From Oscillospiraceae bacterium (GTDB taxonomy: Bacteria > Bacillota > Clostridia > Oscillospirales > Ruminococcaceae), in assembly GCA_017472735.1 (NCBI GenBank), contig JAFUOD010000012.1:1-64000 (forward strand): a DNA stretch of 64,000 nucleotides, read 5' to 3'. A program made the translations under genes and the position numbers. The notes beneath the pieces are model-generated. The model saw only the letters and a program-made list of their open reading frames with translations. It was not told the DNA's origin and did no database searches. Below, piece after piece: positions 1 to 64,000 of the stretch (position 1 is its first letter; the number at the start of each line of letters is the position of its first letter).

Positions 1-3000
1 ACGGTTACAGTGATTTCGCTGTCATCGTAGGTTATGCCGTCGATAGTCTCGCCGCCGTTTACTTCTGTTACGGTGTAGGTATGTGTGCCAGCAGCGGTGT
101 ATTCAATCTCGTCAAAGGTGATTGTGCCGTCAGCGGCGTTGGTGCCCTCGGAAACCTTGGTTGTGCCTTCCATCACCACAAAACTGAACTGGTTGTCAGC
201 CAAAGTCTTGCCCGTGAGGGTCTTGGTGCCCTTTAAGGTAATAGAGGTCTTGCCAACGTTGTACTCGTTTTCAAACTTAATTGCGGGTGAAGTGTTGGAA
301 ACACTTGCGGTCAAAGTGCCGTCGCCGTTATCTACTACGTTTACGGTTACGGTGATGGTGTCAGCGTCATAGGTTATGCCGTCGATTGTCTCGCCGCCGT
401 TGACCTCGGAGATTACATAAGTGTGAGTACCAGCCTTGGTGTACTCAATAGCCTCGAATGTGATTGTGCCGTCAGCGGCGTTGGTACCCTCAGAAACCTT
501 GGTTGCACCTTCCATCACCACAAAGCTGAACTGGTTGTCGGTCAAGGTCTTGCCTGTCAAGGTTTTAGTTCCCTCGAGGGTAATCGAAGTCTTGCCAACG
601 TTGTACTCGTTCTGGAATGCAATTGCAGGAGAGTTAGCATCTACAGAAGCGGTCAATGTACCGTCGCCGTTGTCTATAACGTTTACGGTTACGGTGATTT
701 CGCTGTCATCGTAGGTGATACCGTCAATGGTCTCGCCGCCGTTTACTTCTGTTATGGTGTAGGTGTGAGTGCCAGCCTTTGTATACTCAATAGCCTCGAA
801 TGTGATTGTGCCGTCAGCTTCGTTTGTTCCCTCGGAAACCTTGGTTGCGCCTTCCATCACTACAAAGCTGAACTGGTTATCGGTCAAAGTCTTGCCTGTG
901 AGGGCCTTTGTGCCCTCGAGGGTAATAGAGGTCTTGCCAACGTTATATTCGTTTTCGAACTTGATGTCGGGTGAGGTGGCATCTACAGAAGCGGTCAAGG
1001 TTCCGTCGCCGTTGTCTACGACGTTTACGGTTACAGTAATTTCGCTGTCATCGTAGGTGATACCGTCGATAGTCTCGTCGCCGTTGACTTCTGTTATGGT
1101 GTAAGTATGTGTGCCAGCCTTGGTGTACTCGATAGCCTCGAATGTGATTGTTCCGTCAGCTTCGTTTGTTCCCTCAGATACCTTGGTTGCGCCTTCGTAA
1201 ACGGTGAAGGTAAATGCGCCATCAGTCAAGGTCTTACCTGTCAAGGTCTTGGTGCCCTTTAAGGTAATCGAAGTTTTGCCAACGTTGTACTCGTTTTCAA
1301 ACTTAATTGCGGGTGAGGTGGCATCTACAGAAGCGGTCAAGGTTCCGTCGCCGTTATCTACTACGTTTACGGTTACGGTGATTTCACTGTCATCGTAGGT
1401 TATGCCGTCAATGGTCTCGCCGCCGTTTACTTCTGTTACGGTGTAGGTATGTGTGCCAGCCTTGGTGTACTCGATAGCCTCGAATGTGATAGTGCCGTCA
1501 GCGGCGTTGGTACCCTCGGAAACCTTGGTTGTGCCTTCGTAAACGGTAAAGGTAAACGTACCGTCAGTCAAGGTCTTGCCTGTGAGGGTCTTTGTGCCCT
1601 CGAGTGTAATCGAAGTCTTGCCAACATTGTACTCGTTTTCGAACTTAATTGCAGGAGAGTTAGCGTCTACAGAAGCGGTCAATGTACCGTCGCCGTTGTC
1701 AACAACATTTACGGTTACAGTGATTTCGCTGTCATCGTAGGTGATACCGTCAATGGTCTCGCCGCCGTTTACTTCTGTTATGGTGTAGGTGTGTGTGCCA
1801 GCAGCGGTGTATTCAATCTCGTCAAAGGTAATTGTGCCGTCAGCTTCGTTTGTTCCTTCAGATACCTTGGTTGCACCCTCGTAAACGGTAAAGGTAAACG
1901 CACCGTCAGTCAAGGTCTTGCCTGTGAGGGTCTTGGCGCCTTCGAGGGTAATCGAAGTCTTGCCAACGTTATATTCGTTCTGGAATGCAATTGCAGGAGA
2001 GTTAGTCGCCAAGCTTGCGGTCAAGGTTCCGTCGCCGTTGTCTACAACATTTACGGTGATTGTGATTTCACTATCATCGTAGGTTATGCCATCAATAGTC
2101 TCGCCACCGTTGACCTCGGAGATTACATAAGTATGTGTGCCAGCCTTGGTGTACTCGATCTCGTCAAAGGTGACTGTGCCGTCAGCTTCGTTTGTTCCCT
2201 CGGAAACCTTGGTTGCACCTTCCATCACCACAAAACTGAACTGGTTGTCAGCCAAAGTCTTGCCTGTCAAGGTCTTGGTGCCCTCGAGTGTAATAGAAGT
2301 CTTGCCAACGTTGTATTCGTTCTGGAATGCAATTGCAGGAGAGTTAGCGTCCACAGAAGCTGTCAATGTGCCGTCGCCGTTGTCAACAACATTTACGGTG
2401 ATTGTGATTTCACTGTCATCATAGGTTATGCCGTCGATGGTCTCGCCGCCGTTGACTTCTGTTACGGTGTAGGTATGTGTACCTGCCTTGGTGTACTCGA
2501 TCTCGTCAAAGGTGACTGTGCCGTCAGCTTCGTTTGTTCCCTCGGAAACCTTGGTTGTGCCTTCCATCACTACAAAGCTGAACTGGTTGTCAGCCAAAGT
2601 CTTGCCCGTGAGGGTCTTGGTGCCCTTTAAGGTAATAGAGGTCTTACCAACATTGTACTCGTTCTGGAATGCAATTGCAGGAGAGTTAGCGTCTACAGAA
2701 GCGGTCAATGTACCGTCGCCGTTGTCTACAACATTTACGGTTACGGTGATGGTGTCAGCGTCATAGGTTATGCCATCAATAGTCTCGCCGCCGTTTACTT
2801 CTGTTATGGTGTAAGTATGAGTGCCAGCCTTGGTGTATTCAATCTCGTCAAAGGTGATTGTGCCGTCAGCGGCGTTGGTGCCCTCGGAAACCTTGGTTGT
2901 GCCTTCCATCACTACAAAGCTGAACTGGTTGTCAGCCAAAGTCTTGCCTGTCAAGGTCTTTGTGCCCTTTAAGGTAATCGAAGTCTTGCCAACATTGTAT

Positions 3001-4000
3001 TCGTTCTGGAATGCAATTGCAGGAGAGTTAGCGTCTACAGAAGCGGTCAATGTACCGTCGCCGTTGTCAACAACGTTAACGGTTACAGTAATTTCGCTGT
3101 CATCGTAGGTTATGCCATCAATAGTCTGACCGCCGTTGACCTCTGTTACGGTGTAAGTATGAGTGCCAGCCTTGGTGTACTCGATAGCCTCGAATGTGAT
3201 AGTGCCATCAGCGGCATTGGTACCCTCAGAAACCTCATCTTCGCCCTCATAAACAGTAAAGGTAAACGCACCGTCGGTTAAGGTCTTGCCTGTCAAGGTC
3301 TTCGTACCCTTTAAGGTAATCGAAGTCTTGCCAACGTTGTACTCGTTTTCAAACTTAATTGCGGGTGAGGTGGCATCTACAGAAGCTGTCAAGGTTCCGT
3401 CGCCGTTGTCTACAACATTTACGGTGATTGTGATTTCGCTGTCATCATAGGTTATGCCGTCGATGGTCTTACCGCCGTTTACTTCTGTTATGGTGTAGGT
3501 GTGAGTACCTGCAGCGGTGTATTCGATCTCGTCAAAGGTAATTGTGCCGTCAGCGGCGTTGGTGCCTTCGGCAACCTCATCTTCGCCCTCGTAAACAGTA
3601 AAGGTAAACGCACCGTCGGTTAAGGTCTTGCCTGTCAAGGTCTTGGTACCCTTAAGAACGATAGTTGTCGGGGCAAGATTATAGGTGTTTTCAAACTTAA
3701 TTTCGGGACTGTTATCTGCCAACGAGGCAATAAGCGATCCGTCAGCATTTGCTGTTACGTTAACGGTTACATTAACGGTAGAGTCATCATAGGTTATGGT
3801 GGCGTTATCGCCCTTAACCTCGCTGATTGTGTAATTATGTGTGCCAACGTCATTATAATCAATTTCCGTGAAAACAATTCTTCCGTCGGCGGTGTTTTTG
3901 CCGGTTGCAACAACTGTGTTGCCTTCCTTAACCTCAAAGTCGAATTCGCCTGCAACCATGTCTCTGTTGTTAAGAAGCTTCGTGCCCTCTAAAACAATAG
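1..4000 (-). repeat. 342-bp coding tandem repeat array (at least 11 near-identical units)
   Basis: The repeated landmark taggt(t/g)at occurs at 28, 370, 712, 1054, 1396, 1738, 2080, 2422, 2764, 3106, 3448 and 3790, always exactly 342 bp apart, so no unit has gained or lost a codon. Each unit encodes one 114-residue isopeptide pilin domain. The units are mosaics: one strand is either a VVMEG type (units near 185, 530, 870, 2235, 2575, 2925) or a VYEG type (near 1205, 1550, 1890, 3255, 3600). A second site switches independently between FENEYN and FQNEYN. The array continues past the left edge. Confidence 0.95.
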
Positions 4001-7000
4001 CGGCGGGCTTGTAAATGTTTACGAATCCAACCTGAATGCCGGGAATATCGTCGGTATCGTCAAGAGTAGCGACGTTCATCTTAATATCTGCGCCTACAGT
4101 GCCGTCGAGGTTATCAACAATTGTTACGGTAAACTCATATTCATCTTGAGAATAAACCACGCCCGGAACGCCTGTGTTAATTTCTCGAATGACGTAAGTG
4201 TGAGTTTCGCCGATGGCATCTGCAGTATATGTTCTTACACTCGTTGTCACACCATTTGCTTCTGTTACAAGGGTGTCGATAAGAGATCCGTTTGCATCGT
4301 AAATGCCAAACTTATAGCCTTCACGAGAAAGCTCAGTGTTAACGGTGCCGTCATCGTTTTCAATCACTTTGTTTACAGTAACGGATACTTCTGCACCGCC
4401 TCTCGCCTTGTAAGTGTTGGTAAAGGGGGTTTCAACCGTCCAGCTGTCATTGAGTGCGGTAACTGTTGCTGTTTGCGAGGTAACAGAAGCGATTTCAAGC
4501 TTGCCGTCCATTGTTTCATCGGTAACGGTAACCGTGAATTCATATTCCTTATCGGTATATGTGATACCGCCGATATCTCCTGCTGTCTCCCTTATTTTGT
4601 AACGGTATTCGCCGATGTCGGTAAATTTCTCACCCGAAAGGTCGAAGCCGAAGCCTGCGATCTCATCAAGTACATCGGAATAAGTTACGTTAATGCTTTC
4701 GCCGACCTTGGTGTAGCCTGTACCGGTGAACTTTTCTAAAACAAATTCAAAGGTGTCGGTATCAAGCCAATCTCTGCCGTCAATTGCCTTTGTGCCTGTG
4801 TGAATAACAGTGCTAAGGTCAACACCGTCGGGAGAATAAGTGTTAACAATATTTACGTACGAGTTGTCATCTGCAACTATTGTGCCGTTGGGCGAATCAA
4901 TTGCCGTTATGAATCCGTCAGCCGAATAGTCAGCCTCGGAAACAGAATAAACAGTGCCTGCCGGAATGTCCTCGATAGCAATGTTGGAGCCATGAACAAG
5001 CAAAAGCTTAATGTTGCCGTCTGCGTCTACTGTAACCTTGGTGTTTTTAGTGGTGCCGTCAGCATTTTTAATTACAGCGTTAAGCTCGTCGCCTGCAAGG
5101 CCTGTGCCCAAAGAAACTGTGATTTCATACTCACGCTCAGCGTCAATGGCAAACTCATCGCTTAAGGTGTGCTCAACCGTCTTTGAAACAACCAACAAGC
5201 CCTTGGGAATGTAAGTGTTTACAAAGTCAGCGTCTGCAATTTCATGCTTAACAACTGTTACTTCAATATCTGCTGCGGTTTCGTCGCCGTTTACCGACAT
5301 GACACGGTAATCCTCGTTGTCGGCTTCGGTAATTGTGAATTTGTCGCCTTCATTAAGGTCTAAAATATAAACCGTGTCGCCGTTATTAAGGTCAATCGTT
5401 GCCTTACCTGCGGTAAACTGAATACTTTCGGTTGTTTCATTGCCCTGAGCGTCAAATCTTATCACTCTGTAAGATTCATTCTCAGAAGCGTTAGCGCTTT
5501 CGATATTAAATGTGAACTGAGTATTTGTGCCGGGAACAGGTGTGCCTTCGATAGTTTTAGAAAGCTTAATGCCCTGTGCAGGCTCTAAGGTAAGCAAGCC
5601 GTTGTTGCCCAAAAATGCAGTTGCATAGAATGTGCCGCTATGCATACCAACTACAGGCTGTCTCACAAAGTCGTAAGTTCCGCTGTTGTTGTCGTTCTGA
5701 GGCTTGCCTACATAGAAGCTGCCTGTTGTGCGGTGAATGTAGCCCTTGGGAATGTACCAGTAGCCGTTTTCCTCATCCCACTCAGCCTGATGGAGTGTAC
5801 TATGCGTAACTTCGTTATCGCGGTGGATCTCCTCATATTTAACTTCTATGCCGTTTTTATTTGCGGTGTTAGAGAATACATAATATGCTCTGTAATATGT
5901 ATCGCCTGTTGTTGCGGGGTGATCGCTGCCTGTATATTTGGTTCCGCTCATGTCGGAATATACGATGTTGTTTTCGGTATAGTAGTAACGCTCGTTTTCC
6001 TCAGACGGAGTGTAGTAAGCTACGGTATTCAAATGCTCGCTGGGATGGTGACCTTCTTCGTGCTGCTGAGCATCAGTCACCCAGCGGTTGGTGTAAAAGC
6101 TGTAAACGCCGTTATTATCAACATAAGGATAATTCTCGTCTACAACATCCTTAATGGTAAGCTCGTTAACGTCAGAGCGAAGCCCTACCTCGTAAACAAG
6201 TCTTATAGGGTTGGCATCGGTTCTTGTAACCTGAATATTCTTAGCAGATTCATACGAGTCGCCCTCTAAGCTTACTTCGTAAGAAATAAGAGGAATAAGT
6301 GCCGAGGGGATTCTGAAGATAACCGCCGAGAAGTTTGTGTCGATGTTAGTGTGGACCTGAACGCTTATATACATCATGTTCGAGGCATTGATGCCCGAGC
6401 CTGTTACGCCCAAGAAGCCGTAAGAACGATTTGCATACTTTGCGTTTGCGGGACGGTCGGACATTTTTTCATCGCCGTTCCAGAAGCCTGCATAAGAACC
6501 GTCGGCATATGCATACCAGCCGATGTAGTTAGAATATTCGCCTGTTTCTTCATTGTAATGAAGCTGACCTGCTTTATAAGCCTCGTCAATTAAGAACTGC
6601 GCTGTTTTTACATCAACGCCTATTCTCTTTTGAACAGCACGTGAAAGCTCATCTCCCAAAGGCGTAGCCTGCTGGATCGTGCCCAAGTCGCCTTCGTTCA
6701 TCGCTTTAGCTACAGCCTCGCCCGAGAAAAGAACATTGCCTAAAAGAATGCCTTTTATCTCCTTAACTTCCATATATCTGCCGATCTCATCCTTAAAGGT
6801 GATCTCGCCGTCTAAATGGTGGTCGCCGTCGCTTACATAGGTGGGGTAATACTTCGATTGAATGATGATCTGGTCTACAATACTTTTGAAAGCAGCAGTA
6901 ATATCGGAAGCCGTGCTTGCCGCGAAGTATCTGTCAACATAGAATCTGTCAGCGCTTGAAATGGTAAAGCCATCTGCGGTTGCGGGTCTGTACTTGCTTA

Positions 7001-8165
7001 CCGACTGCTCGCTGTTACTGCCGCCAAGGTCTACAGATAATGTAGCGTTGTTTTTAAGCCCGTCATAAAGTTCCCAAAGGTCCGCAACGTCATCAGAAGC
7101 GTTGGGGCTTGAGGGGTTAAGAACGCTCATTGCATATTCCGAGCTGTTAACACCTACGCCCAAGGTATAAAGCAAAGCGCTTCTGCCGTAGTGCTCTTCA
7201 ATTCGTTTTAATGTATAAACCGCTGTAAGCTGGTTTACAAATGCAAGGCCTGCATTACCGCTGCCGGAGCCGGGGCCGCCGCGGCTGCCGTCGGTAACGT
7301 TGGTATAGTTTGCAGTACCGTAAGTAGCCGCACCGTCAGACATCAAAACAATAATAGGCATTCTGGTAACGCCTGCCTGGAAGGAGCCACCGTCAACAGT
7401 TGTATCAGTAGAGGTAAGGTAGTCACCGGCAAATTCTATACCTGCCTGAATGTATGTGCCGCCCGTAACATCCTGCTCTTTATTTACTCTTGTGCCGTTG
7501 CCGTCTTTTAACGTGTCACCTGTAACAAGATCGATGCCTGTATAGTACACTGTGCCGTACATCCTCGTTGTTTCAAGTTCGTATTCAAGATAGTTATCTG
7601 TTTTGGGGTCAGCAACAGAATATCTGTCGATAGGCAAGAACTCCATGCCCGAGGAAGAATACAAAATAACGCCCACACGGTTGTTATTGTTGTTTGCCAA
7701 AAGCGACTTGATAGCCTCGTTTGCCGCCTCTATCATTCTTGCGGCTTTACTGCTTGTCGCAACGCTTCTGTCGGTAGTCCGGCTGAACATAGAGCCTGAA
7801 ATATCAAGCACCAGAACAGTATCGGTGGGTATGTAAGAATAACCGGTAATAGACTTTGTTGAAGCAATTGCGGAAAGCGATACCAAAAAGTTGTTTTCAT
7901 CGCTTAAAGTAATTGCTTTGCCATCAAAATCGGCACTTGTATCAAACACCGACTTATCGACCCAAATGCCGCCGGCATTCTCGGTGCTGTTGTTTGCCTG
8001 AACAAACACTTCTCTCCAACCGTCAATTGTCGGCGTATCAGCAACATGTACAATCGGGTCTATATCAACAGCCGTTACGAATTCCAAGCCCGGCAATGCC
8101 GTGATCGTAATAAGCAACGCAGTAAAAACCGCTGTAAGTCTTTTGAATAATCCTTTTCCTCTCAT
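1..8165 (-). CDS. Giant vWA-domain surface adhesin with tandem Spy0128-type pilin repeats (C-terminus outside window)
   Basis: Reads without interruption in one minus-strand frame from ATG 8165, behind a strong GGAGG site, to the window edge (2,721 codons). Seen: a signal peptide with a hydrophobic segment at about residues 9-25; a von Willebrand A domain from about residue 110 to 440 with the MIDAS motif DISGS near residue 120 and a later MSDGA strand; a mixed beta region; then, from about residue 1120, successive Spy0128/FctA-like domains. Early domains are divergent. From about position 4000 to 1 they form an exact 114-residue (342-bp) tandem array. Units keep a Lys in an LKGTK-type strand, a Glu in TEVNGG and an Asn in FENEYN, the triad known to form Lys-Asn isopeptide bonds in streptococcal pilins. 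Family knowledge: such proteins are stiff adhesive fibres, usually sortase-anchored, but the anchor would lie outside the window. Only 62 bp separate it from the upstream pseudo-receiver gene, so co-transcription is possible. Confidence 0.9.
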   Translation of the reverse strand, partial: MRGKGLFKRLTAVFTALLITITALPGLEFVTAVDIDPIVHVADTPTIDGWREVFVQANNSTENAGGIWVDKSVFDTSADFDGKAITLSDENNFLVSLSAIASTKSITGYSYIPTDTVLVLDISGSMFSRTTDRSVATSSKAARMIEAANEAIKSLLANNNNNRVGVILYSSSGMEFLPIDRYSVADPKTDNYLEYELETTRMYGTVYYTGIDLVTGDTLKDGNGTRVNKEQDVTGGTYIQAGIEFAGDYLTSTDTTVDGGSFQAGVTRMPIIVLMSDGAATYGTANYTNVTDGSRGGPGSGSGNAGLAFVNQLTAVYTLKRIEEHYGRSALLYTLGVGVNSSEYAMSVLNPSSPNASDDVADLWELYDGLKNNATLSVDLGGSNSEQSVSKYRPATADGFTISSADRFYVDRYFAASTASDITAAFKSIVDQIIIQSKYYPTYVSDGDHHLDGEITFKDEIGRYMEVKEIKGILLGNVLFSGEAVAKAMNEGDLGTIQQATPLGDELSRAVQKRIGVDVKTAQFLIDEAYKAGQLHYNEETGEYSNYIGWYAYADGSYAGFWNGDEKMSDRPANAKYANRSYGFLGVTGSGINASNMMYISVQVHTNIDTNFSAVIFRIPSALIPLISYEVSLEGDSYESAKNIQVTRTDANPIRLVYEVGLRSDVNELTIKDVVDENYPYVDNNGVYSFYTNRWVTDAQQHEEGHHPSEHLNTVAYYTPSEENERYYYTENNIVYSDMSGTKYTGSDHPATTGDTYYRAYYVFSNTANKNGIEVKYEEIHRDNEVTHSTLHQAEWDEENGYWYIPKGYIHRTTGSFYVGKPQNDNNSGTYDFVRQPVVGMHSGTFYATAFLGNNGLLTLEPAQGIKLSKTIEGTPVPGTNTQFTFNIESANASENESYRVIRFDAQGNETTESIQFTAGKATIDLNNGDTVYILDLNEGDKFTITEADNEDYRVMSVNGDETAADIEVTVVKHEIADADFVNTYIPKGLLVVSKTVEHTLSDEFAIDAEREYEITVSLGTGLAGDELNAVIKNADGTTKNTKVTVDADGNIKLLLVHGSNIAIEDIPAGTVYSVSEADYSADGFITAIDSPNGTIVADDNSYVNIVNTYSPDGVDLSTVIHTGTKAIDGRDWLDTDTFEFVLEKFTGTGYTKVGESINVTYSDVLDEIAGFGFDLSGEKFTDIGEYRYKIRETAGDIGGITYTDKEYEFTVTVTDETMDGKLEIASVTSQTATVTALNDSWTVETPFTNTYKARGGAEVSVTVNKVIENDDGTVNTELSREGYKFGIYDANGSLIDTLVTEANGVTTSVRTYTADAIGETHTYVIREINTGVPGVVYSQDEYEFTVTIVDNLDGTVGADIKMNVATLDDTDDIPGIQVGFVNIYKPAAIVLEGTKLLNNRDMVAGEFDFEVKEGNTVVATGKNTADGRIVFTEIDYNDVGTHNYTISEVKGDNATITYDDSTVNVTVNVTANADGSLIASLADNSPEIKFENTYNLAPTTIVLKGTKTLTGKTLTDGAFTFTVYEGEDEVAEGTNAADGTITFDEIEYTAAGTHTYTITEVNGGKTIDGITYDDSEITITVNVVDNGDGTLTASVDATSPAIKFENEYNVGKTSITLKGTKTLTGKTLTDGAFTFTVYEGEDEVSEGTNAADGTITFEAIEYTKAGTHTYTVTEVNGGQTIDGITYDDSEITVTVNVVDNGDGTLTASVDANSPAIAFQNEYNVGKTSITLKGTKTLTGKTLADNQFSFVVMEGTTKVSEGTNAADGTITFDEIEYTKAGTHTYTITEVNGGETIDGITYDADTITVTVNVVDNGDGTLTASVDANSPAIAFQNEYNVGKTSITLKGTKTLTGKTLADNQFSFVVMEGTTKVSEGTNEADGTVTFDEIEYTKAGTHTYTVTEVNGGETIDGITYDDSEITITVNVVDNGDGTLTASVDANSPAIAFQNEYNVGKTSITLEGTKTLTGKTLADNQFSFVVMEGATKVSEGTNEADGTVTFDEIEYTKAGTHTYVISEVNGGETIDGITYDDSEITITVNVVDNGDGTLTASLATNSPAIAFQNEYNVGKTSITLEGAKTLTGKTLTDGAFTFTVYEGATKVSEGTNEADGTITFDEIEYTAAGTHTYTITEVNGGETIDGITYDDSEITVTVNVVDNGDGTLTASVDANSPAIKFENEYNVGKTSITLEGTKTLTGKTLTDGTFTFTVYEGTTKVSEGTNAADGTITFEAIEYTKAGTHTYTVTEVNGGETIDGITYDDSEITVTVNVVDNGDGTLTASVDATSPAIKFENEYNVGKTSITLKGTKTLTGKTLTDGAFTFTVYEGATKVSEGTNEADGTITFEAIEYTKAGTHTYTITEVNGDETIDGITYDDSEITVTVNVVDNGDGTLTASVDATSPDIKFENEYNVGKTSITLEGTKALTGKTLTDNQFSFVVMEGATKVSEGTNEADGTITFEAIEYTKAGTHTYTITEVNGGETIDGITYDDSEITVTVNVIDNGDGTLTASVDANSPAIAFQNEYNVGKTSITLEGTKTLTGKTLTDNQFSFVVMEGATKVSEGTNAADGTITFEAIEYTKAGTHTYVISEVNGGETIDGITYDADTITVTVNVVDNGDGTLTASVSNTSPAIKFENEYNVGKTSITLKGTKTLTGKTLADNQFSFVVMEGTTKVSEGTNAADGTITFDEIEYTAAGTHTYTVTEVNGGETIDGITYDDSEITVT

Positions 8166-8227
8166 CTGTTGTTCCTCCAATATCGTATATATACTTTAAA
8201 TACAAAAGCCCAGCTCACCGGAGCAGG

Positions 8228-8596
8228 TTACTCTAATTTGCAATTGCAAAAAATAATTGATGAAATTCTATCCAGGTCCTCGTCGTCGGGGTCTTTATAG
8301 GTGCAGTATTCCGGGCCGACAGAATAAGCTTTGATCGCTATCTCGTTAGAGTCGGTCAGCAGAATAAGCTTCACACCCTTTTCACTTATGCTTTTTGCGT
8401 GATTTAGCTCATCTGCATGGTCGACACTCATTATTACTGTGCTAACCGGTTTTTTGTCTAAATGGCTTAGCAATTTCATCGGAGATTCAAACACTTCGAC
8501 CTCAATATATCTGCCTTTCGGCGTACATCGGTTAAGTATCCTGTCCGAAACAGCCGTTGCCCATGCAATATCAGGTGAAAGTACCGCCGCAAACAT
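8228..8596 (-). CDS. Small degenerate receiver-like protein
   Basis: 122 residues from ATG 8596 behind aaaggatgagg. The order of predicted strands and helices resembles a CheY-like receiver: a hydrophobic first strand, VIMS as third strand, LILLTDS as fourth, and a late Lys in YKDP. The acidic pair expected after strand 1 is replaced by SPD, and the phospho-acceptor position after VIM is Ser. The Thr/Ser and Lys switch positions remain. There is no output domain. It is therefore either a pseudo-receiver or an unrelated small alpha/beta protein. It stands divergent to the LytTR/GHKL pair and 62 bp upstream of the giant adhesin gene in the same direction, so it may modulate that system (inference). 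Confidence 0.55.
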   Translation of the reverse strand: MFAAVLSPDIAWATAVSDRILNRCTPKGRYIEVEVFESPMKLLSHLDKKPVSTVIMSVDHADELNHAKSISEKGVKLILLTDSNEIAIKAYSVGPEYCTYKDPDDEDLDRISSIIFCNCKLE

Positions 8597-8738
8597 AACC
8601 TCATCCTTTCATCAAATTTTTAACAAGCTCGTTTGCCGATCCTGTTAAGAATAATATACCATCAAAATTTCCACAAAACGAAAACCTTGCTTAAAACGCA
8701 AAAATCATGTTCGAAATGCAATAACAGTTTAAAAGCAG

Positions 8739-8767
8739 TTGAATTTTTTTAAATCAAGGTGTATAAT
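8739..8767 (+). promoter_or_regulatory. Sigma-A promoter of the LytTR/GHKL operon with possible LytTR direct repeats
   Basis: TTGAAT at 8739-8744, a 17-bp spacer and TATAAT at 8762-8767 sit about 65 bp before the response-regulator start. Two CAGTT direct repeats (8725-8729 and 8736-8740), each followed by an A-rich tail and 11 bp apart, overlap the upstream edge of the -35 box. That is the size of arrangement bound by LytTR regulators, so autoregulation is plausible but inferred. Confidence 0.65.
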
Positions 8768-8831
8768 TCATAATAGAATAATGCTTGATATGCAAAATAC
8801 AGGTTTAATATGTTTTAAGGAGGTGTGGGTT

Positions 8832-9569
8832 ATGAAAATCGCCGTCTGCGACGACATTAACGAACAAAGAATGATTTTAAAAGAATATTTGAGACGTCTT
8901 GAAAAAGAAGAACACCTTGAAATTGACGTTTGCGAATTTTCAAGCGGCGAAGATCTGCTTGATTACATTAAATCAGGCAAGCACACCCCGCCCGATTGTT
9001 TGTTTTTAGATATTTACATGCACGGTCTTGACGGAATTGCCACCGCACGTGAGCTTAGAGCGACAGGTTATGACGGAAGTGTTGTTTTTTGCACCACCTC
9101 GATCGAGCACGCAGTTGAATCCTATAAGCTTAAAGCCGACGGTTATTTGGTTAAACCGTATAACTATGAAGATTTTATCGAGGCTATATGGCGCTGCCGC
9201 CGCCACTTTGAAAAAAGCCGAAAATGCCTGCGCTTTGTTTCCGAGCGTTTAGAGTATGCAATACCTTTTAACGATGTTTTATACATTGAGACCGAACAGC
9301 GCTGCTGCATGGTTCACACCAAAAAGGAAACTATACGTACATATAAAAAGATTGATGAATTTGAAAAAGAGGTTGAGGCGGAGCCCTCGTTTATAAAAAT
9401 AGGCAGATGCTATTTGGTCAACATGAATGCGGTCGCTAAAATCGATAACGATAAGCTTACGCTTACAAACAACGATAACATCATATTACCTTTAAGAGAT
9501 AAAAAGAAGCTGGCACAGGCTATAAACGACTATTTTTGGAGCATTGCAAGAGGTGGCACAAATGGATGA
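8832..9569 (+). CDS. LytTR-family response regulator (AgrA-like)
   Basis: 245 residues from ATG 8832, chosen because it follows AAGGAGGTG at 8818-8826; a longer in-frame extension lacks a site. The N-terminal receiver (about 1-120) has the acidic pair CDD at residues 6-8, the phospho-acceptor Asp in LFLDIYM near residue 59, a Thr/Ser switch in CTTS and the Lys in VKPY. The C-terminal LytTR DNA-binding domain (about 140-240) has the typical IGRCYLVNMNAV segment. It is partnered with the overlapping histidine kinase gene. Such pairs usually respond to peptides or surface signals, but no AgrD-like precursor or AgrB processing gene is seen nearby. The divergent neighbours, a pseudo-receiver and the giant adhesin, are candidate targets (inference). 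Confidence 0.9.
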   Translation: MKIAVCDDINEQRMILKEYLRRLEKEEHLEIDVCEFSSGEDLLDYIKSGKHTPPDCLFLDIYMHGLDGIATARELRATGYDGSVVFCTTSIEHAVESYKLKADGYLVKPYNYEDFIEAIWRCRRHFEKSRKCLRFVSERLEYAIPFNDVLYIETEQRCCMVHTKKETIRTYKKIDEFEKEVEAEPSFIKIGRCYLVNMNAVAKIDNDKLTLTNNDNIILPLRDKKKLAQAINDYFWSIARGGTNG

Positions 9570-10890
9570 TCTGACATTTTTGCTTCGTGCGCTTTTAGAG
9601 TCTTTGCCCTACATTTACATTCAGTTTTTGCCCTTTAAAAACAAAACCAGACTGCCGTTTGGGTTGTGCGTGTTTGGCTTAACGGCTTTAATGGCACTTT
9701 TCTCGCTCGGCATGATGCACGGGTACGATATCGGAATTATTGCACATGGAATGCTCTTGCCGCTTCGTATGATTCAGCTTTTGCTGCTTTTGGTTTTAAC
9801 GATCATTCTTGTTAAAAAAGACGACTTGTTCAAGGTGTTCTACACATTCTTTGCCGTGTTTCCTTATATGTCGGCTGTTTCGGCAGTTTCAAGATTTGCA
9901 GCTCAATATTTGGCAGATGATAATGCATCGCAATACAATGCGCTTATCATCGTTCAGGCGCTTGTTACGGCAGCGACATATTACCCCGTGCTGAGGCTTT
10001 GGAAACAAATTATTGTAAAGCCCTTGGGTACCGAAAAAGAATCGTTTTGGAAGGTTGCATGCGTCGTTCCTTTCAGCATTTCTCTTGTAAACTTAATTGC
10101 AATGGAAAACGGAGGCATAGCCATTGAAATGCCGATTTTAAAGCTTTTTGAAAGATTGGCGCTTTTCATCGGCGTGATCGCATGCTCTTACTTCACCGTT
10201 CACATTCGCGAGCAGGCTGCAAAGCAAACTGCTCTTGAAGAGCAGGCTAGGCGTGACCGATTGCTTTTAGATGTTCAAAAGCACCAGTATGATAATCTTG
10301 CCGAATATATTGAAAAAACACGTGCCGCCCGTCACGACTTTAAGCATCACATAATTGTGCTTCGCCATATGTGCGAGGAAAAGGACTTTGAGGCAATGCG
10401 TGCTTATTTGGCAGATGCCGACACCGGAACACAAAAAGAGATAGGTGTTAACATTTCTCCGAACCGCACAGTAAACGCTGTTTTCGATTTCTACCTTAAA
10501 AAAGCTAAAGAATCCGGCATAACCTTTAAGATGGATATGCGTATAAGCGAGAGCTATGGCATATCCGATTCGGACCTTTGCGTGCTTTTGGGCAATATTT
10601 TAGAAAACGCAATCGAGGGCTGCATGACAGTTGAAAAGGATAAGCGATTTATCCGTATAGGGTCGAGTGAGCACGCCGACAGGCTTTATTTAACATTCGA
10701 CAACAGCTTTGACGGCAAGCTTAAGACGGACTATAAAAACATGATACTTTCGCGAAAAAGAGATTATTCACGCGCAGGCGTAGGAATACAGTCGATTCAT
10801 GCGGTCGTGCAAAAATACGGCGGTTTAATGAATATCGAAGCTAAAGACGGTGTCTTCTGCCTTTCGCTTACCCTTATTAAAAAAGAATAA
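9562..10890 (+). CDS. GHKL-type sensor histidine kinase (AgrC-like)
   Basis: 442 residues from ATG 9562, preceded by AGAGGTGG inside the end of the response-regulator gene. The 8-nt overlap implies translational coupling. The N-terminal half (about 1-215) has roughly six or seven membrane segments. A coiled linker follows, then a phospho-acceptor region with ARHDFKHHI (His near residue 270), and a GHKL ATPase domain with the N box LLGNILENAIEG and a late G box around GVGIQSIH. This is the AgrC/BlpH architecture, so the kinase probably senses a ligand at or in the membrane. It is followed by a stem-loop terminator. Confidence 0.9.
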   Translation: MDDLTFLLRALLESLPYIYIQFLPFKNKTRLPFGLCVFGLTALMALFSLGMMHGYDIGIIAHGMLLPLRMIQLLLLLVLTIILVKKDDLFKVFYTFFAVFPYMSAVSAVSRFAAQYLADDNASQYNALIIVQALVTAATYYPVLRLWKQIIVKPLGTEKESFWKVACVVPFSISLVNLIAMENGGIAIEMPILKLFERLALFIGVIACSYFTVHIREQAAKQTALEEQARRDRLLLDVQKHQYDNLAEYIEKTRAARHDFKHHIIVLRHMCEEKDFEAMRAYLADADTGTQKEIGVNISPNRTVNAVFDFYLKKAKESGITFKMDMRISESYGISDSDLCVLLGNILENAIEGCMTVEKDKRFIRIGSSEHADRLYLTFDNSFDGKLKTDYKNMILSRKRDYSRAGVGIQSIHAVVQKYGGLMNIEAKDGVFCLSLTLIKKE

Positions 10891-10934
10891 AAATCAAAAC
10901 CACTACCTAATGGGCGGTTGCTATAAGACAGTTT

Positions 10935-10980
10935 ACAGGCACAGCAGTTTGAGCTATTGTGCCTGTTCTTGTATTTTTGT
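10935..10980 (+). terminator. Terminator after the GHKL kinase gene
   Basis: Nine-base-pair stem acaggcaca/tgtgcctgt (10935-10943 with 10958-10966), followed by a T-rich tract at 10967-10980. Confidence 0.7.
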
Positions 10981-11043
10981 ATTCTCTATGATAAAATATC
11001 TCAAAGACCGATAAACTTGAATTTGGAAAGGAGAATAAATAAT

Positions 11044-11472
11044 ATGAATATCTTATCGATGGATAATGCAGACAATAATGCATTATATCTTTTTTCTTTG
11101 CATGATGATTATATGATTGATTTTTTAGGCAACGATAAATGGTGTTATACAAGATATAGCGAAAATGAGAACTTAGAAAATATATGGCTTATATATTCTG
11201 ATAATATCCCAATAGGATGCATAGCTTATAGAACAAAAGGCAACGGCGTAGGCGAAGTAAAACGACTATATATAATAAACGAATATCGCGGCAAAGGAAT
11301 ATCGAAGGAATTACTTAATACTGTCGAATGTCATGCTAAAGAACAAGGTTGCAACACTTTATTTTTGGATACAAGAATTACTCTTGAGCCTGCCGTTTCC
11401 GTATATCGCTCTTATGGTTTTAACATCGTTTTTCAACAGGGGCTTTATATTCAAATGGAAAAGAAAATATAA
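11044..11472 (+). CDS. GNAT-family N-acetyltransferase, AT-rich
   Basis: 142 residues from ATG 11044, 10-15 nt behind GGAAAGGAG. The GNAT acetyl-CoA-binding motif A is visible as VKRLYIINEYRGKGISKEL (R/Q-x-x-G-x-G/A variant), and the C-terminal strand has the usual VSVYRSYGF segment. The substrate cannot be told. The gene is clearly more AT-rich than its neighbours, uses many ATA and TTA codons, and stands alone between two terminators, which suggests recent acquisition. Its own promoter is probably in the AT-rich 60 bp upstream. Confidence 0.85.
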   Translation: MNILSMDNADNNALYLFSLHDDYMIDFLGNDKWCYTRYSENENLENIWLIYSDNIPIGCIAYRTKGNGVGEVKRLYIINEYRGKGISKELLNTVECHAKEQGCNTLFLDTRITLEPAVSVYRSYGFNIVFQQGLYIQMEKKI

Positions 11473-11553
11473 CAACAAACTTCATTTTGCAGAACAGGTA
11501 CAAAGAGCGCATTTCTATACATACCATTCTGCCATGTAGTGCGAACAACGATA

Positions 11554-11584
11554 AAAGCCAAGCTGCAAAATGCAGCTTGGCTTT
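11554..11584. terminator. Bidirectional terminator between convergent genes
   Basis: Near-perfect palindrome aaagccaagctgca/tgcagcttggcttt with a 3-nt loop. It lies between the plus-strand GNAT and the minus-strand epimerase, which converge here. Confidence 0.75.
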
Positions 11585-11637
11585 AACTGTTTTACGAAGC
11601 CCCGTCTAAACGTAGTGGTTTTTGTTGTAAAATCAGT

Positions 11638-12657
11638 TCAATTTAAAACTGCTTTCTTTGCTTTTTCCAAAGCGTCAATCACCTTGTCGCACCATGCATC
11701 GAACTCCTCGTCCGTGGTCTGACATTCCTCATGCGACAGTATATAATCCAAGCATATTCTCACGCCTTGGTCAAAACGTGTGGCGGCAGCAAAGCCGGGC
11801 ACCGCCCTTTTAAGCTTCGAATTGTCAAACACAACCGTGTTCGACTTATCTCCGACAAGGCCGCCCCTGAAGTCATAATTGCTCACATCGTGTAAAAAGT
11901 CAGAGGGCACATAATAAGGCTTATATTCGACACCCAAAGCGTCTGCAACGATTTTGTAAATCTGGTTCCATGTCAAAGATTCGTCGCTTGTTATGTGGTA
12001 GCTTTCACCAATTGCATGAACATTGCCCATCAGCCCGATAAAGCCTTTTGCAAAGTCTGCGTTAAAGGTCAGCGTCCAAAGGCTGGTGCCGTCACCGTGA
12101 ACGATAATCGGCTTGCCTTCAATCATTCTTTTAATAACCTGCCAGCTTCCGCCGTTTCCGTGTGCGCCAACGGGAATACTTCTTTCATCATAAGTGTGGC
12201 TGGGACGGATTATTGTTATCGGAAAACCATTTTCACGGTACATTTTCATTAAATACTCCTCGCAGGCAATTTCGTTGCGGGAATATTCCCAATAAGGGTT
12301 GGCAAGAGGGGTGCTCTCGGTAATTCTATAATCAGAAAGAGGCTTTTGATAAGCCGATGCCGAGCTGATATACATAAACTGCTTGGTTCTTCCGTTAAAA
12401 ATGCGGTAATCACGTTCGAGCTGTGAGGGCACAAAGCCGATGAAGTCGCATACGCAGTCAAACTGAATATCGCCCAGCTTCTCTAAAACCAGCGCTTCGT
12501 TGTTAATGTCAGCTTCAATAATCTTTACGTTTTCGGGGAGGTTTAAGTTGCGGTTTCCTCGGTTAATTAAATAAAGCTCCCAGTCGGGGTCACGAGCAAG
12601 CTGTTTTGTTATTGCCATGCTTATTGTACCTGTTCCGCCAATGAATAATGCTTTCAT
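11638..12657 (-). CDS. NAD(P)-dependent epimerase/dehydratase, extended SDR family
   Basis: 339 residues from ATG 12657 behind AAAGGAG. The N-terminus has the Rossmann glycine motif GGTGTIS at about residues 7-13, an acidic-strand region INRGNRN that suggests NADP preference, and a central YISSASAY region followed by a Tyr and Lys/Arg-containing helix. The layout matches extended SDR sugar-nucleotide epimerase/reductase-like proteins. The substrate cannot be assigned. It is the last gene before the GNAT terminator and has its own upstream intergenic region. Confidence 0.8.
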   Translation of the reverse strand: MKALFIGGTGTISMAITKQLARDPDWELYLINRGNRNLNLPENVKIIEADINNEALVLEKLGDIQFDCVCDFIGFVPSQLERDYRIFNGRTKQFMYISSASAYQKPLSDYRITESTPLANPYWEYSRNEIACEEYLMKMYRENGFPITIIRPSHTYDERSIPVGAHGNGGSWQVIKRMIEGKPIIVHGDGTSLWTLTFNADFAKGFIGLMGNVHAIGESYHITSDESLTWNQIYKIVADALGVEYKPYYVPSDFLHDVSNYDFRGGLVGDKSNTVVFDNSKLKRAVPGFAAATRFDQGVRICLDYILSHEECQTTDEEFDAWCDKVIDALEKAKKAVLN

Positions 12658-12731
12658 ATTTTATAAATCTCCTTTCGTGCTCTGAGGCTTGTTTTTTGTT
12701 ACTTAGATTATAACACGACAGCGTGCAAAAA

Positions 12732-12762
12732 AACAAGAGCCGACCCGCAAAAGTCAGCTCTT
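12732..12762 (-). terminator. Terminator after the permease gene
   Basis: Stem aagagc-gac/gtc-gctctt around 12732-12762, followed on the minus strand by a run of seven T (aaaaaaa on plus, 12724-12731), just past the stop at 12777. Confidence 0.75.
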
Positions 12763-12776
12763 TAATATTCTAAAGC

Positions 12777-14054
12777 TTAAATTCCGCCGTACATCAGCCA
12801 GATATAAATGTATGCCGGAATGATTGCCGCCAAGGTGAAAGGAATACCGATTTTAAAGAAGTCGCTGTTTTTAACAGTATATCCCTCTTTTCTTAAAATG
12901 CCTATACCTGTAATGTTTGCGCTGGCACCGATGGGTGTGCAGTTTCCTCCCAAGGTAGCGCCCGAAAGAAGACCGAAGTATAAAACAGTCGGGTCAATAC
13001 CCATTGTTGCAGCCAAGCCGCCGATAACAGGAATCATAGTTGCAACATAAGGAATGTTATCAATAAATGCCGAGATCAAAACAGATGCCCACACGATAAC
13101 CGTGTAAAGGAAGAACAGGTTTCCTCCGCCTGCTTTGGCAAGCAAGCCTGCGGCAGCATCAATAACGCCCTGTGCCGAAATGCCGCCTATCATTAAGAAC
13201 AAACCAAGCAATAAGCCAATGGTCTCGAAGTCGATTTCTTTTAAAGGACCTGTAATTGCCGCAACATTCTTCTTTTTAATGAAGTTATAAATAACGCCTA
13301 TAATTAAAAGCACAAAACAGATAAGACCGTTCGTAATGTCGGGCTTGTTGGGAATAAAGGAAGCTAAGATTAAAAGTACTATAGTTCCGACAAGTAAGAT
13401 CGTGGGTACATAATCGGTAACAACTGTACGCTCGCCCGACTTAGGGATAGGTGCTTTTTCTTTTCTGAAGATGAATGCCAAAATGAAAGCTGACAAAACT
13501 GCGCCAAGCTCAACAGCAAAGAACATACTGGGTCTTGACTTGAACCAGAAGAAGTCCATAAAGCTCATATCAAGCGCCGAACCAAGCATGATAGCTGTGG
13601 TATCGCCAACCAATGTTGCGGCGCCCTGCAGATTAGAAGAAACCGCAATGCCGATGATAAAAGGCACGGGATTTGTGTTAAGCTTTTTGCAAATGGCAAG
13701 AGCAACGGGTGCGATCATCAAAACAGTGGCAACATTATCAACAAATGCCGAGATAACACCTGCAAACAACGAAAGCGCAACTGCCGCCCACTGAACGTTA
13801 GGCACCTTTTCCATAATAAGGTCTGCCAAAAGCGAGGGCATTTTACTCTCGATAAACAAAGCAACCAAGCCCATTGTGCCTGCGATCATAAGCAAAACGT
13901 TAAAATCGATAGCGCCGATAACATCACTTAAAGGGAGCATACCCGAAACGATGAAAATAAGCGCAGATGCAAGTGCAATGTACGGGCGGTACTTGCTGAA
14001 AACAAGCATTAGAACATAAGTAAGCGCAAAAAGGATCAGTGCGGGAATCATCAT
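12777..14054 (-). CDS. ArsB/NhaD/SLC13-type ion permease
   Basis: 425 residues from ATG 14054 behind GAGAGG. About ten or eleven hydrophobic segments are present, with two inverted-topology halves. Each half carries a re-entrant signature: AFVDNVATVLMIAP with NLQGAATLVGD, and AFIDNIPYVATMIP with GGNCTPIGASANI. These are characteristic of the ion-transporter superfamily (ArsB, NhaD, SLC13). Candidate substrates are Na+/H+, arsenite or dicarboxylate. The absence of arsenic genes nearby argues weakly against an ars function. It stands as a single gene. Confidence 0.85.
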   Translation of the reverse strand: MMIPALILFALTYVLMLVFSKYRPYIALASALIFIVSGMLPLSDVIGAIDFNVLLMIAGTMGLVALFIESKMPSLLADLIMEKVPNVQWAAVALSLFAGVISAFVDNVATVLMIAPVALAICKKLNTNPVPFIIGIAVSSNLQGAATLVGDTTAIMLGSALDMSFMDFFWFKSRPSMFFAVELGAVLSAFILAFIFRKEKAPIPKSGERTVVTDYVPTILLVGTIVLLILASFIPNKPDITNGLICFVLLIIGVIYNFIKKKNVAAITGPLKEIDFETIGLLLGLFLMIGGISAQGVIDAAAGLLAKAGGGNLFFLYTVIVWASVLISAFIDNIPYVATMIPVIGGLAATMGIDPTVLYFGLLSGATLGGNCTPIGASANITGIGILRKEGYTVKNSDFFKIGIPFTLAAIIPAYIYIWLMYGGI

Positions 14055-14180
14055 ACTTTTTAAACCTCTCGTAATTACATGAAATAACCATCAGGCAAAC
14101 TAAGCTTGCCCAAAACGCACTTAAATAATACCACATTGCCAAAACCTTTGCAACAGATTTTGAGGAAATATTACAAACAA

Positions 14181-14206
14181 TCCCAACCCCGAAGGGCTGG
14201 GATTAA
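14181..14206 (-). terminator. Terminator overlapping the stop of the FAD-Rieske gene
   Basis: Stem aatcccaaccc/gggctgggatt with a 4-nt loop and one G-T wobble. It begins inside the TAA stop at 14203-14205 and is followed by T-rich sequence on the minus strand. The plus side also ends in a T7 run. Confidence 0.65.
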
Positions 14207-15507
14207 GTTTTTTTATTAAGGTCATCGGTCGCGGGGTTGTCTATCAGCTTGCCTTTTTCGGTAAAGCGAGATCCGTGGCAGGGGCAATCCCACGAATGCT
14301 CCTGCTTGTTATATTTCAGTGCACAGCCCAAATGCGGGCATCGGGGTGCGGTGGGCGTTAATATATTCATCACCGCCTCAAAAGCATTTACCGCAAGCTG
14401 AGGGTGCAGTACCGAGCGAGACGGCGAGAATACCTCGGCAAATCTGCTTCTTTTGCCCTGCACCATATCGGTCAATATATTTGCCGCCGCCATCGACGAG
14501 CTGAAGCCCCATTTGTTATAACCGCTTGCAACAAATAAATTCGGCGTGTTTTTTGAATACTGCCCGATATAGGGCACACCGTCAAGCGACATACAGTCCT
14601 GCGTTGCCCAGCGGTAAGCCTCTTTTGCATTTGGGTAATACTTTGCAGCAAATCTTTCAAGCTCCTGCCAGTTGCCGCCTTTTTTTCCTGTGCGGTGGCT
14701 GCCTCCGCCGACAAAAAGCAGATCACCGTAATTTCTAAACGACATCCCCTTTTCCTGCTCGTCAACATACATCCCGTTAACGTCGGGGGCGTTTTTAAGT
14801 GCTAAAACATAAGAGCGATGCTGATAAAGCTTTAAGAAGTATGACCCATGCTTGTTTAAAAGAGGAAAATGCGTTGCAACAACAATCTTTTTCGCCGCAA
14901 TTCTGCCGTGATTTGTAACCGCACCGTTTGGCTTAAGCTCCAGCACCTTAGTATTTTCATAAATGTTTAAATCCTTAGCGAGGGCATAGCTGAACTTTAA
15001 TGGATGAAACTGCCCCTGATGCGGCACCTTCACCGCACCCTCGACCTTAAACGGTAAAGGAAGCTCGGAAACAAACTCGGCACACACGCCAAGCTTGTTA
15101 AATGCTTTAACTTCATTCTCGATTTTCCGTCTGCTATCAAGCGAGTACACAAACGAGTCCTTTTCTTCAAAACCACAGTCTATGGTTTTGCAAAGCGCAG
15201 CATATTGCTTAAGCGCCTGCCTGTTGGCTTCTAAATACATTTTAGCCTTTTCAATGCCAAACTTGCGAATAAGCTCGTCATAAATCAAGCCGTGCTGAAA
15301 AGTAACCTTTGCAGTCGTGTTTTTTGTAATACCCGAGCAAATCCTGTCAGCCTCGCAAAGCACATAATCAACGCCTGCCTGCTTAAGCATATAGGCGCAC
15401 AAAATTCCTGTCAGTCCGCCGCCGATTATAAGCACATCGGTTTTTATATCGCCTTTTAAGCTTTCAAACATAGGGCGTTGTGTTGTGTTTAACCATACCG
15501 AATCCAT
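14203..15507 (-). CDS. FAD-dependent oxidoreductase with C-terminal Rieske [2Fe-2S] domain
   Basis: 434 residues from ATG 15507 behind GCGGAGG. The N-terminal dinucleotide-binding motif VLIIGGGLTGILCAY (about residues 24-40) is followed by a DAO-type oxidoreductase body that ends with GYNKWGFSSSMAAA, the usual FAD-contacting C-terminal loop. The last 50 residues form a Rieske centre with CPHLGC and CPCHGS, which hold the four Cys/His ligands. This fusion is a known family of uncharacterised amine- or glycine-oxidase-like proteins; the substrate is unknown. It is monocistronic. Confidence 0.88.
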   Translation of the reverse strand: MDSVWLNTTQRPMFESLKGDIKTDVLIIGGGLTGILCAYMLKQAGVDYVLCEADRICSGITKNTTAKVTFQHGLIYDELIRKFGIEKAKMYLEANRQALKQYAALCKTIDCGFEEKDSFVYSLDSRRKIENEVKAFNKLGVCAEFVSELPLPFKVEGAVKVPHQGQFHPLKFSYALAKDLNIYENTKVLELKPNGAVTNHGRIAAKKIVVATHFPLLNKHGSYFLKLYQHRSYVLALKNAPDVNGMYVDEQEKGMSFRNYGDLLFVGGGSHRTGKKGGNWQELERFAAKYYPNAKEAYRWATQDCMSLDGVPYIGQYSKNTPNLFVASGYNKWGFSSSMAAANILTDMVQGKRSRFAEVFSPSRSVLHPQLAVNAFEAVMNILTPTAPRCPHLGCALKYNKQEHSWDCPCHGSRFTEKGKLIDNPATDDLNKKT

Positions 15508-15569
15508 ACCGGTCCTCCGCTTTTTTGGTTAGTTTGTGCAAAAAGCGAGAGAATATGAGCGCATGCCAT

Positions 15570-15604
15570 GCAAAAAGCCCCTAACCTACAAAGGCAGAGG
15601 CTTT
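15570..15604 (-). terminator. Terminator after the GH25 gene
   Basis: Imperfect stem aaagcccct/agaggcttt with a loop of about 14 nt and a T5 run on the minus strand, directly beyond the stop at 15608. Confidence 0.55.
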
Positions 15605-15607
15605 AGC

Positions 15608-16363
15608 TTATTCATTTTCAGAATATCGGGGATAGTTATCAAATTCATCCTTACTGCCGCAGAAAACATTAATATCTATAAAGCGTTCTTCACCGCTATA
15701 TCCTTCAAGTATTTCGCGGTTTGTATATTGCCAGAACGTCCATTCTCTGCCGTCAGGCAGCTTTGGCTTTGCAATCACATTTCTTATCCATATATCATAC
15801 TCTCCATAATCACCTGAAAGATATAAATCATACGATGCTTCTGTAGCGTAAATGATCGGCTTTAAGCCGTAGTATCCCTCAAGCGCTAAAAGCATATCGT
15901 TAAGTTCTTTGCTCACAGTTTCTCTTTCAGGAGGGTTTTTAGCCTTGTCACCGTAAAACTCAAGGTCAATAACAGGCGGCAGCATTCCTTCAAACGGCTC
16001 AACGTTTGCTATAAAATTTTCCGCCTGCGTTATGCCCTTACTGTCATAACTGAAAAAGTGATATGCGCCTACGGTGATCCCCGATTCTTTTGCACTTGTA
16101 TAGTTGTAATCAAAATACTCGTCAATATATGTACTGCCCTCGGTTGCTTTAATAAAAGCAAATAAAACATCCTGCTCGGCTAACACATTCCAGTCGATCT
16201 CTCCCTGATAATGTGAAACGTCAACACCTCTTACAGGATACTTGGTTCGAGACGGATTATTTAACAGGATAACGCCGTTCCAAATCAAAGCAAATGCTAA
16301 AAATCCGATTAATATCACCGTGCAAAGCCCTATGACAATGAAATAAACTGTTTTCTTTTTCAC
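15608..16363 (-). CDS. Membrane-anchored GH25 muramidase (lysozyme-like)
   Basis: 251 residues. The GTG at 16363 is chosen because it is preceded by AGAGGTGG; an in-frame extension to 16435 has no site. Residues 6-30 form a single N-terminal membrane anchor. The GH25 fold begins at RGVDVSHYQG (catalytic-site Asp and Tyr region), followed by FAFIKATEG, VGAYHFFSY and the late catalytic VIDLEFYGD segment. GH25 enzymes cleave the MurNAc-GlcNAc bond in peptidoglycan, so this protein probably acts on the outer face of the membrane in wall turnover. It is monocistronic. Confidence 0.92.
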   Translation of the reverse strand: MKKKTVYFIVIGLCTVILIGFLAFALIWNGVILLNNPSRTKYPVRGVDVSHYQGEIDWNVLAEQDVLFAFIKATEGSTYIDEYFDYNYTSAKESGITVGAYHFFSYDSKGITQAENFIANVEPFEGMLPPVIDLEFYGDKAKNPPERETVSKELNDMLLALEGYYGLKPIIYATEASYDLYLSGDYGEYDIWIRNVIAKPKLPDGREWTFWQYTNREILEGYSGEERFIDINVFCGSKDEFDNYPRYSENE

Positions 16364-16464
16364 TGTACCACCTCTTTTATTTATTATAGCAAAATCGGTG
16401 TGAGGTTGCAAGGAAAACCAACGCGCCCACAACAAAAAGGCACCCTATCGGATGTCTTTTTTCA

Positions 16465-16484
16465 TTGGTGGGAGAGGATGGATT
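16465..16484 (-). repeat. Duplicate of the tRNA-Tyr 3' end
   Basis: Twenty bases identical to 16628-16647, the last part of tRNA-Tyr including CCA, in the same orientation and 163 bp apart. Each copy is followed on the minus strand by a T-rich hairpin. A tRNA 3'-end repeat is typical of an integrase attachment scar, but no integrase is present. Confidence 0.6.
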
Positions 16485-16589
16485 GTTGAACAATTTTGCG
16501 CCCGCATTTTTATCAAGGCGAGAAAACCTAAGCGCAAAATATAGAGAATGCTTCGCATTCTCGGTTCTGCATCGGCTCGTCTATCAAAA

Positions 16590-16627
16590 TAAAAACACCC
16601 CGTCCTTTTCGGACGAAGTGTTTTTAT
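16590..16627 (-). terminator. Terminator after tRNA-Tyr
   Basis: Stem aaaacac...gtcc/ggac...gtgtttt with a short loop and T-runs on both sides, immediately beyond the tRNA-Tyr CCA end. Confidence 0.75.
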
Positions 16628-16628
16628 T

Positions 16629-16712
16629 TGGTGGGAGAGGATGGATTTGAACCATCGAAGCAATCGCAACAGATTTACAGTCTGCCCCCTTTGGCCACTC
16701 GGGAACTCTCCC
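16629..16712 (-). tRNA. tRNA-Tyr (anticodon GTA)
   Basis: 84 nt including an encoded CCA (16629-16631). The 7-bp acceptor stem is gggagag/ctctccc. The anticodon stem is CAGA-CTGTAAA-TCTG with anticodon GTA. There is a long class II variable arm, and the T arm contains GGTTCAAATCC. It lies 19 bp downstream of tRNA-Thr in the same direction. Confidence 0.95.
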
Positions 16713-16731
16713 ATATTCAGTTAAGTTGCGT

Positions 16732-16807
16732 TGGAGCTGGTGGACGGACTCGAACCCCCGACCTGCTGATTACAAATCAGCTGCTCTACCAACTGAGCTA
16801 CACCAGC
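16732..16807 (-). tRNA. tRNA-Thr (anticodon TGT)
   Basis: 76 nt including an encoded CCA (16732-16734). The acceptor stem is gctggtg/caccagc, the D arm has AGCTCAGTTGG, the anticodon stem-loop is CTGATTTGTAATCAG with anticodon TGT, and the T arm has GGGTTCGAGTCC. It is the first gene of the two-tRNA unit. A tRNA of this family would be the ligand of the T-box ahead of thrS. Confidence 0.96.
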
Positions 16808-16876
16808 AAGCGCTGCAACGAAAGTTATTCTATCATAGCCGCAAGCAAATGTCAAGCCCTTTTTTCAAAAATCTCA

Positions 16877-16922
16877 AAAAAATTAAAAGCACAGCACAAG
16901 GTCTTATTCCCTGCGCTGTGCC
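16877..16922 (-). terminator. Terminator after the beta-propeller gene
   Basis: Stem gcacagc/gctgtgc (with ggcacagcgc on one arm) followed by a T-rich tract on the minus strand, directly past the stop at 16934. Confidence 0.7.
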
Positions 16923-16933
16923 TACTATTCATT

Positions 16934-19129
16934 TTAAAAAGCAATATGTCCGCTATAGGTCGATTCTACAAAACTCACCGAATCAACAAGCGCAAGAGTT
17001 TCGTAAGCTGCAATTGCCGAATACACTCTGCCCTCGGCAAAGATATATAAAACTCCGTCATGTTCGATCGCCTTGCCAAATTCGAAAGCGGTGTCCATTT
17101 CGTGAATTTCAATATTGCCCACAAGCGTGAACTCGCTGCCGTCAAGCGTATAAAGCGCATAACGATAGCAGAAATCATAACCGTCATAGAACCCGTAAGG
17201 CACGCCGACAATTCCCAAAACATTGTTTACATATAAAACTGTGTTGTCACTTAATGCCTTCGAGGTATATTCGCCCGAATACACTGCCGAATCGCAAATT
17301 GTATAAGCATTTCCGTCATCATCAAATGCAAAGTGTGAAAGTGTTAAGGTGCCGTCAATGTCGGTAAGGGCAACATAACCTTCACCATACTTAACAAAAT
17401 CAACCGACTGCTCTTTGTTTATAACAGGGTCAACCACCAAAGGTGCTGCAGGGTCTCTCAAATCAATTGCGTAGTCTTCTTTTCCCGTGAGGACTAATAC
17501 GCCATCTTCGTTACAGGCAGTTGTTAAAACAGCGGGAAGCTCGCACTTTGAAACCATGTTAAGTGCACTGTCAAAAGCAGTTACAGTGGTAACAAATCCC
17601 TCGGGGCTGTTTTTCAACGTGGATATCACAACAGCACCGCCGATTTCAGTAATGCCGTCTCCGCTTAACGCAACACCCTCGCAAGAGGAATAACTGCCAA
17701 GGCTTACAACGCCCGAGTTAAGGTTGAACATTGAAACAGTAGTTTTGTCAATGCCGTTTGCATTCTCATAACCAAAGGCATAAAAAGCGTTCTCGGTCAT
17801 TAAGAACTTACCCTCATAACCCAAAAGCGCCTGAACGCTTACACCTGCCGATGCCATATCAACGCCTGCAACAACAGTGTAATTAGTGGTGGACATATAA
17901 GAGGGAATTAAAATACTGCTTGCTTCAATATAAATCTTTTCACCGTTTACAGTGTAGCTGGGAACATAGCTCTCCAAATCGTTTACACCGACAATGGGAG
18001 AAAGTCTGTAATCATCATAGCTGGTCACAACATAAACCGCACTGCCCGACTGCTTAACATCAACAAATCTGCCGCTTAAAACATCGGTAGCAAGAAGTGT
18101 TGCCTTACCGTTTGCAATGTCGTAAAGCTTAATTTCAACAGAGTGACGCACTAACGAAGGAACCTCTTCGGTGTAAAGATCGTCCATAAGCTCGTCTAAC
18201 ACTGTTTTGTCGGTCTCTTCTTCTGCAGCAGGGGCTTCTTCATCAGCTTCCGGCAATACTGCCTCATAGGTTTCGGCAGCATAGACCACAGCTAAGCGGT
18301 CGCCGCTTACAAAATAGTTTACAAGCGCTTTCGATTCGTTCTGAGCGCACTCGGGGGCGATAACATCTCCCAAAGCAAGCTCACCGTTTACGGCGCTGAT
18401 AAGTCTGATCGAGTCATGCTCGGTAATAAACGCCTTGCCGCCCTGCATAAAGATGTTGTCGTTCGCGCCAAAGCCGCTAACATCGGGCAAAACCAATTCA
18501 GCTTCGTCTTCAATCGTTACATTCTCTTCATCGGGAGTAACGGCAGGTGCGTCTTCAATAACAACATCGTTATTTTCTTCAACAACAGGAGGCTCTTCCT
18601 CGGTAACGGGGGGCATGGGAATATCCTCAACGCTATCTAAGGTAACAGCAGGCTCATCGTTAGCAGGAGCTACATTATCGGTCTCTCCTTGATTTTCGAG
18701 CTCGTTATATGAATGTTCAATTTCAGCCAGTGCCGAATCAAGATTTTTCTTTTCATCGGTGTTTACATAATACTTTTGGAAGGTCTTGTGAAGCTCGTCA
18801 TAGTTTTCGGCAAAGCTTCCGCCCCGGTTATCGTCTGTAAGTCCGGTGTTGCTGTCAACCGAGGCATATCTTACAAGGCCGAGCACCAAAACTGCACACG
18901 CAGCAACCGACATGATTGCGCGGTAGGCTGCAGAATGGGACTTTTTAGCCTTCACTTCGGTCGTCTTATTTATCTTAGTTTCAGAGGTTACAGCTTCGCT
19001 TACAATAATATTAGAGCGCTTTTTAGAGAACTGTGTATTCTCCTCAAGCATTTTTGCAATATTTTCGGGCTCTAATCTTTCAGGAATCGGCAATTGTTCA
19101 AAAAGCTCGCTGTAAATATTGTTTGCCAT
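16934..19129 (-). CDS. Membrane-anchored beta-propeller protein, probable partner of the adjacent ECF sigma factor
   Basis: 731 residues from ATG 19129 behind GAGGTAAC; a TTG 18 bp upstream is less likely. Order: a cytoplasmic N-terminus of about 70 residues; one membrane segment (about 70-90, AACAVLVLGLV); a Pro/Glu-rich extracellular linker (about 150-215); then a large C-terminal domain of repeated beta strands resembling the Beta_propel (PF09826) family of secreted propellers. It follows the ECF sigma gene by 28 bp in the same operon. That position and single-pass topology are those of an anti-sigma or sensor protein, although no classical zinc anti-sigma motif is visible. Role as a surface sensor is inferred. 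Confidence 0.75.
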   Translation of the reverse strand: MANNIYSELFEQLPIPERLEPENIAKMLEENTQFSKKRSNIIVSEAVTSETKINKTTEVKAKKSHSAAYRAIMSVAACAVLVLGLVRYASVDSNTGLTDDNRGGSFAENYDELHKTFQKYYVNTDEKKNLDSALAEIEHSYNELENQGETDNVAPANDEPAVTLDSVEDIPMPPVTEEEPPVVEENNDVVIEDAPAVTPDEENVTIEDEAELVLPDVSGFGANDNIFMQGGKAFITEHDSIRLISAVNGELALGDVIAPECAQNESKALVNYFVSGDRLAVVYAAETYEAVLPEADEEAPAAEEETDKTVLDELMDDLYTEEVPSLVRHSVEIKLYDIANGKATLLATDVLSGRFVDVKQSGSAVYVVTSYDDYRLSPIVGVNDLESYVPSYTVNGEKIYIEASSILIPSYMSTTNYTVVAGVDMASAGVSVQALLGYEGKFLMTENAFYAFGYENANGIDKTTVSMFNLNSGVVSLGSYSSCEGVALSGDGITEIGGAVVISTLKNSPEGFVTTVTAFDSALNMVSKCELPAVLTTACNEDGVLVLTGKEDYAIDLRDPAAPLVVDPVINKEQSVDFVKYGEGYVALTDIDGTLTLSHFAFDDDGNAYTICDSAVYSGEYTSKALSDNTVLYVNNVLGIVGVPYGFYDGYDFCYRYALYTLDGSEFTLVGNIEIHEMDTAFEFGKAIEHDGVLYIFAEGRVYSAIAAYETLALVDSVSFVESTYSGHIAF

Positions 19130-19157
19130 GCTGTTACCTCCTTTCAAAATTACTTGG

Positions 19158-19706
19158 TTAAAAATCTTCTTCTATAAGTTTTCTCAGCTTGGTCTTTCCT
19201 CGTGCCAAATAGGTTCGCACGGTTGCTGAGTTTATTCCTGTTATTTTTGCTATTTCATCGCTGGTATATCCATAAATGGAGCTTAGCGAGAAACATATCT
19301 TTTCGTTCTGCGACAGGCTTTCAATGTGGTCGAGAAGCTCTATCCCCTCGTACTTCGAGTCTTTATAAGGAATGTCCATCTGCTTGTCTTCGTCATCATC
19401 GTCATATAAAGACATTGACATCAGATTTTCACGCTCACGGACATATTCCGCCTGCTTGCGCTTGATTTTGGCTGTTAAAATTCTTATCATCCAGCCTTTA
19501 AACGCCTCTTCATTCTTAAGGTTCTTAATGCCCGAGAATGCATCCAAAACAGCGTCGCTCACAGCGTCTGCAGCGTCGTCCTGATTGTTAAGGTTACAAA
19601 GCGCATAATAGTATAATTCCTTATATATAGCCGAATATAACTCGGCAAAAGCCTTGCTGTCGCCCTTCTTCGCTTTAGATACAAGCTCGGAAAAGCCGGA
19701 TTTCAT
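19158..19706 (-). CDS. ECF-type RNA polymerase sigma-70 factor
   Basis: 182 residues from ATG 19706 behind CGAGGTGAG. Region 2 (about 15-85) contains DAADAVSDAVLDAFSG and FKGWMIRI, and region 4 (about 115-175) contains the helix-turn-helix YGYTSDEIAKITG followed by SATVRTYLARGK. There is no region 3, which is typical of ECF factors. It is first in a two-gene operon with a membrane beta-propeller protein, the usual sigma/anti-sigma arrangement. A 10-bp inverted repeat lies 27-61 bp upstream. Confidence 0.92.
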   Translation of the reverse strand: MKSGFSELVSKAKKGDSKAFAELYSAIYKELYYYALCNLNNQDDAADAVSDAVLDAFSGIKNLKNEEAFKGWMIRILTAKIKRKQAEYVRERENLMSMSLYDDDDEDKQMDIPYKDSKYEGIELLDHIESLSQNEKICFSLSSIYGYTSDEIAKITGINSATVRTYLARGKTKLRKLIEEDF

Positions 19707-20030
19707 TCTCTCACCTCGAATCGAATGACCCGACTATACAGACTTATGGCTTAGCCTTCTGTATAGTAAGTGTCAAAAATAAACGTTTTTGTTGCAGTCA
19801 CTATGAAAAAAATTTTCTTCAAATTGCCTTTAATTTCGCCGTTTTGCACAATACCCTTGGGCGTGAAAACATAGTAACCCAATATAAAGTTTATTATACA
19901 CTAAAATCGACACAATTACAAGACAAATGACGAAAAAAGCAACCGCATAAAAAGCGGGCGCCACGAAACCGCACTCTGCCCCTCTCGGGGCAGGCGCGGC
20001 TCCACGCCGCCCTTCGCCTGACTTAAAAAA
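19707..20030 (-). promoter_or_regulatory. Intergenic region upstream of the ECF sigma gene, with a 10-bp inverted repeat
   Basis: No gene is seen. The arms actatacaga (19733-19742) and tctgtatagt (19758-19767) form a perfect 10-bp inverted repeat with a 15-bp loop, just ahead of the sigma gene. It could be an operator or a leader hairpin. A tgcaac motif further upstream on the minus strand (about 19790-19795) resembles an ECF -35 element, which would fit autoregulation, but this is weak. The far end (19950-20022) is a GC-rich hairpin island. Confidence 0.5.
19950..20022. repeat. GC-rich hairpin island A
   Basis: Contains gcgggcgcc, ctgcccctctcggggcag and gcggc..cacgccgc palindromes. It shares the ccgcactctgccc...ggcaggcgcggc segment and a cgcctgac end with island C at 51018. 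It lies next to the stop of the nucleosidase gene. Confidence 0.65.
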
Positions 20031-20711
20031 CTATACTCTCTCAATTATCTTTAAAAGTGTGCTTATGCAAACAAGCGCCGCTTCGCTTATCATGTTTGCA
20101 AACTCGTCGGCACCGCCCGAAACGCTATCCGATACCGCCTTGATCAAAAGTGCAGGCACGCCGTTTCGGTTTGCCGTTAAAAGAATCCCCGCAGATTCCA
20201 TTTCGCAAATATGTGCGCCGAATTTTTCGTTAAGCTCACGCTTTTTATCGGGGTCGCCCACAAACTTGTCGGCAGAGGCGCATATGACCCTCATAAGCGT
20301 CGGCTCGACCTCGCAGGCTTTATCTACCAAGCTCTTTTCAGCAGGAATGTAAATGTCGGGATATTCCAAATATCTTCCGACCTCGCAGTTATCAATTTCC
20401 GAGGTATCGAAATCGTAATGTACGACTTTTTCAACAACTGCCGTTCTGGTAACCGACATTTCATCGGTAAGCCCTCCGCAAACGCCGAAGTTGACTATCA
20501 TCTCGCAACCGTATTTGCTTATTAAAAGCTGAGTTGACGATGCCGCAGATATCTCACCTGCGCCGCTTTGAGTTACATAAAGCGAATGCCCGTTAACCTC
20601 GTAAGCCTTAATTTCATAGCCTGCAAGGTTTTCAACACTTATGGGCTTGCCCATTTTTTCAAGCAGTGCGCCAATCTCTTGTGCAACCGCAACGATCATG
20701 CCAATGTTCAT
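20031..20711 (-). CDS. MTA/SAH nucleosidase-like phosphorylase-superfamily enzyme
   Basis: 226 residues from ATG 20711. Seen: N-terminal MIVAVAQEIGAL, the central TQSGAGEISAA and NFGVCGGL glycine motifs, EMESAG near residue 175 (the catalytic-pocket Glu of MTA/SAH nucleosidases) and AVSDS with the catalytic Asp near residue 197. The length matches MtnN (about 230). Expected reaction: hydrolysis of methylthioadenosine and S-adenosylhomocysteine to adenine plus thioribose or ribosyl-homocysteine. Another purine nucleoside is possible. The start overlaps the GNAT stop by 4 nt (ATGA), so the pair is translationally coupled. Confidence 0.82.
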   Translation of the reverse strand: MNIGMIVAVAQEIGALLEKMGKPISVENLAGYEIKAYEVNGHSLYVTQSGAGEISAASSTQLLISKYGCEMIVNFGVCGGLTDEMSVTRTAVVEKVVHYDFDTSEIDNCEVGRYLEYPDIYIPAEKSLVDKACEVEPTLMRVICASADKFVGDPDKKRELNEKFGAHICEMESAGILLTANRNGVPALLIKAVSDSVSGGADEFANMISEAALVCISTLLKIIERV

Positions 20712-21190
20712 TTTTCTTCCTCCAAAATATGTTCCATAAATATCCTCTGAGGTTTAAGCCCCTTTGCCTTATAAAACTCCATTGCGCTGTCGTTGCCGCA
20801 CCACACGTTAAGGGTTACATTATAGCAATCGGTCTTTTTAGCGAGGGCTAACACAGCTTCATAAAGCGCCGAGCCTATGTGCTCGCCGCGGTGATTCTCA
20901 TCAATACACAAATCGTCGATATAAAGCGATTTGATGTCTGTAAGCAAGAGGTCTCCCACCGCCTGCTTAAAAACGCAAAAGGCATAGCCCAAAACATTGT
21001 CGTTATCATCAGCCGCCACTAAAATCGGGCGAATGGGGTCGCAAAGAATTTCTTCCAGCTCTTTAGCGGAATATTTTGTTGTTGTGGGCTTAAAAATGTC
21101 GGGGCGGATATCATAGTGCACACCGTGGACCTGACGCAAAAGTTCCATCAGCATGGGTATATCTTTAGTTTGTGCATATCTGATCGTCAA
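20708..21190 (-). CDS. GNAT-family N-acetyltransferase
   Basis: 160 residues. The start is TTG 21190, supported by GAAAGGAAG eight bases upstream; the next ATG is 12 codons in. Motif A appears as LCIDENHRGEHIGSALYEA, preceded by the strand DIKSLYIDD, and the final strand has AMEFYKAKGL. The substrate is unknown. It overlaps the nucleosidase gene by 4 nt. Island B lies just upstream. Confidence 0.85.
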   Translation of the reverse strand: MTIRYAQTKDIPMLMELLRQVHGVHYDIRPDIFKPTTTKYSAKELEEILCDPIRPILVAADDNDNVLGYAFCVFKQAVGDLLLTDIKSLYIDDLCIDENHRGEHIGSALYEAVLALAKKTDCYNVTLNVWCGNDSAMEFYKAKGLKPQRIFMEHILEEEK

Positions 21191-21234
21191 GGTTAAGACT
21201 TCCTTTCTTTAACGGGGTATCAAAGGCAAAAGTG

Positions 21235-21350
21235 AGCAGGGGCGAAGCCCTGCCACCCGCCTGCCGGCGGGTGGCTAAGGCGGCGCTTTGCGCCGCCTCC
21301 CCGTGCGCCCCTTGGGCGCACGGGGAGGGCTTCGCCCTCGCAGGCAGTGA
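21235..21350. repeat. GC-rich hairpin island B
   Basis: A chain of near-perfect stem-loops: ggcgaagcc, gccacccgcc/ggcgggtggc, ggcggcg/cgccgcc, ccccgtgcgccc/gggcgcacgggg and gggcttcgccc. It is far more GC-rich than the flanks and sits between the GNAT and Gfo/Idh genes. Confidence 0.7.
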
Positions 21351-21371
21351 TGTTTTTATCGATCCTGCAAA

Positions 21372-22334
21372 TTACTTCTTCGTCTTATAGATCTTATCAA
21401 ACATCTTACAGCAGCGAATTGTTGTTAAATGCGGCACAGTGTCGCTTTCAAGCTTGCCCTCGCGCACACAGCGCATGGCTTCCATTGCCTCATATACAAA
21501 GCCGTTTTGGGTTTTGTCGTCAGTAAAATGCTCGACCACTTGGCGGTTTGTGTTATACAAATACGCCTCCGTGGCAAAGTGGATAAGCGGCACGATGATA
21601 AGCCCTTTATCGCCCGAAATAACGAGCCTTTCTTCCATCATTTCAGATAAGCTGGCACCAAGCGATGCAATTGCATTTTCAAATCTTAATGTCACATGCT
21701 CGCAAATATCAACACCCGTATCCGACCAAATGACCTCGGGCTTGATGTCCAAAACATCCTCACCAAGCATAAATGTCGAAAGCTCATAAGCATAAACGCC
21801 CAGATCATATGCCGCACCGCCGCCCAAATCAGGGTTGTAGAAGCGGTTTTTAGGGTCTTTTCCTGCTGTAAAACCAAGCCGTGCATCAACATATCTTACA
21901 GTGCCTATCCTGCCTTCATCGACCCACTGCTTAGCTTTTTGCATAGGTGGCAGAAATCGGCTCCACATAGCTTCCATCGCAAAAACGCCCTTTTGCTTTG
22001 CGAGTGCGAATGCGGTCTCGGCCTCTTCAGAGGTCGTAAACATAGCCTTTTCGCATAAAACCGGCACACCGTAGTTTAGGCACATCATGGTAAGCTCATA
22101 GTGCAGTGAGGTCACGGTTGCTATGTAAACGCAGTCGGGCTTTTCGTTTTTTAAAAGCTCCTCATAACCGACGTAATATTTCGGTATACCCTGCTTTTCG
22201 GCAAATTCTTTAAGCCTTGATTCGGTCTTACCTGCAACGGCAATAATCTCGGCATCGCCGATTAGGCGCACAGCTCCGCAGAATTTTTCGGCAATAGATG
22301 CCGCACCCATAATTGCAAACTTGAATTTACTCAT
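21372..22334 (-). CDS. Gfo/Idh/MocA-family oxidoreductase
   Basis: 320 residues from ATG 22334 behind AAGGAGG. The Rossmann half starts with FAIMGAASIAEKF, continues with YIATVTSLHYE and has the family's catalytic EKAMFT (the EKP-type motif, with Ala for Pro). The C-terminal alpha/beta domain includes GGGAAYDLGVYAYE, the usual substrate-side segment with a Tyr or His near the sugar. Family members oxidise or reduce sugars and inositols with NAD(P); the substrate here is unknown. It follows the radical SAM gene by 17 bp in the same direction. Confidence 0.9.
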   Translation of the reverse strand: MSKFKFAIMGAASIAEKFCGAVRLIGDAEIIAVAGKTESRLKEFAEKQGIPKYYVGYEELLKNEKPDCVYIATVTSLHYELTMMCLNYGVPVLCEKAMFTTSEEAETAFALAKQKGVFAMEAMWSRFLPPMQKAKQWVDEGRIGTVRYVDARLGFTAGKDPKNRFYNPDLGGGAAYDLGVYAYELSTFMLGEDVLDIKPEVIWSDTGVDICEHVTLRFENAIASLGASLSEMMEERLVISGDKGLIIVPLIHFATEAYLYNTNRQVVEHFTDDKTQNGFVYEAMEAMRCVREGKLESDTVPHLTTIRCCKMFDKIYKTKK

Positions 22335-22351
22335 GGTCGTTCCTCCTTAAT

Positions 22352-23101
22352 TCATGGTTTATATTTATTAATGATCTCACATATATCATCAACATAAGCA
22401 TTGCCGCCAAGCACTCTGCCGTCAGGCTCAATGCTTATTGCTCTTATATCATTCGGGTCTTCTTCATAAGGATTTTCAAAAACTACATTTGGGTCGAAAT
22501 ACTCGCTCAAATACTTCAGCGCATTTCCGCTTGGAAAAACCACATTGCCGTCAGCCTCGGAAATTCCCATCTGCCTAAACTCGTTTAAAACCTCACGGGT
22601 CTTTTGGTTATAAGAGTTATCATCAGTTTTTGAAACCAGCCAGGCAGGGCTTGTGCGAATCGATACCCCCGCTTTAACCTCTTGTGCAAAGACTTTAACA
22701 GGCTCCAAGGGTATAGTTTCCTGATGAAAAGCATCGACCGAAAGCAAAATATCGTTCACCCCGCTTTTGGCAAGATTTTCGGCAACCTCGGCAATTCTTT
22801 TGCGGTCGGTACTGAAAAAGCCGTTTGTTATTAGCTGCCGTTTCAAGATTCCTACTGCCTTTGCGGTGCTGTGTATTTTACATACCGCCTCGGGGTAAAG
22901 CAACGGCTCACCGCCAAAGGTCATCAGCGATTTTATCTTGTATTCCTCTGCTAACCGATAAACCGCCTTTGCCGCAATGTCTGCGTCAATGCTCTCTCCG
23001 CACATGGCATGGTCTCCCTCAGAGCAGTGCTTGCACCGACCCGTGCAGGCATAAGTTATTACAAGCTCTATTCGGTTAATATTTTTAGTGTAGGGGTTCA
23101 T
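22352..23101 (-). CDS. Radical SAM protein
   Basis: 249 residues from ATG 23101 (GAAAGGGA seven bases upstream), preferred over a TTG 15 bp earlier. The cluster-binding motif is CTGRCKHC (CxxxCxxC) at about residues 18-25, followed by the glycine motif MTFGGEPLLYP. No SPASM cysteine cluster is evident. The C-terminus is short and includes EPDGRVLGGNAYV. The family generates a 5'-deoxyadenosyl radical from SAM; the substrate is unknown and no peptide precursor is apparent nearby. Confidence 0.88.
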   Translation of the reverse strand: MNPYTKNINRIELVITYACTGRCKHCSEGDHAMCGESIDADIAAKAVYRLAEEYKIKSLMTFGGEPLLYPEAVCKIHSTAKAVGILKRQLITNGFFSTDRKRIAEVAENLAKSGVNDILLSVDAFHQETIPLEPVKVFAQEVKAGVSIRTSPAWLVSKTDDNSYNQKTREVLNEFRQMGISEADGNVVFPSGNALKYLSEYFDPNVVFENPYEEDPNDIRAISIEPDGRVLGGNAYVDDICEIINKYKP

Positions 23102-23118
23102 GTCAGTCCCTTTCAATA

Positions 23119-23580
23119 TTACTGACCGGAGTAAAGCCAGCTTGAAGGAACCAAGAACGTATAGGGTGCGGTGGCAATCGCAAATATCAACGCGAACTTG
23201 ATTCTCAGTGGCCTGTCAGCCTTTTTAAACGTAACGAAATAGTTGAATACGAATATCATAACCGCCGAAATCAAAAGTGCAGGAAGCGTTAAATAAAGCT
23301 CGTCGCCCATTCTTCCGACCTCGAAAACAACCACTAAAAACAGCATGTAAGCCGAGCCGATAACATCGGAAAGCAAACCAAACAAAAATATTTTAAAAAT
23401 GTGTTTAACATACCACTGCTTTTTGCTTGCAATTTTTAAGACATACATGCTTACAATCAAAACCAGACTGTCAATTAAAAAGTTGCCGGGCAAAACAATG
23501 AACCAAACCTGCGGGAACAGCAAAAGCATCCAAAGCGGGAACAAAACGTTATAAAGCTTAACTTGCTCTTTTTTATGCAT
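23119..23580 (-). CDS. Small integral membrane protein of unknown function
   Basis: 153 residues from ATG 23580 behind AAGGAGG. Four or five hydrophobic segments are seen (about residues 12-32, 34-50, 60-85, 95-115 and 128-145) with positively charged loops such as KIASKKQW and FKKADRPLRIK. No family is recognised. It lies 19 bp after the RlmD-like gene and 17 bp before the radical SAM gene on the same strand, so it is probably in one operon with both. Confidence 0.75.
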   Translation of the reverse strand: MHKKEQVKLYNVLFPLWMLLLFPQVWFIVLPGNFLIDSLVLIVSMYVLKIASKKQWYVKHIFKIFLFGLLSDVIGSAYMLFLVVVFEVGRMGDELYLTLPALLISAVMIFVFNYFVTFKKADRPLRIKFALIFAIATAPYTFLVPSSWLYSGQ

Positions 23581-23599
23581 AAGCTGCCTCCTTAAAATG

Positions 23600-24772
23600 T
23601 CACTCCGACTTTCTTTCTAGCAAACAAATATTCTCCACATGGCTTGTAAACGGGAACATATCAACAGGCTGGACCTTCTTCACCTTATATCCGCCCTTTA
23701 CAAGCTCTTTTACATCCCTCTCCTGCGTTTCGGGGTTGCAGGATACATACACTATCCTATCCGGCATCATCTTGAGAAGAGATAAAAGTGTTTTCTTATC
23801 ACAGCCTGCGCGCGCAGGGTCGAGCATTACAACATCGGCTCTTTCGCCCTGTTCGGTCAGCTCCTCTAAAAGCCTGCCTGTATCTGAACACACAAAGCCT
23901 ATATTCTTAACGCCGTTGAGCTTTGCGTTTTTCTTGGCGTCCTTAATTGCCGCGGCGTTTGATTCAACGCCCAAAACCTCTTTGCACTTTTTGCTTGCAA
24001 TAAGCCCGATCGTACCAATACCGCAGTAGCAGTCGAGCACCCTTTCATCGCCTTCAAGCGAGGCAAACTCGATTGCCTTTGAATATAGCTTTTCAGTCTG
24101 CACATGGTTTACCTGATAAAACGAGCGTGCCGAGATTGCAAACTTAAGCCCCAAAAGCGTGTCGGTTATCTCGCCTGTGCCGTAAAGCACCTTTTCACTT
24201 TCACCGAGCATCACCTTGCCGGGCGTGGTAGAAATGTTTTGCACAACTGTTTTTATTTCGGGATATTTCTCTGCAAGCTCCCTTGCCAGCTCTTTCCCTT
24301 TCGGAAAAATCGGCGAAGCCGTGACAAAGCATACCATATATTCACCGCTTACTGTGCCTTTTCTAATAAGAACGTGGCGCAAAAGCCCCTTGCCCGAATA
24401 TTCGTCAAACGGCAAAAGCTTATATTTCGGCATCAGGTGGCGAATCGCCCTTATAATTGCGCTCGATCTTTCGTCCTCTAAAAGGCAGTGGTCGCAACTG
24501 ACTATGCCGCCGGTTGTTGATTGATAAATACCGCTGATAATCCTCTTGTTCGGATAAGTAAGCTTAAAAACCTGTGTTGCCTTGTTGCGGTAGTGCTTGG
24601 GGTTATCCATTCCAATAATTTTATCAACATGGCAATACTTTCCGAAAAGCTTTATAATTTTTGCCTGCTTTAAGCTTAGCTGTTCCGAATACTCAAGATT
24701 CATAAGCTGACAGCCCGAGCACTTTTTATATACGGGGCAGATGTTTTCCTGCTGTTTATTTAAATCTTCCAT
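23600..24772 (-). CDS. RlmD/TrmA-type 23S rRNA (uracil-5-)-methyltransferase
   Basis: 390 residues from ATG 24772 behind GAGGATAG. The N-terminus has iron-sulphur cysteines CPVYKKCSGC (residues 12, 18, 21). The methyltransferase half contains the YQVNHVQTEKLY motif, the SAM-binding VLDCYCGIGTIGL, MLDPARAGCD and the catalytic VYVSCNPET loop with the nucleophilic Cys. It belongs to the RumA/RlmD/TrmA family, which makes m5U in rRNA or tRNA. It lacks an obvious TRAM domain, which is found in some members. It is first in a probable operon with a membrane protein and the radical SAM gene. Confidence 0.88.
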   Translation of the reverse strand: MEDLNKQQENICPVYKKCSGCQLMNLEYSEQLSLKQAKIIKLFGKYCHVDKIIGMDNPKHYRNKATQVFKLTYPNKRIISGIYQSTTGGIVSCDHCLLEDERSSAIIRAIRHLMPKYKLLPFDEYSGKGLLRHVLIRKGTVSGEYMVCFVTASPIFPKGKELARELAEKYPEIKTVVQNISTTPGKVMLGESEKVLYGTGEITDTLLGLKFAISARSFYQVNHVQTEKLYSKAIEFASLEGDERVLDCYCGIGTIGLIASKKCKEVLGVESNAAAIKDAKKNAKLNGVKNIGFVCSDTGRLLEELTEQGERADVVMLDPARAGCDKKTLLSLLKMMPDRIVYVSCNPETQERDVKELVKGGYKVKKVQPVDMFPFTSHVENICLLERKSE

Positions 24773-24897
24773 AATTCTATCCTCAAAAATATATTCTTTT
24801 AAAAAATAATATCACACAAGGGCATAAATTACAATTCAATTATTGGGTTTTTGTAAAATTATCGGCATAATTTCATAATTCGGACACATTTATTGCT

Positions 24898-24903
24898 TAT
24901 AAT
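24898..24903 (+). promoter_or_regulatory. Probable -10 element of the OmpR-type two-component operon
   Basis: TATAAT at 24898-24903, 40 bp before the start; the -35 region is weak (ataatt at 24875-24880). Confidence 0.45.
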
Positions 24904-24942
24904 ATAAATTGAACAGATATTTTGTTTCAAGGAGGTTTAAAC

Positions 24943-25620
24943 ATGGCAAAAATTTTGGTTGTAGATGATGAAGTTAAGATTAGAGAAGTTGTTAAAGAAT
25001 ATGCCGTTTTTGAAGGGTACGAGGTTATTGAAGCCGGCGACGGCATGGAAGCGGTCGAAAAGGTCCGTCAGGAAGCCGACAGTATCGACTGCATTATTAT
25101 GGATATTATGATGCCCCGCCTTGACGGCTACTCGGCCTGCAAGGAAATAAAGAAAATTAAGAACATTCCCGTAATTATGCTCTCGGCACGAGGAGAGGAA
25201 TATGACAAGCTTTTCGGCTTCGAGGTTGGCATTGACGACTATGTTGTAAAGCCGTTTTCTCCTAAAGAGCTTATGGCACGAGTAAAAGTTTCGCTTAAGC
25301 GAAGCACAGTGCCCGAAGATGACGGTGTTATCCGTTATAAAGGACTTGTTATAAACTTTGCCGCACGCGATGTTACCATCGACGGCAAGCGTGTGCAGAT
25401 GACGCCCAAGGAATATGACATTTTGTTCTATCTTGCCAAAAACATGAATATTGCCATGAGCCGTGAGAAGCTTTTGGAGGAAGTGTGGGGCTTTGATTTT
25501 TACGGCGATGACAGAACGGTTGACACCCACATTAAAATGCTTCGTAACAGCCTTGGCCCATACCGTGACCTTATTGTTACCTTAAGAGGAATGGGGTATA
25601 AATTTGACGACATCCGTTAA
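24943..25620 (+). CDS. OmpR/PhoB-type response regulator
   Basis: 225 residues from ATG 24943 behind CAAGGAGG. The receiver (1-120) has VVDDE at 6-10, the phospho-acceptor Asp in CIIMDIMMP near residue 54, the Thr/Ser switch in MLSARG and VKPFSP. The C-terminal winged helix (about 130-225) has TPKEYDILFYLAKN and REKLLEEVWG, then DRTVDTHIKMLR. It overlaps the kinase gene by 17 nt. Targets are unknown. Confidence 0.94.
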   Translation: MAKILVVDDEVKIREVVKEYAVFEGYEVIEAGDGMEAVEKVRQEADSIDCIIMDIMMPRLDGYSACKEIKKIKNIPVIMLSARGEEYDKLFGFEVGIDDYVVKPFSPKELMARVKVSLKRSTVPEDDGVIRYKGLVINFAARDVTIDGKRVQMTPKEYDILFYLAKNMNIAMSREKLLEEVWGFDFYGDDRTVDTHIKMLRNSLGPYRDLIVTLRGMGYKFDDIR

Positions 25621-27049
25621 AAAGAAAAAAGCCAACCAAAAAGAAGAACGCAATCTGCGAACAACTATCTGGCTTCACTTTGCGGGATTTACGATAGTTA
25701 TTCTTTTGCTTTTGTGGTTCTTCCAGGTGTTTTCTATCGACGCTTATTACGAATATTCAAACCGCCGTAAAATAAGGCAGGCAGCAGCCGAGATCGTTGC
25801 CGCTTTCGATTCCGACAAGCCTCGCGCAATAAGCACCCTTGTTGAAGAGCTTGCCTATAAAAACACCATGAGTATTGCCGTTACCGACTGGTATGGCAAC
25901 TCTATCGCGCGTGCCGACTATTCGGGCGGCTATTCAATTATTACCGAGTCGCAGGGCTTTAGGCTGTTTGAATATAGAAACGACCTTGCAAAAAGTACAG
26001 GCGGTTATGTGTTGGATACCATTGTGAACGAGCGTTTTGGCACGATCGAAATTGTTTACGGCCAGATAATCGGATATACAAACTATCTTATTTTTATAAA
26101 CGCACCGCTCGAACCGATAGGCCCGACAGTTGACATAATCATGGAACAGCTGTTTTACATCTTCCCGCTTGTTCTGGTGGCGGCGCTTTGGGTTTCTTTG
26201 CTGCTTTCAAAGAGGATCTCAAGTCCTTTTACCCACATAACCGAATCTGCCAACAGGCTTGCATCGGGCGACTATTCCACCCGCTTCGAGGGCGGCTCAT
26301 ACACCGAGATCAACCGACTTTCTGACACCTTAAACTATGCCGCCGAGGAGATATCTAAAGTTGAATCTTTAAGAAACGACCTTATTGCAAACGTCTCGCA
26401 CGACCTAAGGACTCCTCTTACAATGATTAAGGCATATGCCGAGATGATAAGAGACCTTTCGGGCGATAACCCCGTTAAAAGAAACGAGCATTTAGGCGTA
26501 ATCATTGACGAGACCGACCGCCTTTCTGCACTGGTAAGCTCGATGCTTGAGCTTTCAAAGCTTCAAAGCAAAACGGTTGATATGACGCTTACGGATTTCT
26601 CGCTTAACGACTTTATCGACTCGATTTTGCAAAGATACCGCATTTTAAGCGAGCAGTCGGGGTTTGAATTCAGCTATGAATCGGACGGCGACGTTATTTG
26701 CCGAGGAGACGAACAAAAGCTTGAGCAGGTAATGTTCAATTTTATAAACAATGCCGTTAATTACAGCGGAGATTCAAGAAAAATTATTGTAAGAACGACC
26801 ACGCTTGCCAAAACCGTTAAGGTTGAGGTTGTTGACTTTGGCACAGGCATTGCCAAAGAAAAACTGCCGATGATTTTTGACCGCTATTACCGTGATGAGC
26901 GCACAAAGCGTGACGTTGTGGGCACAGGCCTCGGCCTTTCAATCGTTAAAGAGATCTTAAAGCTGCATAATACCCGTTTTGGTGTTTTAAGCGAGCTTGG
27001 CAAAGGCTCGACCTTCTGGTTCGAGATCGACCGTGCCCCGGAAAAATAA
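25604..27049 (+). CDS. HisKA-type membrane sensor histidine kinase
   Basis: 481 residues. No ATG is available, so TTG 25604 inside the end of the response-regulator gene is taken; AGAGGA lies upstream. A basic N-terminus, TM1 (about 24-48), an extracellular domain (about 49-180), TM2 (about 185-205), HAMP (about 206-258), HisKA with ANVSHDLRTPLTM (His near 270), and an HATPase domain with NFINNAVNYS, DFGTGIAKE and GTGLGLSIV are all visible. It forms the PhoR/VanS-like partner of the preceding regulator. Confidence 0.93.
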   Translation: MTTSVKKKKANQKEERNLRTTIWLHFAGFTIVILLLLWFFQVFSIDAYYEYSNRRKIRQAAAEIVAAFDSDKPRAISTLVEELAYKNTMSIAVTDWYGNSIARADYSGGYSIITESQGFRLFEYRNDLAKSTGGYVLDTIVNERFGTIEIVYGQIIGYTNYLIFINAPLEPIGPTVDIIMEQLFYIFPLVLVAALWVSLLLSKRISSPFTHITESANRLASGDYSTRFEGGSYTEINRLSDTLNYAAEEISKVESLRNDLIANVSHDLRTPLTMIKAYAEMIRDLSGDNPVKRNEHLGVIIDETDRLSALVSSMLELSKLQSKTVDMTLTDFSLNDFIDSILQRYRILSEQSGFEFSYESDGDVICRGDEQKLEQVMFNFINNAVNYSGDSRKIIVRTTTLAKTVKVEVVDFGTGIAKEKLPMIFDRYYRDERTKRDVVGTGLGLSIVKEILKLHNTRFGVLSELGKGSTFWFEIDRAPEK

Positions 27050-27074
27050 CTAACATTTTAAGAGGTGACCTTTG

Positions 27075-27707
27075 GTGACAATTAAAAACCGAATTTTGGT
27101 GACACTTTGTCACGAAGGTCCTGCTTCTCGCGCAGAGCTTGCAAAGCGTTTAGACCTTTCAGCCTCTCATATTTCAGAGGCGGTAAACGAGCTTCTCGAA
27201 AAAGAAATATTAGTTGAATCGGGTTACAGACAGGATAACTCCCGAGGACGAAAAAGCACTCTTTTAAACTTCAATGTGTCCTATCGTTTTGCGCTGGGCT
27301 TGGGGTTTGCCGATAACATAATGAGCATTGGACTGACAACCGTAACCGGAGAAGTTTTGGGAAAAGAGGTCACAACCATTGACCCTCACCTAACTAAAGA
27401 TGAGCTTTTTGATATTGCTATGAAAATGGTTATGGGGATTTTAAGAAACTGTTGCCTTACCATGTCCTCGCTTTTGGGAATTGGGCTTTGTGTTAAACAA
27501 ACTGCCGCGCGAAGATATTATGTTGATGCCTCGCTCGAAGAAATAATTGCAGATGTGCACCAATATACAAAGCAAAAAATCGTGTTCGAGCCTGCCGAGG
27601 AATATTTGCAGGCTGACCCGAAAATTGCCTCGATAAGCCGAGAAGAGCTTTACCTTTTCGGCGCCGCAAAGGTTGTAAGAGACCTGTTTTTATATGCCGA
27701 CATATAA
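27075..27707 (+). CDS. Short HTH regulator with truncated ROK-like domain
   Basis: 210 residues from GTG 27075 (AGAGGTG at 27061-27067; a TTG three bases earlier is less well placed). The N-terminal winged helix has SRAELAKRLDLSASHISEAVNELLEK and a GRKSTLLNFN wing, as in NagC/XylR ROK repressors. Only about 130 residues follow. They resemble the first ROK half (ALGLGFADN, TVTGEVLGKE) without the Asp-containing sugar-binding loop or the zinc Cys motif. It may be a ligand-blind repressor or a decayed ROK gene. It lies 25 bp after the kinase gene. Confidence 0.7.
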   Translation: MTIKNRILVTLCHEGPASRAELAKRLDLSASHISEAVNELLEKEILVESGYRQDNSRGRKSTLLNFNVSYRFALGLGFADNIMSIGLTTVTGEVLGKEVTTIDPHLTKDELFDIAMKMVMGILRNCCLTMSSLLGIGLCVKQTAARRYYVDASLEEIIADVHQYTKQKIVFEPAEEYLQADPKIASISREELYLFGAAKVVRDLFLYADI

Positions 27708-27712
27708 ATTTA

Positions 27713-27748
27713 AATCAGCACTCTTTTAAAAGAGTGCTGATTTTTTGC
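27713..27748. terminator. Bidirectional terminator
   Basis: Perfect stem aaatcagcactctt/aagagtgctgattt with a 4-nt loop and T6 on the plus strand, between convergent genes. Confidence 0.85.
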
Positions 27749-28482
27749 TATAAGAATATTAACCACAAAATGCCGTAAACCACCGGCTGATGAAGCATGT
27801 AAATAATCAGCGAGTGCCTGCCTATCCATTCAAGCGGCTTAATTCTCGGCTTTTTTAAGAATTTTAAAAGGTCAAGCCGCTTAAATATTCCAAACAAGAA
27901 ATATCCTGCCTGATATAAAAAGATCCACGGCAGCAGAGGGAAATAATCTGACGACCTGAAATTGAACGGAGGAAAACCGAGATATGCGGTGAAATCGTTT
28001 AAATAAAAGCTTCTCGGCACCGTAAACCATGTTGAGGCAATGCCGATGCCACCGTAATTGACATTTTCAAACATCAAAAACAAAGCAAGCATTATTCCAA
28101 AGCCGACAAATGGGTTAAACTTTTTATAAACATAATCAAGAGGTATCATTAAAAGCATGCCTGTACCGATTAAGCTTAACACGCCGAATTTTACAATTTG
28201 GTCGGGCATAAATAGATATGTCGCAAGCGTTATAACTACCGAGCCGCCCAGAACAAGCAAAGCGCGCTTTAACCTTTTGCTGCCTAACCGACAGCAAAAG
28301 CCAGAAAGCAAAATGAACGTGCAACAAATGCACTGCTGCCATATATCGCTCGAGGGCGAGATGTACCACTTTATTCGAACTCCAAATATATAAACAATGT
28401 CATAAAGTGCGTGATAAGCTATCATGTTTAAAAGCGCAAACGCACGCAGGCTGTCAAGCAAATGGTATCTTTCCTTTTCCAT
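27748..28482 (-). CDS. HGSNAT/DUF1624-like membrane acyltransferase
   Basis: 244 residues from ATG 28482 behind GGAGAGG; a GTG nine bases upstream is possible. About seven hydrophobic segments are present. The N-terminal LLDSLRAFALLNMIAYHALYD carries the R and H typical of the heparan-alpha-glucosaminide N-acetyltransferase-like family (DUF1624), and the C-terminal PLEWIGRHSLIIYMLHQPVVY matches its last helices. Members are thought to move acyl groups across the membrane onto glycans; the substrate is unknown. It is monocistronic and flanked by terminators. Confidence 0.82.
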   Translation of the reverse strand: MEKERYHLLDSLRAFALLNMIAYHALYDIVYIFGVRIKWYISPSSDIWQQCICCTFILLSGFCCRLGSKRLKRALLVLGGSVVITLATYLFMPDQIVKFGVLSLIGTGMLLMIPLDYVYKKFNPFVGFGIMLALFLMFENVNYGGIGIASTWFTVPRSFYLNDFTAYLGFPPFNFRSSDYFPLLPWIFLYQAGYFLFGIFKRLDLLKFLKKPRIKPLEWIGRHSLIIYMLHQPVVYGILWLIFL

Positions 28483-28546
28483 GATACTCACCTCTCCAAA
28501 GTTTTATAATATTGTAACAGCGAGTATGGATTTTGTCAATGCAAGC

Positions 28547-28580
28547 AAAAAGCCCTTCCCAAAAACGGGAAGGACTTTTG
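28547..28580 (-). terminator. Terminator after the FtsX-type permease gene
   Basis: Stem aaaagcccttccc/gggaaggactttt with a 6-nt loop, just past the stop at 28588. It ends the macA-ftsX unit. Confidence 0.75.
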
Positions 28581-28587
28581 TTTTGAA

Positions 28588-31434
28588 TTAATCTTCACCA
28601 AGTTTAAGAGCCTTGTTAATGTTGATCTGCTTAATGAGGTGTGCAATGACTGCAAAGCCAACAAGAAGCATAACAAGAACAATTATGTAAAGCTTGATGT
28701 AGTCGCCTCTTTCGGATACTACTACAAAAGGAGGAACCTGGTCGGTTACATTGTAGAGCACCTGGAACAAAGGCACGAACAAATCGGAAGCTATGCCGCC
28801 GATGATGATCGAAAGGAAGATAGATACGCCGGAAACAAGAACCTGTTCATAAACGATCATCGAAATGATCTCGCCAAACGACATACCCATAGCTCTTAAA
28901 ATACCGAACTGTAATGTTCTTCCCTTAATCGAAAGGATCCAGTAAATCAAGAAACCGATGAAGCACATTGCCATGATGATGATAAAGCCCAAGGTAAGCG
29001 CACCGTTAACACCCTGCAAAACAGCATCGGTTTTAGACGAGGTTACCATCTGAGATGAAACATCAAGTCTGGTTGCGGTAATGTCAGCTGCAACAACCGA
29101 GTCATAAAGGTCAGAGATCTTGGCATCGTCCTTAAGCGACATCCAAACCTGGTAAGGCTCGGTAATTGTCATAACATTAATGTAATCATAGTTAAGAATT
29201 ACAAAGTCCTTATAATCGCCTGCCGAGTTTCTTTCATAAGGGTTAAGGCTGGGCCAATAATCAACAACTGCAACAACGGTTGCTTCAAACCAATCGTTCT
29301 TGCTCCACTTAATGCTTATTCTGTCACCAAGGTTAACGCCGTATTTCTCCTGATAAGAGCTGGAGATAATTGCGCCGTCCTGACATTCGCTTAAGGCATT
29401 AATGTAGTGGTTAATGTGTACAGGCAAGAGGTTATCTCTGAACCAGCAAACATCAGCAAACTGATGAGCGATAATACCCATTACCTGACAGTCTGTCTGT
29501 GTCTTGTCGTTAAATCTTAGCTGAACAGTGTCGCGTTTGAATACAGGCGTAGCAACGTCAACACCTGCAAGTGTCTCATATCTTTCAAATACAGGCTCAG
29601 TATACTGAGTAACGCTTGTTTCGCCGCCGTCTTCTTCCGAATAGATCTTAACTCTGGTGGTCTTCCAAGCTTCTTCTAATACCACGTCTGCACCAAGGTT
29701 ATATTTGATTCTTTCCTCGGTATTGCGGTTAATAGCTCGTGCTGTGTTAGCCGAGAAGATGCCAAGTGCAACGGTAAGAATAAGGAAGATCATAATGAAC
29801 TTCTCTCTGCCCGAGGAAGAACGGCCGATGTTGTTGAGCGAAATGTAAGCAGCGGGCGACCAATGTTTTCTTCCGATAAAGTAGACCAAACGGATGAAGT
29901 AAGGATAAAGTCTTACGCAAACCAAGCCTGCGCCCAAAATGAATACGGTGGAAACCGCAAACATCAGCGGGTTCATTGTCGAGGCAACTTCGCTTATGCC
30001 TTGCTCAATAAGCTTCTGTTCACGGCGATTGTGGAACCAAAGCCATACAACAGGTAGAATAAGGCAAGCAAAATCGAGATACATCTTCTGCCAGAAGGGC
30101 TTTTCAAAGCTCTTTGCTTTTTTCTGCTTATGTGCAACAATAGAGATTCTCGACGCAGGAATGATGGGAACTAAAGTGGTAACAAAGAATACTGCAACCG
30201 CAACAATTGCAAACAAGAAAGCAGCAACAGAAAGCTTTGCCTGAAGTGCAGGACGGTTAACAAATTCCAAGAAGCCGTTTGATACGCCTAAGATGTTACA
30301 AAGTCCCAAACCTACAAACGGTCCGACAAGTGCCGAAATCGCGCCCAAAATAAGGGTTTCATAAGCGTAAATTCTTAAAATCTGCCACGAGGAAGCGCCG
30401 CGGCTCTTAAGCATTGCAATTTCGTTCTTCTCAGATTCTATATTGAGCTGAGATACCATGTAAAGGTAGAAGATAAGCATTAAGCACACGGGAATATCAA
30501 GCATTAAAAGGATATATTCCAACGACGCTGCCTTATCGGCATAAGCCTCTAAAACGCCCTTTGCGGGAACATCGAAGTTAACGTTTTCTTCGTCATATGC
30601 TTCTTCGTGCAATGCAAACATGTTCTGAACATGACCGATGATGTTCATATCCATGTTGTGATAGTCGATTATGTAACGACATTCAACCGATGTGATGTTT
30701 ACAATACCGGTGTAAATAAGACCTTCGGCAGCAGAAACGCCAAGCTCTTTGTTTTCGTTACCCAAAAGGGTATCAAAATCGGTAAAGAAGGTGTTGTCAT
30801 AGTTCTTCATACCCTCCGACCAGTAGGTGTCTGTCTCGTCAGAAAGTGTAAAGGTACCAACGACCTCAAGCTTAACGGTGTCACCGGGGGTAACAATGTT
30901 TGTTACCTCATAGATCTGACCCATTGTGATCTGTGCAGTCTGCAAAGCCATGGGGGTACAAATAACTTCATAAACGCCGTCATCACGTCTGCCGGGTTCA
31001 TACATTCTGCCCTCAAGCATGGTAATGTGTCCGTCCATCTCTGTCATGGCACCCAGCTTAAGCATCGAGGGGTTTTCCGACTCGACATTGGTAACATAAA
31101 GGTACGAGTCGTAGGTATAGCATTTATAGTTTAAGAACGGCACCAAAAGCTGGTTAAAACGGTTTGCCGAATTAGCGTAAACGTTGTTAACCGTTGCACG
31201 CTGATTTTTGGCAGAAGTGCCGCTCACGATGGTTTTTGTAACCGCATATACGCCGGGATATTCGTTGTTCTCCTCCTGATATGCCTGCATATCCTTAATC
31301 AGCATTCTCTGCAAGGAAGCATGCATATAAATCGGAATTGTACTTGTCATGGCAGTAGCCATGATAAATCCGATGAGAAGGCAGATTACCATCCACTTTG
31401 TATTGCGCATTTTTCTGAACAATAAAGTGAGCAT
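28588..31434 (-). CDS. Large FtsX/MacB-type ABC permease (two FtsX modules)
   Basis: 948 residues from ATG 31434 behind TAGGAGG. TM1 (about 14-36) is followed by a large extracellular domain (about 37-300), a first group of TMs (about 305-470), TM near 530-555, a second extracellular domain (about 560-790), and a final TM group (about 800-940) with ILRAMGMSFGEI, an FtsX cytoplasmic coupling segment. FtsX/MacB proteins do not move substrate through the membrane. They transmit ATPase motion to outside partners, here probably the MacA-like lipoprotein encoded just upstream. No ATPase gene adjoins it. The LolD-type ATPases at 46981-48625, at the head of the same strand block, are the best candidates. 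Confidence 0.85.
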   Translation of the reverse strand: MLTLLFRKMRNTKWMVICLLIGFIMATAMTSTIPIYMHASLQRMLIKDMQAYQEENNEYPGVYAVTKTIVSGTSAKNQRATVNNVYANSANRFNQLLVPFLNYKCYTYDSYLYVTNVESENPSMLKLGAMTEMDGHITMLEGRMYEPGRRDDGVYEVICTPMALQTAQITMGQIYEVTNIVTPGDTVKLEVVGTFTLSDETDTYWSEGMKNYDNTFFTDFDTLLGNENKELGVSAAEGLIYTGIVNITSVECRYIIDYHNMDMNIIGHVQNMFALHEEAYDEENVNFDVPAKGVLEAYADKAASLEYILLMLDIPVCLMLIFYLYMVSQLNIESEKNEIAMLKSRGASSWQILRIYAYETLILGAISALVGPFVGLGLCNILGVSNGFLEFVNRPALQAKLSVAAFLFAIVAVAVFFVTTLVPIIPASRISIVAHKQKKAKSFEKPFWQKMYLDFACLILPVVWLWFHNRREQKLIEQGISEVASTMNPLMFAVSTVFILGAGLVCVRLYPYFIRLVYFIGRKHWSPAAYISLNNIGRSSSGREKFIMIFLILTVALGIFSANTARAINRNTEERIKYNLGADVVLEEAWKTTRVKIYSEEDGGETSVTQYTEPVFERYETLAGVDVATPVFKRDTVQLRFNDKTQTDCQVMGIIAHQFADVCWFRDNLLPVHINHYINALSECQDGAIISSSYQEKYGVNLGDRISIKWSKNDWFEATVVAVVDYWPSLNPYERNSAGDYKDFVILNYDYINVMTITEPYQVWMSLKDDAKISDLYDSVVAADITATRLDVSSQMVTSSKTDAVLQGVNGALTLGFIIIMAMCFIGFLIYWILSIKGRTLQFGILRAMGMSFGEIISMIVYEQVLVSGVSIFLSIIIGGIASDLFVPLFQVLYNVTDQVPPFVVVSERGDYIKLYIIVLVMLLVGFAVIAHLIKQININKALKLGED

Positions 31435-31472
31435 TTTCTTTCCTCCTAATAATTATGAAAGCTTACGAAATC

Positions 31473-32519
31473 TTATCTGATGATGATTTCGTCGCCCACT
31501 TCAAGACCGGAAGTGATTTCAACAAGCGAGCCGCTCTGCAAACCGATCGCTACGTTTCTTTGTACCTTCTGGTTGTTTTCAAATACATAAACACACTTAA
31601 CGTTGTTTACAGTCTTGATAAGGTTAGCCGAAATAACAATAACATTCTCACGCTTATCCAAAATCAAAAGGGTATCGGCAATGTTGCCGACAGCCGAAGA
31701 TTCGGGAATCATATCATTAAACTTAACAATAATTCTGTCCGATGTTTCCTGTGTTACATATTCACCGTTTTCATCGACCTTAGCTGCGCCGGTGGTTTCG
31801 TCCCAAAGTCTCGAAATTGTACTTTCTACAATTGTGCCGTCGAAATATTCGCCCTCGTAACGGATGGTGATGGGGCGGCCAACCATGAATTCGCTTACGT
31901 TATCATCCGGGTTGATTTTAATGTAAAGGTCTGTAATGTCAATAACGGTTGCAACAACCTCACCTGCGTTGACCCAGTCGCCGGGAGAAAGTGTCATAAC
32001 CTGAGAAACAGTACCTGCAACATCAGTATAAAGCTTTGCAGCGTCCTTTTCGGCATAAAGCTTGTCAAGCTCGTTCTGCAAAAGCTGAATATCCAAAAGC
32101 TCCTTAGCCTTAACGGTTTCGCTTTCCTTCTTTTCAATTGCGATCTGATATTCAAGCTCTTCACGTTGCATCTCAAGCTCCATAAGCGAGATCTCAATGT
32201 CAAGCTCATAAGTTTCAAATTCAGCAATAAGGTCTCCGACCTCAACAACGTCGCCGGCAGATACATAAACGCCCTTGATGTTACCGCCGCGGTCGGTAAA
32301 TCTTGCCTTATATTCTGTGCCCGAGGCGATGGTGCCTGCTGTCAATACCTGCTTGGTAATATCTTTAAGTTCAGCAGTGGTGGTTGTGTAGGATACTTCG
32401 CTTGCCTTGACTACGGGAGCTTCTAAAACCTCTTCCTCTTCGGGGAGGAAATAGCAGCCGCTCATTACAAACATTGTAAGAGCCATTAAAACAAGCAAAA
32501 TGGATTTTGTTAGTTTCAT
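31473..32519 (-). CDS. MacA/HlyD-like efflux adaptor lipoprotein
   Basis: 348 residues from ATG 32519. The signal peptide ends in the lipobox VMSGC (Cys near residue 22), so it is lipid-anchored. A barrel-sandwich half (about 60-100) is followed by a short coiled coil (about 105-160, Glu/Leu-rich), the second lipoyl half with LSPGDWVNAGEVVATV, and beta-barrel/membrane-proximal domains with a C-terminal LEVGDEIIIR. This is the MacA fold. It is 38 bp upstream of the permease gene. Its promoter region holds an 11-bp inverted repeat. Confidence 0.87.
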   Translation of the reverse strand: MKLTKSILLVLMALTMFVMSGCYFLPEEEEVLEAPVVKASEVSYTTTTAELKDITKQVLTAGTIASGTEYKARFTDRGGNIKGVYVSAGDVVEVGDLIAEFETYELDIEISLMELEMQREELEYQIAIEKKESETVKAKELLDIQLLQNELDKLYAEKDAAKLYTDVAGTVSQVMTLSPGDWVNAGEVVATVIDITDLYIKINPDDNVSEFMVGRPITIRYEGEYFDGTIVESTISRLWDETTGAAKVDENGEYVTQETSDRIIVKFNDMIPESSAVGNIADTLLILDKRENVIVISANLIKTVNNVKCVYVFENNQKVQRNVAIGLQSGSLVEITSGLEVGDEIIIR

Positions 32520-32631
32520 ATGCGTTCATCCTTTCGATTTGGCTAAAATTCGCCTTATAGTCATTCTACCAAAAAATCAACAATTACACAATAGGTTTTT
32601 ACAATCTAATTAACAAAACCAAGTAATATTT

Positions 32632-32660
32632 TTTACAATTTAATGTTTCTAAATTGTAAA
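32632..32660 (-). promoter_or_regulatory. Perfect 11-bp inverted repeat upstream of the macA-like gene
   Basis: Arms tttacaattta (32632-32642) and taaattgtaaa (32650-32660) with a 7-bp loop. The size and symmetry suit a dimeric repressor operator. A related half-site, ttttacaat, lies at about 32597-32605. A T-run after a hairpin is absent, so it is not an obvious terminator. Confidence 0.55.
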
Positions 32661-32666
32661 TAAATT

Positions 32667-32695
32667 CACCGCACGAAGACTTTCATACGGTGAAT
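32667..32695 (-). terminator. Terminator after the GH26 gene
   Basis: Stem ttcaccg/cggtgaa with a 15-nt loop, followed by tttattt on the minus strand, just past the stop at 32703. Confidence 0.5.
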
Positions 32696-32702
32696 GCTTT
32701 TG

Positions 32703-34316
32703 TTATTCAAAGTTTACCTCGTCACGAGTTATGACCGCCGAGCTGTTATAAAAGACCACCCACTCAGCTTCGGTCATATCCCCTCCAAAACCACCCTGAG
32801 CATCAACAACATATTCGCCCGACCAAACGCAGGCATAACCAAAATATGCTCTGTCCGTAACAATGTTAACAGGCGAGGGCAACACGTTGCATTCGCTTAT
32901 AACAACGGGTTTTGTTAAAGAAATCTCGGCAAAGGTGTGCAAAAGATTCACGCGTGACGAAGAATTCCATGCCTGCTCGCTGAAGTCGTAAATATCAAGC
33001 GAGATAATATCGCACCATTCATCGCCCACATACCAGTCCTTGTCCTGTCCGTTCCAGACAAAAATAAGGTTGTCTAAATGCCAATAATCGGTCAGGCGCA
33101 TATAAATCAGTCTGTAAAGCCAAAGGTAGGCATCTTTATCCTCGCCCCACCAATACCAGCCGCCGCTTGCCTCGGGCAGAGGTCTGAACAATACGGGTAT
33201 ATCAAGCTCTTTAAGCCTTAAAAGCTCGGCAGCAATTTCGTCAATATCCGCCAGCAACGACATTGCTTCATCGCTTACTCCGCCGCTTTCATAAAGCTCG
33301 TTAAGCTTCGATTCGCTCATTCGGGCAATATCATGTGCGTTCACAGCCTTTTTAACGTCGAAGTCAGACTTCTCGGCATAAACCGAGCCGCCCTTTACCC
33401 AATGCCACACATAGCCAACAATACCGCCGTTTTCGGCATAATCAATTGCATATTCAACATCGCCGCTGTCGGCACCTGTGGCATAATCCATCAGCTCGCC
33501 AAATCTAATTGCAGGGTATTTGCCTGTATAGCGCAAAACCTCGTATATCTCGTTGTTTGTGCCCTGCGAGCACTGCTGTGCGCTTAAGGTCGCCTTGCCG
33601 TAGCTTTGGCAGAGGTATTCATAAAGCGCTCTTGCCGAATCGGATGCTTTTGAGTTTGAAAGCACACCGCCTGCGTTATAAGCAAAGTCGATAACCGACT
33701 TTGAATCCTCTAAAATAACATAGTCGAAATCTGCTTCGGCAGTCAGCTTTCCAAAGGTAATATAATGCTCGCCTTCTGACAGATAAATGTTTTCAAACTT
33801 GACTGCTTCAAAGCTTCCGCTTCCCGAAAGACTGAAACTGCCAAATGCGCTTCCGTCCACATACATAATTCCTGTCAAAAGTTTATCCGAGGCGGCACAT
33901 ACCGTTATGTTATAATGCTGGTCCGAAACCGCCGCAACCGTTATTCTAAGCTCGCTGTCGGGCAAAGATACGCCCGAAACATAACCCTCGCCGATGTACC
34001 CTTCTCTAAAAGCGGCCGCCTGAGCATAGCCCGAAACCTCGCCTTCCTCAGCCTGATACATTTCAAGGCAATACTGCACGTTAAAATCAATCTCCTCAAG
34101 CTCGGATTGCCCATAAGTCGGCAAGTCAAAATCAGGCTCGGTTATCAGGGGGGCGCCTGCCTCGGGCAGAGGGGTATCGGTCACATCCTCTGTTACAATC
34201 TGCTCATAAGGTATGTTATGATCGCTCGCCAAGGTTCCGTTTGCAGGCGACGATTGCGCCCCGCAGCCAACCAGAAGCACAAGTGCCAGCATAACGCAAA
34301 TTATCCGCTTTATCAT
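32703..34316 (-). CDS. GH26 endo-beta-mannanase-like lipoprotein
   Basis: 537 residues. ATG 34316 is used (AAAGGAGC ten bases upstream, inside the end of bioY). The lipobox LVGCG (Cys near 18) makes it an anchored lipoprotein. A first beta-sandwich domain (about 60-205, YQAEEGEVSG...YVILED) resembles a CBM35/CBM6-type carbohydrate-binding module. The catalytic domain (about 220-530) has VGYVWHWVKGG and FRPLPEASGGWYWWG, which holds the GH26 acid/base Glu, and a VVISECNV strand with the probable nucleophile Glu. The usual RPLHE His is Pro here, a departure to note. It probably cleaves mannan outside the cell. Confidence 0.85.
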   Translation of the reverse strand: MIKRIICVMLALVLLVGCGAQSSPANGTLASDHNIPYEQIVTEDVTDTPLPEAGAPLITEPDFDLPTYGQSELEEIDFNVQYCLEMYQAEEGEVSGYAQAAAFREGYIGEGYVSGVSLPDSELRITVAAVSDQHYNITVCAASDKLLTGIMYVDGSAFGSFSLSGSGSFEAVKFENIYLSEGEHYITFGKLTAEADFDYVILEDSKSVIDFAYNAGGVLSNSKASDSARALYEYLCQSYGKATLSAQQCSQGTNNEIYEVLRYTGKYPAIRFGELMDYATGADSGDVEYAIDYAENGGIVGYVWHWVKGGSVYAEKSDFDVKKAVNAHDIARMSESKLNELYESGGVSDEAMSLLADIDEIAAELLRLKELDIPVLFRPLPEASGGWYWWGEDKDAYLWLYRLIYMRLTDYWHLDNLIFVWNGQDKDWYVGDEWCDIISLDIYDFSEQAWNSSSRVNLLHTFAEISLTKPVVISECNVLPSPVNIVTDRAYFGYACVWSGEYVVDAQGGFGGDMTEAEWVVFYNSSAVITRDEVNFE

Positions 34317-34322
34317 AATCAA

Positions 34323-34829
34323 TCATGCTCCTTTCAGCGCGTGCTTAAGCTTTGGTACCAAAATGCACGCAAGAACTATTTTTATAAAGTCAACAACGAT
34401 AAACGGCAAACAGCAAACAACTATCGAGATTAAAAAGCTCGCTTTTGTTACGATCATATACCATGCCGTTCCGACAAGATATATAGCTAAAGTGGCAATA
34501 CAAATTGTCGAAAACAATCCTATTTTGTCTTTTAGTATAGTTATTATCGCTGTTGCAAGCAAATAACCTATAATAAATCCGCCGGTAGGCCCCAAAAGCA
34601 CCTGCAAGCCTCCTGCAAAGCCGGAAAAAACGGGCACGCCAAGCGCGCCTAACATTATATAAACAGATACCGCGGCAATTGCTTTTTTAATGTCGGTCAG
34701 CCCTGCTATAAAATATATTCCAAAGCTTGCAAGAGTTATCGGCACAGCACCAACGGGTATTACCCACGGCGAAATAACGCACATTGCCGCTGCATAAAGC
34801 GCTGTAAGAGTTAAATTCTTATATTTCAT
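34323..34829 (-). CDS. bioY: BioY-type biotin transporter substrate-binding subunit
   Basis: 168 residues from ATG 34829, the normal BioY size. Six hydrophobic segments are visible. The BioY signature runs through VGAVPITLASFGIYFIAG and LGALGVPVFSGFAGGLQVLLGPTGGFIIGY, which line the biotin pocket. BioY is the S-component of an ECF importer; the EcfA/EcfT module must lie elsewhere. The GH26 ribosome binding site is inside the end of bioY, so the two are co-translated, an unusual pairing. The promoter is minus-strand TATAAT at about 34899-34904, followed by a near-palindrome. Confidence 0.9.
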   Translation of the reverse strand: MKYKNLTLTALYAAAMCVISPWVIPVGAVPITLASFGIYFIAGLTDIKKAIAAVSVYIMLGALGVPVFSGFAGGLQVLLGPTGGFIIGYLLATAIITILKDKIGLFSTICIATLAIYLVGTAWYMIVTKASFLISIVVCCLPFIVVDFIKIVLACILVPKLKHALKGA

Positions 34830-34859
34830 AATTACAAACTGTCACCTTTAGATGAAAAT

Positions 34860-34904
34860 ATACGATAAGTATACTTAATCGCATATATTAAAGCAATTAT
34901 AGCA
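34860..34904 (-). promoter_or_regulatory. bioY promoter region with a palindromic candidate operator
   Basis: Minus-strand TATAAT lies at about 34899-34904 with a poor -35. About 15 bp downstream, ttaagtatactta (around 34872-34884, with cga/tcg flanks) forms a short near-perfect palindrome over the likely start site. It lacks the long spacer of known BirA operators, so the regulator is unknown. Confidence 0.4.
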
Positions 34905-34946
34905 TATTTTTTTCGGTTTGGCTACCCTTACCCTTGTCAAAAAGAA

Positions 34947-34979
34947 AACTGCTGTTAAGCCAAGCCTAACAGCAGTTTA
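34947..34979 (-). terminator. Terminator at the end of the transport gene block
   Basis: Stem aaactgctgtta/taacagcagttt with a loop of about 9 nt, followed on the minus strand by ttctttttg. It lies 11 bp past the stop at 34991. Confidence 0.85.
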
Positions 34980-34990
34980 TCTATATAATA

Positions 34991-36172
34991 TTATCCTACC
35001 AAACCGGATCTTGCCAAGCCTTCGGTGAAGTGCTTTTGCAAGAATACGTACATTACAAGAATAGGTGCGATTGTAAGCAAACAGCCCGATTCGAGCCATA
35101 CGATCTTCTTTCTTGTACCAACCTGAGCACCGTTAAAGAGCGTCTGGTCCAAAGTCGCCGAGAGCTTCTGGAGCGCAAGAGCAACTGTATGGTTAGAAAT
35201 GAAGAAGGTCGAGCTTACATAGTAGTCGTTCCAATACCATACTATCGAGAAGAGGAATACAGTAAGGAATGATGAGGAAGCGTTAGGTACCATTACCTTC
35301 AAGAAGGTCTTGATAGGTCCGCAACCGTCGAGGTATGCAGCATCCTCGAGTTCCTTGGGGAGACCCTTGAAGAACTGTCTGAAGATGAACACGAAGAGAC
35401 CGGACTTGATACCGTTAACAAAGATTGCCGGAGCATACATTACGATCGGGTTGTCGATAAGCGATACATAGTGTCCACCGGATGCGTTAGTCAGAATCTT
35501 TATACCCATAAAGGTGGTAGCACCGGCAGACGCCAAAACATCTACCAATCCGAAGCAGTCGAAGAATGCCCACTGGAGGTACAAAGGAATAACGGTGATC
35601 TGAGGGGGAACGATGATCTGCATGATAACAATGCCGAACATGAGCGCCTTGCCCTTGAAATCGAATCTTGCGAAGCCGTAACCTGTAATAGCGCAAACGC
35701 CTACCGACAAGAGCGAGCAAACAAGGTTAAGCAAAATTGTGTTTAAAAGCGTGGGACCAAAGTCCATTGTTTCCCATGTGTCAATAATGTTCGAAAGAGT
35801 TAACGACTTAGGAAGCCAGATTACCGAGGGGTCGGTCATCTGTACCGAAGGACGGAACGCTGTCGAAACCATGTAAATAAGGGGATACAGAATTACGAAG
35901 CAAAGTCCGAACAAGATAAGGAATCTGAATATGGGCCAAACCTTATTGAAAATTGCTTTTCTGCGGAGGTAACCCAAGTGCTCGCTTGTAAGCTGACGGT
36001 CGTCAAGTGTGCCGGCCTTCTTAGCAGCCTTGTAAGCAGCTCTTTTTGCTTTAAGATGAGCAGCGCGTTCTTTTTCGAACTCTCTTTCAATCTTCGACTG
36101 ACTGATTTCCTTCTGCTTTTTAACCTTAGGTGCTTTAGGAGCCTTAGGAGCTTTTTCTTTAGCAGTTGCCAT
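34991..36172 (-). CDS. Carbohydrate ABC transporter permease, MalG type, with long basic N-terminus
   Basis: 393 residues from ATG 36172 behind AAAGGAGGG. About 90 cytoplasmic residues, rich in Lys, Ala and Pro (KAPKAPKAPK, then a charged helix), precede six TMs. The coupling helix is visible as LEDAAYLDGCGPIKTFLKVMVP, the EAA-loop of MalG-type importers. Normal MalG-like proteins are about 280-300 residues, so the basic extension is an addition. It follows its MalF-type partner by 13 bp and ends the block. No matching ATPase is encoded next to it. Confidence 0.9.
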   Translation of the reverse strand: MATAKEKAPKAPKAPKVKKQKEISQSKIEREFEKERAAHLKAKRAAYKAAKKAGTLDDRQLTSEHLGYLRRKAIFNKVWPIFRFLILFGLCFVILYPLIYMVSTAFRPSVQMTDPSVIWLPKSLTLSNIIDTWETMDFGPTLLNTILLNLVCSLLSVGVCAITGYGFARFDFKGKALMFGIVIMQIIVPPQITVIPLYLQWAFFDCFGLVDVLASAGATTFMGIKILTNASGGHYVSLIDNPIVMYAPAIFVNGIKSGLFVFIFRQFFKGLPKELEDAAYLDGCGPIKTFLKVMVPNASSSFLTVFLFSIVWYWNDYYVSSTFFISNHTVALALQKLSATLDQTLFNGAQVGTRKKIVWLESGCLLTIAPILVMYVFLQKHFTEGLARSGLVG

Positions 36173-36185
36173 TCATATCCCTCCT

Positions 36186-37181
36186 TTACACTTCGTAATA
36201 AACGAACTTGTTTACGATCGGGAATACTATGCAGAGCGCCAAAATAACGATCAAGAAGTATGCCCAAGCCATAGCGGCCGAGTAACCGTGATTCCATGCA
36301 GATGCCTCCTGCAAAACGAGTGTCATAACTGCGTTGTTGGGGGCAACGAAGGAGTCAACGATTGTGTAAACTAAGTTAACAACGATCATAGGGCTGATGT
36401 AAGGAAGAGTGATCTTCCAGAAGAATTCCCAAGCGGTAGCACCTTCGATAGAAGCTGCTTCCTTAGCCGAAACAGGGATGCCCTGCAAAGCAGCCAAGAA
36501 GATGATGATCTGAATACCTGTACTCCATACAAGGTTAAAGATATCACTTGTCATCAGCGAGATAATTTCCGTTACCTGGTCACTGATGTTGTATACGCCC
36601 AAGAAGTTCAAAAGTGCACCTGCCATGTCAGTTTCAAACATTGTCGAGAACTGGTCTGCACCGCCGGAGTAACCAGAGGTGTCCATGTCACCGTTGATGA
36701 TGGTGATTACAGGGCCGGTCGCAATGATTACAGGGAGGAAGAATACCGCTCTGGCAAAGGTTCTGCCCTTAAACTTCTGATTAAGGATAACGGCAATAAA
36801 GATTGCAAAGATGATGATAAGCGGTGTTCTCCAAAGAGTGTCTTTAAGCACTGCTAAAAGTGCTTCTGTGTAATCGGTGTCTTTTCTGAAGGCATCAATA
36901 TAGTTCTGAATGCCAGCAAACTGGGTCTTCATTTCGCCCAGTGTAACCTCTGTTACGTTTAACGAGTACCAAAGCGATACTAAAAGAGGTCTTAAGAAGA
37001 AGTAGATAGTACCAAGGATCCAAATGGAGAGGAATCCATAGCCGTAAAGTGCTTTACGTCTTTCATAAGGAATTCTCAGACCCTTGGCTTTTTTCTCCTT
37101 AGGTGCTTTTTCAACCTTTGCAGCCTTAGGCGCCTTGGGTGCCTTAACTTCCTCAGCAGTTTTTACTGCGGTTTCAGCCAT
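36186..37181 (-). CDS. Carbohydrate ABC transporter permease, MalF type, with basic N-terminus
   Basis: 331 residues from ATG 37181 behind AAGGAGG. The first 45 residues are Lys/Ala/Pro-rich (KAPKAPKAAK), similar in style to the partner's extension. Six TMs follow from about residue 50. The EAA-loop is VSAKEAASIEGATAWEFFWKITLP. It is 2 bp downstream of the DUF5696-like gene, so translation is tightly linked to that protein. It forms the second permease pair of the block. Confidence 0.9.
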   Translation of the reverse strand: MAETAVKTAEEVKAPKAPKAAKVEKAPKEKKAKGLRIPYERRKALYGYGFLSIWILGTIYFFLRPLLVSLWYSLNVTEVTLGEMKTQFAGIQNYIDAFRKDTDYTEALLAVLKDTLWRTPLIIIFAIFIAVILNQKFKGRTFARAVFFLPVIIATGPVITIINGDMDTSGYSGGADQFSTMFETDMAGALLNFLGVYNISDQVTEIISLMTSDIFNLVWSTGIQIIIFLAALQGIPVSAKEAASIEGATAWEFFWKITLPYISPMIVVNLVYTIVDSFVAPNNAVMTLVLQEASAWNHGYSAAMAWAYFLIVILALCIVFPIVNKFVYYEV

Positions 37182-37183
37182 GA

Positions 37184-39691
37184 TTATCCAACCTCCTTCT
37201 CGTTATACTTAAACAAATTATATGTTTTTCCGTTGGCGGTGATGTCGCCTGTTTCAAGGTTAACGGTTGTTACAACGCCGTTAGAGTAGGTTGTGGTGAT
37301 TACTTCGCCATCCTGCTTATAGTCAACGATTGTAGCATCGGAAACCTGTGAAAGAATTTCGTTAGCAAGCTTATATTCTGCTGCTGCGTCTTCAAGCCAG
37401 CCCTCGTAAGGAGCGTAGAAGAGTTTAACGTAATCAGTGTTAACAAGCTTGGTCGAATCCTCGTAAATGAAATCATAGTGGAGGTTCGAACCGGCAGCGA
37501 TCGCCTTAAGAATAAGCTCGTTAGAGTCAGCAGAAGCATTGATAGGCTCGGTAGTGTAGCTTATGTAGCCGTGAATTACCATCTGATAGAAGGGCACATC
37601 TGCGTCAACAAGTTTAAACTGGCTGGACTGCAAGGTAAGGTTGTTGATTGCATCAACATAAGGGAGCAGATAAGCATTAGGCGAATCGGCAATCATCTTG
37701 CCTGTTGCTTCCTTAACGTTGTTATAGTAATCAATAATCGCCTGTGCAGTTGCGCATCTGTTAGTGCGATTCTTGTTCGAGAAGTCGCTCCAGAGAATTT
37801 CGGATACAACACCCAAACCTGCACCGGGGATATCGAGCTTGCCCATGTTCTTGGCAACCTTGTTAGAAAGCTTAGCGATCGACTTGGGAGCCAAAAGTGC
37901 GGGAGCAACACCTGCATCAGGTGTGCCGTAAGCAATGTTATAGGTGTACTGTCTCGAGTAAGACTTAGATACTCTGTAAGCAGTGTCAAACAATGTCCAG
38001 AAGCCGTTACCGTTAGACTGGAATGTGTTACCTGTGATTGTAGCGTAGAAGTCGAAGTTCTGCTCAGCAAGATATTCCATCAAATCCTTAAAGTCGCCCT
38101 TGCCGCCCAAAACGCCTGCAACAGAATCAGCAGTGTCAAGCTTCGAGGACATCGAGTCATTAGTCCAGTCGTTATATGTAACAACCATGTCGTTAACACC
38201 GAGTTCCTTAAGCTCAGATACGATTTCAATTGCCTGTTCAAAGGTGGTGAATGCGGTCTTGATATCGAAGGGGATACCAACGATGGACTTAGGTTTTAAT
38301 GTGCCGCCGAAGAAGTCAACGTACAAAGGAGCATCTCCTGCTTCGGTCTTTGCGGTCAAGCCCTTTTCTTCAACAAGATAGTTTCTGTAAACATCAGCAA
38401 TTTCGCCATAGGTTACGGTTTCTTCCTTGGAAGTAATGGGATAATACTTAACGCCGACTCTGGGAACATTGATTGTTCCGTCGCCCTGCTCGAATACGAT
38501 AATAGTAGCCGAGTCACCGGTCATGTAATAGTTATCGTTAGATCTTAATGTAAAGTTAAAGTAACAGTTGTTGTAAGAGGAGGAGTCGTTCTTTGAATAG
38601 CTTACAGAAGCGTTAGCTGTTGCAAAGGTCTCACCGTCAGAAGCGATCATTACCAAACCGTTTGAACCCTTAACCATTGCCATAACAGGCAAGTAAGCCT
38701 GTTCGGTTTCGTCGGGTGCTACTTCTTTAACCTGAGTGATGTCTCTACCGTAAACAGGCTGGCTGTAAGAAGTGTAGTTACCCTTGCCGTTGTTGAGGTT
38801 GATGATAGCACCGCTGCCATCGGGAACAAACATGTAACCTTCATCTTCAAGGTCGGCAGCACTCATAAAGGGCATAAGTGCAAGCTCGGTAAGAACGATT
38901 ACATCCTGAGAAGACTCTTCGTCTTCGGTTACAGTGTCATAGCCTGCAGATTCCTTGATTTCATCTGTGTTTACATAAACATAGCAGTGATCCTCTTCAA
39001 GGATAACATATACAGGAACCTTAGCCTTTGCACTGTTGAAGTTATAGGTGATCTTAACGCCGTTGTCCAAGATCTCATATTCAGTGTTCTCCTTCGAGGT
39101 CGACTGTCTATAAGAATAAAGGAAGCTGGATACGATAAGGTCGGTTGCGTTGCCATACTTTACGGCAGCGTTAGAAAGACGGTTTTCCTTTAAGGTAGCT
39201 TTTTCTGTTGCGGGGTCGTTTAATGCGTTAACGCAGTTGGACCAGTGAACATATCCGCTTTCCTTAACCAAAATACCTATTCTTTCAAATTCCTGATCGA
39301 GGTAAAGAGCGAGATTCGCATTTTCGGTAACAAGAGTGCATCTTGCCAATGCTTCTTCATCGGTAAGAACAAGAATAACTTCTTCCTCTTCCTCCTCTTC
39401 TTCCTCTGCAGGAGCTTCTTCGCCCTCTGCAGGAGCTTCTTCGCCCTCAGCGGGAGCTTCTTCACCCTCAGCGGGAGCTTCTTCGCCCTCAGCGGGAGCT
39501 TCTTCACCCTCTGCAGGAGCTTCTTCACCCTCCGCAGGAGCTTCTTCGCCCTCGGCAGGGGTTTCTGCCTGCTCGGTGTTTTCTGTATTTTCGCCGGTGG
39601 GTTCATCAGCGAAAAGTGTTGTTGTAAAGATTGATATGAGAATTGCCATGACAAGCAGGCAAGCGATCAATCTGAGAAATCTATTCATCAT
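37184..39691 (-). CDS. DUF5696-like secreted protein, possible TIM-barrel glycan-active enzyme
   Basis: 835 residues from ATG 39691 (a second ATG follows at once). A signal peptide (about 5-28, ending at FADE) is followed by an acidic linker of seven EGEEAPA heptads and a run of nine Glu (about residues 45-105). Then come a beta-rich domain (about 110-430) and an alpha/beta region (about 440-760) with ELKELGVNDMVVTYNDWTND, FYATITGN and GLGVVSEILWSDFSN, which reads like a glycoside-hydrolase TIM barrel. From recalled family resemblance this is DUF5696. Catalytic residues cannot be fixed. It lacks a lipobox and a C-terminal anchor. It is flanked by the YIP1 gene and the second MalF permease. 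Confidence 0.65.
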   Translation of the reverse strand: MMNRFLRLIACLLVMAILISIFTTTLFADEPTGENTENTEQAETPAEGEEAPAEGEEAPAEGEEAPAEGEEAPAEGEEAPAEGEEAPAEGEEAPAEEEEEEEEEVILVLTDEEALARCTLVTENANLALYLDQEFERIGILVKESGYVHWSNCVNALNDPATEKATLKENRLSNAAVKYGNATDLIVSSFLYSYRQSTSKENTEYEILDNGVKITYNFNSAKAKVPVYVILEEDHCYVYVNTDEIKESAGYDTVTEDEESSQDVIVLTELALMPFMSAADLEDEGYMFVPDGSGAIINLNNGKGNYTSYSQPVYGRDITQVKEVAPDETEQAYLPVMAMVKGSNGLVMIASDGETFATANASVSYSKNDSSSYNNCYFNFTLRSNDNYYMTGDSATIIVFEQGDGTINVPRVGVKYYPITSKEETVTYGEIADVYRNYLVEEKGLTAKTEAGDAPLYVDFFGGTLKPKSIVGIPFDIKTAFTTFEQAIEIVSELKELGVNDMVVTYNDWTNDSMSSKLDTADSVAGVLGGKGDFKDLMEYLAEQNFDFYATITGNTFQSNGNGFWTLFDTAYRVSKSYSRQYTYNIAYGTPDAGVAPALLAPKSIAKLSNKVAKNMGKLDIPGAGLGVVSEILWSDFSNKNRTNRCATAQAIIDYYNNVKEATGKMIADSPNAYLLPYVDAINNLTLQSSQFKLVDADVPFYQMVIHGYISYTTEPINASADSNELILKAIAAGSNLHYDFIYEDSTKLVNTDYVKLFYAPYEGWLEDAAAEYKLANEILSQVSDATIVDYKQDGEVITTTYSNGVVTTVNLETGDITANGKTYNLFKYNEKEVG
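39406..39562 (-). repeat. 21-bp coding repeat (seven copies)
   Basis: Seven tandem 21-bp units centred on ggagcttcttc, differing only at silent positions, each encoding EGEEAPA. They are preceded in the protein by Thr/Glu-rich sequence and followed by poly-Glu. This is an extended acidic spacer, prone to slippage. Confidence 0.9.
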
Positions 39692-39713
39692 CTTATACTC
39701 ACTTTCTGCTCGC

Positions 39714-40349
39714 TTAGCTTCTTACTCTATACAAGATCTCTGTATAGATGGTAAGAATAAAGAGCCATACCTGCTGGAAGAGTGACATGACCAAAACGAG
39801 CAAGCAGAGAATGAGGAGCATACCTACTACTGTTAAAATCATGCTTATAATTGTCTTAGTGAATGAATACTGGTGGCAAGCCTTCATGCCGAATACCAAC
39901 ATAACACCGCTCCATGCCAAACCGAGCGTGCTGATGGTTGTCGTCCAGATCGATTCGTCAAGTGTTAAGAAGTAAGAGATACCGGTTGAAATGAAGCTGC
40001 AAACGATGAAAGGAACAAGTGCATATGCTGTGTAAATTGCAATTCTGCGCATGTTTCCTTCGCCGTCCAAAAGGGTACATAACGACCAGTTTGCTACTAC
40101 CCATGTTGCATAGTAAGCAACGCTCTGTACCAAAATCGGAACTACGTTGAAGATATCGGAGTAAGCTCTCATGTTAAATGCGAAGCCACCGTATCTTGCC
40201 GAGATCATCTGAGCCAGGAAGAGGAAGAACACAATAACAAATGAGATCTTCAACGAACCGGCTTTCTTCCATCTCATGTCTTCATATCCCTCGAAGGGGT
40301 GGAAAATAACGTGGGAAAGCCACTGTAAAGGCGTCATATCATAAATCAT
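39714..40349 (-). CDS. YIP1-family membrane protein
   Basis: 211 residues from ATG 40349. The N-terminal HVIFHPFEGYEDMRWKKAGS segment is the typical bacterial YIP1 entry motif, followed by five TMs (about 30-50, 75-95, 105-130, 140-160, 170-200). Its start overlaps the upstream NHL/TPR gene by one base (TAATG), so the two are translated together. The role of bacterial YIP1 proteins is unknown; in this block it probably belongs to a membrane complex. Confidence 0.85.
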   Translation of the reverse strand: MIYDMTPLQWLSHVIFHPFEGYEDMRWKKAGSLKISFVIVFFLFLAQMISARYGGFAFNMRAYSDIFNVVPILVQSVAYYATWVVANWSLCTLLDGEGNMRRIAIYTAYALVPFIVCSFISTGISYFLTLDESIWTTTISTLGLAWSGVMLVFGMKACHQYSFTKTIISMILTVVGMLLILCLLVLVMSLFQQVWLFILTIYTEILYRVRS

Positions 40350-42007
40350 TATTTGCTTCCTCCCTTCTTATTAATATTGCTAATAATTTTTTTAACCAAA
40401 TCAACAATTTTGTCAGCAACCCACTTAATGCCTCTTTTAATGAGATTGTTAGGGATAATGCCGCGCTTCTGAAGCTGCTTAACAACAAACCAAGCAATTA
40501 CCAAAAGAACGAGAACAATAACGATAAGTGTAAAGTTATCTCTCAAGAGGTCCTGACGTTCAGCCTCGAACGCTCTGTCATAGTCTTCGGCATTGTAAGC
40601 AAGCTTGAAGTACTTCATAGCCTCGTCATAGTTATCCTGGTTTAAAAGTGCTCTGCCGATAGCAAGATATGCCATGTTGTAGTTACCGTCGCGCTTAAGA
40701 ACTTCGCGCCAAAGATCTAACGAATCCTCGTACAAGCCTTCGTTAAACATATCAACAGCTTCATGAACCAATCCGCCGAAGAGCGTTTCTTCATAAACTG
40801 TTACGTCGTTGTTTCTGCCGTCGAGAACGTAGATATTCTCGCCATAACATTCAACAGCATTAGGGTTGTCAAAACCGCCGTTCTGTGCTTCCTGGTCACA
40901 TCCGAAGATGAACAGCAAGCTACATTCCTTATCATATTGGAACACACGTCCTGTTGTATAGTCCAAAATGTTGATGATGCCGTTTTCGCCGACAGCAACG
41001 TCAGTCAAACGGGTTGCGGTTGTTGCGCCCGAATAAGTGATGGACTGCTGGTCACCGAATGAAATATCAGCAGCATTTGTGGTGGTTTCCAAAATGTTAT
41101 AGCCGGCAGGGTTAAGCTTTTTAACTGCGTCGGTCGAAACATCGGCAACTTCGGTTACTGTGTAAATAAAGCCTTCATGGTCAACGTCGAAGTTTGCATA
41201 TTCAACAGGGGTAATGTTGATCATACCTGCGATCTGTTCTTCAGAGGCGAACTTTCTCCAAAGCTTGTTTCTGATTACTTCAGCAGTAACTTCAACACGG
41301 TTTGCACCGTAATAACCCATGAATGAGCCGCTGGGTGCGAACATGATAGCACCCTTGTTGACCGCAGGGCAGATAACATAAACGTTCTTAGCTGCGTCAA
41401 CCAAAACCTTTGTGCAGTAGAAGGATACCGAGTCATAAAGCTCTGTTTCGGGTCTTACATACTCAGTAATGATCTCACAGTCGAATCCGCACTTGATAAT
41501 ACGCTGATTATCTCTGTCAGCAATGTACATAATGTCGTCTTCATCAACAAAGATGCCGTAGGGGCTCTTAAGGGTTGTTGCAGGAATAGACTCAATTACA
41601 TTGCCTTCTGCGTCCTTAATTTCTTCTACTACCTTACCGCCTGTAAAGTTCTTATAGCAGGCAATAAGGTTAAAGTTAATGTCAGTTCTTAAAATTCTGT
41701 TGTTACCCGTGTCAACAATAAAGAATTCATTGTTGGGCGAGAGGAAGAAATCCTTGGCATCTGTAAGAGTTGCGGGTTCGTCCTCGCTGATAAACAACGG
41801 GCTGTTGGGGTCGGAGAGCTGGTCAAGGCCCATGTCAGCACCGGTTATTGTGTCTTTAACAATGTAACCGTTCTGAGAAGGCAGTGCAACACTCCATGCG
41901 TTGTAGCTATAGGATGTATACGGGTCCTCAGCATTCACAACGGTTGTAAACGTGCAAACCGTCATGATGAGAGCTACCAGCATACAAAGAGTCTTTTTAA
42001 AGTTCAT
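40349..42007 (-). CDS. Secreted/membrane NHL beta-propeller and TPR protein
   Basis: 552 residues from ATG 42007 (a GTG nine bases upstream is equally spaced from a site). A signal peptide (about 5-27) is followed by six-bladed NHL repeats (about 60-400), for example FIVDTGNNRILRTD, LKSPYGIFVDEDDIMYIADRDNQRI and VLDGRNNDVTVYE. Two TPR motifs follow (about 415-485, with LYEDSLDLWREVLKRD and YDEAMKYFKLAYN), then a TM (about 497-517) and a basic cytoplasmic tail. This is a single-pass protein with the propeller outside the cell, suited to binding glycans or partner proteins. It is 41 bp after the first MalG-type permease. Confidence 0.8.
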   Translation of the reverse strand: MNFKKTLCMLVALIMTVCTFTTVVNAEDPYTSYSYNAWSVALPSQNGYIVKDTITGADMGLDQLSDPNSPLFISEDEPATLTDAKDFFLSPNNEFFIVDTGNNRILRTDINFNLIACYKNFTGGKVVEEIKDAEGNVIESIPATTLKSPYGIFVDEDDIMYIADRDNQRIIKCGFDCEIITEYVRPETELYDSVSFYCTKVLVDAAKNVYVICPAVNKGAIMFAPSGSFMGYYGANRVEVTAEVIRNKLWRKFASEEQIAGMINITPVEYANFDVDHEGFIYTVTEVADVSTDAVKKLNPAGYNILETTTNAADISFGDQQSITYSGATTATRLTDVAVGENGIINILDYTTGRVFQYDKECSLLFIFGCDQEAQNGGFDNPNAVECYGENIYVLDGRNNDVTVYEETLFGGLVHEAVDMFNEGLYEDSLDLWREVLKRDGNYNMAYLAIGRALLNQDNYDEAMKYFKLAYNAEDYDRAFEAERQDLLRDNFTLIVIVLVLLVIAWFVVKQLQKRGIIPNNLIKRGIKWVADKIVDLVKKIISNINKKGGSK

Positions 42008-42057
42008 ACTCGTCACCGCTTTTCACCTTTCATTATAATTAAACATAGTCGTTAATC

Positions 42058-42957
42058 TTAGTCCTTCATACCCGAGTTAGCCATGGTTTCCATAACGTTA
42101 CTCTGTGCAATAAGGAAGATTACAAGCGGAGGAATCATAAGTACTACAGCCGAAGCGTAGATAATGCCCTGACGAGCGATACCTGCTGCCGCGATCTGAG
42201 ACATGATTGTAGGAAGGGTCTTAAGGTCTTCTTCATATACCAAAGCGCCGCCCTGAACGTTCCAAGCTGCCTGGAATACAAAGATGATAAGAGTTGCGAT
42301 TGCAGGCTTCTGGTTAGGAATTACTACCTGCCAGCAGGTTCTGAATGCGCCGGCACCGTCAACCTTTGCGGCATCAATTATCGAGTCGTTGATAGTTGAC
42401 ATGTTCTGTCGCATCAGGTACAGACCCATCGAGGTCGCAACGTTTGGTAAAATAAGTGCCCAATATGTATTGATCATACCCATCTTAGCCATTACTACGA
42501 ACTGCATGATCCATGTTGCTGTAGAGGTGAACAAGAGGGCAGTTACGATCAACTGGTTTAAGAAATTGTAACCGGGGAAACGGCACTTGGACAAGCAGTA
42601 AGCACAGCAGCAGCATACAAATACGTGCAAAACAGTGATTACGATTGTGATAAATACCGAGTTGAATACGTATCTCGAGAAAGGTACCCACAAGTTGCCG
42701 GCAACCTTAAAGAGGTTCGAGAAGTTCTCACCGGTAGGAGCTACTACGTAAAGCTTTGGAGGGAATACGAAAAGCTCACTGATCGGCTTGAAGGACTGAA
42801 TGATTGAATAGTAAAGCGGGAAAATCATAAAGATTCCCAAGAGAGCGAGGAGAATGAAAATACAAATATCTCCCGCAAGTGAACCGTTAATGTGCTTGCC
42901 CTTGGACTTTTTAACATGAACTTTTTCAATGTTAACGGGCTTTTTTCTTCTTGCCAT
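42058..42957 (-). CDS. Carbohydrate ABC transporter permease, MalG type (first pair)
   Basis: 299 residues from ATG 42957 behind AAAGGAGGG. Six TMs are present, and the EAA-loop is DSIIDAAKVDGAGAFRTCWQVVIP. The short basic N-terminus (KKSKGKH) is much smaller than in the second MalG. It is 17 bp after the MalF partner. It lies within the long minus-strand unit led by the solute-binding protein. Confidence 0.92.
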   Translation of the reverse strand: MARRKKPVNIEKVHVKKSKGKHINGSLAGDICIFILLALLGIFMIFPLYYSIIQSFKPISELFVFPPKLYVVAPTGENFSNLFKVAGNLWVPFSRYVFNSVFITIVITVLHVFVCCCCAYCLSKCRFPGYNFLNQLIVTALLFTSTATWIMQFVVMAKMGMINTYWALILPNVATSMGLYLMRQNMSTINDSIIDAAKVDGAGAFRTCWQVVIPNQKPAIATLIIFVFQAAWNVQGGALVYEEDLKTLPTIMSQIAAAGIARQGIIYASAVVLMIPPLVIFLIAQSNVMETMANSGMKD

Positions 42958-42974
42958 TATGTATTTTCCCTCCT

Positions 42975-43928
42975 TTAGTCAGTATATTTACTCAAGACGT
43001 TGCGGATAAGCTTGTTGAAGATAAGCATTACAACGAACAATACCATACAGATCGCCGAAGCGTAACCCATCTCGTAACGGATAGAACCGTAGTCCTGAGC
43101 GTGGTTCATAACAGTGTGTACTGCATAGTTGGTAGAAGGAAGACCGCAAAGCGAAGCACCTACGCCACCAACAGTAAATGCGCCTGAAATAGCCAAAACG
43201 GCTGCAAACAAGAGCGAGGGGCCCATTGCAGGGATCGTGATCGTAAAGAGCTCCTGGAAGCGGTTCTGAATACCTTCGATAGCGCCTGCCTCATAAAGCG
43301 AAGCATCAATGCCCTGGAAGCCTGCACGAAGTGCCAAGAATCCTGCACCCATCGAAGTCCAGAGCTGAACGATGATAACGACCGTCATCATATAAGTCGT
43401 GTCTGTCAGCCACTGCGCCGCCTGGGTTAAAATGCCCAAATCCAACAATACCGAGTTAAGGTAACCGTAAGAGTCGCCCGAGAATACGAGCTGCCAAATT
43501 ACGAATGCCGAAGGGGTCATGGAAGGAGCGTAGAATACGAATGTGAAGAATACCTTAAAGAAAGGATTCATTTCGTTAATAAGCCATGCCAAAAGGAAGC
43601 TTAAAACGTAAGAGAACGGGCCCGTAAAGATTGCAAAGATAAGAGTGTTTTTTATTGCAATCAAGAAGATATCGTCGTTTACAAACAAAGAATAGAAGTT
43701 CTGAAGTCCGATAAACTTGGGGAACTGTACCAGGTTAAAGCTTGTAAGACCAAGCGGGAATGACATTACAACCGGTACAACTGTAAAAATTGTGAAGAGT
43801 GCGAAGAAAGGAAGCATCATCCAGTAGCATGCTTGGTTTCTTTTTACAAGGTGCCATGTATATGCCCATTTGCTTTGAGTATTTATCGGCTTGGGCTTCT
43901 TTTCGGTTTCAGTTTTTACTTTAGCCAT
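42975..43928 (-). CDS. Carbohydrate ABC transporter permease, MalF type (first pair)
   Basis: 317 residues. ATG 43928 is used (AAAGGAGG seven bases upstream) rather than the longer frame to 43982, which would overlap the solute-binding gene. Six TMs are present, and the EAA-loop is IDASLYEAGAIEGIQNRFQELFTITIP. It forms the first importer pair with the next gene and lies 19 bp after the solute-binding gene. Confidence 0.92.
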   Translation of the reverse strand: MAKVKTETEKKPKPINTQSKWAYTWHLVKRNQACYWMMLPFFALFTIFTVVPVVMSFPLGLTSFNLVQFPKFIGLQNFYSLFVNDDIFLIAIKNTLIFAIFTGPFSYVLSFLLAWLINEMNPFFKVFFTFVFYAPSMTPSAFVIWQLVFSGDSYGYLNSVLLDLGILTQAAQWLTDTTYMMTVVIIVQLWTSMGAGFLALRAGFQGIDASLYEAGAIEGIQNRFQELFTITIPAMGPSLLFAAVLAISGAFTVGGVGASLCGLPSTNYAVHTVMNHAQDYGSIRYEMGYASAICMVLFVVMLIFNKLIRNVLSKYTD

Positions 43929-43947
43929 TATATACTTCCTCCTTTCC

Positions 43948-46917
43948 TTATTCCAGTCCGAGTGCTTCGCGGGTAATGCCAAGCTCCTCGTACTTTCTCA
44001 TAATTTCGTCGTTGATATCTCTGTTGTACCAAGCAAGCGAGTCTCTGGGGTTCTTGTTAAGGTTAACAGTGTCTCTGAATGCGTTGGTAATGTTACGTCC
44101 TACGATATAGGTCGAGGGAATGATGTCGATTTCAACGGTGTTGTTCATCTGAGTAAGAATCAAATCAAGCTCATTTTGGCTCCAAGCAAGCTGCTTCAAA
44201 GCTTCCTGGTTTGCGGTATCAAATCTACCGAGAGGGCCTAAGAGAGCTTCAATAGATCTGCCGTATTCAGCCTGAATTTCACTTGAAGTGAACCACTTAC
44301 AAAGCTCCCAAGCATCCTTTCTCTGCTCTTCATTAAGCTTCGAGAAGATGATGCAGCCTGCAGAAGCGGAAGTTGTCGAACGGTTAATGTTTCCGTTTGC
44401 ATCAGGTGTGCCGGGAATTAAATCGAGTTCCCACAAGCCTCTGATTTCGGGTGCTGCCATGTAAAGCTGGTTATAGAAGGTATAACCTGTAATGATGATG
44501 GGATATTCACCGGTTCTGAAACGTGTGAACTGGTCGAACGACTGCTGGAAGCTGTAAGTTGTGTAGAACTTAGTCCACATTTCAAATGCTTCAACAGCAT
44601 CCTGTTCAAGGAATCTTGTTTCGGTAAGGGTGTCGTTATAATAGGTCATTCCACGCTGTACCATGAATGTACCGAATACGTCGAAGCCGAAACCAACGCC
44701 CATGTAGCTTCTTTGAAGTGTAGGAAGCATTTCGATGAGTTCATCCCATGTCTGAGGTCCCTGGTCGAAGCCGAAGGATTCCAAAACGTCGGTTCTTGTA
44801 AACATCATTGAGAAGCCCTGAGAAATAGGCAAGCCGTAAACGCCCTTGTTTTTACCTTCGTTATAGGTGTAAAGGGTCATAATGTTGTCGGCAAATCTTT
44901 GGGTAACTTCTTCATAATCCTCAAACTGAGAAATATCTACCAAGCAATCACGTGCTGCAAGCTGAATCGGGAAGTCGCCGCCGATGAAGAGCGCAACGTC
45001 AGGACCCTTGCCTGCAAGTGTTGCTTCCAAAATACCGCCCTGTACAAGGTTAATGGAAGCTTCGATTCCTGTTTCGGGAACGAAGTAGGAGTCAACGAGT
45101 TCCTTAACGATCTGAGCCTGGTCACGACCCAAGGATACCCAAACGTTCAAGGAGTCCTTGCTTGTATCGGAAAGGATGTTGTAGTCAGCAAAGAAGGAGC
45201 CGATGAAGGACTTTGTGCTGAACCATAAGGACTTAAGGAAGTTTTCCTTAACACCGCTGAAGTCCTTATCAGCAGAGGTGAGCTCGATCATATCGATCTC
45301 AAGGTACTGGCTTCTGTAGTCAGTCATCCACTGAGCCAAGGAAGTGATATTATCCTTGATCTGTCCCAAGTTGCTGGGAATATCGTCAGGGCGCTTGATG
45401 CATCTGTCCAAAAGCTCAGCCATGGTCTCCAACGAAACAGCTTCTGTACCTTCGGTACCTGCCAACTCTTCGATTTCGCCCTTAATGCTTCTTAACAATT
45501 CAGAGTACTTTTCAAAGTCGGGAAGAATGGAAGGAATCTGCTTGTGGATTACATAAGTGTTGTATTCGTCAGGCTGAAGACCTGTGATCTGCAAGATCTG
45601 ACGGTAATAGCTGTTAAGATAATAAACAATGTCGTCAAGACGGCGCATGATGTCACCGATCTCGCCGGGAACAGCTTCTAAAGTAAGGCTGTGGTCGCCT
45701 GCTTCAAGCCAGAAGTAAAGGGTGTTGCCGTCTGCATCTGTGGGAGTAACACATTCCCAAGTGGTCGAATAGTAGAACTTAACCTTATCAGCGTCTTCAC
45801 AAGGAACCTCACCGTCAATGTAAAGTCTTCTGTTCGAGTAAAGACCTCTCATCAAGTCCTGCTTAGCTCTGATACCGATCTTTACCCAACCTGCTTCTTC
45901 CATGGTAAAGTTCCATGTAACTGACTGACCTGCGGTCTTCCAGTTGTCGGCACCAATGGTGTTGTAAATCATGTTTACAGCATCAGAGGGAGAAGTGAGG
46001 TAGGTAGATCTGTTGTATGTAGCATAAAGGGTTACGTCCGACTTGAAGTCAGCCTTTTCGCCCTCTAACTTAACATAAATGTCCTTCGAAGCGCCTGCAA
46101 CGCTTGCATCAGTAGTTACATTTTCAGCGTCAGCAGTAGCAGCAACGGGCTTTTCGTTATAAAGCTTAATGTAAGATAAAGCAAATCTTGCCTTCTCGGA
46201 CTTTATGGTAATAACATGGTCGCCCTTTGTGAAGTAGAATCTCAGCGGGTCATTGAACAAACCGTCTGTATCCTTTAAAGGAGAGGTCTGCCATGTTAAG
46301 AATTCTACCAAGGTAGGTCTTATCTGGTTTCCGTGAGAGTCCATCTTGAATTCTCTCGAGCCGTCTTCGCTGTAAACAAAGTTGCCCTCTTCATCAACCA
46401 TGTAGCCCTTTTCGTTGTCTACCCAAACCTTGCTCAAAAGAACACGTTCAGCAGTAGCATAAGGAGCTTCACCGTCAATAAGAACAGAGATCTCAATATC
46501 GTTTGCTGCACTTGCCAAAGCATAGTACATCATCTCGATATTATAAATACCTTCTTCTGTAACGGTTACGGGGAAGTCGATCGAACCCGACGCTGAGGGC
46601 CAAACCAAAGCCTCAACACCGTCAATTGTGTCAACATAAGCTTCGGTCTCCGCACTGGCGTTTGTATATACAGAATAAGGAATAACTACTTCTGTATCCG
46701 GGCGTACATCGTCAATGTGCTTGTCGTAATATGTACTGTAGGTACGTGCTCTGTTTGCGTCGTCAAGGCCCTGAGCAGAGGTTTCCTTAACCGCAGCGTC
46801 CTGCTCTTCGGTCACACCTGTGTCAACCTCATCAGCATAGACAACTGCCAATGTAGGCACGATCATCACTAAAGCTATAACAAAAGAGATTATGCGCCTA
46901 AACATCTTGTCTTTCAC
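43948..46917 (-). CDS. Very large extracellular solute-binding protein with N-terminal carbohydrate-binding-like domains
   Basis: 989 residues from GTG 46917 (GGTGG seven bases upstream). A signal peptide (about 5-27) ends at VVYADE and has no lipobox Cys, unusual for a Gram-positive binding protein. Two beta-sandwich regions (about 70-260 and 270-420), with EEGIYNIEMMYY and EAGDHSLTLEA, look like carbohydrate-binding modules. A helical region (about 430-560) follows, then a type 1 solute-binding fold (about 600-985) with LEATLAGKGPDVALFIGGDFP and FTRTDVLESFGFDQGPQTWDELIEML. Typical binding proteins are about 420-550 residues. It heads the sugar-import gene set. Confidence 0.85.
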   Translation of the reverse strand: MKDKMFRRIISFVIALVMIVPTLAVVYADEVDTGVTEEQDAAVKETSAQGLDDANRARTYSTYYDKHIDDVRPDTEVVIPYSVYTNASAETEAYVDTIDGVEALVWPSASGSIDFPVTVTEEGIYNIEMMYYALASAANDIEISVLIDGEAPYATAERVLLSKVWVDNEKGYMVDEEGNFVYSEDGSREFKMDSHGNQIRPTLVEFLTWQTSPLKDTDGLFNDPLRFYFTKGDHVITIKSEKARFALSYIKLYNEKPVAATADAENVTTDASVAGASKDIYVKLEGEKADFKSDVTLYATYNRSTYLTSPSDAVNMIYNTIGADNWKTAGQSVTWNFTMEEAGWVKIGIRAKQDLMRGLYSNRRLYIDGEVPCEDADKVKFYYSTTWECVTPTDADGNTLYFWLEAGDHSLTLEAVPGEIGDIMRRLDDIVYYLNSYYRQILQITGLQPDEYNTYVIHKQIPSILPDFEKYSELLRSIKGEIEELAGTEGTEAVSLETMAELLDRCIKRPDDIPSNLGQIKDNITSLAQWMTDYRSQYLEIDMIELTSADKDFSGVKENFLKSLWFSTKSFIGSFFADYNILSDTSKDSLNVWVSLGRDQAQIVKELVDSYFVPETGIEASINLVQGGILEATLAGKGPDVALFIGGDFPIQLAARDCLVDISQFEDYEEVTQRFADNIMTLYTYNEGKNKGVYGLPISQGFSMMFTRTDVLESFGFDQGPQTWDELIEMLPTLQRSYMGVGFGFDVFGTFMVQRGMTYYNDTLTETRFLEQDAVEAFEMWTKFYTTYSFQQSFDQFTRFRTGEYPIIITGYTFYNQLYMAAPEIRGLWELDLIPGTPDANGNINRSTTSASAGCIIFSKLNEEQRKDAWELCKWFTSSEIQAEYGRSIEALLGPLGRFDTANQEALKQLAWSQNELDLILTQMNNTVEIDIIPSTYIVGRNITNAFRDTVNLNKNPRDSLAWYNRDINDEIMRKYEELGITREALGLE

Positions 46918-46980
46918 TGTGAATCCACCTTTCATAGTATTTGGATACATATATTATCCCATTTGGGTAAATAAAGAGTT

Positions 46981-47955
46981 TTACTGAGCTTTGTGGATGT
47001 AGATCCTCTGCTCGTCAAGGTCAAGATCTGCCTTAACCTTTTCGCCGCCCTTAATGTTAAGAGCCTCTAAGTAGTCCTTGGGAAGCTGCAGCCTGCCGGT
47101 ACGGTCTAAAACTACAAGTTCTTCTGAAACATAACTCTCTTCAGCAGTCTCATCAGCTTCGTTAGAATTAAGTCCTGCGGACTCTCTTAAAATTTCGGCA
47201 TGAGATTTTTTAATGATTTCACTCGAGGTTCTGCCGTCTCGGATAGAAACCACACGGTCTATTTTTTTAGCCAGTCGAAGGTCATGCGTTACGATTACGA
47301 TTGTAATGCCCTTCTTTTGGTTAAGCTCTTTAAATACGTTAAGAATCTGGTCAGAGGTCTTCGTGTCGACCGAGCCGGTAGGTTCGTCCGCCAAAAGAAG
47401 CATCGGGTCGTTTGCCAAGGCAATTGCAATAGCTACACGCTGCTGCTCACCGCCCGACATCTGATCAAGTCTTGAATTAACTCTGTGCGAAAGTCCAACC
47501 TGATCCAAAAGGTCAAGCGCTTTCTGACGTCTTTCTTTTTTGCCCTGCAAAAGCATCGGCAATTCAACATTTTGCACAGCAGTTAAATAAGGAACAAGGT
47601 TACGCGCGTTGTTCTGCCAAACAAAGCCGACAACGTTGCGCTTGTAAACCATATAGTCTTCTTCGGTGAATTTTAAAAGGTTTCTGCCGCAGATAGTCAA
47701 GCTGCCTGCCGAGGGCTTATCGAGACCGCCGAGCATATTAAGCAAGGTCGATTTACCTGAACCGGAAGTACCTACGATTGCGACAAGCTCGCCTTTTTTG
47801 ATCTGCAGGTCTAAGCCCTGAAGAGCAACTACTTCGATCTGGTCAGTCTTATAGATCTTAACTAAGTTTTCACATTCAATCGCATATTCCGATTCATCAG
47901 CACCGGGAACGAGGATCTCGGCCAAGTGTTCGGCTAATTTTTTCTTCTTACTCAA
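46981..47955 (-). CDS. LolD/MacB-type ABC ATPase with C-terminal AbrB-like domain
   Basis: 324 residues from TTG 47955, which overlaps the previous gene by 8 nt; no ATG is nearby. Walker A GTSGSGKST (about 56-64), Q-loop FVWQNN, signature MSGGEQQRVA, Walker B LLLADEPTGS and H-loop VTHD are all intact. After residue 245 comes a linker, and then residues about 275-324 read LDRTGRLQLPKDYLEALNI and end in a DEQRIYIHKA strand, matching the swapped-hairpin AbrB/SpoVT DNA-binding fold (cf. ...GRVVIPIELRRTLGI...). An ATPase-AbrB fusion is unusual. It may form a heterodimer with the preceding ATPase. Confidence 0.85.
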   Translation of the reverse strand: MSKKKKLAEHLAEILVPGADESEYAIECENLVKIYKTDQIEVVALQGLDLQIKKGELVAIVGTSGSGKSTLLNMLGGLDKPSAGSLTICGRNLLKFTEEDYMVYKRNVVGFVWQNNARNLVPYLTAVQNVELPMLLQGKKERRQKALDLLDQVGLSHRVNSRLDQMSGGEQQRVAIAIALANDPMLLLADEPTGSVDTKTSDQILNVFKELNQKKGITIVIVTHDLRLAKKIDRVVSIRDGRTSSEIIKKSHAEILRESAGLNSNEADETAEESYVSEELVVLDRTGRLQLPKDYLEALNIKGGEKVKADLDLDEQRIYIHKAQ

Positions 47956-48625
47956 CTATCTCACCGTCCTCTAATGTATATACAGCATCGGCAATTTCGA
48001 GCAAGCTCGGGTCATGCGTTGTCATAACAATTGTCATGTGTTCTTCTAAAACAAGCTTTTTAAAGAGTTCAACAATGTGGTGCGAAGTAGCGCTGTCAAG
48101 CTCTGCGGTAGGTTCATCGGCAAAGATGATCCTGGGCTCGTGTGCCAAAGCTCTCGCAATTGCAACACGCTGCTGCTCACCACCCGAAAGCTCACCGGGG
48201 CGGTGATGCATTCTCTTCGCAAGTCCCACATCCTCTAAGCACTTTTTAACTCTTTCCTCTCTCTTATCAAAGGGGAACTTAGAAAGCCTTAAGCCGAAGT
48301 CCACGTTTTCATAGGCAGTCATCGAGGACATTAAAGCAACAGACTGGAAAACAAACGCCATTTTATAACGGCGAATTTCGTCTCGCTTCACATCCGAAAG
48401 CTTCGTAATGTCCACTCCGTCAAACAAAACTTCACCCTTTGTGGGTCTGTCCAAAGCTCCCAAAAGATTAAGTAATGTTGTTTTACCCGAGCCTGAACGA
48501 CCCTTTAAAATGGTCAGCTTACCCTCGGCAACAGTGATATTAATGTCTTTAAGGGCGTGAACCACGCTGCCATCGCCGATATTAAAATCTCGGCAAAGAC
48601 CGTTGGTTGCAAGCAACGTTGCCAT
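47948..48625 (-). CDS. LolD/MacB-type ABC ATPase
   Basis: 225 residues from ATG 48625 behind CAGGAGG. Walker A GRSGSGKTT (about 40-48), Q-loop FVFQS, signature LSGGEQQRVA, Walker B IIFADEPTAE and H-loop TTHD are present. The family (LolD, MacB, FtsE-like) works with FtsX-type permeases, not MalFG. It is first in the 20-kb minus-strand block and translationally coupled to the second ATPase. The only FtsX-type permease in the window is at 28588-31434. Confidence 0.92.
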   Translation of the reverse strand: MATLLATNGLCRDFNIGDGSVVHALKDINITVAEGKLTILKGRSGSGKTTLLNLLGALDRPTKGEVLFDGVDITKLSDVKRDEIRRYKMAFVFQSVALMSSMTAYENVDFGLRLSKFPFDKREERVKKCLEDVGLAKRMHHRPGELSGGEQQRVAIARALAHEPRIIFADEPTAELDSATSHHIVELFKKLVLEEHMTIVMTTHDPSLLEIADAVYTLEDGEIVE

Positions 48626-48968
48626 GTTGCACCTCCTGTGGTGATAAATATTGCCATGTTGTTTTTGTGCATTTTCAACAAATTAGGGGTATCAACCTCT
48701 ATAAACACTTATAAGCAAACACCTTTTCTGTAATTTTGTACAATTACTCAGCGAAAAGACATTTGCTTTGGTTATTCATGTATTCAGTTAAATACACATA
48801 TTTTTCGTTCTTATATTATAGCAAAGTGTAAGACATGTGTCAATATTAATCACAAATTTTTAACACATTATTTTCACATAATTTCAGATAAAAAAACACC
48901 ACCCGTCTGCATCGGGTGGTGTTTGAAAACTGAGTTATTCAGTTATATATCCTTCTTAATAGGAGGAA
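48626..48968 (-). promoter_or_regulatory. Promoter and long structured leader of the 20-kb transport block
   Basis: No gene is seen. The minus-strand promoter is perfect: TTGACA at 48838-48843, a 17-bp spacer, TATAAT at 48815-48820. The leader before the first ATG is about 180 nt. At 48715-48766 it can fold into one long hairpin with three paired blocks: GCAAA/TTTGC, CTTTTC/GAAAAG and TAATT/AATTA, separated by internal loops. A possible second small stem lies near 48675-48705. No T-run follows, so it does not look like an attenuator. It matches no riboswitch class I recognise. The region's far end is a terminator (48894-48924). Confidence 0.7.
48894..48924 (-). terminator. Terminator after the NPKTG surface protein gene
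   Basis: Perfect 12-bp stem aaacaccacccg/cgggtggtgttt with a 7-nt loop and a flanking T-run on the minus strand (plus aaaaaa). Confidence 0.9.
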
Positions 48969-50708
48969 TTATCTTCTCTTAGAGATTACAACTGCAGCTG
49001 CAGCAACGAGCATGGGAACTACTGCGAGAGCAAGACCGGTCTTGGGGTTCTCTTCAACAGCGGGTTCTTCATCAGCAGGTTCTTCAACATCAACAGTTAC
49101 ATCTTCTTCTTCATCAGTAGAAGACTCTACAGGATCTTCAACTTCTTCAACTACAGTGTTGTCAGAAGAGGAGAGAAGGAGGTAAACGTCAGTTGCCAAA
49201 GCGCCGGAAAGCTTAGCGTTCCAAGCTACGTCAACATCGTTGTTGTTCTGAACGTGAGCCTGACCGTCAGCAGCGTAAACAATGGAAGCACCCTTGTACT
49301 TAGCGCCGGAGAATCCGTCAGCACCCCACCATCTGTTCCAGGTAAGATCGCCAGATTCAGAAGCATCCGGGAATGTGCCCTGGCCCCAGAGAGCATCGTC
49401 GATGTCTACGAGGTAGTTGTCGTTAGTAGGATCAGATTCGAGAACTTCGTTCTTCAAGGTGATTTCTTCAGTGATAGCGAACTGGCCGTTCCATACGCCG
49501 TAAGCAGTATCATAAAGAACATCGAGAGGAACTTCGAATACGAGTTCAGTTACGGAACCGTCAACTACAACAGTGGAAACAAGTGTTCTGCTTGTGTCAT
49601 AAGCCCACCAGTTAGCGTTGGTTTCGTAAAGAGCGTTGGATTCGTTAGTAGCCCAGAGGGTGTAGATTGCACGGCCGTTGATAGCCTTGTCAAGCTTAAC
49701 TACGAGCTTAGCGGTTTCAGCACCGAGAACTGCAGCCTTGTTGTTAAGGTTGTGATCCCAAGACCAAACCTTAGCACCGTTAAGGCTTTCCTTTTCAGAG
49801 CCTACCCAAGTTTCAACAGTAACTTCTTCATATTCGTAGTCAAGAACATCTTCCCAAGCAGTGTCAACAACGTCACCAGCATTGCCTCTTACGCCGTCGC
49901 CATCCTTGTCAACGATTACTTCTACCTTTTCTTCACCTTCGGTGATGGTTTCGTATTCGTAAACAGGAACTGCAACCTGTTCGCCGGTAGCAACCTTATC
50001 GTTGTCATCGATCTTGCCGTCTTCATTCTTGTCAACGGGTTCCAAAGTGGTGGTGTATTCGAAGTGGCCACCAGTAACAACGTCGGTGTAAGTAACAGCG
50101 TTAACGAAAGTCATGTTGCTGGTTGTGGTGGAATCAGCGCCGGAAACAGCAGGATTCCAGAAAGCAATTGTAGAAGCAGAGCCGTTGATTGCTACGCCGT
50201 CAGCATTGTAGAACTGAACAGAAGTAGCAAGCTTCTTAAGAGCATCAGCGTTAGCGTTAGCCCAGTTCCACTGGCTGCTGGACTTAACTTCTGCAGTCAA
50301 AACTACAGTAGTAGTACCGTTAACAGTGGTGTCAACAGGGATAACAGTAGGATAGTCAGCGGAAATGAAGTCGTGTGCTACGTGACCGAAGTAAACCTTA
50401 GCGGTAGTAGCATTCTTTTCGAGCTTGTAGCCGTTAACTTTCCATTCTACATCGCCCATATCGCCCCAGCCACCAAAGAAAGTAGCTCTGTTGGGGAGGT
50501 TGGAGAGTTCGAAGTATGCACCTTCAGTGAAGTAACCGTAGGTAGCATAAACAGGGATTGTGAGTGTGATTGTGTTTGTGTAACCGGGGTTCGAAGGAAG
50601 ATTCTTATACAAAGGAATTGTATAGTCTTCAGCGAATGCGGTGATAGCCATTGCAGAAACAGCCATCATGACTGCGAGTAATACAGCCAAAACCTTTTTC
50701 ATGTTCAT
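48969..50708 (-). CDS. Wall-anchored surface protein with NPKTG sorting motif
   Basis: 579 residues from ATG 50708 (AAGGAGG nine bases upstream; an ATG two codons later is less well spaced). A signal peptide (about 4-26, ending TAFAED), two beta-rich domains (about 30-210 and 290-520), and two Asp-rich calcium-loop-like stretches between them (DKNEDGKIDDNDK, DKDGDGVRGN, about 225-275) are seen. An acidic Pro/Glu linker follows, then NPKTG, a membrane segment and a KRR tail, which is the sortase anchor layout. Codon choice is narrow and the promoter is perfect, pointing to high expression. The beta domains show cohesin-like features, but this was not established. No sortase gene is in the window. 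Confidence 0.8.
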   Translation of the reverse strand: MNMKKVLAVLLAVMMAVSAMAITAFAEDYTIPLYKNLPSNPGYTNTITLTIPVYATYGYFTEGAYFELSNLPNRATFFGGWGDMGDVEWKVNGYKLEKNATTAKVYFGHVAHDFISADYPTVIPVDTTVNGTTTVVLTAEVKSSSQWNWANANADALKKLATSVQFYNADGVAINGSASTIAFWNPAVSGADSTTTSNMTFVNAVTYTDVVTGGHFEYTTTLEPVDKNEDGKIDDNDKVATGEQVAVPVYEYETITEGEEKVEVIVDKDGDGVRGNAGDVVDTAWEDVLDYEYEEVTVETWVGSEKESLNGAKVWSWDHNLNNKAAVLGAETAKLVVKLDKAINGRAIYTLWATNESNALYETNANWWAYDTSRTLVSTVVVDGSVTELVFEVPLDVLYDTAYGVWNGQFAITEEITLKNEVLESDPTNDNYLVDIDDALWGQGTFPDASESGDLTWNRWWGADGFSGAKYKGASIVYAADGQAHVQNNNDVDVAWNAKLSGALATDVYLLLSSSDNTVVEEVEDPVESSTDEEEDVTVDVEEPADEEPAVEENPKTGLALAVVPMLVAAAAVVISKRR

Positions 50709-51017
50709 GAAAAATTTCCTCCTTTTTAAATTTGGATATTGTTTTCATCCCTATAACGGGTTATAGAGATCTTTGTGTGACTCGGGTTTCCGAGACGCGG
50801 TCATTATAACACTTATCGGCGAATTTGTCAATAGATTTTCAAAATTTGCCGAATCGGTGAGATAAGTTTACCGTTCCCTTAACTCCCGTTGTCTAATAAG
50901 TGTCAACAAAACTTCATTTTGTTTCAACTTTTTTTGATTTTTTGCACATTTGTGAAAAGTGGTGCAAACACATTTTATATTTTTGCGTTGATTGTGCAAT
51001 TTGCATAGTTTTGCTGT

Positions 51018-51132
51018 GCCGGGCGCCGTGGCAAGGCGTGTGCCGAGTGAAAGCGAGGCAAAGTGCCGAGCCGTGGCGCCACGCTGCCGCACTCTGCCCT
51101 TGCGGGCAGGCGCGGCGCACGGCGCCTGACCC
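51018..51132. repeat. GC-rich hairpin island C
   Basis: Includes gggcgccgtggc/gccgtggcgcc, ctgcccttgcgggcag and gcgccg/cggcgc palindromes. It shares the ccgcactctgccc...ggcaggcgcggc core and cgcctgac end with island A, and cccttggc with island E. Confidence 0.65.
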
Positions 51133-51141
51133 TTGGCAAAA

Positions 51142-51172
51142 TAAAGCGGGAACCCGCTTGGGACTCCCGCTT
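51142..51172 (-). terminator. thrS terminator
   Basis: Stem aagcggga/tcccgctt (51146-51153 with 51165-51172 approximately), directly beyond the thrS stop at 51180, with a T-rich tail on the minus strand. Confidence 0.6.
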
Positions 51173-51179
51173 GAATAGT

Positions 51180-52979
51180 TTATTTTGCTTTTGCTGCAAT
51201 TTCCTCAAGCAATCTTGCAACAAGTGCATCAACGCTCATCGAGCCAAGATCGCCGCCCTTGCGGGATCTTACCGAAACAACATTGCCCTCAACCTCATTG
51301 TCGCCAATAATAAGCATATAAGGTGTTTTGTCAAGCTGTGCCTGACGGATCTTATAACCGATCTTTTCGCTTCTTGCGTCGATTTCTGCTCTGATGCCTA
51401 AATTCTCAAGCCTTTCAAGAATTTCATTCGCATAATCAAGCTGTCTGTCGGCAATAGGCATGATCATTACCTGCAAGGGTGAGAGCCAAAGCGGCAAAGC
51501 GCCTGCATATTTTTCAAGCAAGAGGGCAAGTGTTCTTTCATAGCAGCCCAGTGAGGTACGGTGAATGATATAGGGAATCTTCTTTTCGCCGTCAGCATCA
51601 ACATATTCCATGCCAAACTTTGCAGCCAAAAGCATATCTATCTGAATCGTAACAATTGTGTCTTCCTTACCAAAAACGTTCTTACACTGAATATCAAGCT
51701 TCGGACCGTAGAATGCAGCTTCATCAATACCGATTTCATAGTCAATGCCGATGTTATCGAGGATTTCGCCCATAACTCTCTGAGCTTCGTTCCACTGCTC
51801 TGCTGTACCCTCATACTTATTGTTGGGGTTAGCAGGGTCCCATTGAGAGAATCTGAATGTGCAGTCCTCCCAAAGGCCTACAGTTTCAAGACAATATCTT
51901 GCAAGCTCCAAGCAGCCCTTAAACTCCTCTTCAAGCTGGTCGGGTCTTAAAATAAGGTGACCCTCGGAAATAGTAAACTGTCTTACTCTGATAAGTCCGT
52001 GCATTTCGCCCGAATCTTCGTTTCTAAATAAGGTCGAGGTCTCGCCCAAGCGCATAGGCAAATCACGGTAAGAACGCTGACGGTTCAAGAACACCTGATA
52101 CTGGAACGGGCAGGTCATCGGGCGGAGTGCAAAGCATTCACTTTCTTCATCGTGGGGGTCACCCATAATGAACATACCGTCCAAATAATGATCCCAGTGA
52201 CCGGATATCTTATAAAGCTCACGCTTTGCCATTAATGGTGTCTTTGTCAAAAGATATCCGCGCTTCTGCTCGGTATCCTCAACCCAGCGCTGCATAAGCT
52301 GAATCGTTCTTGCACCCTTAGGCAAAAGAATGGGAAGACCCTGACCGATAACGTCAACAGTTGTGAAATATTCAAGCTCACGGCCGATCTTATTGTGGTC
52401 GCGCATTTTAGCTTCTTCCTGAATCTTGATGTATTCATCAAGCTCCTGCTGAGTTCTGAAAGCGACGCCTTTAATTCTTGTAAGCATTTTGTTGTTAGCG
52501 TCATTCTTCCAATATGCGCCCGACTGAGCAATGATTTTGAACACCTTAAGCGCCTTTGTGTAGCAAAGGTGAGGGCCTACGCACATATCAACATAATCAC
52601 CCTGTTTATAAAAGCTGATAACAGCATCTTCTGCGAGGTCACCGATATGCTCGACCTTATAAATCTCTCCTCTTTCCTCCATGTGTGCAATAGCCTCATC
52701 GCGGGGTAAAGTGTAAGGACGGATAGGAAGGTTTTCTTTGGTGATCTTTTTCATTTCTGCCTCGATTGCGGCAAGGTCTTGGTCGTTAAGCTTTCTGTCG
52801 CCAAGGTCAACGTCATAATAAAATCCGTTTTCTGTTGCGGGGCCGTATGCAAATTTTGCATCGGGATAAAGTCTTTGAATAGCCTGAGCCATGATGTGTG
52901 CTGCAGAATGGCGCAAAACGTGAAGCTCTTCTTCAACCGGACATTCAGCAACAGTACCATTGTTGTAAATTACTTTCAT
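51180..52979 (-). CDS. thrS: Threonyl-tRNA synthetase lacking the N-terminal TGS domain
   Basis: 599 residues from ATG 52979, behind AAGGAGAAG. A longer frame to 53090 would run through the T-box and is rejected. The editing domain begins almost at once: HSAAHIMAQAI (HxxxH) is near residue 22, where normal ThrRS (about 640 residues) has a further 60-residue TGS domain first. The catalytic core has motif 2 around FRNEDSGEMHGLIRVRQF, CPFQYQVF with the zinc Cys, and motif 3 HRTSLGCYERTLALLL. The C-terminal anticodon-binding domain (about 500-599) has LGIRAEIDARSEKIGYKIR. It charges tRNA-Thr and is controlled by a T-box leader. Confidence 0.95.
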   Translation of the reverse strand: MKVIYNNGTVAECPVEEELHVLRHSAAHIMAQAIQRLYPDAKFAYGPATENGFYYDVDLGDRKLNDQDLAAIEAEMKKITKENLPIRPYTLPRDEAIAHMEERGEIYKVEHIGDLAEDAVISFYKQGDYVDMCVGPHLCYTKALKVFKIIAQSGAYWKNDANNKMLTRIKGVAFRTQQELDEYIKIQEEAKMRDHNKIGRELEYFTTVDVIGQGLPILLPKGARTIQLMQRWVEDTEQKRGYLLTKTPLMAKRELYKISGHWDHYLDGMFIMGDPHDEESECFALRPMTCPFQYQVFLNRQRSYRDLPMRLGETSTLFRNEDSGEMHGLIRVRQFTISEGHLILRPDQLEEEFKGCLELARYCLETVGLWEDCTFRFSQWDPANPNNKYEGTAEQWNEAQRVMGEILDNIGIDYEIGIDEAAFYGPKLDIQCKNVFGKEDTIVTIQIDMLLAAKFGMEYVDADGEKKIPYIIHRTSLGCYERTLALLLEKYAGALPLWLSPLQVMIMPIADRQLDYANEILERLENLGIRAEIDARSEKIGYKIRQAQLDKTPYMLIIGDNEVEGNVVSVRSRKGGDLGSMSVDALVARLLEEIAAKAK

Positions 52980-53472
52980 TGTTTCTTCTCCTTTATTATA
53001 AAGTATGTTTTTCAGATCGTCTGCAAAAAGAAAACCCCACAGACAATCATTTTTGTCTATGGGGCGATTATAAACCGCGGTTCCACCCAAATTTACGCTT
53101 TGTGCGCCTTAAGTGTGTCTTTATAACGTAAGACAAACGGTGCGTATTAGGCACTCTCGGGGGCGGTGTCCCATTGCCGACTAATCACCTGCACGGCTTG
53201 CACCAAAACGCCATGCTCTCTTAAGGGTTTCATCAGCGGGCTTCCCCGTCAACGATTTAAAGTGTTTACCTTATACCGTTTAAAATACCACCAAAAAGCG
53301 AAATTGTCAAGTGCAAACACAAAACTATGATTTTTTCTTGACATTAACGCTGTTATAATATAAAATAGTATTGTATATTGCACAAATTCGGCTTTTTGCC
53401 GATTTGGATATATCACCAATGCTTACTTTAATATTATGAAAAACTTTTAAGAAAGGAGACAACACGCACTAT
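52980..53472. promoter_or_regulatory. Divergent thrS/rny promoter region
   Basis: No gene is seen. On the minus strand, TTGACA at 53305-53310, 17 bp, then TATTTT at 53282-53287 drive the thrS T-box leader. On the plus strand, TTGACA at 53338-53343, 17 bp, then TAAAAT at 53361-53366 drive rny, with a leader of about 100 nt containing a short aattcggc/gccgattt hairpin (53382-53405). The two -35 boxes are 27 bp apart, back to back. Confidence 0.8.
53024..53275 (-). ncRNA. T-box riboswitch (threonine)
   Basis: The conserved T-box sequence TGGGTGGAACCGCG is at 53076-53089. Beyond it lies an intrinsic terminator, ccccatagacaa/ttgtctgtgggg (53035-53064), followed by ttttcttttt. Stem I starts around 53255 with a GGGGAAG-type element, and an ACACC stretch at about 53165-53169 offers Thr codons ACA or ACC as specifier. 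Uncharged tRNA-Thr would stabilise the antiterminator and allow thrS transcription. A consensus promoter lies directly upstream (53282-53310). Confidence 0.92.
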
Positions 53473-55041
53473 ATGACACCTACAATAGTTGCAGTACTTT
53501 TATGTTTAGCTGCTCTTGCAATAGGCGCTGCGATAAGCGGCTTGATTGCATTTAAAGCAGGCGTTAATCATAGAAAGAAAATAGCAGAAGCACAGATCGG
53601 GTCTGCGGAACAAGAAGCTGTAAGAATCGTGGATGAAGCAAAAAAGAACGCTGAATCCCTTAAGAAAGAAAAGCTTGTTGAGGCCAAGGACGAGATCTAT
53701 AAAGCAAGAATGGAATCTGAACGTGAAATTAAAGAACGCAGAAGCGAAGTTTCGCGTCAGGAAAGAAGAGTTCAGCAAAAAGAAGAGACCTTAGACAAGA
53801 AGATTGATGCTTTGGATAAGAAGGAGGAGGCCGTTCAGAATAAGCTGAAGCAGGCTGACGGAAAGCTTGAAGAAGCAGAAAAGATCAAAAACAGCCAGCT
53901 CGAAATTCTCGAGCGCATTTCAGGCTTCACCATTGAACAGGCTAAGGAATACTTACTTAAACAGCTCGATGACGACCTTATTCACGAAAAGGCCGTTAAG
54001 ATAGTTAATTACGAACAGCAGGCCAAGGAGGAATGTGAATCCAAGGCAAGACAGCTTATCTCGCTTGCAATTGCACGTTGCGCTGCCGATCAGGTGTCTG
54101 AATCCGCAGTCAGCGTAGTTCCTTTGCCCAACGATGAAATGAAGGGCAGAATCATCGGCCGTGAAGGCAGAAACATTAGAACACTTGAAACGCTTACCGG
54201 CGTTGACCTTATTATTGACGACACGCCCGAAGCTATTACGCTTTCTTGCTTCGACCCTGTAAGACGCGAGGTTGCACGCATCGCCCTCGAAAAGCTTATT
54301 CAGGACGGAAGAATTCACCCGACAAGAATTGAGGAAATGGTTGACAAGGCAAGACGTGAGGTTGAGCAGGTCATCAAGTCGGAGGGTGAAAGAGCAGTGC
54401 TTGAGGCTAACATTCACGGCCTTAACCACGAGCTTGTTAAGCTTATCGGCAGACTTCACTACCGTACCAGCTACCGCCAGAACGTTTTGAACCACTCGAT
54501 CGAAGTTGCTCACCTTGCAGGCATGATGGCAAGCGAATTGGGCGTTGACCCTGCACTTGCAAGACGTGCAGGACTTTTGCACGACATTGGCAAGGCATTA
54601 AGCCACGAAATCGAAGGCAGCCACGTTCAGATCGGTGTTGACGTTTGTAAGAAATACCGTGAATCGCCCGATATCATTCATGCTATCGAAGCTCACCACG
54701 GCGACGTTGAGATTCGCTCCGTCATTGCGGCACTTGTTCAGGCTGCCGATGCTATCTCGGCTGCACGCCCTGCTGCAAGAAGCGAAAACTTCGAATCCTA
54801 CATCAAGCGTCTTGAAAAGCTTGAGGAAATCTGTTCCTCGTTTGAAGGTGTTGATAAATCCTTCGCTATTCAGGCAGGCCGTGAGGTAAGAATCATGGTT
54901 GCGCCCGAAAAGGTCAACGACGAAAGAATGATCGTTGTTGCCCGTGAGATCGCCAAGAAGATCGAGGACGAGATGGATTATCCCGGACAGATCAAGGTTA
55001 ACATCATCCGCGAATCCCGCGCAATTGAATACGCAAAATAA
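53473..55041 (+). CDS. rny: Ribonuclease Y
   Basis: 522 residues from ATG 53473, normal RNase Y size. Order: an N-terminal TM (about 4-25); a long charged coiled coil (about 30-190); a KH domain with [21 protein letters not shown] (about 212-235); an HD domain with catalytic [11 protein letters not shown] and [10 protein letters not shown] (about 345-380); and a C-terminal conserved region around [13 protein letters not shown]. RNase Y is a membrane-associated endoribonuclease that starts mRNA decay in Bacillota. It is monocistronic, divergent from thrS, with its own promoter and terminator. Confidence 0.97.
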
Positions 55042-55059
55042 AAAAGTAAGCAATAAATT

Positions 55060-55086
55060 AAGCCTCCCAAAACGGGAGGCTTTTTT
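55060..55086 (+). terminator. rny terminator
   Basis: Stem aagcctccc/gggaggctt with a 5-nt loop, followed by T6, 18 bp after the rny stop. Confidence 0.92.
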
Positions 55087-55116
55087 GTTGAGATCATTTT
55101 CGTTCAAGTTTGTCAG

Positions 55117-55270
55117 AAAGCGCCGACGTCGGCGAAGCGTGCCCGACGAAGTCGGGCTGGGCGGAGCCGGTGGAGGCGCCCGACAGACAAGCAAGCCTTG
55201 CCCGCAAACGGCGAGGCGCCACGCCTGCCGGTCCTGCTCTTTCAGAGCGCACCTTCGGCACGGCGCCCAT
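55117..55270. repeat. GC-rich hairpin island D
   Basis: Contains gcgccgacgtcggcg, gcccgacgaagtcgggc and ggcgccacgcc-type palindromes. It lies between the convergent ends of rny and the SGNH gene, flanked by both terminators. Base composition contrasts sharply with the flanks. Confidence 0.65.
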
Positions 55271-55290
55271 AACTGCTTACAACACTTAAC

Positions 55291-55330
55291 AAAAAAGCAG
55301 GCCCACATCAATCAGTAAGCCTGCTGTTTT
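55291..55330 (-). terminator. Terminator after the SGNH hydrolase gene
   Basis: Stem aaagcaggc/gcctgct(gt)tt with a loop of about 16 nt, directly beyond the stop at 55336, with T6 on the minus strand. Confidence 0.65.
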
Positions 55331-55335
55331 ATTAT

Positions 55336-56565
55336 TTACTTATCAGTATATGCAACAGCCAATACCTGTAAGTCGCACTTAACGTTGTCTTCCTTGGCAA
55401 AGAATTCAATTCTGTAATCGCCAACCTTGGGTGAGTGGTAAAGTGTGCCTACATAAGGACAGTTCCAGCCGCCCTGAAGGTATTCTTCAAACTCGACGGT
55501 CTTAACAAGCTCGCCGTTGAAGTATACATTTGCAACCAATGTGCCAAACGAATTTGTACCCGATGCAGGATAAACAACATAAGCATGCTTGCCTGTGAAT
55601 TCAAATACCAAGGGTTCGTTTCTGTCGTCCCATGTCTTCTTCCAACCGTCGGAATAGTGGAAGCCCGAAGAGCCCTCCTTCCATGTTCCCATATCAACAG
55701 CCGAGCCGTTTTTGTTGGTGAACATGTGTGCGCCCATGTAGAATTCTGCATACAAGGGATCAATAGCTTCAAGATTAATGTCTGCTTCGGGAGCAGGATT
55801 TCTGTTTACTTCATCATAGAAATAAGCAATAAAGTCTGCAACTATTGCGTTACCGTCATCATGAGGGTGTGTATAGTCATTTGAGAAGTCGCTCCACTGA
55901 ATAACATTGTTGTCAAACAGGTATGTAATACCGTCAGCATAGCTTATCATCGAAACATCGTAATGTGCGCCGATTTGCTTCTTCCAATCCTGAGATGTCC
56001 AGCCCTCTTCCATTCTTGCAAACAAGAGGATTATCGCAGGCTTGCTTTCATATTCCAAGCATGCTCTTATAATCGATTCATAAGCGTCGTAATAAATGTC
56101 TTCGCCGCCGTCGTTAACTGCATATTCAACAAAAACAATGTCGGGGTCATGGCTTAAAACGTCGTTTTCAAGTCTTAATGAGCCTAAAACAGAGGGCGTA
56201 CCGCTTATGCCTGCATTAACGTAATGGCACTTGTCGGGGTTTTTAGCAAAGGTTTCAACAAAGTAATCATAAGAACGTGCTGCATAGCAGGTGGGCTTGT
56301 TATCGCCCTCGGTGATCGAGCCGCCGATGTAAGCAATTGTAACATCCTCGCCGTTCTTCGCCTTTTCAATGGCGTTCTTTAAACGATAAGTGTTACCAAG
56401 GTTTGTAAGCGATGTGATCTTTGCGTTGTCCATCCACTCCTCTTTAGACTTGGGGTTGTCGTTCCATTCAAGTCCGGGCTTAACAGCACCGTTGTCAGCG
56501 CATCCTGCCAAAAGCGAAGCGCCAAGCGTTAAAGCAATAGCCATAATAATTATCCTTTTCAACAT
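55336..56565 (-). CDS. SGNH/GDSL-type esterase lipoprotein
   Basis: 409 residues from ATG 56565 (AAAGGA upstream), chosen because it places a clean signal peptide with lipobox LLAGC (Cys near 21). Block I is YIGGSITEGD, with the nucleophile Ser near residue 82. YVNAGISGTPS and VEYAVNDGGED are blocks II-III, and the catalytic Asp/His pair is in DYTHPHDDGNAI (about 260). A C-terminal beta-sandwich (about 290-409) follows, as in CE2/CE3-like acetyl esterases. It probably removes acetyl groups from plant or wall polysaccharide outside the cell. It lies just downstream of the UgpC-type ATPase gene on the same strand but behind a terminator. Confidence 0.82.
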   Translation of the reverse strand: MLKRIIIMAIALTLGASLLAGCADNGAVKPGLEWNDNPKSKEEWMDNAKITSLTNLGNTYRLKNAIEKAKNGEDVTIAYIGGSITEGDNKPTCYAARSYDYFVETFAKNPDKCHYVNAGISGTPSVLGSLRLENDVLSHDPDIVFVEYAVNDGGEDIYYDAYESIIRACLEYESKPAIILLFARMEEGWTSQDWKKQIGAHYDVSMISYADGITYLFDNNVIQWSDFSNDYTHPHDDGNAIVADFIAYFYDEVNRNPAPEADINLEAIDPLYAEFYMGAHMFTNKNGSAVDMGTWKEGSSGFHYSDGWKKTWDDRNEPLVFEFTGKHAYVVYPASGTNSFGTLVANVYFNGELVKTVEFEEYLQGGWNCPYVGTLYHSPKVGDYRIEFFAKEDNVKCDLQVLAVAYTDK

Positions 56566-56586
56566 AATATAGTGTGTCCTTTCCGT

Positions 56587-56627
56587 AAAAAAGGCTGCCC
56601 TCTTAAGCAAGAAGGCAGCCGCTTTTA
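56587..56627 (-). terminator. Terminator after the UgpC/MsmX-type ATPase gene
   Basis: Stem aaaaggctgcc/ggcagccgctttt with a loop of about 12 nt and T-run, just past the stop at 56644. Confidence 0.75.
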
Positions 56628-56643
56628 GATCTGAATATAGTTA

Positions 56644-57786
56644 TCAGTTAACAATAACCTTCTCGGTTTCCTTATCAAAGATATGGATTCTGTTAGCATC
56701 CAAAGCGCACTTGATAACGTCCTGAGGTCTTGCGGTAGAACGGTTGGAAACTCTTGCAGTGAGGTTAATGCCTTCGCAGGTGAGGTAGAGGTAGGTTTCA
56801 GCACCCATCATTTCAGCAACGTTAACAGTAGCTTCAATGATACCTGTCTTAGCGGTAGAGATGAACATTTCTTCATCGTGGATACATTCGGGACGAACAC
56901 CTACGATAACTTCCTTGTTGAGGTAAGGAAGCAATACTTCTTCGTTAACCTTAGATTCGGGAAGTTCGATGTAGAACTTTCTTCCTCTGGTTTCCTTGGT
57001 ATCTTCAGAACCGAACTCAACATTGTACTTGCCATCGATCTTAAGAAGCTTGGATTCGATGAAGTTCATCTGAGGAGATCCGATAAAGCCTGCTACGAAT
57101 ACGTTGCAAGGATAGGAGTAAAGGGTCTGAGGAGTATCGACCTGCTGAATGAAGCCGTCCTTCATAACAACGATTCTGTCAGCCATTGTCATAGCTTCGG
57201 TCTGGTCGTGGGTTACATAAATAAAGGTTGTACCAAGTCTCTTGTGCAAGAGAGCGATCTCGGTTCTCATCTGAGCTCTGAGCTTAGCGTCGAGGTTGGA
57301 AAGAGGTTCGTCAAGCAAGAATACCTGGGGCTCACGAACGAGAGCACGACCCAAAGCAACACGCTGTCTCTGACCGCCGGAGAGAGCCTTAGGCTTTCTG
57401 TCCAAAAGGTGAGAGATGTCGAGGATTCTTGCAGCTTCTTCAACCTTACGAGCGATCTGATCCTTGGGGGTCTTTCTGAGCTTAAGGCCGAATGCCATGT
57501 TTTCAAATACTGTCATATGAGGATAAAGAGCATAGTTCTGGAATACCATCGCAATGTCTCTGTCCTTAGGAGCGATATCGTTAACAAGTCTGTTACCGAT
57601 GTAAAGTTCGCCGTCTGTGATCTCTTCAAGACCTGCGATCATACGCAAGGTTGTGGATTTACCGCAACCCGAAGGGCCTACGAAGATGATAAATTCCTTA
57701 TCCTTAACTTCTAAGCAGAAGTCCGAAACGGCAACTACACCGCCGGGATATTTCTTGTAAATGTGCTTAAGTGATAAGCTAGCCAT
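56644..57786 (-). CDS. UgpC/MsmX/MalK-type sugar ABC importer ATPase
   Basis: 380 residues from ATG 57786 behind GGGAGG. Walker [10 protein letters not shown] (about 37-45), Q-loop [12 protein letters not shown], signature [10 protein letters not shown], Walker [13 protein letters not shown] and H-loop [15 protein letters not shown] are present. Beyond residue 235 comes the MalK-type regulatory/OB domain with VGVRPECI. Family members such as MsmX serve many sugar importers in the same cell. It is monocistronic with its own promoter and operator-like repeat. It is the only sugar-type ATPase in the window, so it likely serves the two MalF/MalG pairs at 34991-43928 (inference). Confidence 0.93.
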
Positions 57787-57819
57787 TGAAAAAGGCCTCC
57801 CTTTGCCGAAAATATTTAT

Positions 57820-57874
57820 ACTAATCTACATTAGTTACAAAATATATTATACCTATCGTTTCCAAATTACACAA
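57820..57874 (-). promoter_or_regulatory. Promoter of the UgpC/MsmX-type gene with inverted repeat
   Basis: Minus-strand TTGTGT at 57869-57874, 17 bp, TATAAT at 57846-57851. The arms actaat (57820-57825) and attagt (57830-57835) form a 6-bp inverted repeat just downstream of the -10, where a repressor would block the start. Confidence 0.65.
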
Positions 57875-57958
57875 GTGTTTTTTTAAACAAACTTGTTCGT
57901 TAGGCTTTATTAAATTTGACGGAAAATTGTTGGATATGGTCTGTTTTTGCTAATTATC

Positions 57959-58672
57959 CTACCTTAAAAGAAGCTTTTCCACCTCGCTCGGGGTAAGCTC
58001 TCTTACTTCTCCCAATGCAAGACCTCCGTCCAAATCAACGCCGCCTATCTTTACCCTTTTTAAATAAGTAACCTTGTTACCAAGCGCTTCAAACATTCTT
58101 TTAACCTGGTGGAACATACCCTCGTGCAATGTAACAAAACATTCTTTTTCATTTATGCGTTCAAGCTCGGCAGGCAGACAGCTTGTCCCATCCAAAAGGG
58201 TCATGCCGGTTTTAAACTCGTTCTCGGCATTTTTGGCAAGAGGCATTTCAAGCCTGACATAATAAAGCTTTGGCACATGGCTTTTCGGTGCCAGCATTTT
58301 ATGTGCCAGATCACCGTCCGAGGTTATAAGCACAAACCCCTCGGTGTCTTTATCAAGTCTGCCTGCAGGAAAAAGCCCCTCGCGCTTAAGCTCATCGGGC
58401 AAAAGTGCCAAAACCGTAGGCGAAAGGCCGTCACGGGTGGCGCAAACCACCCCTGCCGGCTTGTTGAGCATAATGTATAAATGCTTTTTATAAACGATCC
58501 TTTTGCCAAAAACGCAGATCTCGTCACTCTCGGCATCGATCTTCTCATCAGCCTTTTTAACGACCTTGCCGTTAACGGTAACTTTACCTTTTTTAACGAG
58601 GTCTTTAACACCGCTTCGTGAAATATCGAAGCACTGATTAGATATAAACTTGTCAAGTCGTTGAACGTCCAT
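57959..58672 (-). CDS. RsuA-family 16S rRNA pseudouridine synthase
   Basis: 237 residues from ATG 58672. The S4 RNA-binding domain (about 1-60) starts VQRLDKFISNQC. The catalytic domain has YIMLNKPAGVVCA, GRLDKDTEG (catalytic Asp near residue 103), LYYVRLEM and EGMFHQVKRMFEALG. This is the RsuA/RluB/E/F family, which makes pseudouridine in rRNA; RsuA (16S position 516) is the most likely by length. It is last in an apparent group with the DUF4830-like gene (25 bp upstream). Confidence 0.92.
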   Translation of the reverse strand: MDVQRLDKFISNQCFDISRSGVKDLVKKGKVTVNGKVVKKADEKIDAESDEICVFGKRIVYKKHLYIMLNKPAGVVCATRDGLSPTVLALLPDELKREGLFPAGRLDKDTEGFVLITSDGDLAHKMLAPKSHVPKLYYVRLEMPLAKNAENEFKTGMTLLDGTSCLPAELERINEKECFVTLHEGMFHQVKRMFEALGNKVTYLKRVKIGGVDLDGGLALGEVRELTPSEVEKLLLR

Positions 58673-58697
58673 TTTATCTCCGATTTCATTTTATATA

Positions 58698-59159
58698 TTA
58701 CTCGGCAGGTATTGGCAATAAGCCCTGAATAAATCCGCCAAGCTCGGTACAGCTAACGTCGCCGCCGATAAGCTCGCCGTTGTAAACCATTAAGTTGGCA
58801 ACCATGTTTTCGGGCTTTCCCTCGTAATTATACACTTCATAAGTATAAATCGTAACATTATCGCCCTTGTGCTTTTCAAGGTCAAAGCCCTGCTGCTTCT
58901 GAATCGAATTATATTCCTCAAAAACATCGTTCCATTCTGTAGGAATGGTGACTTCTCTCACATCAATAGGCGTGCCGCTTACCTGCCAGCCGATCGACGA
59001 CAAAAATTCCTGCCTTGCCGCCTCCGTATCAAGCATAACAGAATTATCGGCAGTGAGGTTTTTAACAAACAGAACCACCGCCAAAACAGCAAGCGCAATA
59101 AAGAATATTGTAAACAGTGCCTTTAAAACTTCTTTAACCTTAACAGTTTTCACAAACAT
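58698..59159 (-). CDS. DUF4830-like single-pass membrane protein
   Basis: 153 residues from ATG 59159 behind AAGGGGAAGG. A basic N-terminus and one TM (about 14-33) precede an extracellular domain with EFLSSIGWQVSGTPIDVREVTIP and YTYEVYNYEGKPENMVANLMVYNGELIGGD, which recalls DUF4830 proteins of Clostridia. Function is unknown. It sits between the ABC exporter and the pseudouridine synthase genes on the same strand. Confidence 0.7.
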   Translation of the reverse strand: MFVKTVKVKEVLKALFTIFFIALAVLAVVLFVKNLTADNSVMLDTEAARQEFLSSIGWQVSGTPIDVREVTIPTEWNDVFEEYNSIQKQQGFDLEKHKGDNVTIYTYEVYNYEGKPENMVANLMVYNGELIGGDVSCTELGGFIQGLLPIPAE

Positions 59160-59228
59160 ATAAGCCTTCCCCTTTTCAAATGGTTTTGGTCAAGTATATG
59201 CTCGTTTTTTAAAAGTTAGTACATGCGT

Positions 59229-60974
59229 TTAATGCTTGAACTGGCTATTATAAAGCTCGCTGTAAAATCCGCCCTTTTCCATAAGCTCTTGATGGCTTCC
59301 CTGCTCGATAATGTTGCCGTCACGCATTACCAAAATAACATCTGCTGTCATAATGGTTGAAAGACGGTGTGCGACAACAAAGCTGGTCTTGCCCTTCATA
59401 AGCTTCTCAAACGCGCGCTGAACTCTTATCTCGGTCTTTGTATCTATCGAGGACGTAGCCTCGTCTAAAATAAGCATTGGCGGCTGGCAAAGCATAACAC
59501 GGGTTATGCACAAAAGCTGTTTTTGCCCCTGCGAGAGGTTGCCGCCTTCCTCGCCTATAACGGTGTCATAGCCATGGGGTAAGCGCTTGATAAAGCTGTG
59601 CGCGTGTGTTGCCTTTGCGGCGGCTATTATTTCTTCTTCGGTGGCATTAGGCTTGCCCATGCAAATGTTATCTTTAATCGTGCCCGATTTAAGCCATGTC
59701 TCTTGCAGCACCATGCCGTATCCTCGGCGCAGACTTTCACGGGTGATATCTTTAATATCGTTGCCCTCGACCAAGATCTCACCGCTTGTTACGTCATAAA
59801 AGCGCATGAGGAGGTTTATAAGCGTGGTCTTTCCGCAGCCGGTGGGGCCTACAATTGCAATCCTCTGTCCGGGTGTTACCTTTAAGTTAAAGCCTTCAAT
59901 CAATTTTCTTTCGGGCACATAGCTAAACGATACATTTTTAAGCTCAACATTGCCGCTTATCTCGTTAAGCTCCTTGTTGCCATCGTCCGAGGGCTCAACC
60001 TCGGCGTCTAAAAGCTCGAACATTCTCGAAGCACAAGCCAAAGCGTTTGCAAGCTCGGTAATAACGCCGCTTATTTCGTTAAACGGTTTTGTATATTGGT
60101 TGGCATAGTTTAAAATGGCGCTAAGGCTGCCCACCGTAACCGTGCCCGAAACCACCGACAATGCACCCATTAATCCAACAGCCGCATAAACGATTGCATT
60201 TACAAATCTTGTTGAGGGATTAACGAGCGAGGAAAGGAAAATTGCCTTGCGTGAGGTTTTTTCAAGCTCGGCGTTTATTTTTAAAAACCTGTCACGGCTG
60301 TCATCAACATAATTATAAGCCAAAACGACCTTCTGGTTTCCTATCATCTCATCAATAAGGGCTGTCTGCTCGCCTCTTATCTCAGATTGTTTTTTAAACA
60401 GGTTATAAGTGCTTTGCGAAATAAATCTTGCCACAAACAGCGACAGCGGAGTTAAGATAACCGCAACAAGCGTTATCTTCCAGCTTATTGTAAACATAAA
60501 AGCCAAGGTCGTAACAATTGTCACAATTCCCGTAAAAAACTGCGAAAAGCCCAAAAGCAAGCCGTCGGCAAACTGGTCAACATCCGAAATCACCCTGCTT
60601 GTAAGCTCTCCCGTTGCATACGAGTCAATATATTTAAGAGGCAAACGCTCGATTTTTTTAAAAGCCATGTCTCTTATATCGCGGACGGTTAAAAAGGTGA
60701 TGCGGTTGTTAATGGTGGTCATAAGCCAGCTTGCAATTGCCGAAGCTGCGCTTATTATTGCCGCCGTAACTAAAGTCTTGCCGATAATTTCAAAGTTTAC
60801 TTTGCCCTTTGAAATAATGTTGTCTATAGCCTCGCCGAAAAGAACAGGCACATAAAGCGACAGTATTACCGAAGCCGCCGCTAAAATTACCGACAGAATG
60901 ATAAGCGGTAAATATCTTTTAAGAAGCAAAATGACACGCAAAGCCGTGCTTAAGTTCGCCTTTTGTTTAGACAT
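59229..60974 (-). CDS. ABC exporter half-transporter (second subunit of a heterodimer)
   Basis: 581 residues from ATG 60974 behind GAAAGGGG. Six TMs (about 15-320) precede a nucleotide-binding domain (about 340-578) with Walker A GPTGCGKTT, Q-loop VLQETWL, signature NLSQGQKQLL, Walker B MLILDEATSS and H-loop VAHRLST. Multidrug/peptide exporter family. The catalytic Glu after Walker B and the consensus H-loop are present, so this is likely the fully catalytic half. It lies 16 bp after its partner gene. Confidence 0.93.
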   Translation of the reverse strand: MSKQKANLSTALRVILLLKRYLPLIILSVILAAASVILSLYVPVLFGEAIDNIISKGKVNFEIIGKTLVTAAIISAASAIASWLMTTINNRITFLTVRDIRDMAFKKIERLPLKYIDSYATGELTSRVISDVDQFADGLLLGFSQFFTGIVTIVTTLAFMFTISWKITLVAVILTPLSLFVARFISQSTYNLFKKQSEIRGEQTALIDEMIGNQKVVLAYNYVDDSRDRFLKINAELEKTSRKAIFLSSLVNPSTRFVNAIVYAAVGLMGALSVVSGTVTVGSLSAILNYANQYTKPFNEISGVITELANALACASRMFELLDAEVEPSDDGNKELNEISGNVELKNVSFSYVPERKLIEGFNLKVTPGQRIAIVGPTGCGKTTLINLLMRFYDVTSGEILVEGNDIKDITRESLRRGYGMVLQETWLKSGTIKDNICMGKPNATEEEIIAAAKATHAHSFIKRLPHGYDTVIGEEGGNLSQGQKQLLCITRVMLCQPPMLILDEATSSIDTKTEIRVQRAFEKLMKGKTSFVVAHRLSTIMTADVILVMRDGNIIEQGSHQELMEKGGFYSELYNSQFKH

Positions 60975-60990
60975 AATCCTGCCCCTTTCT

Positions 60991-62706
60991 TTAAGATTTT
61001 ATCTGCGAGTCATAGATCTCTCGGTATTCCTCGCAAGACTTTAACAGCTCATCGTGAGTGCCCATGCCTGCCATTAAGCCGTCCTCTAAAACAATTATCT
61101 TATCGCAGTGCATAACGCTTGCAACACGCTGAGAAACCACCAGCACCGCAGGGCTATAATCAAGCTCTCTTATCGACGCACGCAGTTTTGCATCGGTTGC
61201 ATAGTCAAGCGCCGAGGATGAATCGTCAAGCACCAAAATCTCGGGGCGTTTAACCAACGCACGGGCAATACTCAAGCGCTGTGCCTGTCCGCCCGAAAGG
61301 TTGCGGGCGTTCTGCTCGATTTTATAATCCAGTCCCTCGGGCTTTGCCGTAACAAAATCAATGGCCTGAGCTTGGGTAAGAGCTTTTATCATCTCTTCTT
61401 CGGTGGCATCTTCTTTTCCCCATCGCAAGTTATCTTTTATGCTGCCCTTGAAAAGAACGGTTTTTTGCATTACAAAGCCTATTTTGTCTCTTAACGCAAC
61501 CTGTGAATAGTCTTTAACGTTAACGCCGTCAACCAGCACCTCGCCCTCGGTCGTGTCATAAAATCTCGGCAAGAGGTTTACAAGCGTTGATTTGCCGCAG
61601 CCTGTTGAACCGATTATGCCGACGTTTTCCCCTCGTTTAAGGATAAAGCTTATGTTCTCTAACGAATCTGCCGATGCGTCGGGATATTTAAAGCTGACAT
61701 TCTTATACTCTGCGATATATTCAGAACTATCATTACCTTTTGTAATTGTTCCGTCTGCCATTTCGGGTGTAATTTCAAGCACCTTTTCAATACGCTTAGC
61801 GCACGCCAAGCTTTTTGTTATGTTAATAATAAGATTTGCAAGCTTTACAAGCTCAACCAAAATCTGCGACATGTAATTGTAAAGAGCAATTACCATGCCC
61901 TGTGTCAGCAAGCCTGTCTCGACCTTTAATGCACCTATGTAAATAAGCGCAATTATGCCAAGGTTTACAATAACCACCGTAACAGGGTTCATAATTGCAG
62001 AGATCCTGCCGACAAACTGCTGGATTCTTGTAAGTGCCTCGTTGCGTGAGGTGAATTCGGCAGTTTCCTCGTCCTCTTTACAAAAGGCGCGGATAACACG
62101 TGCGCCTGTTAAATTCTCTCGCGTTATAGATAAAACTTTATCAAGCCTTGCCTGAACCTTTGAATAAAGAGGTATACACGCAAGCATTATTCCAAAAACC
62201 ACAACCGACAGCAAAGGAATTACCACAACAAACACAAGCGCCGCCTGAACATCGATAGTGAACGCCATTATCATTGCGCCGAAAACAATAAACGGCGAGC
62301 GCATTAACAAACGAAGCGTTAAGTTAACGCCTGTTTGCACCTGGTTGAGGTCGCTTGTAAGGCGGGTTATAAGGGTAGATGTGCCTGTGCGGTCAATCTC
62401 GGCAAAGCCAAGAGACTGAATGTGGTCAAACAAAGCCTGCCTTAACGAGGTTGCAAATCCAACGGCACTTTTTGCGGCAAAATACTGTGCCGCCAATGTG
62501 CTTGTCAAGCCCACAGCGCCCAAAAGCACCAGCACGCCGCACATTGCGGTTATATAGCCTTTGTCGCCCGAGGGTATGCCTTTATCAATTATTGCGGCAA
62601 CAACAAAGGGTACAAAAAGCTCGAAAATGGCTTCGATTATTTTAAAAAACGGAGCACACAGTGCTTCTATCTTATATCCGTTGAAATACTTCAAGAGCTT
62701 TCGCAT
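60991..62706 (-). CDS. ABC exporter half-transporter (first subunit, degenerate ATP site)
   Basis: 571 residues from ATG 62706 (AAAGGATAT upstream). A longer frame to 62859 would translate GC-rich island E and is rejected. Six TMs (about 15-310) are followed by a nucleotide-binding domain (about 330-570) with Walker A GSTGCGKST, Q-loop VMQKTVL, signature LSGGQAQRLS and Walker B ILVLDDSSSALD. The catalytic Glu is Asp (DDSS) and the H-loop reads VSQRVAS with Gln for His. These are hallmarks of the degenerate half in heterodimeric exporters, so it pairs with the next gene. The substrate is unknown. Confidence 0.93.
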   Translation of the reverse strand: MRKLLKYFNGYKIEALCAPFFKIIEAIFELFVPFVVAAIIDKGIPSGDKGYITAMCGVLVLLGAVGLTSTLAAQYFAAKSAVGFATSLRQALFDHIQSLGFAEIDRTGTSTLITRLTSDLNQVQTGVNLTLRLLMRSPFIVFGAMIMAFTIDVQAALVFVVVIPLLSVVVFGIMLACIPLYSKVQARLDKVLSITRENLTGARVIRAFCKEDEETAEFTSRNEALTRIQQFVGRISAIMNPVTVVIVNLGIIALIYIGALKVETGLLTQGMVIALYNYMSQILVELVKLANLIINITKSLACAKRIEKVLEITPEMADGTITKGNDSSEYIAEYKNVSFKYPDASADSLENISFILKRGENVGIIGSTGCGKSTLVNLLPRFYDTTEGEVLVDGVNVKDYSQVALRDKIGFVMQKTVLFKGSIKDNLRWGKEDATEEEMIKALTQAQAIDFVTAKPEGLDYKIEQNARNLSGGQAQRLSIARALVKRPEILVLDDSSSALDYATDAKLRASIRELDYSPAVLVVSQRVASVMHCDKIIVLEDGLMAGMGTHDELLKSCEEYREIYDSQIKS

Positions 62707-62735
62707 GGGTGAATATCCTTTCGTGTTGTTTGTCA

Positions 62736-62859
62736 GCGAGTGCGTGCGGCTGCGCCTGCCCGAGCTGTCGCTCGGGCGGTGCGCCAAGGCGTAATGCGCC
62801 TTGGCGCACCAAGCCGCCCTGCGGGCGGCGGGCGCAGCCCCCACCCTTGGCTTGCGCAC
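62736..62859. repeat. GC-rich hairpin island E
   Basis: Contains gcccgagc/gctcgggc, ggtgcgccaaggcg/cgccttggcgcacc and gccgccctgcgggcggc palindromes. It lies between the fakA terminator and the ABC exporter start, so it may be within or beside the promoter of that operon. Confidence 0.65.
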
Positions 62860-62873
62860 TCTTTTTTAAAAAA

Positions 62874-62899
62874 GCGCCGCTGACAAAAAGTAGCGGCGC
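62874..62899 (-). terminator. fakA terminator
   Basis: Stem gcgccgct/agcggcgc with a 10-nt loop, followed by T6 on the minus strand, 17 bp past the stop at 62917. Confidence 0.88.
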
Positions 62900-62916
62900 C
62901 CGATGATTCTTATAAA

Positions 62917-64000
62917 TTACTCTACACTTATAATGTAGTAATAAACCGGCTGACCGCCGCTGATTAGGCTTATATCAACCTTCGAGCCGAACTTGGCTTC
63001 TACTCTTGCGCGGAGGCTTTCAGCATCAGCGTCCGAAATATCCTCACCGTAAATAATGGTGATAAACTCGCTGTCGCCGTCAACCAAACGCTTTGTAAGC
63101 TTATAAGCTGCCTTTTCGGTTTCCTTTTCAACAAAAGCAAGCTTGCCGTTATCAAGTGCCAATATCTCGCCCTGATTGATCTCCTGGCCGTCAAATTCGC
63201 TGTCGCGTGCGGCAAATGTTATCTGACCTGTCTTAACTCTTTCAAAAGCCTTGGTCATTGCACTGCGGTTAACGTTAAAGTCAGCGTCGGGGTCGAATGC
63301 CAAAAGTGCCGAAAGTCCTTGGGGAATGGTTCTTGTCTGCAAAACACAAACCTTTCTGTCGGCAAGCTTAACAGCCTGTTCTGCCGCCATAATTATGTTT
63401 TTGTTGTTAGGCAAAACAAAAACAGTTCTTGCAGGGCAAGACATAATTGCAGCTAAAATATCCTCTGTCGAGGGGTTCATGGTCTGTCCGCCCTTTACAA
63501 TGCAGTCAGCACCGGCGTCCATAAACATGGCTTCAATACCGTCGCCTGCTGCAACTGCAACAAAGCCAAAGTCCTTTTCGGGGGCTACCGAGGTATAAGC
63601 CTTGTTCGAGCTTGAAACGGTAACCTTGTTTTCCTTCTGCTTTGCTTCGTGCTGATAACGCATGTTTTCGACCTTGGGCAATGTCATCGAGCCAAATTCA
63701 AGGCCCTTTTCAATTGCAAGGCCGGGGTTGTTTGTGTGAACGTGAACCTTAATTATCTCATCATCTTCAACAACCACAACGCAGTCACCGATAGATTCAA
63801 GATAAGCTCTGAGCTTTAGAGAATCCTCACAGCCTTCGTCCTTCTTAACGATGTACTCGGTGCAGTATGTAAATGTGATCTCATCATCAAATTCACCGAC
63901 AACCGATGCAAAGGTTTCAATTGTTACAGGCTCGCTTGTTTTGCCCGAGGCAGTATCTTCAACAATTCCTCTGCCATGGAAAACCTCGCCCATTGCACGC
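62917..64000 (-). CDS. FakA/YloV-type DAK2-domain kinase (5' end outside window)
   Basis: The C-terminal 361 codons are present, in frame to the window edge. Seen: the end of the DAK2 ATP-binding domain (AMGEVFHGRGIV), a middle FakA domain with FTYCTEYIVKKD and KVHVHTNNPGLAIEKGLEFG (the conserved His pair), and a C-terminal DegV-like half with CIVKGGQTMNPSTEDIL and FVLPNNKNIIMAAEQA. FakA phosphorylates fatty acids bound to FakB proteins for phospholipid synthesis in Bacillota. In most genomes it follows an Asp23 gene, which would lie outside the window. Confidence 0.92.
   Translation of the reverse strand, partial: RAMGEVFHGRGIVEDTASGKTSEPVTIETFASVVGEFDDEITFTYCTEYIVKKDEGCEDSLKLRAYLESIGDCVVVVEDDEIIKVHVHTNNPGLAIEKGLEFGSMTLPKVENMRYQHEAKQKENKVTVSSSNKAYTSVAPEKDFGFVAVAAGDGIEAMFMDAGADCIVKGGQTMNPSTEDILAAIMSCPARTVFVLPNNKNIIMAAEQAVKLADRKVCVLQTRTIPQGLSALLAFDPDADFNVNRSAMTKAFERVKTGQITFAARDSEFDGQEINQGEILALDNGKLAFVEKETEKAAYKLTKRLVDGDSEFITIIYGEDISDADAESLRARVEAKFGSKVDISLISGGQPVYYYIISVE

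Follow-up and report, generated by a model that had tools for sequence, protein, structure and literature searches.

Several MacAB-like exporters have been described in Gram-positive bacteria, including Spr0693-0694-0695 and YknXYZ (PMC5768738, PMC4887032, PMC5985334, in the excerpts available), and the Yip1 protein YknW modulates assembly of the MacAB-like exporter in Bacillus (excerpt of PMC4887032). Here, we describe a block of genes in the window, i.e. the whole 64,000-nucleotide stretch analysed from contig JAFUOD010000012.1 of an Oscillospiraceae bacterium, that consists of two modules. Module A (34991-46950) comprises SBP1, MalF1, MalG1, an NHL/TPR protein, YIP1, DUF5696, MalF2 and MalG2, while module B comprises two LolD-type ATPases (NBD1 and NBD2), a MacA-like lipoprotein, and a duplicated FtsX permease. 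The initial annotation had reported fourteen consecutive minus-strand genes behind a perfect promoter, and all 14 ORFs were found at 28588..48625 with matching identities in Pfam and NCBIfam. The overlapping or tight junctions that it had mentioned were also observed: NBD1 and NBD2 overlap by 8 bp and NHL and YIP1 by 1 bp, with gaps of 2 bp between DUF5696 and MalF2 and 13 bp between MalF2 and MalG2. The coordinates likewise agree that the ATPases and the FtsX permease lie at opposite ends, with the sugar genes between them.

The domains of module B are those of a MacAB-type (type VII) exporter. NBD1 (47948..48625; 225 aa, motifs intact) and NBD2 (46981..47955; 324 aa, with a C-terminal AbrB/MazE-like tail) both had LolD as their best NCBIfam match, at 233 and 206 bits and thus below the model cut-off of 308; their assignment to the LolD/MacB type follows this best match, and their partnership with FtsX is deduced from co-occurrence. 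The permease (28588..31434; 948 aa) matched PF02687 (2.7e-20) in two stretches, and crude hydropathy placed two long gaps among nine hydrophobic segments, as in FtsX/MacB-type permeases with an extracellular domain. The MacA-like adaptor (31473..32519) scored above the cut-off for HlyD_3 (1.2e-7) and below it for RND_mfp (2.7e-16). Orthologs of NBD2 (at least 400 bits, or a contig-end fragment in G071) and of FtsX (at least 670 bits; next match 33, pieces of the split G049 gene left out) shared one set of 14 genomes among the 60 searched, neither occurring alone, which bears out the earlier proposal that the LolD-type ATPases pair with FtsX. MacA immediately preceded FtsX in all 14. Compact operons were found in the order MacA-FtsX-NBD1-NBD2 (G066, G097, G093) or NBD1-MacA-FtsX-NBD2 (G165, G139).

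In the window, MacA and FtsX follow BioY (34323..34829; Pfam) and a GH26 protein (32703..34322) with an N-terminus that looks lipoprotein-like by eye. We dropped the idea that BioY is a chance insertion, because the block BioY-GH26-MacA-FtsX recurs in G398, ~45 kb from its cassette; BioY is absent from this block in G044. GH26 adjoins MacA in the window, G044 and G398 and, in inverted orientation, in G035. GH26 was also seen near the cassette or MacA in several relatives.

Module A is a conserved eight-gene sugar-import cassette that has apparently not been described before. Of 23 family loci examined, 20 carried the full gene order, the other three being cut by contig ends, as did 13 of 18 phylum loci, where four were reduced and one was rearranged; this neighbour survey covered 24 of 38 full family DUF5696 matches and 18 of the 44 phylum matches listed. 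The joint recurrence of DUF5696, YIP1 and permeases in Bacillota, which the initial annotation had expected, was thus confirmed, and NHL recurs with them. Because the window's family shares this gene order with other families of the phylum, module A is likely a general glycan-uptake system. Neighbouring enzymes differ among relatives (GH26, GH10, GH31, GH35, arabinofuranosidase, apiosidase-like and PF10091 in 20 chosen neighbours), and we therefore name no sugar as the substrate. Neither DUF5696 nor PF18952 was mentioned in the open literature searched; searches there for YIP1 with ABC permeases or solute-binding clusters in Clostridia, and for NHL repeats with solute-binding transport, found nothing on the cassette, and one for AbrB-ABC transporter fusions found nothing seemingly related.

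SBP1 (43948..46950) has a long N-terminal half with a weak CBM_35 match and a C-terminal half related in profile comparison to Lin1841 (5ysb, E 1e-28), which we take to be a Listeria solute-binding protein serving a CUT1-type oligosaccharide importer. The earlier description of a 989-residue solute-binding protein held for the type of protein but not for its length, as the ORF has 1000 residues from the first ATG, and 989 fits a start at residue 12. Four CUT1-type permeases are encoded: MalF1 (42975..43982), MalG1 (42058..42957), the UgpA-like MalF2 (36186..37181) and the UgpE/GlcU/MalG-like MalG2 (34991..36172), the last two likenesses being from NCBIfam. MalG1 and MalF2 fell under the Pfam cut-off for the permease domain and were named by position and relatives. 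A simple pattern for the EAA loop typical of MalF/MalG-type permeases was matched in 35/37 (MalF1), 33/37 (MalG1), 29/43 (MalF2) and 41/43 (MalG2) rows. A MalK-type ATPase gene with OB and TOBE domains (56644..57786, minus strand) lies ~8 kb upstream of the cassette, within the window; the genome has no other OB_MalK match. This single copy would complete a CUT1 importer, and such an ATPase was present in 28 of 30 genomes, including 26 of 26 of high quality. This ATPase, and not the LolD-type pair, most likely drives import by the cassette.

The NHL/TPR protein (40349..42016), with a signal-like N-terminus and a single C-terminal hydrophobic segment, occurred with YIP1 (39714..40349; Pfam) in 42 of 42 rows, as neighbours in 31 and as natural fusions in 11; these fusions show that the two are one unit. 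DUF5696 (37184..39691), which also has a signal-like N-terminus, is GH129-like by profile, matching 8rzg, 5opq (DagB) and 5wzn (NagBb) at E 1e-13 to 9e-8, and this likeness provides a first anchor for DUF5696. Acidic columns were found at D291 (41/43), D317 (40/43), D636 (38/43) and D696 (36/43), and no conserved Glu column across the 43 aligned rows. D636 may correspond to DagB Asp486. The profile alignments stop short of the GH129 catalytic barrel residues named in PMC5698469. AlphaFold gave a mean pLDDT of 35.9 with a two-row alignment (window and L033). Weak DUF5696 matches elsewhere in the same genome were rejected as further DUF5696 proteins; by eye, their frames look like GH13-type branching enzymes.

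The sigma-A promoter at 48815..48843 (minus strand; TTGACA-17-TATAAT with TG) matches at 12 of 12 positions with a 17-base spacer. Two exact matches of this kind were present in the window, against 0.02 expected from shuffles. A 12/12 promoter preceded NBD1 in all 12 examined loci with the ATPase pair, the window included. Before SBP1, a perfect promoter was present at 6 of 10 family loci that lack the pair and at 0 of 13 that have it; among other ORFs, 14 of 474 were preceded by one. Since only 1 of 13 phylum loci had one before SBP1, the perfect promoter is a family trait. A terminator-like hairpin follows MalG2 (34946..34978, minus strand; 15 pairs, T-rich tail), and the hairpin scan found another before MacA (32695-32664), so the fourteen genes are probably not all transcribed as a single unit. 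The terminator previously proposed between MalG2 and bioY was matched by a hairpin at that position, although the number of such hairpins in the region was at chance level (19 versus 18.0 expected).

The leader also contains the near-palindrome TTGTGCAnnnTGCACAA (48665..48681; two mismatches). We ruled it out as a specific, dedicated cassette operator: the two sites in the window (0.53 expected) were not significant, as 9 of 100 shuffles reached two, and among six genomes searched, most sites in G040, G074 and G063 lay away from the cassette locus. Sites with at most one mismatch lay solely at the cassette locus in G044 and G010, while the single such site in the window's own genome lay away from it. 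Sites elsewhere precede, among others, a ribosomal-protein operon and rpoB-like and adhE-like genes (named by eye). The AbrB-like tail of NBD2 was rejected as the palindrome reader, as G099 has sites and no tail.

In each of the 13 genomes that have both modules (G398 and 12 from the family sample), the ATPase pair heads the cassette; this split layout persists in G398 and across 11 genera of the sampled family. MacA-FtsX is beside the cassette in only three of the 13 genomes (the window, G044 and G065); in the other ten it is on a different contig (nine, where draft contigs hide the real distance) or ~45 kb away (one). The supposed association of the exporter with the DUF5696 set was supported by raw counts that ignore kinship and completeness: of the family genomes, 12 of the 28 that have a full DUF5696 match carry FtsX, versus 6 of the 72 others. 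The same counts show that the modules are separable, with DUF5696 lacking FtsX in 16 of 28 genomes and FtsX occurring without full DUF5696 in 6 of 72. The neighbourhood survey did not show scattered homologues with ATPases and FtsX failing to co-occur with the DUF5696/YIP1/NHL set, the outcome that had been named as contrary to the initial annotation. In a tree of 43 DUF5696 rows, a 7-row clade without the pair is sister to 10 rows with it, and an ortholog search found neither FtsX nor NBD2 in the seven genomes of this clade. This sub-lineage has retained A after the loss of B's two halves, indicating that A does not need the LolD-type ATPases. The link between A and B is real, but it seems to be one of joint expression between two machines that can be separated.

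We consider it probable that two separable ABC machines are co-encoded here, with the ATPase genes of B placed behind the strong promoter of A in the window's lineage. At the cell surface, exported SBP1 and exported GH129-like DUF5696 would hold glycan chains or trim them, and the two CUT1 permease pairs would import the product, powered by the shared MalK-type ATPase; the NHL/TPR-YIP1 membrane pair might serve as an assembly or scaffold unit. The duplicated FtsX, presumably contacted by one ATPase per half, and the MacA-like adaptor would perform ATP-driven work outside the membrane. Because the NBD genes sit between the promoter and SBP1, we propose that the exporter's energy half is made, presumably from a shared transcript, whenever A is made. 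The locus is a testable example of ATPase genes from one ABC machine coming under the promoter of another.

The linkage within one lineage could instead be the inheritance of one old rearrangement behind a strong promoter, which would fit the two-module anatomy and deny any function to the coupling. We regard this as a serious possibility, if a somewhat doubtful one. The distribution of the pair needs just two changes on the DUF5696 tree, and the distances computed for FtsX, the NBDs, DUF5696 and SBP1 show much the same degree of correlation (r 0.83-0.90), which is what vertical descent by itself would produce; yet the split persists across genera although MacA-FtsX is mostly not adjacent, and the 7-row clade lacks the two halves of B jointly.

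The initial annotation had favoured one compound envelope system for glycan sensing, processing or import coupled to MacAB-type action. In such a machine, FtsX/MacA/NBD would mechanically deliver or release glycans at an SBP1/DUF5696 complex on the surface, and NHL-YIP1 would bridge the two. The position of the pair in 13 of 13 genomes, the three adjacent MacA-FtsX loci, the association of FtsX with DUF5696, and GH26 beside MacA are in line with this reading. The YknW precedent (PMC4887032, in excerpt) could also tie YIP1 to B, which would count against two machines, though YIP1 remains with A where B is absent. As each module also occurs without the other and MacA-FtsX is distant or on another contig in ten of 13 genomes, the compound system was not upheld, and we judge it unlikely. 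A version of it as a mechanically driven glycan-uptake machine, in which the FtsX/NBD/MacA engine acts on the outer face to load or release oligosaccharides held by SBP1/DUF5696, with NHL/TPR-YIP1 bridging to the two CUT1 pairs, seems about as unlikely; if true, it would be a novel mode of coupling between sugar import and a type VII ABC engine. Very improbable, in our view, is that the LolD-type pair replaces MalK as the dedicated motor of both MalF/MalG pairs. Its place at the cassette head and the match of two ATPases to two permease pairs would suit such a role, but the 7-row clade retains the cassette without the pair, the pair occurs only with FtsX (14 of 14 in 60 genomes), MalK is present in every high-quality genome, and the best NCBIfam match is LolD.

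Compared with known systems, DUF5696 resembles GH129/DagB (3,6-anhydro-D-galactosidase) in its profile matches to 8rzg, 5opq and 5wzn, but differs in lacking a conserved Glu in the 43 rows. Module B, like Spr0693-0694-0695 and YknXYZ as presented in the excerpts, has a MacA-like adaptor, a separate LolD-type ATPase and an FtsX/MacB-type permease; unlike them, it has two different ATPases, whose genes have been separated off into a sugar cassette, a duplicated permease in a single chain, and an AbrB-like tail on NBD2. The window resembles YknWXYZ of Bacillus in that one neighbourhood brings together genes for a Yip1-family protein, a MacA-like adaptor, an ATPase and an FtsX-type permease, whereas YIP1 here goes with NHL and also occurs in the absence of the exporter. 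Beside stand-alone exporters, the YIP1 model of the cassette had no match, although a divergent Yip1 could escape it. Finally, module A shares with CUT1 (MalFGK2-type) importers a Lin1841-related SBP1 half, MalF/MalG-type permeases and a MalK-type ATPase in the genome, but differs in having two permease pairs, a 1000-residue solute-binding protein, and the additional NHL/TPR, YIP1 and DUF5696 proteins.

Fourteen consecutive minus-strand genes make up the block, as the initial annotation had described and the ORF list confirmed. Reading from a 12/12 promoter match, Pfam and NCBIfam assigned two LolD-type ATPases (NBD1 and NBD2, the NBD pair), a 1000-residue solute-binding protein (SBP1), two CUT1 permeases (MalF1 and MalG1), NHL/TPR, YIP1 and DUF5696 proteins, two further CUT1 permeases (MalF2 and MalG2), BioY, GH26, a MacA-like adaptor and an FtsX permease. 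SBP1 carried SBP_bac_8 in its C-terminal half and a weak CBM_35 match, below cut-off, at residues 314-361. The DUF5696 protein scored 526 bits to DUF5696, and the 948-residue FtsX permease contained two FtsX stretches. Hairpins 3' of MalG2 and 5' of MacA suggest that the block is carried on more than one transcript, hairpin numbers as such being at chance level. A two-component system (response regulator and histidine kinase, 24922-27049) lies near the FtsX gene, and a relative of its kinase gene adjoins FtsX in the same-genus genome G044.

The sugar-import cassette from SBP1 to MalG2 (module A, 34991-46950, minus strand) was conserved well beyond the window. DUF5696 gave 38 full matches (at least 199 bits), in 28/100 family genomes; with weak partial matches counted, 35/100 were over the DUF5696 cut-off and 37 matched at E 0.001. 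Control genomes gave a weak match in 2/14 and none over cut-off (0/14), and 26/299 genomes of a phylum-wide draw were over cut-off. We examined the neighbourhoods of 23 family loci: 22 of the 38 full matches, and L033, a named relative. The order SBP1-MalF1-MalG1-NHL-(YIP1)-DUF5696-MalF2-MalG2 was whole in 20, contig ends cutting the remaining three, and also in G071 and G015, added later; SBP1 of G049 was split over two frames. Among 18 phylum loci, drawn from the 44 listed matches that scored at least 480 bits, the cassette was complete in 13 (with SBP1 cut by a contig end in L102), reduced to NHL-YIP1, DUF5696, MalF2 and MalG2 in four (L089, L090, L098, L100) and rearranged in L103. L095, also counted among the 13, has an interrupted MalG1 (6861-9720): two MalG1 pieces surrounded a 442-residue ORF on the opposite strand, possibly an inserted mobile element. 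Of 42 NHL proteins, 31 were accompanied by a separate YIP1 gene and 11 had YIP1 fused at the C-terminus. Six distant loci encoded a second, ordinary solute-binding protein, after MalG2 (L092, L093, L094, L104) or before SBP1 (L087, L096), as if each permease pair formerly had its own; none was found at the window's cassette.

By profile comparison, the DUF5696 protein is GH129-like. A 14-member profile matched the solved GH129-like structures 8rzg and 8rzk (1e-13), DagB (5opq, 2e-13) and NagBb (5wzn, 9e-8). Passages of the DagB report describe an architecture of beta-sandwich, TIM barrel and Ig-like C-terminal domain, with only one (Asp486) of NagBb's two catalytic residues retained, and propose a family apart from GH129 (PMC5698469). 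Across 43 aligned DUF5696 rows we found no conserved Glu column; acidic columns were D291 (41/43), D317 (40/43), D636 (38/43) and D696 (36/43). The protein possibly binds rather than cuts. The window's copy (37184-39691) has a tandem APAEGEE-like low-complexity stretch after a signal-like N-terminus; among 14 aligned rows, L033 alone had a comparably long acidic stretch there.

A set of 60 family genomes (28 having full DUF5696, 32 lacking it) was searched for the MacAB-type exporter (module B: NBD pair, MacA and FtsX) by means of FtsX and NBD2. FtsX orthologs were found in 14/60, with scores dropping from 670 to 33 bits; the gene was in pieces in G049. NBD2 orthologs occurred in the identical 14, counting G071, whose NBD2 is cut by the contig end (266 bits; best paralog elsewhere 250). 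MacA stood directly 5' of FtsX in 14/14, cut by the contig end in G099. In the remaining 40 family genomes, the search covered FtsX, with NBD genes read from neighbourhoods: FtsX was detected (E 1e-20) in G007, G070, G093 and G097, and NBD genes lay 3' of it in G007, G093 and G097, both G070 contigs being too short to tell. Compact operons ran MacA-FtsX-NBD1-NBD2 (G066, G097, G093) or NBD1-MacA-FtsX-NBD2 (G165, G139); in G030, FtsX was followed by NBD2, and NBD1 appeared as an overlapping frame. The C-terminal 45 residues of NBD2 (window 46981-47955) form an AbrB/MazE-like domain, which matched PF04014 over cut-off in G040 (1.6e-7) and below cut-off in the window (5e-4). Because 13/14 aligned NBD2 orthologs (all except G099) carried this tail, stand-alone exporters included, it is an exporter trait.

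Both modules were present in 12/100 family genomes and in G398, to which L033 belongs, and the NBD pair headed the cassette in all of them; the G071 contig holds only the end of NBD2, without NBD1. MacA-FtsX followed the cassette in three of these 13 genomes (window, G044, G065); among these draft contigs, it lay on another contig in nine and stood ~45 kb off in G398. The G398 block reads BioY-GH26-MacA-FtsX, matching the one 3' of the window's cassette. The perfect promoter (window 48815-48843, minus strand) preceded NBD1 in 12/12 loci with the pair, G071 not being countable. It preceded SBP1 in 6/10 family loci without the pair, 0/13 with it and 1/13 phylum loci, and MacA in 0/11 other loci; among other ORFs, it preceded 14/474. 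The NBD pair therefore sits between promoter and SBP1. In a tree of the 43 DUF5696 rows, a starred 20-row clade contained every row that has the pair (13), together with a starred seven-row clade lacking it; neither FtsX nor NBD2 orthologs were found in the seven genomes of the latter. The simplest reading is that the NBD pair was captured once and that both exporter halves were lost jointly once.

The window itself contained two exact 12/12 promoter matches (0.02 expected). The second (50831-50803) goes with the gene of a 579-residue exported protein (48969-50708), which by eye ends in a wall-anchor-like tail and had no Pfam match. A near-palindrome, TTGTGCAnnnTGCACAA, occurred with two mismatches each at 48665-48681, in the cassette leader between promoter and NBD1, and at 50992-51008, 5' of the next upstream gene. 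It was not significant in the window alone; the leaders of most NBD-pair-bearing relatives contained it again, and the cassette locus is where G044 and G010 had their genomes' sole sites at one mismatch or fewer.

The initial annotation had suggested that importer and exporter form a single envelope machine. The link is real and lineage-specific, but a single machine seems unlikely: FtsX was missing from 16/28 family genomes with full DUF5696 and present in 6/72 without, two of the six (G030 and G097) having weak partial DUF5696 matches. FtsX and DUF5696 were associated among the 100 family genomes (Fisher p 1.7e-4, kinship and genome incompleteness being ignored), and protein distances correlated (r 0.83-0.90), a correlation for which common descent by itself would suffice. 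A MalK-type ATPase was encoded in 28/30 genomes and in 26/26 of high quality; the window's genome has a single one (56644-57786). The link is probably one of shared expression.

From gene content throughout, we infer that module A would capture and import sugar, driven by MalK, and that module B would do MacB-type extracellular work, its ATPase supply tied to the promoter of module A. Passages on known systems describe MacB as a machine that works beyond the membrane and does not itself move substrate through it (PMC5985334), a hexameric adaptor in MacAB-like pumps of Gram-positives (PMC5768738) and modulation of YknXYZ assembly by a Yip1 protein (PMC4887032). By analogy with the latter, NHL-YIP1 may assemble module A. 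Our literature searches found no description of the importer cassette. The locus combines known kinds of system in variant form: this importer cassette and a split exporter.
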